Virus record (IMG/VR): IMGVR_UViG_3300042991_000303
Coordinates: 1-21,939 of that record
Direction: 5' to 3' (one strand)
Length of the DNA: 21,939 nt
From: a virus
Shown here: piece by piece, positions 1 to 21,939 of the stretch
How positions within the stretch are numbered: position 1 is the first letter of the stretch
Layout: every line of letters begins with the position of its first letter
Translations under genes and position numbers: made by a program
Notes under the pieces: model-generated
Databases searched by the model: none
Told to the model about the DNA's origin: nothing
The model's input: the letters and a program-made list of their open reading frames with translations, nothing else

Positions 1-440
1 ATGTGTACTTTTAAGCCGCCCGCACCTTTTAAGCCCGCCTGTCCGCAGAAGGGACAAGTAACAGGGCCGTCCGGTGACGCCAGCTCATCCTTGATTACCT
101 TATCACTGTGTGTGGCCAGATGTGCATCCAGCATCTCTTTTGTCAAAAACGTCTGTCCATCATAGTTACACACGTAAGGCATTACCGGCTCTGGTGTCGT
201 TGATCCAATGGTCTGGTCAACTTGACCTTTCCACTGATCTGCTGGTATCATCACCAGGTTCTTTACCTTCGGCTTGGTTGGCTCCTTAGGATCATTACCC
301 CCATAAGTGCCCATGAAATCTACTGCATCTCTCCGGGCCATCAATATTGCATGCCCGGGCTGAATGGAGATATGCTGCTCTTTCCATTTCTCCGTGTAGG
401 GTGCCAAACCCCTATTAACTACTGCATGAGGCTGTTTCAT
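1..440 (-). CDS. Zinc-finger-containing phage protein, C-terminus cut by window edge
   Basis: An open frame runs from an ATG at 440 to the left edge with no stop, giving 146 residues of an incomplete protein. An in-frame TAG at 467-465 and an AAAGGAG site about 10 bases upstream support this start. The first 65 residues hold a small domain (pattern SIQPGHAILMARR near 25-37) that I do not recognise with certainty. The end looks like metal-binding fingers: C91 with H107 and H111 (only one Cys visible), then a clear C129-x2-C132 with H146 as the last residue in the window. It lies downstream of the LamG-like gene in the leftward late operon, so a virion or host-interaction role is possible. Function is otherwise unknown. 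Confidence 0.75.
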   Translation of the reverse strand, partial: MKQPHAVVNRGLAPYTEKWKEQHISIQPGHAILMARRDAVDFMGTYGGNDPKEPTKPKVKNLVMIPADQWKGQVDQTIGSTTPEPVMPYVCNYDGQTFLTKEMLDAHLATHSDKVIKDELASPDGPVTCPFCGQAGLKGAGGLKVH

Positions 441-526
441 ACGTGCCAGACTCCTTTGGTTATACTAAAGGTGCTCCGTGGAATTACGGGTTGACCACTA
501 TCACTATCTATGATATGAACAGATTA

Positions 527-1210
527 TCAGAGTAACCGTCTTTTTACGAATGGCCCAGACGTATATATTGGTGTACCAGACGATGTAACCATTGTCGCAT
601 TAGTCTTGTAATTTGATACATCCTTGATTAGCCCAGCCGTTGTTGCCACTGTTTGACCCTCATACCCCTCATCCATGGGTAACCGGAGTGTTAGGCCTGA
701 CACTATTCCATCGGTGCCAGCACAAGCATATATAGTCTGAATCTCGTTGGCTGTTAGGACACGATTATAAATTCGAAAATCATGAAACTGGCCAAGAGCA
801 TTAACACGATCTCCATACTCGCTTGCCCCTATACTTATATAAGAACGGGAGTTTGGATAATAAGTAGTTGCCCCCGATGCTGTTTCCGCACCATTGCGGT
901 ACATTTTCCACACAACGCTTCTTTGATACACTCCAACAAAATGGTACCAAGTGTTCGTAGACATGGTCAGCCCGTCGTTAATGCTGACAAATCCGCCATC
1001 CTGGATAAAGAAATAGTTATACCCTGTGTTGCCATAATTATAAATAAAAGGCCAAGCATCATCATTAGTAAACCAGTAATGCCAATCTGGGCTTGGGCTG
1101 GTTGTGAGCTTCACCCAAATCGACCATGAGAACGGGGCGCCTGTGGACGTGGCCAAACAGGTCATATAATGGTGCGGTGGTACGCTCGTTGATGTTAAAG
1201 ATATAGGCAT
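527..1210 (-). CDS. LamG/concanavalin A-like lectin-fold virion protein
   Basis: This 227-residue protein has the signature of a LamG-like jelly-roll (concanavalin A-like) domain. The pattern includes WSIWVKLTT at 29-37, WYHFVGVYQ followed by KMYRNG at 88-107, and FHDFRIYNRVLTANEIQ at 142-158, the usual last strand and short helix of LamG_3-type domains. Such domains bind glycans and in phages usually sit on fibres or decorate the particle. Its start overlaps the stop of the 97-residue gene upstream by one base (TAATG), so translation is probably coupled. Placement after the collagen-like fibres suggests a separate receptor-binding or decoration subunit. The fold assignment is fairly firm; the ligand cannot be told. 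Confidence 0.8.
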   Translation of the reverse strand: MPISLTSTSVPPHHYMTCLATSTGAPFSWSIWVKLTTSPSPDWHYWFTNDDAWPFIYNYGNTGYNYFFIQDGGFVSINDGLTMSTNTWYHFVGVYQRSVVWKMYRNGAETASGATTYYPNSRSYISIGASEYGDRVNALGQFHDFRIYNRVLTANEIQTIYACAGTDGIVSGLTLRLPMDEGYEGQTVATTAGLIKDVSNYKTNATMVTSSGTPIYTSGPFVKRRLL

Positions 1211-1503
1211 TACTCCAGCCTCACCTTGGGAGTTATAAGATTGATTTCTTCCTTGGACATCTCTACTACCTTACCATCAACATATTTCAAACGGTTCAAA
1301 GGCACCTTAAAGGCTGATAAGTCCGGTGTCTTGCTGACTTTGCTGTATGCACTTGCAATATCCGTGTACTTCTCAGGTGTCCCGAGCGTCATAAGTACGT
1401 CCTTACGGCCTACATAATCAGGCGTATTAACGGACGGATTATAACCAAGTATCCTTCCGGGTACCCGTTTATCTTCTGGTGCATATATGATTACAGCACT
1501 CAT
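1210..1503 (-). CDS. Small protein between fibre and lectin genes, function unknown
   Basis: A 97-residue protein with no signal peptide or membrane segment. The C-terminal part (LKYVDGKVVEMSKEEINLI, about 72-90) has the look of a short beta-turn-helix unit. Both junctions are one-base overlaps (TAATG with the fibre gene upstream and with the lectin gene downstream), so it is almost certainly a real member of the late operon and made together with its neighbours. By position it could be a fibre accessory or assembly protein, as small genes after fibre genes often are, but no family was recognised. Confidence 0.75.
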   Translation of the reverse strand: MSAVIIYAPEDKRVPGRILGYNPSVNTPDYVGRKDVLMTLGTPEKYTDIASAYSKVSKTPDLSAFKVPLNRLKYVDGKVVEMSKEEINLITPKVRLE

Positions 1504-4500
1504 TATCCGAAGGTCACCTTTAATCCTAATAAGGCCCAGTCACCTACAAGTGTGTCAGACGCATGTGAGCCTGTTCTTGTAAGTTCAAACTGTGTCCAGC
1601 TATTTGCTGTTGCATCCAGCGTGGCCAATGTAATTGTTGTGCTATCATACTGCCAATACCCGTTGGCCGCCATGGTTAAGGACACGATTGTATCTCCGGC
1701 ATTCCAGGCTGTCACAGCACCATTGTCGGGCATTGTCCGGCTATATATCTTGGGCACGACGCCCTTTGTTGTAGCCGGAGAAGTCTTAGGCCTTGAACAT
1801 ATATCTAGTATCATTGCTGTTGCATCGGCTGGAATCTTTAAGACAAAGCCTACGCCTTCTTCAGTGGTTTCGTCGAAGAGACGGCAATTAAGACCCGTGT
1901 TTAGTGCATCTGACGATACAGGTGCAAGTGCATTAACTTTCCAATCCGCCGTAACTGGGTTCTCCATTGCATCTGCTGTAATAGTGAATACAGAGCCTCC
2001 CCCTCCGGAAGCACTTCCACTACTTACACCTGTCTGTCCCTGAAGACCCGTTGCACCTGCCGCTCCGGCTGTGCCTACACCCGTGAAACCTTGGACACCA
2101 GTGGCTCCTATTAAGCCGGTTATACCTTGGATACCCGTTGCACCTTGTACTCCGGTTGCTCCTCTAAGGCCTGTTGTACCTTGGACGCCGGTGTCACCTT
2201 GTAAACCTGTGTGACCAATAAGGCCAGTGTCGCCTTGAACCCCTGTGTCCCCCTGTATCCCTGTTTCTCCAACGAGTCCTGTGACACCTGTAAGGCCTGT
2301 CTGGCCTTGAACCCCTGTCTGGCCTTGTACCCCTGTCTGACCTTGTACCCCTGTCTGTCCCTGAAGACCCGTTGCACCTGCCGCTCCGGCAGTGCCTTGG
2401 ATACCTGTTACTCCGCGTAATCCTGTTACGCCCTGAGGACCTCTGGTTATATATGCAATATATAACCTTGGCCTGTTGGCCGCGGTAGCATTTTTGCTCG
2501 ATTTGATTTGCCATGTTGTGGCAGATGTAGGCTTAAGGATAAAACCATAGTTAGTAGCTACCCCGTCAATCCAATCCTGCACGAGTGCCTTGCCTGTATC
2601 ATTAAGTGGCAGAGCTACCCAACCTGTCCCGGTAAAACTTGTGCCTGACCTTAAGTCTGCAACACCTATATCACCGGCACCCTTGGCACCGGCTGTGCCC
2701 CAAGCATTACCTGTAGAGTAGTTGTTCCAAGTTGCTTGATTTTCCACCCAGTTCCGCAGACACTGATAAATCTTGGGACTGCCTGTGCTGTTGGCATAAG
2801 ACTCAAGCCAAACAGACTGCACAATGGCGTTTGCCGGAACGGCTGATATATCCCATTTGGCCAGTATTGTCTGCTCAATTATTCCGGCTGAGTATACACA
2901 CTGGATGGTTCCTCCCGAACTGTAATTTATATCGGGAACACTGCTATCAATATTTGTATCTGCGGTGCCTGTATAAGATCCGTCTGGGCTTACCCCATCC
3001 TGCATGAAGATCTCTACATAACCCATTCCAGTTATACCTTGTATTCCGGTCTGGCCTGAAACACCCGTGTTTCCGGAAACACCAGCACCTGTTGCGCCTT
3101 GGATGCCTGTAGTACCACGTAATCCAATTATTCCGGTCTGGCCTGAAACACCCGTGTTTCCGGAAACACCAGTTGATCCTTGGATACCTGTTGCGCCTTG
3201 GATGCCCGTAGGGCCACGTAATCCGGTTATTCCGGTCAAACCAGTATTGCCTTGAACGCCGGTATTGCCTTGCGTTCCCTGTATGCCTTGTGATCCAGTT
3301 GCGCCTTGTATCCCTTGACCTGTTACGCCCTGTAAACCTTGAATTCCGGTTTGGCCTTGAACACCTTGTAAGCCTGTGGCTCCTGCGGCTCCGTCACCGG
3401 TCACACCTTGAACACCCGTGGAACCTTGTACCCCTTGGACTCCTGTATTACCCCATGTGCCTTGAACCCCAGTGCTCCCTTGTGTGCCCTGCGTACCTGT
3501 TACCCCTTGGGCTCCTACGCCCGTTGTGCCCCGAAGACCCTGGGTACCTGTGCTACCTTGTGTTCCCTGTAAACCTGTTTGACCAACCAAACCTTGAATG
3601 CCTGTGGCACCAATTACCCCCGTGTTACCCTGATTTCCCTGTACACCTTGTACACCGGTCATACCTTGGGGACCTTGTAAACCAGTTGACCCGGCAAGCC
3701 CTGTGAGGCCCTGCATACCTGTTTCACCTTTTAAGCCTTGGAGGCCTGTGTCACCCTGCGCTCCCTGAACTCCAGTATTACCTTGTGATCCTTGAACACC
3801 GGTTGATCCTTGAACACCGGTGAGACCAGCCAAGCCTGTGAGACCAGTATCACCTTGGACGCCTGCTAATCCGGTTATACCTTGGATACCTGTATTACCT
3901 TGAAGTCCTGTATTGCCTGTTAAGCCCGTGAGGCCTGTTGATCCCTGGACACCCTGAACTCCAGTATCTCCTTGTACACCAGTTGTTCCGGAAACACCCG
4001 TGGCTCCGGCAACACCTGTAGAACCTTGAACACCTGTAGAACCTTGAACACCGGTATCACCAGAAATGCCTGTGGCTCCAGAAACTCCTGTATCACCTTG
4101 TACACCTGTTGTTCCGGAAACGCCTGTATCACCTTGGACTCCAGTATCCCCTTTTACTCCAGTTGCACCTTGGACTCCAGTATCTCCCTTAACACCGGTT
4201 GCTCCAGTTGCACCTTGGACTCCAGTTGCACCTTGGACTCCAGTTGCACCTTGGACTCCAGTTGCACCTTGGACTCCAGTTGCACCTTGGACTCCAGTTG
4301 CACCTTGGACTCCAGTTGCACCTTGGACTCCAGTATCTCCCTTAACACCTGTAGAACCTTGTACGCCTGTGGCACCTTGAGTACCTACGGCTCCCGGTGC
4401 ACCGGAAACACCAGTTGCACCGGAAACACCAGTTGCACCGGAAACACCCGTTGCTCCGGAAACACCTGTATCACCCTGTACACCATCAGCACCTGTTATA

Positions 4501-5882
4501 CCTTGTGCACCCTGTAATCCTGTTGCACCAGCAACGCCAGTATCACCCTGTAAGACTGCGCTGCCGGTCAAGACCCATACTGTGCTATCAAGATGCCAGA
4601 CGATTTCATCATACTGGTCAAATGTCTGGGGCGGAGCAACTGAGGAATCTGTAGCAGAGGATACTGTTACAGTATAGAAGTCGCCATTCTGCCTATTTTC
4701 AATTGGTAAAGAGTCAAAGAAGTTCGTTGTATCAACAGAACCTTTAAATCGCATAACGTCCGAGGCTGTACCCTGTATACCTGTTTGGCCCTGTATACCT
4801 GTTATTCCAAAGGGGCCTTGAATACCTGTTGCACCTTGTTGCCCAAAGTTCGGGGAAGATGTATTAAGACGGATAAATCCCGGATTGGCGTTCATTGACC
4901 ACCAACCATACCCCGGTGACTCTGCTCCCGGAGCTATGAAAGCATGCCAACCATAATTTGTATAATCACCGTCGCGCCAAGATTGTAGTACTTCCAAGCC
5001 ATGGGCAGTAAGCCCAGCCGTACCCTGACCATACACTAAGGTAAAAGACCCGCACAAAGTACTGTCATAGTCTACATTGGGGGTCAAACCGCCCGATGAG
5101 TCCCATGCATTTACCCCATCATAAGTAAGCCAAGTAGCTGTGGCACCTACCCATGGATGCAGGGCTCGATAGAAGTTAAAAGAAAGACTTGCATTGTTTT
5201 GGGTATCCTCACGATGTAAGACCAGTGTTGCATCGGTTAATGTAGCATCAGCAGCCCATGCCGGTGTAGCATGCTTGAACATTGCATGAGCTTCATTCGA
5301 GGTACCCGCTTGGCCACGAATTGTATAAAACAAGACTGATGAACCAAAAGTGTTCGTTGGAAAATTCTTGTTGTTATAGGTATCTTCCGTGATATAATAC
5401 AGTTGTGACTCAATAAGTCCGGGGCCGTATGCCCCTGTTTCACCAATAGGGCCTGTAAGTCCGGTTACACCTTGTGTGCCTGCACCGGTTATACCTTGGA
5501 TGCCTTGACTACCAGTTACACCCTGAACTCCAGCGCCTGTTGCACCTTGGATACCTGTTCTACCCTGAATACCTGTCGGACCTATCAAGCCTGTAGTGCC
5601 TTGGATGCCTGCCCCTGTTGCACCCTGTACACCGGTTGTACCAACTGCGCCGGCCGCTCCGGCAACACCGGTTACACCCTGTGCTCCAACACCGGTTACA
5701 CCCTGTACGCCCGTACCTCCGGCCGTACCCCAGTAGCCCAGAGTGTTCCAAGCCGTTGTACCATCACCAACTTTAAACCGGGACGAATCATATTCCCAGC
5801 CCACTTCACCCTGGGCAAGTAGAGTATTCGCTGAATTCCAGTTACTCGATGTATCACGTCTAAGCTGTATAATATCCGACAT
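1503..5882 (-). CDS. Giant collagen-like fibre with two DNRLRE-type modules
   Basis: This is a 1459-residue fibre. Residues 1-52 ([12 protein letters not shown], then [12 protein letters not shown]) match the short N-terminal virion-attachment domain seen in Mtd-type and many other phage fibres. Three Gly-X-Y collagen-like segments follow (about 58-155, 445-950 and 1148-1282), built mainly of GVQGAT-type hexapeptides with Thr in the Y position of about every second triplet. Between them are a DNRLRE-like beta module (about 160-345), a small domain at 375-443, a second DNRLRE-like module (about 952-1146, with [15 protein letters not shown] and NYGFILK), and a globular C-terminal domain (about 1290-1459), the likely tip. 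Its ATG directly follows the TAA of the upstream fibre gene, with a GGAGGAG site. It is probably a trimeric host-contact fibre. Whether it sits on the tail or the head cannot be seen. Confidence 0.92.
2029..2390 (-). repeat. Dispersed 41-bp direct repeat inside fibre gene
   Basis: Two identical 41-bp copies lie at 2029-2069 and 2350-2390, both in frame in the last collagen segment and encoding an [14 protein letters not shown]-type stretch. Identity at the nucleotide level, including third codon positions, points to recent duplication or gene conversion. Recombination between them would remove 321 bp (107 codons) without shifting the frame. Confidence 0.85.
3043..3172 (-). repeat. 43-bp direct repeat pair inside fibre gene
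   Basis: Two identical 43-bp copies at 3043-3085 and 3130-3172 encode [14 protein letters not shown] in the long collagen segment. The 87-bp offset is exactly 29 codons, so loss or gain of one unit keeps the frame. Confidence 0.85.
4201..4326 (-). repeat. 18-bp tandem repeat, seven copies, encoding (GVQGAT)n
   Basis: Seven consecutive 18-bp units (plus-strand unit actccagttgcaccttgg) run without a break. Six are identical and the leftmost differs only in its first base. Each encodes two collagen triplets. Diverged copies flank the array on both sides. Because the unit is a multiple of three, slippage would change fibre length by whole hexapeptides. The high identity compared with neighbouring repeats suggests recent expansion. 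Confidence 0.95.
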
Positions 5883-7610
5883 TTATGCTCCTCCCCCATC
5901 AACGTGCTGCGAAGGGGTGTATATTGAATCTGCCCGCCCACCGTCTACGTTCCGTGTTCCTGCACCCGTAACGCCTTGAATACCTGTTGTACCATAAGTT
6001 TCATTAAGTGCCAGAATAGGGCCATAAATACCCCCAGACATCTCACTTGAAGCCCAGTTATATTCGGTCCCATTATTTGTAGCATCAGAAGCGGCTTTTA
6101 AAATTAAACCAAAATTAGGGGTTGTACCCGCAGATACTCTTGAAATCCAATCTCGACCGTATTGATTGAAAGTAAATATCATCCAATCACCAACGCTCCG
6201 GTCACCATTTGATGTAGCTAGGGCGGTTGTATCATAGTCTGCTGTTGCACCCGTTGCATCCCAGTTGTTTGTTCCATCATAAGTATACCAATTAGGGCAT
6301 CCTGCAACACCCCATTCAGTCGTCATCGCATGAATACTTAACTTATAATTAACAAAAGGTAAATCCTCTGGGGGAACATCGACTATATACATAGCTTTTA
6401 GCACAGCAGATGTACAGACGTCACCCTTTAAGGTAGGAATGTCATACTTAATAAAAGATGCCCTAGCAGAAAAATGGCGGGTGTAATCATTATATACTTC
6501 TAAGTCGTCTCTATGGCAATATTGGACAAAGGGATCGTGTTCATTGATGAAAGTGTCAAAAGTAGGGTATAGGTCATAAGGGTTTCCTGTAAACCCTCTA
6601 AGGCCTGTTACACCCTGTGGCCCTCTAAGACCTGTTGAACCTTGAGCTCCAGTCCGACCTTGAATACCTGTTGAACCTTGAATACCTGTTGAACCTTGAA
6701 TACTTGTATATGTATAAAGCACAAGTTTAGGGTCAAGGCCAATACCGTTGTCGACTGAATATATAGAACATCTGTTGATTGTTAACCCAAGATTAACCAA
6801 CAAAAATCCATAGTTAGGTATAGAACCATCTAACCATCCTTTCACTACTTCGACCCCATCGGTGGTGAGCCAAATATCTTGCCATCCAGATACACTAAGG
6901 TCTATTGTCCCTAATATGTCCACATTAAAGTCTGCTACAGCACCACAGCCAGGAGTGTCCCAAGAATTACCCGTGGAATACACATTCCATGTTGCTTCAG
7001 TAGAAGTCCAATCCTTTAAAAGCCTGTAAATTGTAGCGGTACTAGTGGGGTTAGCATTCTTAACATACACCCTGAGTTTTGCGGAATGTACCACCGTATT
7101 TGCAATATAAGGGTACTCATCAGTTATGTCTGAAAAACCCATTAAAGCACGCTTAAAAAACGTATCTGGGGTACGATCTATATACAAGGTGTCTGATGTA
7201 TGGTAGTTGGTTGTAGGAGTACCCTGATCAATATAGGTATCTGCACTGACCGTGATAGATACCTCTGTCAACAGGGATGCACCTGTAGAGCCTTGGATGC
7301 CAGTTATGCCCTGAAACCCTGTTGGGCCTTGTAATCCTGTTACACCGGATAAGCCTCTTGCCCCGGTAACGCCACGGATACCAGTAGGGCCTTGGATACC
7401 TGTTTCACCAATAGGACCCCCAGCAGGGCCTGTTAAGCCTTGAAGGCCTGTGTCGCCCTGTGGCCCGGTTATACCGGCATAAGCCCAATAGTTGTCTGTT
7501 CCATCTGAGAATAAGGCGTAGCCGGACGTAGCATCCCCGTCCGGTGTCTGGAGGTACCGATTATCATTGAACTGTAGGTCATTATTGAGGTTAGCGCGTC
7601 GGAATGCCAT
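5883..7610 (-). CDS. Collagen-like fibre with two DNRLRE-type modules
   Basis: This 575-residue protein has a short N-terminal region (1-45), a collagen-like segment (about 46-110), a DNRLRE-like module (about 118-300), a short collagen-like linker (302-342) and a second DNRLRE-like module (about 350-540). The first module shows the family pattern: ADTYIDQG, a hydrophobic strand pair, [15 protein letters not shown], and near its end [17 protein letters not shown]. The tail has two VDGG motifs ([13 protein letters not shown] and HVDGGGA). The start is set by AAGGAG 8 bases before the ATG. It lies directly upstream of the larger fibre (TAAATG junction), and the two may build one composite fibre. 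Secreted bacterial proteins use DNRLRE domains in surface structures; a structural role is the best guess here. Confidence 0.88.
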
Positions 7611-7624
7611 TGCCTGACTCCTTA

Positions 7625-7649
7625 TTCGGAGTGGGCTTTACACTCCGAA
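7625..7649 (-). promoter_or_regulatory. Perfect 9-bp-stem hairpin over a stop codon, ahead of the fibre gene
   Basis: Arms 7625-7633 and 7641-7649 are perfectly complementary, with a 7-base loop that contains the TAA of the 77-residue gene. On the minus strand the 3' arm is followed within two bases by the AAGGAG site of the 575-residue fibre. No T-run follows, so it is not a standard intrinsic terminator. It may be a processing site, a partial attenuator, or a translation-tuning structure. Confidence 0.6.
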
Positions 7650-7871
7650 GACGATTACATCTACCGTTGCCCCAGACGTTGCTGTAAGGGCGTTAATTTT
7701 ACCTGCTGTCGTTGTCAAACCAACAAGAGCCGGTGAGAAACAGCTAATAACACGGTTCATTCCAGTTTCGATGTCTGCACCAGCCGCACCGTCTGTGCAA
7801 GTCAGTGTACCACGGGCAACTCTCCAAGAGCCACAAACTGTCTGTTCGGTAATTGAGAAAGATCCAGCCAT
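7638..7871 (-). CDS. Small beta-rich virion-type protein, unknown function
   Basis: A 77-residue protein from the ATG at 7871. A GTG four codons upstream (7883) directly follows the previous stop without a good ribosome site, so I prefer the ATG. The sequence alternates hydrophobic and Thr/Gly residues (VCGSWRVARGTLTC, later VGLTTTAGKINALTATSGA, ending VDVIVFGV), as in a small all-beta protein. It sits between the glycosyltransferase-like gene and the fibres, so it is probably a minor structural or decoration protein. No family was recognised. Confidence 0.7.
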   Translation of the reverse strand: MAGSFSITEQTVCGSWRVARGTLTCTDGAAGADIETGMNRVISCFSPALVGLTTTAGKINALTATSGATVDVIVFGV

Positions 7872-7883
7872 AATGTACCCCAC

Positions 7884-8936
7884 TTAAAAAAGAATGTTTA
7901 TCGGACCCGATCCTGACCGCTTAACCATGTCCGGCATCATCTTCCACCTCGTGAACATTGCTAATGCCGTCTTAAGGTCAAGCTGTATAATCTGCTGTAT
8001 GTTGCCTTCTGGATATGCACCCAGGATACCGCCCTCTGTGGCGTTTATCATCAACTGTGCATTACCCCCAGACCCTCCGGTTGCCATATAGGTGAACCAT
8101 TGGGCGAATCCAAAATAAGAAGGCCAAGTCCATACCCGATTACCGTAAATATCAGTAGCCGGTATTACCCCGGCGAACTTCTTATCATACTGTGACTCCC
8201 AGCCATGAAACTTCCTATCATATCCGAAAGCGAAGTCTGCTCCAATCATTATCGGGATTGAAGCTCCAAGGACGCCCATGGTATAATACCATGCACCTCC
8301 AAGGACACAGCCGCCAACACTCAGACAGGGCACTTTGTCATGATCCACCAGCTTTCTTAACTCCTGGCCGTATGAGTCTGTGGCCGGAGGGGTAAAAAAC
8401 CAGAGTATCTTGCCTTTCCACCTACGGATAAGTTCCGGGTAAGCACCTGTGTAAGCAAGCAACGTCCTGTCTTTGGTTCGTTCCCAATACCAGTCCGGTT
8501 CATGCTGTGTGCCCCCCTCGGTTACTTCCGATAAGGTGATTTGCCCTGCATCAAGTGTCATGTAGTAGTCATCAAGACCCATTACATCACGATCTTCAAA
8601 GAACCCGAAGTTATGCAGACAAGAGACAATCCTTATACCTTGTCGGCCACGGTTATGTTCATCCGTAGCCGTCAAGTCTTTCCAGTTCTTCTTCAAGGAT
8701 GGCCCTGAACCGGCTACTACTACAGGCTGATAAGCGCACTTACCAAGTTCCTGTAACGCCGAATGCTCACTGAATCCGTGAACACTATTCTCCTTTATCT
8801 GAGCCAACCACTGGTCATGCCAAGTGTTGATTGTAACCTTATCGTTACGGGTAGCTACATCAAAGCATGCTTCCGGACCCGCAGGCGGTCCAGGTATATA
8901 AGACTGTGCCTGCAAAACCATCTCAACCAAGGCCAT
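7884..8936 (-). CDS. DUF115/Maf-type glycosyltransferase-like protein
   Basis: This 350-residue protein carries the DUF115 (MptE-like/Maf) core motifs in order: VVVAGSGPSL at 72-81 (nucleotide-binding loop), the acidic YYMTLDA at 124-130, SVGGCVLGGAWYY at 206-218 leading into IPIMIGADFAF at 227-237, TDIYGNRVWT at 261-270, and the hallmark INATEGG at 297-303. Family members include the motility accessory factors, which transfer pseudaminic or legionaminic acid to Ser/Thr of flagellin, and archaeal MptE, a pterin diphosphokinase. The flanking Maf N- and C-terminal domains are mostly absent, so this is a minimal core. It lies in the virion operon just upstream of the Thr-rich fibres, while a NeuB-like gene is encoded at 19,878-20,522. 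I infer virion protein glycosylation. The donor and acceptor are unproven. Confidence 0.75.
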   Translation of the reverse strand: MALVEMVLQAQSYIPGPPAGPEACFDVATRNDKVTINTWHDQWLAQIKENSVHGFSEHSALQELGKCAYQPVVVAGSGPSLKKNWKDLTATDEHNRGRQGIRIVSCLHNFGFFEDRDVMGLDDYYMTLDAGQITLSEVTEGGTQHEPDWYWERTKDRTLLAYTGAYPELIRRWKGKILWFFTPPATDSYGQELRKLVDHDKVPCLSVGGCVLGGAWYYTMGVLGASIPIMIGADFAFGYDRKFHGWESQYDKKFAGVIPATDIYGNRVWTWPSYFGFAQWFTYMATGGSGGNAQLMINATEGGILGAYPEGNIQQIIQLDLKTALAMFTRWKMMPDMVKRSGSGPINILF

Positions 8937-8960
8937 TAGTTTCCCCTTTGGATTTAATCA

Positions 8961-8978
8961 GGCCCCGTGCCAGGGGCC
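8961..8978 (-). terminator. GC-rich hairpin after the small virion gene (attenuator-like)
   Basis: GGCCCC at 8961-8966 pairs with GGGGCC at 8973-8978 across a 6-base loop. It starts three bases past the stop of the 8982-9437 gene and precedes the AAAGGGG site of the DUF115 gene. There is no T-run on the minus strand, so it would be a weak or partial terminator, or an mRNA-stabilising 3' end that lowers expression of the downstream enzyme gene. Confidence 0.5.
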
Positions 8979-8981
8979 AAT

Positions 8982-9437
8982 TTAACCTACATTGATGAAG
9001 GCCGCAAATGTTCCGGCAGTTGCTGTCTCGCCTGTGGCATAGCCAACTATAATACCAGAAGCACCTGTTGAGGCGGCGAAAGCACCGTATGCACCTATGG
9101 TAAGTCCACAGCCTTTAACTGTAGCAGCCTCTCCAAGGGATGTTACCGGCACATGGCCCCTTACACAGACCCAACCATACTCGGTCGGACCAATCTGTGC
9201 ATTATATACAACGCCCGCACAACCTTCACCCGCAATAGATGATTGGGTCATGCTGTATCCGGACATTCCGGAATATGTAACACCAAGCTTCACAAGAGCT
9301 GTACTGGTGCTTGCATTGTACATATAGACGTATTTCTTCCCGCCCTGCCAACGCTCTGTACCAAGGTCGACAGAGGGTTTTGCGGTCACTGCGCTGACCG
9401 ATTCCTCAAAAACCCGCTGTAAACCGTAGTTACTCAT
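8982..9437 (-). CDS. Small Gly/Ala/Thr-rich virion-type protein
   Basis: A 151-residue protein. Two ATGs are possible (9443 and 9437). I chose 9437 because it forms an ATGA overlap with the stop of the endonuclease gene and has AAGGA six bases upstream, whereas the site abuts the earlier ATG. The sequence is rich in small residues and predicted beta structure, ending GIIVGYATGETATAGTFAAFINVG-like, as in phage head decoration or stabilisation proteins that follow the capsid gene. The family is not recognised with confidence. The HNH gene separates it from the capsid gene, which suggests that the two structural genes were once adjacent. Confidence 0.75.
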   Translation of the reverse strand: MSNYGLQRVFEESVSAVTAKPSVDLGTERWQGGKKYVYMYNASTSTALVKLGVTYSGMSGYSMTQSSIAGEGCAGVVYNAQIGPTEYGWVCVRGHVPVTSLGEAATVKGCGLTIGAYGAFAASTGASGIIVGYATGETATAGTFAAFINVG

Positions 9438-9967
9438 ACCCATTCCTTGCTTTCATGTTTCTTTAAATACTCAATACACTTTTCAAGAAAAGGAACGCTG
9501 TCTCTTGCCTGTCCAAGTATGACATTACACCGAGAACACAAGATGTCCCGAATCTTACCGGTTGCATGGTCATGATCGATCGACATGTGCCAACCTTTCT
9601 TGATTTCCTGCCCACCACAGATTGCACAGACACCACCCTGTTCTTGAAGTTTATGATCATACTCTGCCTCAGTCATCTTCCACTTTTTCCTTAGGTCATG
9701 TTTTCTATGTAAACGGTGCCTAATTAATTTACAGTGTTCTGACTGGGTATACTCAGCATTCCATTCTTTAAATCTGCTTGTCTCCCGGAAAGCAACATTT
9801 CTCTTATTTTCGCAGAGCTTACAATGTGAGTTTCGACCAGACTTGGTCTTCTTGTGCCTGTAAAACTCATTGAGATCCTTCCATTCCTTACACCGAGCGC
9901 ATTGTTGCCTTCCATCGACTATTGGCTTACTGTTACCTTTAAACGGCTTAAAAACCCCATTCTCCAT
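9434..9967 (-). CDS. HNH (recombination endonuclease VII-type) nuclease
   Basis: This 177-residue protein has two Cys4 zinc sites: C23/C26 with C49/C52 near the N-terminus, and C114/C117 with C144/C147 around the active site. The catalytic beta-beta-alpha-metal motif is IDHDHATGKIR at 130-140, then LCSRCNVILG, which is the pattern of endonuclease VII-like His-Me finger enzymes. Proteins of this kind either resolve branched DNA before packaging or act as free-standing homing endonucleases. Its insertion between the capsid gene and a small virion gene, plus an RNA hairpin covering its ribosome site, favour a selfish homing role, but a packaging-linked role remains possible. ATG at 9967 follows an AAAGGAGG site by six bases. 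Confidence 0.88.
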   Translation of the reverse strand: MENGVFKPFKGNSKPIVDGRQQCARCKEWKDLNEFYRHKKTKSGRNSHCKLCENKRNVAFRETSRFKEWNAEYTQSEHCKLIRHRLHRKHDLRKKWKMTEAEYDHKLQEQGGVCAICGGQEIKKGWHMSIDHDHATGKIRDILCSRCNVILGQARDSVPFLEKCIEYLKKHESKEWV

Positions 9968-9972
9968 ACTGA

Positions 9973-10016
9973 CCTCCTTTAGTTTACCAGAATATACATT
10001 CTGATTCTAAAGGAGG
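9973..10016 (-). promoter_or_regulatory. Hairpin sequestering the HNH gene's ribosome binding site
   Basis: On the minus strand CCTCCTTTAG (10016-10007) is perfectly complementary to CTAAAGGAGG (9982-9973). The second arm contains the whole Shine-Dalgarno of the HNH gene. Inside the 24-base loop a second perfect stem forms (CAGAAT/ATTCTG, loop of four). The structure begins about ten bases after the capsid stop. In the full-length late transcript the endonuclease site would be paired, so its translation should be low unless a transcript starts or is cut inside the hairpin. T4 homing endonuclease genes are known to be silenced on long transcripts in this way. Confidence 0.75.
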
Positions 10017-10026
10017 CCTATTTCCC

Positions 10027-10944
10027 CTATGTCAATGCAGTAAACATACCCTGCATTCTCGGATTCGAGCAAGTCATTGCTCCAGTCCAGAAAATGTGAG
10101 CCACTTTTACGTTTTGATTAGTAGGTTGGATAAATGGTGAGAACCTGAAGTCTTCGTCCTTGTGGACGAGCAGACTGATATATGCTTCGTTAAGCATATA
10201 CAGGTATCCGCTACTACAATGGCTGTCAATGATCACCGGGATACCATTTACGAGCAGGTTGTTGAAACCGGCTTTAAGGGTATCTTCGTCAGCAAAACGC
10301 TGCTGAGGCTGGAATGCACCATACAGGTCATCATAGACGTCCTGTGTAGTACAAGCCACTGTGGGTTTGTCATTGTCGATTGAGCAATCACCGTAGAGAG
10401 CCTGGAACGCTGTCGGGGTAATAGCAGTTGTGCTGCTATCAACCTTACCCTGCCACCAGCTATAAGTCTCTTTTGCAAGGGTACCATAAGTACCAGTTGC
10501 AGCGGCCATGAGCTTCAGACCCTGGATTGACTTTGCAGTTGTTCCGTCACCGAAAAGGTCTGTGCCAAGGACATTGGCAAGGGACTTCTCAGCAGACTGG
10601 ACTTTCGCTTTGATATGGCTGATGATAGCGTTTTTACCACTATTCTTCAGTTCATCAAGGCGAGTAATTGGAATGGATACCGCGTATTCTTTCCAATCCC
10701 AGCTTGCGTCTGTAATTTGTGCTGTGTCATCTGTGTTCAGGGTCTCAGAACCGCTATACCGCATTGCATTGCCGGTAACAGCGTACAACAGAGGCTGATT
10801 GATGGTTGTTCCACCGTCAACCTTCTCATACCACTTTTTCTTTTTCGCCCTCTGGAAGAGTGCATTACTAGAAAAAATATTATCCACAAGCTTCGGGATA
10901 AGATACTTTTGGGTCAGTGAGGAAATTTCACTTGTAAGTGCCAT
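10027..10944 (-). CDS. Major capsid protein (HK97-fold)
   Basis: This 305-residue protein resembles phage major capsid proteins. It has an N-terminal helix, a VDGGTTINQPLLYA strand region (about 43-56), SWDWKEYAVSIPITRLDELK leading into a long spine-like helix (about 80-125), a GTDLFGDGT loop, a central P-domain-like part, and a C-terminal strand region ending in RMQGMFTALT. Its position after a Gln-rich scaffold-like gene and downstream of portal and terminases supports the call. The start has AGGAG nine bases upstream. No protease gene or fused prohead protease domain is visible nearby, so assembly probably relies on the separate scaffold. This should be the most abundant virion protein. 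Confidence 0.85.
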   Translation of the reverse strand: MALTSEISSLTQKYLIPKLVDNIFSSNALFQRAKKKKWYEKVDGGTTINQPLLYAVTGNAMRYSGSETLNTDDTAQITDASWDWKEYAVSIPITRLDELKNSGKNAIISHIKAKVQSAEKSLANVLGTDLFGDGTTAKSIQGLKLMAAATGTYGTLAKETYSWWQGKVDSSTTAITPTAFQALYGDCSIDNDKPTVACTTQDVYDDLYGAFQPQQRFADEDTLKAGFNNLLVNGIPVIIDSHCSSGYLYMLNEAYISLLVHKDEDFRFSPFIQPTNQNVKVAHIFWTGAMTCSNPRMQGMFTALT

Positions 10945-10962
10945 AATCTTCTACTCCTGTGT

Positions 10963-11880
10963 TTATCCCCGCATCTCGGCCGCCATTTTACCCGCCAAGT
11001 CCGAATAGGAATCATTTGGCGTGTATGCTGGTCGAGCTTGGGGCGGTTGTTGGGTGCCCCCACCTTGAACAATTCCCTGCTTATTAGCCTGTACCCGCTG
11101 TTCTTGTTGCTGCTTGAGGACATCCGCTTTGACGTTTGTCTGCTGTGCGTCCCACATCATAGCCCGGTATGCATGATCCAGGTTTCTGATTTTGTTCTCC
11201 ACCGCAAACTCCAGGAGCTGTCTCTCTAAGGTTCCTGACCCGTTGTCCACATCCCAGTTTGGGTTGGGGTACTTGGTCTTGAGATCCTTAAGGGTTCTAT
11301 CCAAGGCTGCATCTTCATCAGATGCCGCTCTCTTGGAAAACTCCTGTTCAATTCTGTCTATCCTCTGTTGCAACTCAGGGGGTACCTGATAAGCCGGTTG
11401 TCCCTGTGGCTGTTGGCTCCCTTGTTGTTGACTACCATGATACTCGGCCGCCGCTGAAAGAATCTTCTGGGCTAAGGCCGGGTTTGCTTTGAGCATCTTG
11501 TCTAACTGGTCGTACTGTTGATACTGTCCAGCACGGGCCTGTAATCCTTGACGCTCTTTATTCAGCTTTTCCATCGCCTGACTATATCCAAAGCCTCTTT
11601 GAGCCAAGTTGATCAGTTCTTCTCTCGATTTCGGAACCACATCTTGATCCCGATACTTGAGCTTCCACTGAGACCCGTCCCATACCTGCTGTGGCTGTTG
11701 TCCTGCTGATCCCGGAGTCTGTTGTCCGGTTTGTCCCGCTGATTGTTCGGGAGTATGGGTCATCTGTTCTCCAGGGGACCGATCATCTGTCGGTTTATCC
11801 TGGAACTGTGACTCTAACTCGCTCGTTCCCTCAGTAGGGACATCTTGTGTTGTAACTGTTTCCTGTGTGCCAGTATCCAT
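10963..11880 (-). CDS. Scaffold-like head assembly protein
   Basis: A 305-residue, hydrophilic, Gln-rich protein directly upstream of the capsid gene. The first 65 residues are low-complexity. A short WDGSQWKLKYRDQDVVPKS segment (67-85) and helical regions with coiled-coil character follow (around 95-150 and 167-255). The tail ends in DLAGKMAAEM. Composition, predicted helicity and position between portal and capsid are typical of phage scaffolding proteins, which shape the procapsid and then leave. The sequence itself is too divergent for a firm family name. AAAGGA lies eight bases before the ATG. Confidence 0.78.
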   Translation of the reverse strand: MDTGTQETVTTQDVPTEGTSELESQFQDKPTDDRSPGEQMTHTPEQSAGQTGQQTPGSAGQQPQQVWDGSQWKLKYRDQDVVPKSREELINLAQRGFGYSQAMEKLNKERQGLQARAGQYQQYDQLDKMLKANPALAQKILSAAAEYHGSQQQGSQQPQGQPAYQVPPELQQRIDRIEQEFSKRAASDEDAALDRTLKDLKTKYPNPNWDVDNGSGTLERQLLEFAVENKIRNLDHAYRAMMWDAQQTNVKADVLKQQQEQRVQANKQGIVQGGGTQQPPQARPAYTPNDSYSDLAGKMAAEMRG

Positions 11881-11950
11881 TATCGAATCCTTTGGTTGGG
11901 ATGGTTATTTCAATCCATTGCCCCATATTAAGAGCTAAGATATTAACAAA

Positions 11951-12178
11951 TTATTTGCCAGCATCACCAACGAACTGGATTGTGCCAGATCCAGAGGGTG
12001 CATCGCCCATAGCATTGGCCGGCCTTACCGGTGCGTCTGCTGATGCACCACGGTTGGTTTCCGGACCTGCCATGATTGGCCCACCATTACCCAGACTGCC
12101 TGTAGGCAACGCCTTAGGCATGCTGCTTGAAACGTCATCTGCCCCATTACCTGCGAAACTGATTCCACGATCTGCCAT
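11951..12178 (-). CDS. 75-residue low-complexity protein, unknown
   Basis: A small Gly/Ala/Pro/Ser-rich protein (75 residues) with no predicted membrane segment or clear fold. An AAGGAG site seven bases before the ATG and its fit in the operon between the Pro/Gln-rich gene and the scaffold support a real gene. It could be an assembly cofactor or a minor head protein. No family was recognised. A 70-bp spacer with only an imperfect hairpin separates it from the scaffold gene. Confidence 0.65.
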   Translation of the reverse strand: MADRGISFAGNGADDVSSSMPKALPTGSLGNGGPIMAGPETNRGASADAPVRPANAMGDAPSGSGTIQFVGDAGK

Positions 12179-12197
12179 GATATACTCCTTGTTTGGT

Positions 12198-12620
12198 TTA
12201 CATTATTGGTACGGCACGACCTGTGCCTGTGTTTGCATTAACTCTTCCACCCATTGCCTGCCCCATTGGTTGTGGTGCTGCCTTAGGTGCTCCGGCCTGT
12301 GGCTGTCCAGGTGCAGGTGGTTGTCCCTGTGGCGCTGGTGCCGGTGCCGGAGGCTGTGCCGGTTGTGCTGGCCCTTGGCCTTGCATTGCCGCTATAAGCT
12401 GTTGCACTGCAGCCTGCATCTGTGGTGCCTGTGGGTTTCCCTGTTCTTCCTGGGCCTTCACAAACGTGATAATCGTTCGAAAAGCATCCACAACAGGACT
12501 GGCATCAGCCTGTGGATCTACAGGTTTTCCCTGTGGCTGTCCTTGCGGCTGGCCCTGTGGCGCCGGTGCGCCTTGCGGTGCAGGCGGTTGTCCCATAGGC
12601 TTCTGCATAGGTGCGTTCAT
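12198..12620 (-). CDS. Pro/Gln-rich protein coupled to portal gene
   Basis: A 140-residue protein with two disordered Pro/Gln/Ala arms (about 1-40 and 82-140) around one amphipathic helical segment (PVVDAFRTIITFVKAQEEQ at 42-60, then AAVQQLIAAMQ). Its ATGA start overlaps the stop of the portal gene, so it is translated with the portal. Small disordered proteins next to portals are common in phages and may act in head assembly or as an internal protein. No specific family was recognised. The strongly biased composition creates long spurious reading frames on the other strand. Confidence 0.72.
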   Translation of the reverse strand: MNAPMQKPMGQPPAPQGAPAPQGQPQGQPQGKPVDPQADASPVVDAFRTIITFVKAQEEQGNPQAPQMQAAVQQLIAAMQGQGPAQPAQPPAPAPAPQGQPPAPGQPQAGAPKAAPQPMGQAMGGRVNANTGTGRAVPIM

Positions 12621-14479
12621 ATTTGTCCTCCTACAGCACCTTCGGGTGCTTGAGTTGAAACAGATTTCATTTTTTCTGCAATTTTATCTGCATTGGGCCA
12701 TTCTAAGGCCTTGAGTAATTCTGTCGCATCAATAGCTTTACTGTCAAATAGCTTGAAAGCTATGTTGGCTCTGGATGTCTTTGCCCAAGGCATTGATGTC
12801 CCAGACAATACCTTCACATCCATCATGCCCTTGGTTACGGGTGTCTGGGTATAGTTAAGGTCAGGAACATATACCGGCCTGCCTGTATCCTTATTAACCT
12901 GCTGGGCATAGCGCTTCTGATTCATTACATACTTACCAGGTTCTGGTTCTTCCACGAAGAATTCAAAGAACTGTGGCCACTGGCCTTCCTTGCCCGTGAT
13001 CCTGGCTACTCTTGGCTCACGATAATACTGCAGCATTAAGGCCACGATCTGTGTACCTAACTGCTGTAGTGATACCTGTAAGTTACGCTCTTTGAGACGT
13101 ATACGGGTATTTGCTGCCTCCTGTAATGATTCTATGGCGGCGGCCGCATTCACACCTGGCGGCTTTCTGCCTTGAGAGACTTCCCCTATCCCAGACGACA
13201 TTTCACTCATCCGGAATATCAGGTTCAAGACTGCATCCATGGAAGGAGGCATGCTTGGGGCAAAGTCCCGTTTTATCTTGGCATTGGCATTGGTGCCCGG
13301 TCTACATAGTAAGACAGAAGAAATCTGGTTGGTTATCTGTTCCGGTGATATACCGGCGTCGTCCTCTACTATCCATACAGGATTGCTCATAAGATTAAGG
13401 TTGTCAAACACATGGGCCAAGGCCTTGTTTAACATCCTCTGTATCTGCATAAGGACCTTTGCCTCACCCTCACCCCAGAACTTACGGGGCAGAAGCGTAT
13501 CAACAATCCTTACGAAAGGCCATTTGCCATGGCTATAGGGATTGGGTACCTTCTGAAGAACAATCTTCTGGTTCGGAAGAACAGTCAAGATGCATCCTCT
13601 TGGATACTTCTTCTTCTTAATCTCTTTGCCGTCCTTATCATTGATGGTCTCAATAGCACTATCGCTCATCCAGATTTCCCAGACTTCAGCCGTCTTCCTC
13701 TGGTCATCACCAGTGTTTGTGCCGGCCATTCCGGGTGGAGCGTACTCATCAATGGGCGATACAAGCTTGACCTCTGTATCACTTGTTGAGACTTCTTTAG
13801 AGCCAGTGGCCGCCTTGGAGTCATCCTTGATTTCATCGGCATATTCCGGGAACTGTTCCTTGAGATCTGCAATAGGCTTATAAGTCCTGTGAAGTACCCA
13901 TGGGCATTGTTTGCCAAAGTCTACTGCCCCATAGGGAACATAAACATCAAACGGGTTGACAACCTCTACGTTGATGTCACCTACGCCGTCCTCTTTGGCA
14001 GGGTCCCAGGTTATCTTAAGGATGGCCGCATCAAGGATCATGGAATCCATTAAGGACTCCACCATGGTATGATCCATGCTGTTGTTATCCCACCAGGTAC
14101 CTACTAACTCACCAACCATACTGGCAAAATCGAAGTCCCCGGGTTCCCTCGGAAGTACCGAAAAGCCGGGGCGGTTATCTGTAAGGATAGGTAGCTGTGA
14201 CTGTATGGACTGCCTGATGATGTTCATCACAGGCTTGGACTTATAGAGGCTAGCAAACTTCTCGCTTTGCCACTGCTTGCCCTCGTAATAGTCCTGACGT
14301 TTACTCCAATCCTTATCAATGTCTGCTCTTGCAGCCTTACCTTGGGACATAAGCTCCATGGCAAGCTTAAGGTCCTTCTCTGTATCAGTATCCATCTTAG
14401 GTGCAGGACTGTCAGAGGACTGTACTGGGCCTTTGTTAATATCTGCCGGTGTATTGATACCTTGCTGGAAATCGCTCAT
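12617..14479 (-). CDS. Portal protein (P22-like)
   Basis: This 620-residue protein forms the portal ring through which DNA enters the head. Support comes from the N-terminal helix followed by DWSKRQDYYEGKQW, then NIIRQSIQSQLPILTDNRP (about 85-103), which is typical for P22-type portals; the VNPFDVYV strand near 175; a clip/stem region rich in charged residues with KWPFVRI and RMLNKALAHVFDN; and the helical QVSLQQLGTQIVALMLQYY segment. Length fits the family. It overlaps the upstream zinc-ribbon gene and the downstream Pro/Gln-rich gene by ATGA. Together with TerL it identifies the packaging block. Confidence 0.87.
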   Translation of the reverse strand: MSDFQQGINTPADINKGPVQSSDSPAPKMDTDTEKDLKLAMELMSQGKAARADIDKDWSKRQDYYEGKQWQSEKFASLYKSKPVMNIIRQSIQSQLPILTDNRPGFSVLPREPGDFDFASMVGELVGTWWDNNSMDHTMVESLMDSMILDAAILKITWDPAKEDGVGDINVEVVNPFDVYVPYGAVDFGKQCPWVLHRTYKPIADLKEQFPEYADEIKDDSKAATGSKEVSTSDTEVKLVSPIDEYAPPGMAGTNTGDDQRKTAEVWEIWMSDSAIETINDKDGKEIKKKKYPRGCILTVLPNQKIVLQKVPNPYSHGKWPFVRIVDTLLPRKFWGEGEAKVLMQIQRMLNKALAHVFDNLNLMSNPVWIVEDDAGISPEQITNQISSVLLCRPGTNANAKIKRDFAPSMPPSMDAVLNLIFRMSEMSSGIGEVSQGRKPPGVNAAAAIESLQEAANTRIRLKERNLQVSLQQLGTQIVALMLQYYREPRVARITGKEGQWPQFFEFFVEEPEPGKYVMNQKRYAQQVNKDTGRPVYVPDLNYTQTPVTKGMMDVKVLSGTSMPWAKTSRANIAFKLFDSKAIDATELLKALEWPNADKIAEKMKSVSTQAPEGAVGGQI

Positions 14480-14766
14480 GCTGATAGCCCCGCTAATTCT
14501 GGATAACGTCCACTATTAAGCTCGGCACGCAGGCCTGCATCATAATCCACTCCCTGCTTCTTTGCCGGCAACCGCTCATTACCGATTTCTACCGCCCCCT
14601 TGGGAGGCCTGTTCTTAATCATATCAAGTCTGCCTGGTGTTGGTGTCCATATCCTATCCATGATGCTACTGCAGTCTGGGCATATAGCCGGGAGACTGTA
14701 CTCAGATGCTGGCCTGACTACTTCTTCATATCGGGAACACTGTGGGCACTTGTACGGGTATATCAT
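14476..14766 (-). CDS. FmdB-type zinc ribbon protein
   Basis: A 96-residue protein from the ATG at 14766; a longer reading into the holin-like gene is unlikely because it would overlap that gene by some 60 bp. The first 45 residues are a two-Cys-pair zinc ribbon: YKCPQC (C7, C10) and AICPDC (C29, C32), followed by DRIWTPT, the usual layout of FmdB-like putative regulatory proteins found between terminase and portal genes in many phages. The C-terminal half is charged and ends overlapping the portal ATG (ATGA). Its role is unknown; a packaging accessory is possible. Confidence 0.75.
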   Translation of the reverse strand: MIYPYKCPQCSRYEEVVRPASEYSLPAICPDCSSIMDRIWTPTPGRLDMIKNRPPKGAVEIGNERLPAKKQGVDYDAGLRAELNSGRYPELAGLSA

Positions 14767-14773
14767 TTTTATA

Positions 14774-14974
14774 TCACTTTTTCTTGAGAATATTAGAATG
14801 TCTGATAAAGTCGTAGATGCCTGATGCAACACCGGCTATGACTATTACCACGTAGGCTTCACAGTCTGCTGGTACCCAGTTATGACTGGTAAGTACCTTG
14901 GCCAAGACAATCGCCAGTGCCGCTGCTACACCGGTCTCTGATGACTTACGTATATTTTTGGTCATGCTATTCAT
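14774..14974 (-). CDS. Small two-TM protein, holin candidate
   Basis: A 66-residue protein with two hydrophobic segments (GVAAALAIVLAKVL at 15-28 and YVVIVIAGVASGIYDF at 41-56), a charged N-terminus and a basic HSNILKKK tail. Small size, two membrane spans and a lysine-rich end fit small phage holins, which make the inner-membrane holes for lysis. An AAGGCGG site precedes the ATG. No endolysin is visible in the window, so the lysis role is inferred from topology only. Confidence 0.6.
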   Translation of the reverse strand: MNSMTKNIRKSSETGVAAALAIVLAKVLTSHNWVPADCEAYVVIVIAGVASGIYDFIRHSNILKKK

Positions 14975-15185
14975 ATTGCCGCCTTAATAGAGTTTTTACT
15001 GTGTCGAGGTCATTGACCATTTTATCGGAAAACGACTCACACTTAGTTATGCGGTTGTCTTGGGCTGTCTGCTGTGATGCATACACCCAAGTTAATCCTC
15101 CAGCACATCCGGCAAATGCCGCTATGATGCCCACCATCCATAACCAGCTTACAAATATATTCTTGCATTCTTCAATATTGCTCAT
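14967..15185 (-). CDS. Small single-TM protein, possible lysis accessory
   Basis: A 72-residue protein with one N-terminal membrane segment (about 11-36, containing WLWMVGIIAAFAGCAGG) and a C-terminal helix rich in charges (DKMVNDLDTVKTLLRRQYE). This N-in, periplasm-facing helix layout resembles small inner-membrane spanins or holin-like accessory proteins, but no family was recognised. I use the ATG at 15185; a TTG twelve bases upstream is possible. It overlaps the holin-candidate gene by eight bases, which supports a joint role. Confidence 0.6.
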   Translation of the reverse strand: MSNIEECKNIFVSWLWMVGIIAAFAGCAGGLTWVYASQQTAQDNRITKCESFSDKMVNDLDTVKTLLRRQYE

Positions 15186-15212
15186 ATAGGTATGCAAGTT
15201 ATAAACTGATTA

Positions 15213-16499
15213 TTACCAGTCATCTCCGGACGGCCTAGAGCTGTACTCGCCCTTGATAAGCCTCTGGAGATGTGTTGGTGATGGCTTGAATACTGGTTGC
15301 CATGCCCTGAGCATATCGAAGCAACACATTGATACATAACGACTTGCGTCCATAAGGTGGTCTGCAAACTTAACTGGGGTTGTTATAGGATTCTTCCCAT
15401 CCTTGTCCGGTGGGTAGCTATATGTTTCATACTCTTCTTCTGTACAAGGGCATTTTCCACGGAATACCCGGTAAGTCTTTGCTCTGATTAACTGCTGATG
15501 AAGGGCAATTCCATTCTGTACAGAGTTATGTCCCTTGACAACTCCGGTGATGGATAAGCCATTTTTTCTGAAATATTCTATCATCCCAGGGTCAGCCGAA
15601 TCAGCATACCATGTTGTCACTCCGTACTCTTTTTGTAACCGTTTCGTTACCTCAAGTTGCTCATCTGGGGTATGTCCTGTACGCAAATATTCACCAATTT
15701 GGTAATCTGCTTTACCGTCCCGTGACAAGGCTCTGATGACTACTGCAAAAGGATCTGCGTACCCCCAGTCCAGTCCACCGACCACCAAATACTTGTTTGG
15801 GTCTATCTTGAATGGGTCACATATATTGGCATAATCAAAGTCCTGATAGACAAGGCCGGCCATCCTTTCAAATCTGCCCTCATACCTTAGGGCAAACATC
15901 CTTGGGTCTAACAGGCGTTGCTGTCTGTAATACTCATCACGGGGGAAGTATGGGTTATCAACTGACTTGAACTGTATGATGTCTACATCGTCCCGTTCCC
16001 CATCCTTCCATGGTTCATATAGGTCATGGTACAGATAGTTGGACGTGTTATATGGCGTGGTGGATATAAATATGTTACACTGCATTGGGGCAGCACGGCC
16101 CATCAAGTTAATGAATGCCTGTGTGGATATTAAGCCGCCCTCATCAACCCATATACCCCGACACTTGGTTATACCTTCACATGACCACTCGTTATCCATT
16201 GATCTGAAATAGACTTTGGGGCCATGGTTCAAGTAAAATGTCTTCTCGGATTTATGGAAGTATCCCAAGGCTCCACAGTACTTGAAGAATGCTGGTAGAG
16301 TGGATGAGTTGAAAATCGAATAAGTAGGAAAGGCTACTATGTACGAAGAATCTTTTTCGGCGTGGTACTGGGATAATGTCTTACGCATCCATAGACCACC
16401 CGCTGTGGTCTTCCCTGACTGGAGACCAGCGACCATGGCTATGATACGCTTAGAGCTGGTTAGAGCTTGCTCCTGATATTGATGTAGTCGAATCTCCAT
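15213..16499 (-). CDS. terL: Terminase large subunit
   Basis: This 428-residue protein is the DNA-packaging motor. The ATPase half has Walker A GLQSGKTT (25-32, K30) and Walker B GIWVDEGG (115-122, D119 with catalytic E120), followed by the coupling-type STTPY (146-150). The RNase H-like nuclease half shows the acidic residues LDWGYADP (D244, D249), YADSADP (D300, D303) and KFADHLMDASRY (D380, D384). The length is normal. It starts inside the end of terS (50-bp overlap), so the two subunits are co-translated. Assignment is secure. Packaging type (cos or headful) cannot be decided from this alone. Confidence 0.95.
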   Translation of the reverse strand: MEIRLHQYQEQALTSSKRIIAMVAGLQSGKTTAGGLWMRKTLSQYHAEKDSSYIVAFPTYSIFNSSTLPAFFKYCGALGYFHKSEKTFYLNHGPKVYFRSMDNEWSCEGITKCRGIWVDEGGLISTQAFINLMGRAAPMQCNIFISTTPYNTSNYLYHDLYEPWKDGERDDVDIIQFKSVDNPYFPRDEYYRQQRLLDPRMFALRYEGRFERMAGLVYQDFDYANICDPFKIDPNKYLVVGGLDWGYADPFAVVIRALSRDGKADYQIGEYLRTGHTPDEQLEVTKRLQKEYGVTTWYADSADPGMIEYFRKNGLSITGVVKGHNSVQNGIALHQQLIRAKTYRVFRGKCPCTEEEYETYSYPPDKDGKNPITTPVKFADHLMDASRYVSMCCFDMLRAWQPVFKPSPTHLQRLIKGEYSSRPSGDDW

Positions 16500-16884
16500 T
16501 GGTCCCCAGAGTCATAAGGTGTGTATTGTTCTGGCTCATTAATATTATGGGCTCTGGTGCTTCCAGGATGGTGCGTTCTGAAAACAGACACTTCCACTTA
16601 CCCAGAAGCTCAAGTGCTCGTAGCTTGTCCCTGTTGATGGCTGATGAGTCATTGGCTATGGCTGTTATCTGTTCAATTATCTTCTCGGCTGTTGGTGCCC
16701 GGAACCTGGACAGGAGCTCTTTCCGGTATTCATCAATCAAGAGGGTTATGTTTGGGCGCTTAAGTAGCTTACTGGCCGCTACCCGGGCAGACCGGTAGCC
16801 GGCTACCTCGGCTGCATGTGTACCATGCCCACCGTTATTGACGTACTCTTTGGCAAAGGCCATCTGCTTTTCATTGGCTGTCAT
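16450..16884 (-). CDS. terS: Terminase small subunit
   Basis: A 144-residue protein starting at ATG 16884; a GTG at 16893 is an alternative. The N-terminal part (NEKQMAFAKEYVNNGGHG, then AAEVAGYRSARVAASKLL) is the helix-turn-helix DNA-binding domain of Terminase_2-type small subunits, which recognise the packaging site and recruit TerL. A helical oligomerisation region follows (about 55-105), with a Ser/Thr-rich tail. It overlaps terL by 50 bp. The packaging site is often inside or beside terS. Confidence 0.88.
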   Translation of the reverse strand: MTANEKQMAFAKEYVNNGGHGTHAAEVAGYRSARVAASKLLKRPNITLLIDEYRKELLSRFRAPTAEKIIEQITAIANDSSAINRDKLRALELLGKWKCLFSERTILEAPEPIILMSQNNTHLMTLGTNGDSTTSISGASSNQL

Positions 16885-17006
16885 TTGTACCACTTAAGTG
16901 AGTTTAAGTAACTATCCTTAATCAATTAAATACTACCCCAAAAAAACGTGTAAGTGTTTGAGGGGGGGTCGTTTAATCGTTAAGTAAATGTGGTTCAAGT
17001 ATTACT
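16885..17006 (-). promoter_or_regulatory. Upstream region of the terminase operon
   Basis: A 122-bp AT-rich gap ahead of terS. It contains a perfect palindrome CACTTAAGTG (16891-16900) and three TTAAGT copies (16894, 16904, 16980). A C4/G4 inverted pair flanks an AAAC/GTTT stem (16937-16977 region), readable on the minus strand as an imperfect hairpin after the small membrane gene. It may hold a terminator for that gene and the late promoter or an operator, but no convincing -35/-10 pair was found. Confidence 0.35.
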
Positions 17007-17276
17007 TTAATCCATGCCATCTAAGTCGTTATTAAGTGTGGCTTGATTTGCCATGCTCTCTGCCACCCGTTCCTCATGGGCGCTATCCATGTAAGTCACA
17101 CGGCGCTCTCTGGGATTGGGCATAGCTTTTACTGTAACCGGCGTACTTTGGGCCAGTTGTGGTAAAGTTGACTTTTGACGTGCCTTAGAGTATAATGCTA
17201 TAATGCCTAACAGTTGGGCTGATCCGAAGACTACACCGAGGATGAATGCCGCTGTCAGGAGTGTTGCCAGTGCCAT
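17007..17276 (-). CDS. Small single-TM protein, unknown
   Basis: An 89-residue protein with one N-terminal membrane segment (about 4-30, ALATLLTAAFILGVVFG...) and a charged soluble tail ending in NNDLDGMD. A GGGAGG site five bases before the ATG supports it. It is the first gene of the leftward block and is divergent from the zinc-ribbon gene starting 34 bp away, so both must be driven from within this short gap or from overlapping sequence. A lysis, superinfection-exclusion or membrane-anchoring role cannot be distinguished. Confidence 0.65.
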   Translation of the reverse strand: MALATLLTAAFILGVVFGSAQLLGIIALYSKARQKSTLPQLAQSTPVTVKAMPNPRERRVTYMDSAHEERVAESMANQATLNNDLDGMD

Positions 17277-17310
17277 TGGTCCCTCCCTTTAACCATATCG
17301 GAGTTATTAA

Positions 17311-17775
17311 GTGATTATTAACTGCAAGTGTGGGAACATCTTGGTTATCACATCAGATTCGGTTAAGGACAGGCCTATCGTCACCTGCACTCATTGCAAG
17401 ACTGCTCTGGATGCCCGAATTCCTTCAGATGAGGCCCCAAGGATTGAGGATAATCAAAAAGAGGTACCTACGGAGGTTTGGGACGGTCAAGAGGATTACG
17501 AGGCTTGTACGGCAACCTGTCCAAAGGTGGATCATAAGGCGTGGGAACATTATGGTTATCACCCAATGTCCCACATCGGAGAATCATTACCCAGGTTGAT
17601 GTGTATGTGCCAGACACTGATTATGGGTGGGACAGCTACCCAACAGCGGTTCTGGTTTGTAGCTGCCCCTCACCGATATAAGACAACACCTCAGTACAGG
17701 TACCGGTCTAACTTCAGGGGTAAGTCTTATCAGCTTAATCCTGTGGCACATGGCGGTCATAAGGTTTCCCACTAA
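17311..17775 (+). CDS. Zinc-ribbon protein of unknown function
   Basis: A 154-residue protein starting at GTG 17311 with GGAG seven bases upstream. The N-terminus has paired cysteines, NCKCG (C5, C7) and TCTHC (C26, C29), with a beta-hairpin spacing typical of zinc ribbons. Further Cys/His residues (TATCPKVDHKAWEHYGYHP, then MCMCQ) suggest a second metal site, and the tail is basic (PHRYKTTPQYRYRSNFRGK). It could bind DNA or RNA. It stands alone between the leftward late operon and a non-coding stretch. No family name is justified. Confidence 0.65.
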   Translation: MIINCKCGNILVITSDSVKDRPIVTCTHCKTALDARIPSDEAPRIEDNQKEVPTEVWDGQEDYEACTATCPKVDHKAWEHYGYHPMSHIGESLPRLMCMCQTLIMGGTATQQRFWFVAAPHRYKTTPQYRYRSNFRGKSYQLNPVAHGGHKVSH

Positions 17776-17781
17776 TTCCGT

Positions 17782-17807
17782 GGATTCCTCCGGAAAATCC
17801 GGAATCC
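17782..17807 (+). terminator. Hairpin after the zinc-ribbon gene
   Basis: GGATTCC (17782-17788) pairs with GGAATCC (17801-17807), and inside it CCGGA/TCCGG can form a tighter stem. It begins seven bases after the stop codon. No clear T-run follows, so terminator strength is uncertain. Confidence 0.45.
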
Positions 17808-17868
17808 TTAATCGCTCAGGTATTAGGCGTTTCGGGCCAGCTAAAGGTATAGGCTGTGAGGATTCTGG

Positions 17869-17985
17869 ATGACTGTCCTATTACTCTTTGTTTTGGTTTT
17901 CCCCCTGGAGAGAAGGCAAAGAGCGATAGCGATACTTGCCTTCTACCCTTGGGATACCCTTTATCTCAGTCCTCTGATGGAGTAA
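17869..17985 (+). CDS. Possible 38-residue hydrophobic leader-like peptide
   Basis: A short frame from ATG 17869 to TAA 17985 with GAGG eight bases upstream. The first 13 residues are strongly hydrophobic (MTVLLLFVLVFPL), followed by ERRQR and a second hydrophobic patch. It overlaps a stable hairpin, so the apparent frame may be chance. It could be a tiny membrane peptide. Evidence is weak and there is no homology. Confidence 0.25.
   Translation: MTVLLLFVLVFPLERRQRAIAILAFYPWDTLYLSPLME
17911..17944 (+). other. 9-bp perfect inverted repeat with an alternative pairing
   Basis: AGAAGGCAA (17911-17919) is perfectly complementary to TTGCCTTCT (17936-17944) with a 16-base loop. The overlapping CAAAGAG (17917-17923) can instead pair with CTCTTTG (17884-17890). 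Two mutually exclusive stems are the layout of attenuators and switches, but short pairings like the second also arise by chance. Confidence 0.4.
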
Positions 17986-18222
17986 GTCCTCTGGAAGTTC
18001 TTCTGACTTAATAGTTACTCAGGTATTAGGTCTTTATCTTAATAGGTCTTAATTATAGTACTTTTACATACAATACAATGTAATTAAGTAGTGTTATTAT
18101 ATTTTGTCTTTTTCTTTCTTAAGACAAGGAGGCTAAAGTTAAAGTCACAGACGCGTGCGCGTGCGTGGGTACATATTATAATAGGAAAGTCAGAATTTCC
18201 GTGGACTTAACAGGACACGGAC

Positions 18223-18483
18223 TTAATTGGACTTGAAGGCTTGAGACTTAATAGCTTTGAATTTGGCTTGGGAGTCTATCCAGTAACCTGGCCAAAGGCT
18301 ATCAGGGACAACTTGATCGAGGTAATTAGTCATACACCAATCCCTGGCTATTTCTCCGAAGAGGGTTTGTCTGGCTGAACCTTTGGTTAAAGGTGCCATA
18401 CCCCTTTCCACAACATTTGCCTTATAGGCTTCTATGCCTTTCTGAAAGAACCACTCTTCACCCTCATAAGTCATATTCCTCAT
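18223..18483 (-). CDS. 86-residue protein, unknown
   Basis: An 86-residue, Trp-rich protein (EEWFFQKGIEAYK, DWCMTNYLDQ, SLWPGYWID) with mixed helix and no membrane span. It resembles small DUF-type phage proteins of early regions, but I do not recognise a family. It overlaps the upstream 212-residue gene by 20 bp. The ATG at 18483 has GGAAGG six bases upstream; an in-frame ATG at 18474 is an alternative. The two minus-strand genes likely form one operon driven from the AT-rich region near 19.15 kb. Confidence 0.7.
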   Translation of the reverse strand: MRNMTYEGEEWFFQKGIEAYKANVVERGMAPLTKGSARQTLFGEIARDWCMTNYLDQVVPDSLWPGYWIDSQAKFKAIKSQAFKSN

Positions 18484-19102
18484 TCCTTTCCTTCCAGGCT
18501 ATGAGCTTCTCTTCATCTATCTCTTCATGGGTATAGTAGTCTTTCACTTTAACGTCCCCTTGACCTCTTATCCAACAACCTTCCTTAGCCCCGTCCCTTA
18601 AAGTACGCTTTTTAGGGCCTACGGCTTTGTATGGGGCTATGATCTCAAGGTCAGGGCCTTCCCATACCCCTCGGATATAACTTACGTTTAAATGGGGGTC
18701 TAGCCACAAAAATGTAGGTCTGTGTTTAAGGCACTCTACGTAAGCAGTCTTGGCCTTGTGTGTTATAAATAATATAGGCCTCTTCACTTTTGAGTACTTG
18801 AGATAGAAGCCGTCCCTTATCCGTCTAAAATCCTCATACACCATGCTGTCCTTGGTGTATTTCACCCCAGATGCATAGGCAACTGCCTTGGCACCTATAT
18901 CATTAACAAGCACCTCATACATAATCCCACCTATGGCATCAGCAACCAGTAAGGACATCTTTAAAGGTTCGGGGCTCATACCCATACCTATAGACTCAGC
19001 AACCAGTTGGGTCAAACCACTTAGGGGTTCTGCACTTATACCCACTTCAAGGAGCACATAGTTCTTCGGTGCTGGTAATTCAGGTACTAACTGATAACGC
19101 AT
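18464..19102 (-). CDS. 212-residue protein of unknown function
   Basis: The start is ATG 19102, chosen for its AAAGGAGG site five bases upstream; an upstream GTG at 19135 lacks one. The sequence carries a loose internal repeat near the N-terminus (VGISAEPLSGLTQLVAESIG at 20-39, then GMSPEPLKMSLLVADAIGG). The middle is alpha/beta (KRPILFITHKAKTAYVECLK), and the end is charged and helical (EEIDEEKLIAWKERNEEYDL). It is the first gene of a two-gene minus operon, divergent from the ribbon-helix-helix gene, a place typical of early control or host-takeover genes. No family was recognised. Confidence 0.72.
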   Translation of the reverse strand: MRYQLVPELPAPKNYVLLEVGISAEPLSGLTQLVAESIGMGMSPEPLKMSLLVADAIGGIMYEVLVNDIGAKAVAYASGVKYTKDSMVYEDFRRIRDGFYLKYSKVKRPILFITHKAKTAYVECLKHRPTFLWLDPHLNVSYIRGVWEGPDLEIIAPYKAVGPKKRTLRDGAKEGCWIRGQGDVKVKDYYTHEEIDEEKLIAWKERNEEYDL

Positions 19103-19182
19103 TTGACCTCCTTTCACCAATAGTCTTGTTTTCACACATACTTTAAATATACATTAAAAGTAATAAAAAATTAAAATAATTC

Positions 19183-19211
19183 TTGTATTAGCTAAATTTA
19201 TTGTGTATATT
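19183..19211 (+). promoter_or_regulatory. Sigma70-like promoter for the rightward genes
   Basis: TTGTAT (19183-19188) and TATATT (19206-19211) are separated by exactly 17 bases, in a very AT-rich stretch between divergent genes and 22 bases before the start codon at 19234. The -10 matches consensus in five of six positions and the -35 is weaker. The adjacent ribbon-helix-helix protein could act here as an autorepressor. Confidence 0.55.
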
Positions 19212-19233
19212 TAATTTAAAGGAGAAAACAATT

Positions 19234-19407
19234 ATGGAACAGACTGCACCAGTTAGACTACAAGCAGACATATCCCTATCATGTAAGGCCCGGTTAAATT
19301 TCTACGCAACCTTAAACCAGGTTCCAGCGGGTCAGATAGTGGAACAAGCCTTAAATGAATTTTTCACAAAGGAAGAAGAACTTGCAAAACCCAAGGAGGC
19401 TGTATGA
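19234..19407 (+). CDS. Ribbon-helix-helix-like DNA-binding protein
   Basis: A 57-residue protein from ATG 19234 with AAAGGAG nine bases upstream. The pattern is a short beta-strand (VRLQADISL, 7-15) followed by two helices (SCKARLNFYATLNQ and PAGQIVEQALNEFF), the layout of Arc/CopG-type repressors that bind DNA as dimers through the strand. Its place at a divergent promoter fits a small transcription regulator. The charged tail overlaps the next gene by ATGA. The family call rests on length and pattern, not on a firm match. Confidence 0.6.
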   Translation: MEQTAPVRLQADISLSCKARLNFYATLNQVPAGQIVEQALNEFFTKEEELAKPKEAV

Positions 19408-19856
19408 CACCGGAGCAAGCTTTAAGGAGCCCCGACTTTCTTTTGGATATTGATAGTCTAAAAGAGGTTATTCAGGAACTGATGAAAAGGAACAAACGCA
19501 TAATAAAGTTTTCCAGGGAAAATTTATTAATTATGGCCAGCTTACGCAGAGAGCTCAACAAAAAAAATTATTTTGATGAAAATAAAAAAACAGAATACAT
19601 GGATAAAACAGAAGATGTATTCAATGAAATCCATGAGGCCCTCGATCAAATTCACAATCTTGTAGTAGGTGGTGGAGGAATATTGGAGATTTCCAGTAAA
19701 GAACTGGATAACCCAGAAAACAGTGTTAGAGGAAACTGTATAAAGCTAGAGATGGCTTTAGAAGCCCTTTACAACTGTATGTATATCCACGAGTACAATG
19801 AGGAGAGAACAGAATGTGCCAAGTCATCTACCGAGAAACAGTCAACCGCGGCTTAA
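19404..19856 (+). CDS. 150-residue helical protein, unknown
   Basis: An AT-rich gene whose start overlaps the previous stop (ATGA), so it is co-translated with the ribbon-helix-helix protein. The product is mostly helical (SLKEVIQELMKRNKRIIKF, then EDVFNEIHEALDQIHNL), with a VVGGGGILEI turn at about 87-96 and a second helix pair with Cys (ALEALYNCMYI). No catalytic motif is visible. A partner or modulator of the regulator is possible. GC content is low (11 of 60 bases in 19561-19620), unlike the following genes. Confidence 0.68.
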   Translation: MTPEQALRSPDFLLDIDSLKEVIQELMKRNKRIIKFSRENLLIMASLRRELNKKNYFDENKKTEYMDKTEDVFNEIHEALDQIHNLVVGGGGILEISSKELDNPENSVRGNCIKLEMALEALYNCMYIHEYNEERTECAKSSTEKQSTAA

Positions 19857-19877
19857 CCGCAGAACTGGAGCCTTGTC

Positions 19878-20522
19878 GTGAAACCAATATTGATAGCGGA
19901 CATCGGATCCCTGTGGGGCGACAGCCTCGACACAGCCTTGGAAGCCGCACGGGCGGTAGCCTTGGCCGGCTTTCGGCCAAAGTTCCAGTTCTGTCAGCCT
20001 ACCAACGGGAACCGGCCCTTACCTGCTGAGTACCTGCCCGAGATTGTTAAGGCCTGCCCGAATGCCTCGGCATCCGTGTGGGACATCAACGGCTTAGAGG
20101 CAGTCATCAAGGCTGATGCAGCCTGGGTCAAGTTGGCCTGGTCTGCTCCCAGAAGCCTATTGTCTGTATGCAAGGACCGCCTGCCTGTTGTTCTGACAAT
20201 GCATGATGATGAGTTCTACTCACGGCAGCAGGGCTTGTGGCGCTTACTTACCGCTGAGGATGGCGGTGTGCCAATCTATCCGGATCGTGGCCACTACCCG
20301 AAACAGGTGCATGTAGATTCTTATGGTGACCCGCTCTACCCAGATGCGGCAGACGGCTTTTCCTGTCACGGAACCGTAGAGGATTGCCTTGACGCTGTTA
20401 AGGCCGGAGCACAAATCCTGGAGGTACATACCAACCCACTTGCCTTACCTGAGGATTGGGCACCGGACGCCCGGTTTGCCTTAAGCCTATCAGACTTGGA
20501 ACGTCTGGGTAAGGCCGTATGA
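19878..20522 (+). CDS. Short NeuB-like (sialic acid synthase family) protein
   Basis: A 214-residue protein starting at GTG 19878 with GGAG seven bases upstream. NeuB enzymes condense phosphoenolpyruvate with a hexosamine-type sugar to form nonulosonic acids. Features in the expected order: IADIGSLWGDS (6-16; family IAExG, here Asp for Glu at 8), KFQ at 35-37 with the conserved Lys and Gln, WVKLAWS at 83-89 (Lys85 at the Schiff-like/PEP-binding Lys position), GFSCHG at 160-165 (family SDHT; metal His164) and LEVH at 181-184 (Glu182, metal His184). It lacks the C-terminal antifreeze-like SAF domain and is about 120 residues shorter than usual. The changed E-to-D and D-to-C positions leave activity open. 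GC content is clearly higher than in the gene before it. Next gene overlaps by ATGA. Confidence 0.65.
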   Translation: MKPILIADIGSLWGDSLDTALEAARAVALAGFRPKFQFCQPTNGNRPLPAEYLPEIVKACPNASASVWDINGLEAVIKADAAWVKLAWSAPRSLLSVCKDRLPVVLTMHDDEFYSRQQGLWRLLTAEDGGVPIYPDRGHYPKQVHVDSYGDPLYPDAADGFSCHGTVEDCLDAVKAGAQILEVHTNPLALPEDWAPDARFALSLSDLERLGKAV

Positions 20523-21124
20523 AACTACTTATCATTGGCTCAATGGGTGCCATAGGCAAGAGGTACATGGCAGTGGCCAGACACCTCTGTATTGATTATG
20601 TGGGCTGGGACCTACGGATGGGTACACCAATGCCTGTGCTTGGGATCACCCACTGCCTTATCTGTACCCCGACTGATACCCACTACAAGATTGTTAATAC
20701 ATTATCCAATATGACTGACTGGCTACTCTTAGTAGAGAAGCCCTTGGTCATGGTACCAATGGACGGCTTTGTCCTATCCTTCTTAAGAGGCTACACCGTC
20801 TGTAATTGGTCACTGGTACACGATGGGATATACAAACCAGGTACCTGTGAGATTACTTATAAGTCCCATCACACAGGCCCGGATGGCCTGCCTTGGGATA
20901 CCTGCCAACTTCTGTATTTGAGCCGGCCGGAGCATCCACCTGCAATTGGGGAGTCTCCCCTCTGGTCGGCTACTATTAATGGCCAAGAGGTTACATATCG
21001 TCAAATTGAAGAATCTTATATCAGAATGATTGACCTTTTTGTCAACCGAAACGGAGAGGGCTTATGGACGCTAAACGACGGTTATCAAATGACTCTAAAA
21101 TGTCTTGGAATGCAAGGGCCATAG
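20519..21124 (+). CDS. Short Gfo/Idh/MocA-type oxidoreductase
   Basis: A 201-residue protein beginning with a Rossmann NAD(P)-binding motif GSMGAIGKRY (G7, G10, G13). Then come LICTPTDTHYKIV (47-59) and LVEKPL (71-76) with the EKP catalytic/binding Lys74, all hallmarks of Gfo/Idh/MocA sugar dehydrogenases. The C-terminal substrate domain is reduced to about 100 residues (usual proteins have 320-380). Such enzymes oxidise or reduce sugar hydroxyls or ketones, often as the step before an aminotransferase. It overlaps the NeuB-like gene by ATGA and the aminotransferase gene by 61 bp, so all three form one translational unit. The substrate is unknown. Confidence 0.75.
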   Translation: MKLLIIGSMGAIGKRYMAVARHLCIDYVGWDLRMGTPMPVLGITHCLICTPTDTHYKIVNTLSNMTDWLLLVEKPLVMVPMDGFVLSFLRGYTVCNWSLVHDGIYKPGTCEITYKSHHTGPDGLPWDTCQLLYLSRPEHPPAIGESPLWSATINGQEVTYRQIEESYIRMIDLFVNRNGEGLWTLNDGYQMTLKCLGMQGP

Positions 21125-21939
21125 ACGTACTGGCACAGGGTTGCACGACATTTTCCAAAAGGATTACGTCTTACGGATGGGACTCCCCAACCCACGTATT
21201 AAGTTCTAACGGTGTCCAACTTACTTGCGATGACGGCAAAGATTACTACGACATGGGCGGTATGGGTAGCCAGCTTATATCCTGCACCAACAACTTCAGT
21301 TTGCCAAGTTACCTCGAAGTCGAAGTAGCCGAGAAAATCCGTGACCGTGTCCCCGTAATGCAGAAGATGAAGATACTTAAGACAGGCAGTGCGGCCTTGG
21401 AGTGTGCCATACGCTTTGCCCGTGATTACTGCAAGCGTTCAGGTATCATCTGGTCAGGGTATCATGGTGTTAATAATGCCTGGATCTCCTGTGAGAAGCC
21501 CGGTGCCGGTACGGTCTACGAACACTCCATAAAGTTTACAGATGACCACAAGCTGCTGGCCTACCTTAAAGGTAAGCATTATAAGTCATCCATTGGTATT
21601 GTCTGCATGGAGCCTGTACTCCTTGATGACTCCACGGAACGTGAGGAACTTGTCAAGGAGATTATCAAGGTCGCACACAGTAAGGATATGATTGTTATAC
21701 TTGACGAAGTGGTAACAGGTTGGCGTGTCCCTAAGTTTACTTATACCAATAACTGGGGCTTGGATGCAGACATAGTCTGTCTGGGCAAGGCCACTGCTGA
21801 TGGCCATCCCATCGGGATATGTGGAGGCCGTAAAGACATCATGTCCGGTGACAGCTTTATAAGTAATACGGCAAACGGCGAAGAGTCCACCCTTAAGGTC
21901 ATGTCAGATGTTCTTAATCTTGTGACCGAAGAAAAGCTG
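21064..21939 (+). CDS. Class III aminotransferase (GSA-aminomutase-like), C-terminus beyond window
   Basis: An open frame from ATG 21064 to the right edge (292 codons, no stop), with GGAGAG five bases upstream; an ATG at 21100 is an alternative. This is a fold-type I PLP enzyme: KTGSAALECAIRFAR at 106-120 (phosphate-binding GSA turn), GYHG at 132-135, MEP at 182-184, DEVVTGWR at 214-221 (Asp214 for the pyridine nitrogen) and CLGKATADGHPIG with Lys242 as the Schiff-base lysine, exactly 28 residues after the Asp as in glutamate-1-semialdehyde aminomutase. About 100-130 residues should follow outside the window. Beside NeuB-like and oxidoreductase genes, amination of a keto-sugar is more likely than haem synthesis. 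Confidence 0.85.
   Translation, partial: MDAKRRLSNDSKMSWNARAIDVLAQGCTTFSKRITSYGWDSPTHVLSSNGVQLTCDDGKDYYDMGGMGSQLISCTNNFSLPSYLEVEVAEKIRDRVPVMQKMKILKTGSAALECAIRFARDYCKRSGIIWSGYHGVNNAWISCEKPGAGTVYEHSIKFTDDHKLLAYLKGKHYKSSIGIVCMEPVLLDDSTEREELVKEIIKVAHSKDMIVILDEVVTGWRVPKFTYTNNWGLDADIVCLGKATADGHPIGICGGRKDIMSGDSFISNTANGEESTLKVMSDVLNLVTEEKL

Follow-up and report, generated by a model that had tools for sequence, protein, structure and literature searches.

The stretch of DNA analysed here (the window, 21,939 nucleotides) is a fragment from a large and apparently undescribed clade of uncultivated tailed phages, whose large records are 32-40 kb. The record (IMGVR_UViG_3300042991_000303) ends at position 21939, so genes to the right of that position cannot be read. 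An earlier note had proposed that a DUF115/Maf-core gene and a trio of NeuB-like, Gfo/Idh and class III aminotransferase genes in this DNA form a nonulosonic acid synthesis and protein glycosylation system. We found both sets of genes where the note had put them, together with four genes whose products are candidate acceptors:

1503 to 5882, minus strand: candidate acceptor made of collagen-like GXY repeats, with third positions rich in Thr, encoded downstream of the Maf-like gene
5883 to 7610, minus strand: another candidate acceptor, also with collagen-like GXY stretches
7884 to 8936, minus strand: Maf-like (PF01973/DUF115) protein, 350 aa, proposed CMP-nonulosonate:protein transferase (PF01973, AF2 model, 5mu5 match, presence in relatives)
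8982 to 9443, minus strand: candidate acceptor of the P0008 family, a small conserved protein of the virion region (153 aa) encoded between the capsid and Maf-like genes (Ser+Thr 19%)
10027 to 10944, minus strand: major capsid protein (phrog_9953 major head protein, E 9e-56); candidate acceptor (Ser+Thr 17.7%)
19878 to 20522, plus strand: putative nonulosonic acid synthase of the NeuB family, a short form (214 aa) that lacks the SAF domain (leave-one-out profile, active-site residues)
20519 to 21124, plus strand: short Gfo/Idh-like NAD(P)-binding protein, 201 aa (weak PF01408, leave-one-out profile)
21064 to 21939, plus strand: class III (glutamate-1-semialdehyde aminomutase-like) aminotransferase, C-terminus past the record end (PF00202, leave-one-out profile)

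The 7884-8936 protein contains the motifs GSGPSL (residues 76-81) and INATEGG (residues 297-303) and matches Pfam PF01973 (once MAF_flag10/DUF115) with an E value of 3e-7 and 30.8 bits, the gathering score being 34.6. All eight tested members of the DUF115 alignment matched PF01973, the best at 5.5e-23, and the DUF115 profile searched against PDB sequences had the Maf flagellin glycosyltransferase 5mu5 as its top match (8e-5). The AlphaFold (AF2) model of the window protein has a pLDDT of 96.1, and 5mu5 was also its closest PDB structure (Foldseek E 8.7e-9). Among Foldseek's best 1000 chains, 5mu5 aligned to the model with a Z of 21.5 (rmsd 3.3, 249 residues), followed by the MptE-type HPPK 8sd5 at 14.5, GT29 at ~9 and CstII at 8.5. 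Judged by profile and predicted fold, this is an enzyme of the PF01973 (Maf/DUF115) family with the Maf core fold, as the earlier note had suggested. The PF01973 core of Maf reportedly resembles the sialyltransferase Cst-II (PMC11339370). The N- and C-terminal flanking domains of flagellar Mafs are missing, as the protein covers only residues 237-517 of 5mu5; we therefore call it Maf-like and not a flagellar Maf. It would move a CMP-nonulosonate to Ser or Thr. H108, N109, D129 and H244 of the Maf-like protein are conserved. A weak match of the phiX174 spike protein G to the DUF115 alignment (0.02) was judged to be chance.

Taken alone, the 19878-20522 protein matched nothing in Pfam, PHROG or NCBIfam. 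The 20519-21124 protein gave a weak match to GFO_IDH_MocA (PF01408, E 0.009), which the short Gfo/Idh protein of one relative reaches at 4.8e-12, and the 21064-21939 protein matched Aminotran_3 (PF00202) at 1.3e-14 with 54.1 bits, above the cut-off of 30.5. Leave-one-out profiles, in which sequences of related phages were used and that of the window was excluded, recovered all three proteins, with E values of 1.4e-17 (NeuB family), 8.2e-39 (short Gfo/Idh) and 1.7e-68 (aminotransferase). A NeuB-like relative that is 30% identical (from G008) clears the PF03102 cut-off itself at 3e-22, and clade members reach 2.6e-55; the window protein joins this family through the phage NeuB profile. Its placement is by sequence, with a result that agrees with the earlier note. 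A single-sequence AlphaFold model had a pLDDT of 39 and was not used. As single queries, the window NeuB-like and aminotransferase proteins had no match in viral contigs, and the NeuB-like protein had none in genome contigs, because the queries are too divergent.

The phage NeuB profile matched a solved pseudaminic acid synthase (8h2c) at 7e-71. Six active-site columns (Q37, K85, Y134, S162, H164 and E182) are invariant in 40 sequences, including that of the window. Read from shared motifs, they correspond to Gln55, Lys129, Tyr186, Ser213, His215 and Glu234 of meningococcal NeuB (active-site list in PMC6795526). The window protein has Asp at the position of meningococcal Glu25. The C-terminal SAF domain is missing from the window and from eight other phages, which have a form of 211-235 aa that stops after the barrel; full-length phage members, for example that of G004, do have it. 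This domain is the source of Arg314 in meningococcal NeuB. Its absence and the very long branch of the window protein in the tree count against the virion glycosylation reading given below, as do the missing flanking domains of the Maf-like protein.

One alternative is that the window trio has no function and is a piece that is decaying or came from a host. It is located where the record stops, its NeuB is highly divergent and on a very long branch in the tree, and there is no CMP synthetase gene between its Gfo/Idh and aminotransferase genes. We consider this alternative very improbable. The frames are open and the catalytic positions are kept, the same genes are found inside other phage genomes of the clade, and the phage genes form single groups relative to cellular genes: phage aminotransferases and phage NeuB proteins each make up one side of a single branch (100/99 and 99/96).

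We compared 50 long relatives, 23 of them with records of at least 32 kb, and a separate set of 68 loci found by capsid alone. The Maf-like gene was present in all 50 relatives, ~0.5 kb behind the capsid gene. At the capsid-found loci it followed the capsid gene by at most 1.5 kb in 67 of the 68, and by 1.85 kb in the remaining one. In one relative (G003) the capsid and DUF115 genes are overlapped by antisense ORFs and were recovered by profile search. NeuB was found in 37/50 relatives, CTP_transf_3 in 31/50, Aminotran_3 in 33/50 and a PseB-like gene in 31/50. These four sugar families (synthase, CMP-sugar synthetase, class III aminotransferase and PseB-like dehydratase) occur together in 20 of the 23 records that reach 32 kb. 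The gene order PseB-Gfo-CTP-AT-GNAT recurs in ~20 records; G004, G013 and G054 are large members that have this operon and NeuB. The CMP-sugar synthetase predicted by the earlier note is encoded in relatives, between the oxidoreductase and aminotransferase genes. Inside the window, a profile search found no CMP-sugar synthetase, PseB or GNAT gene (all three are predicted to lie beyond position 21939), and the synthase was the only pseudaminic acid pathway gene seen among PseB, PseC, PseH, PseG, PseI and PseF. Bacterial contamination was rejected as an explanation: the module sits inside phage genomes in many records, and cellular genes group apart.

The transferase and sugar modules, which the earlier note had expected to occur together, are linked clade-wide rather than being carried singly without bias. 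With four virion genes controlled, the partial correlations of DUF115 were 0.47 with CTP, 0.52 with AT, 0.34 with Gfo and 0.33 with NeuB (p 0.002 each), whereas those of capsid were ~0 with CTP, AT and NeuB and 0.13 with Gfo (p 0.12), all from partial Mantel tests, which can overstate significance. The transferase gene co-varies with the sugar genes beyond what its virion neighbours do. The Maf-like gene occurs without NeuB in two large records, G026 and G042, which weighs against the virion glycosylation reading.

These results bear on the notion that host lipopolysaccharide or capsule is what the sugar module modifies and that the DUF115 protein has a function of its own, for example as a structural protein or an MptE-type pterin kinase. 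The second fold match, to 8sd5, is consistent with this, as are the name of PF01973, which is taken from MptE, and the two large records with DUF115 and no NeuB. In contrast, Maf is clearly the best fold match among the 1000 chains compared, and DUF115 co-varies with CTP and AT genes that are ~12-16 kb away, which the neighbouring capsid gene does not after control. We consider a separate function improbable.

Family membership, the conserved gene order, clade-wide presence and co-variation are established by comparison of sequences, folds and genomes. From them we infer the reactions and their order, as well as the product, the O-linkage and the acceptor. A PseB-like dehydratase would open the pathway on a UDP-HexNAc, the class III aminotransferase and the short Gfo/Idh protein would remodel the sugar, and a GNAT would acylate it. 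The NeuB-type synthase would then add a three-carbon unit, giving a nonulosonic acid, and a PseF/KdsB-like cytidylyltransferase would convert this to a CMP-sugar. The Maf-like protein, encoded amid capsid genes, would transfer the sugar to Ser or Thr of a virion protein.

The relatives carry PseB-, PseF- and PseI-like genes and GNATs. In contrast, neither PseC (PF01041) nor PseG (TIGR03590) was found in any of the 50, so the canonical pseudaminate pathway is incomplete. The class III aminotransferase is also not a standard PseC, and the product therefore cannot be named as pseudaminic or legionaminic acid. The earlier note had mentioned both as known products of NeuB-type synthases; its glycosylation reading is partly supported, by the Maf-like fold, the NeuB family, the module linkage and the CMP-sugar synthetase. 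The product may be another cytidylyl-activated sugar, ulosonic or amino, that is Kdo-like or has a new skeleton and is put to the same use. The missing PseC and PseG, the non-standard aminotransferase and short Gfo/Idh protein, the clade cytidylyltransferase, which scores highest against KdsB-like models, and the acceptance of KDO by CbMaf (PMC11339370) all point that way. However, PseB-like dehydratase, GNAT and PseI/NeuB jointly indicate a diamino nonulosonate, as does the profile match to 8h2c, and we think a different sugar somewhat unlikely.

From where their genes lie and how much Ser and Thr they contain, the best acceptor candidates are the capsid protein, the small protein encoded next to it (the P0008 family adjoins the capsid gene in 65/68 capsid-found loci) or, in the window, the Thr-rich collagen-like fibre. 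The 1503-5882 protein has 258 GXY triplets, with Thr as Y in 114, and the 5883-7610 protein has 38, with Thr in 18. The reading we favour, to which we give a probability of about 0.58, is that these phages make a CMP-activated nonulosonic acid by their own pathway and O-glycosylate a virion protein with a one-domain Maf-type transferase. The same enzymes could instead act on the host, with the Maf-like protein or a host transferase placing the sugar on flagellin, pilin or a surface glycan, which would change receptors and block superinfection. Flagellin is the substrate of bacterial Mafs (PMC11339370), the cellular loci nearest the phage aminotransferase include flagellin-type nonulosonic acid islands with Maf, and phage-encoded O-acetyltransferases that alter host capsular nonulosonic acids are known (PMC6586298). 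Nonetheless, essentially every member has the transferase gene at the same place, between capsid and tail genes, and nearly the whole clade has the donor module even though its hosts presumably differ; a host acceptor seems unlikely. For the virion reading extended to the whole lineage, in which all members would make a CMP-activated sialic-acid-like sugar without PseC or PseG and glycosylate their own virions through the capsid-operon enzyme, a core trait acquired once and kept, we see the odds as just short of even.

The system is a new, phage-borne variant of bacterial Maf/nonulosonic acid flagellin glycosylation. Like the phage module, Aeromonas Group I flagellin glycosylation islands contain pseB, pseF, a class III aminotransferase, pseI and Maf, with pseH in some subgroups, and PseG is missing from some strains (PMC7874193). 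A similar locus in A. rivipollensis (L244) has PseB, PseC, a KidO-like (aldo/keto reductase-type) gene, CTP_transf, class III AT, PseG-like, PseH, PseI and PseD/Maf-like genes. The Aeromonas islands are chromosomal and have PseC. In contrast, the phage version has neither PseC nor PseG, has a short Gfo/Idh gene where the Aeromonas-type locus has an aldo/keto reductase gene, and has its Maf-like gene behind the capsid gene. The Maf of Magnetospirillum (5mu5) and CbMaf of Clostridium botulinum share the central PF01973 domain and fold with the phage protein, but 5mu5 has three domains and a chain of 666 residues, whereas the phage protein (~350 aa) is essentially the core domain, encoded in the virion operon. 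Campylobacter CstII (GT42) and GT29 sialyltransferases have a related fold (Z ~8-9) but act on glycans, and a profile search against PDB sequences detected no sequence similarity to them.

Passages of PMC10568470 and PMC12619734, citing Freeman et al. 2023, describe virion glycosylation in mycobacteriophages, where subunits of the capsid and of the tail tube bear glycans; these passages mention no nonulosonic acid or Maf-type enzyme. The literature searched, with preprints and most subscription journals outside its scope, held no description of phage nonulosonate synthesis or a phage Maf. A type of glycosylation known from bacterial flagella here appears to be near-universal in a phage clade whose transferase gene keeps its place beside the capsid gene. 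Should the virion be the target, these phages would have a self-made sialic-acid-like coat, which could bear on adsorption, host defence and phage recognition. Compact one-domain Maf-like enzymes and SAF-less NeuB are of interest for enzymology, and the synthesis of the sugar without PseC and PseG raises a chemical question.

None of these genes is present in the compared stretches of seven GenBank phages whose capsid genes are related. Searches of GenBank phages by tblastn with DUF115 and the trio found only distant class III aminotransferases, and several of these matches were host-like or unannotated records.

The gene set for a putative phage-borne variant of bacterial Maf/nonulosonic acid glycosylation is real and conserved, and it is undescribed within the literature searched. 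The IMG/VR record (21,939 bases) has no end repeats and is therefore probably a genome fragment. It contains a tailed-phage virion block and, at its right end, three sugar genes:

1503-7610, minus strand: two collagen-like proteins (258 and 38 GXY triplets), virion block
7884-8936, minus strand: DUF115 protein, virion block
8982-9443, minus strand: small protein (P0008 family), virion block
10027-10944, minus strand: capsid protein (phrog_9953)
10963-11880, minus strand: scaffold-like protein, virion block
12617-14479, minus strand: portal protein, P22/SU10-like
15213-16499, minus strand: terminase, virion block
19878-20522, plus strand: NeuB-like protein
20519-21124, plus strand: short Gfo/Idh-like protein
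21064-21939, plus strand: class III aminotransferase, truncated by the record end

The earlier note had assigned the 7884 protein to the DUF115/Maf core, and this assignment held. The window protein matched PF01973 slightly below the gathering score, and 8 of 8 DUF115 alignment members tested matched the family (best 5.5e-23). In a Foldseek search with an AlphaFold model (96 homologues as input; pLDDT 96.1, pTM 0.94), the sole PDB match below 0.001 was the Maf glycosyltransferase 5mu5 (8.7e-9). VIA-align gave Z 21.5 for this pair (249 residues, rmsd 3.3), 14.5 for archaeal HPPK 8sd5, about 10 for SteA, about 9 for GT29 sialyltransferases, and 8.5 for Campylobacter CstII. The Maf central domain (pfam01973) is reportedly similar to CstII, and Mafs O-link nonulosonic acids to flagellin Ser/Thr (PMC11339370). 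Conservation is complete or nearly complete at, among others, G76, G78, P79, S80, and L81 in the GSGPSL motif and at H108, N109, D129, G208, G209, D234, and H244.

The trio proposed in the same note was also borne out. Profiles that left out the window protein recovered the NeuB-like protein at 1.4e-17 (38 phage NeuBs), the Gfo/Idh protein at 8.2e-39, and the aminotransferase at 1.7e-68; no direct family match was found for the window NeuB-like protein. A pseudaminic acid synthase of solved structure matched the phage NeuB profile at 7e-71. The window protein keeps the columns matching meningococcal Gln55, Lys129, Tyr186, Ser213, His215, and Glu234, with Asp at the Glu25 position (residue list from PMC6795526), and is missing the SAF domain, the source of Arg314. 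Short SAF-less NeuBs (211-235 aa), found in the window and eight other phages (including L023:2189-2869), form a separate group among phage NeuBs.

Scans of viral contigs gave 124 matches with the DUF115 alignment and at least 531 with the capsid; the best 80 of each were retained. We searched 50 long records whole (the DUF115 scan supplied 28, and the capsid scan a further 22), many of the shorter ones being fragments. DUF115 was present in 50/50, NeuB in 37, Aminotran_3 in 33, and CTP_transf_3 and Polysacc_synt_2 (PseB-like) in 31 each. Of the 23 records measuring 32 kb or more, 20 had DUF115 and all four sugar families. Among the others, G053 lacks PseB because its contig begins within the operon. 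Two records of the 34-36 kb class have the Maf-like gene and may rely on host donor sugars: G026 (L227/L228) lacks NeuB and has only a weak aminotransferase, and G042 (L229/L230) has none of the four families. Of 68 capsid-only finds that extended 2 kb or more downstream, 67 had DUF115 within 1.5 kb of the capsid gene; in the remaining one the distance was 1.85 kb. In G003 (L016:6147-9010), the strand opposite the capsid and Maf-like genes has long ORFs of 377 and 554 aa, which are probably codon-bias artefacts.

Most records place NeuB close to terminase, 7-9 kb upstream of DUF115, and the sugar operon about 12-16 kb downstream; large negative offsets are probably a product of contig cut sites. 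The order PseB-Gfo-CTP_transf_3-aminotransferase-GNAT occurs in about 20 records, often with overlapping genes. In G035 and G036, whose capsids share 74% and 70% identity with that of the window, NeuB-Gfo-CTP_transf_3-aminotransferase are contiguous, with GNAT and PseB next in G036. The window's trio resembles this form without the cytidylyltransferase between Gfo and aminotransferase, and we predict that its missing sugar genes lie to the right of the record end.

DUF115 distances correlated with those of the cytidylyltransferase, aminotransferase, Gfo, and NeuB (0.73-0.80; 30-38 phages). With capsid, terminase, portal, and P0008 controlled for (partial Mantel, 499 permutations), correlations were 0.47, 0.52, 0.34, and 0.33 respectively (p 0.002 each); for PseB the value was 0.23 (p 0.024, 28 phages). 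The adjoining capsid gene gave about 0 with cytidylyltransferase, aminotransferase, and NeuB, and 0.13 with Gfo (p 0.12); terminase gave 0.35 with its neighbour NeuB. Partial Mantel significance is inflated under shared ancestry, so this co-variation supports, short of proof, a functional link between DUF115 and the sugar genes.

Phage aminotransferases fell on one side of a single branch relative to sampled cellular relatives (support 100/99), as did phage NeuBs (99/96), consistent with one acquisition followed by inheritance; the window NeuB has a very long branch. Of 50,697 GenBank phage records, 2 or 3 contained NeuB (one labelled bacterium) and none contained DUF115, and no PHROG family was found for NeuB, CTP_transf_3, or DUF115. 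Seven GenBank phages with related capsids had no DUF115 or sugar genes in the fetched stretches, which were partial for most.

In Endozoicomonas, Colwellia, Aeromonas, Paenibacillus, and others, the cellular loci nearest the phage aminotransferase contain genes for PseB, NeuB-family proteins, and cytidylyltransferases. The Aeromonas locus is a pse island with PseC, PseG-like, PseH, PseI, and PseD/Maf-like genes; the literature describes Group I islands of Aeromonas that contain both Maf and a class III aminotransferase (PMC7874193). PseC (PF01041) and PseG (TIGR03590) were absent from 50/50 phage records. Thus, either the class III aminotransferase would take the place of PseC, with UDP removed by another enzyme or the host, or the product would be a different ulosonic acid. 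Family and fold identify the enzymes of synthesis and transfer; each of their reactions is inferred. Gene position suggests that the acceptor would be a virion protein. Ser and Thr make up 17-19% of the capsid and P0008 families versus 10-12% of portal, terminase, and enzymes of the same phages, a weak hint from composition that either family may be the acceptor.

The third GXY position of the window's collagen-like proteins (1503-7610) is very often Thr, and a collagen-repeat protein also occurs in GenBank record MW202489, whose capsid gene is related. An Endonuclease VII-type gene (9434-9967; PF02945, 2.5e-22) has been inserted after the capsid gene, ahead of the P0008-family gene; it had no counterpart among the relatives compared and looks like a homing endonuclease. 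The virion-block protein at 3-440, with a zinc-finger-looking C-terminal part, is weakly common to two related phages (G004 and G007).
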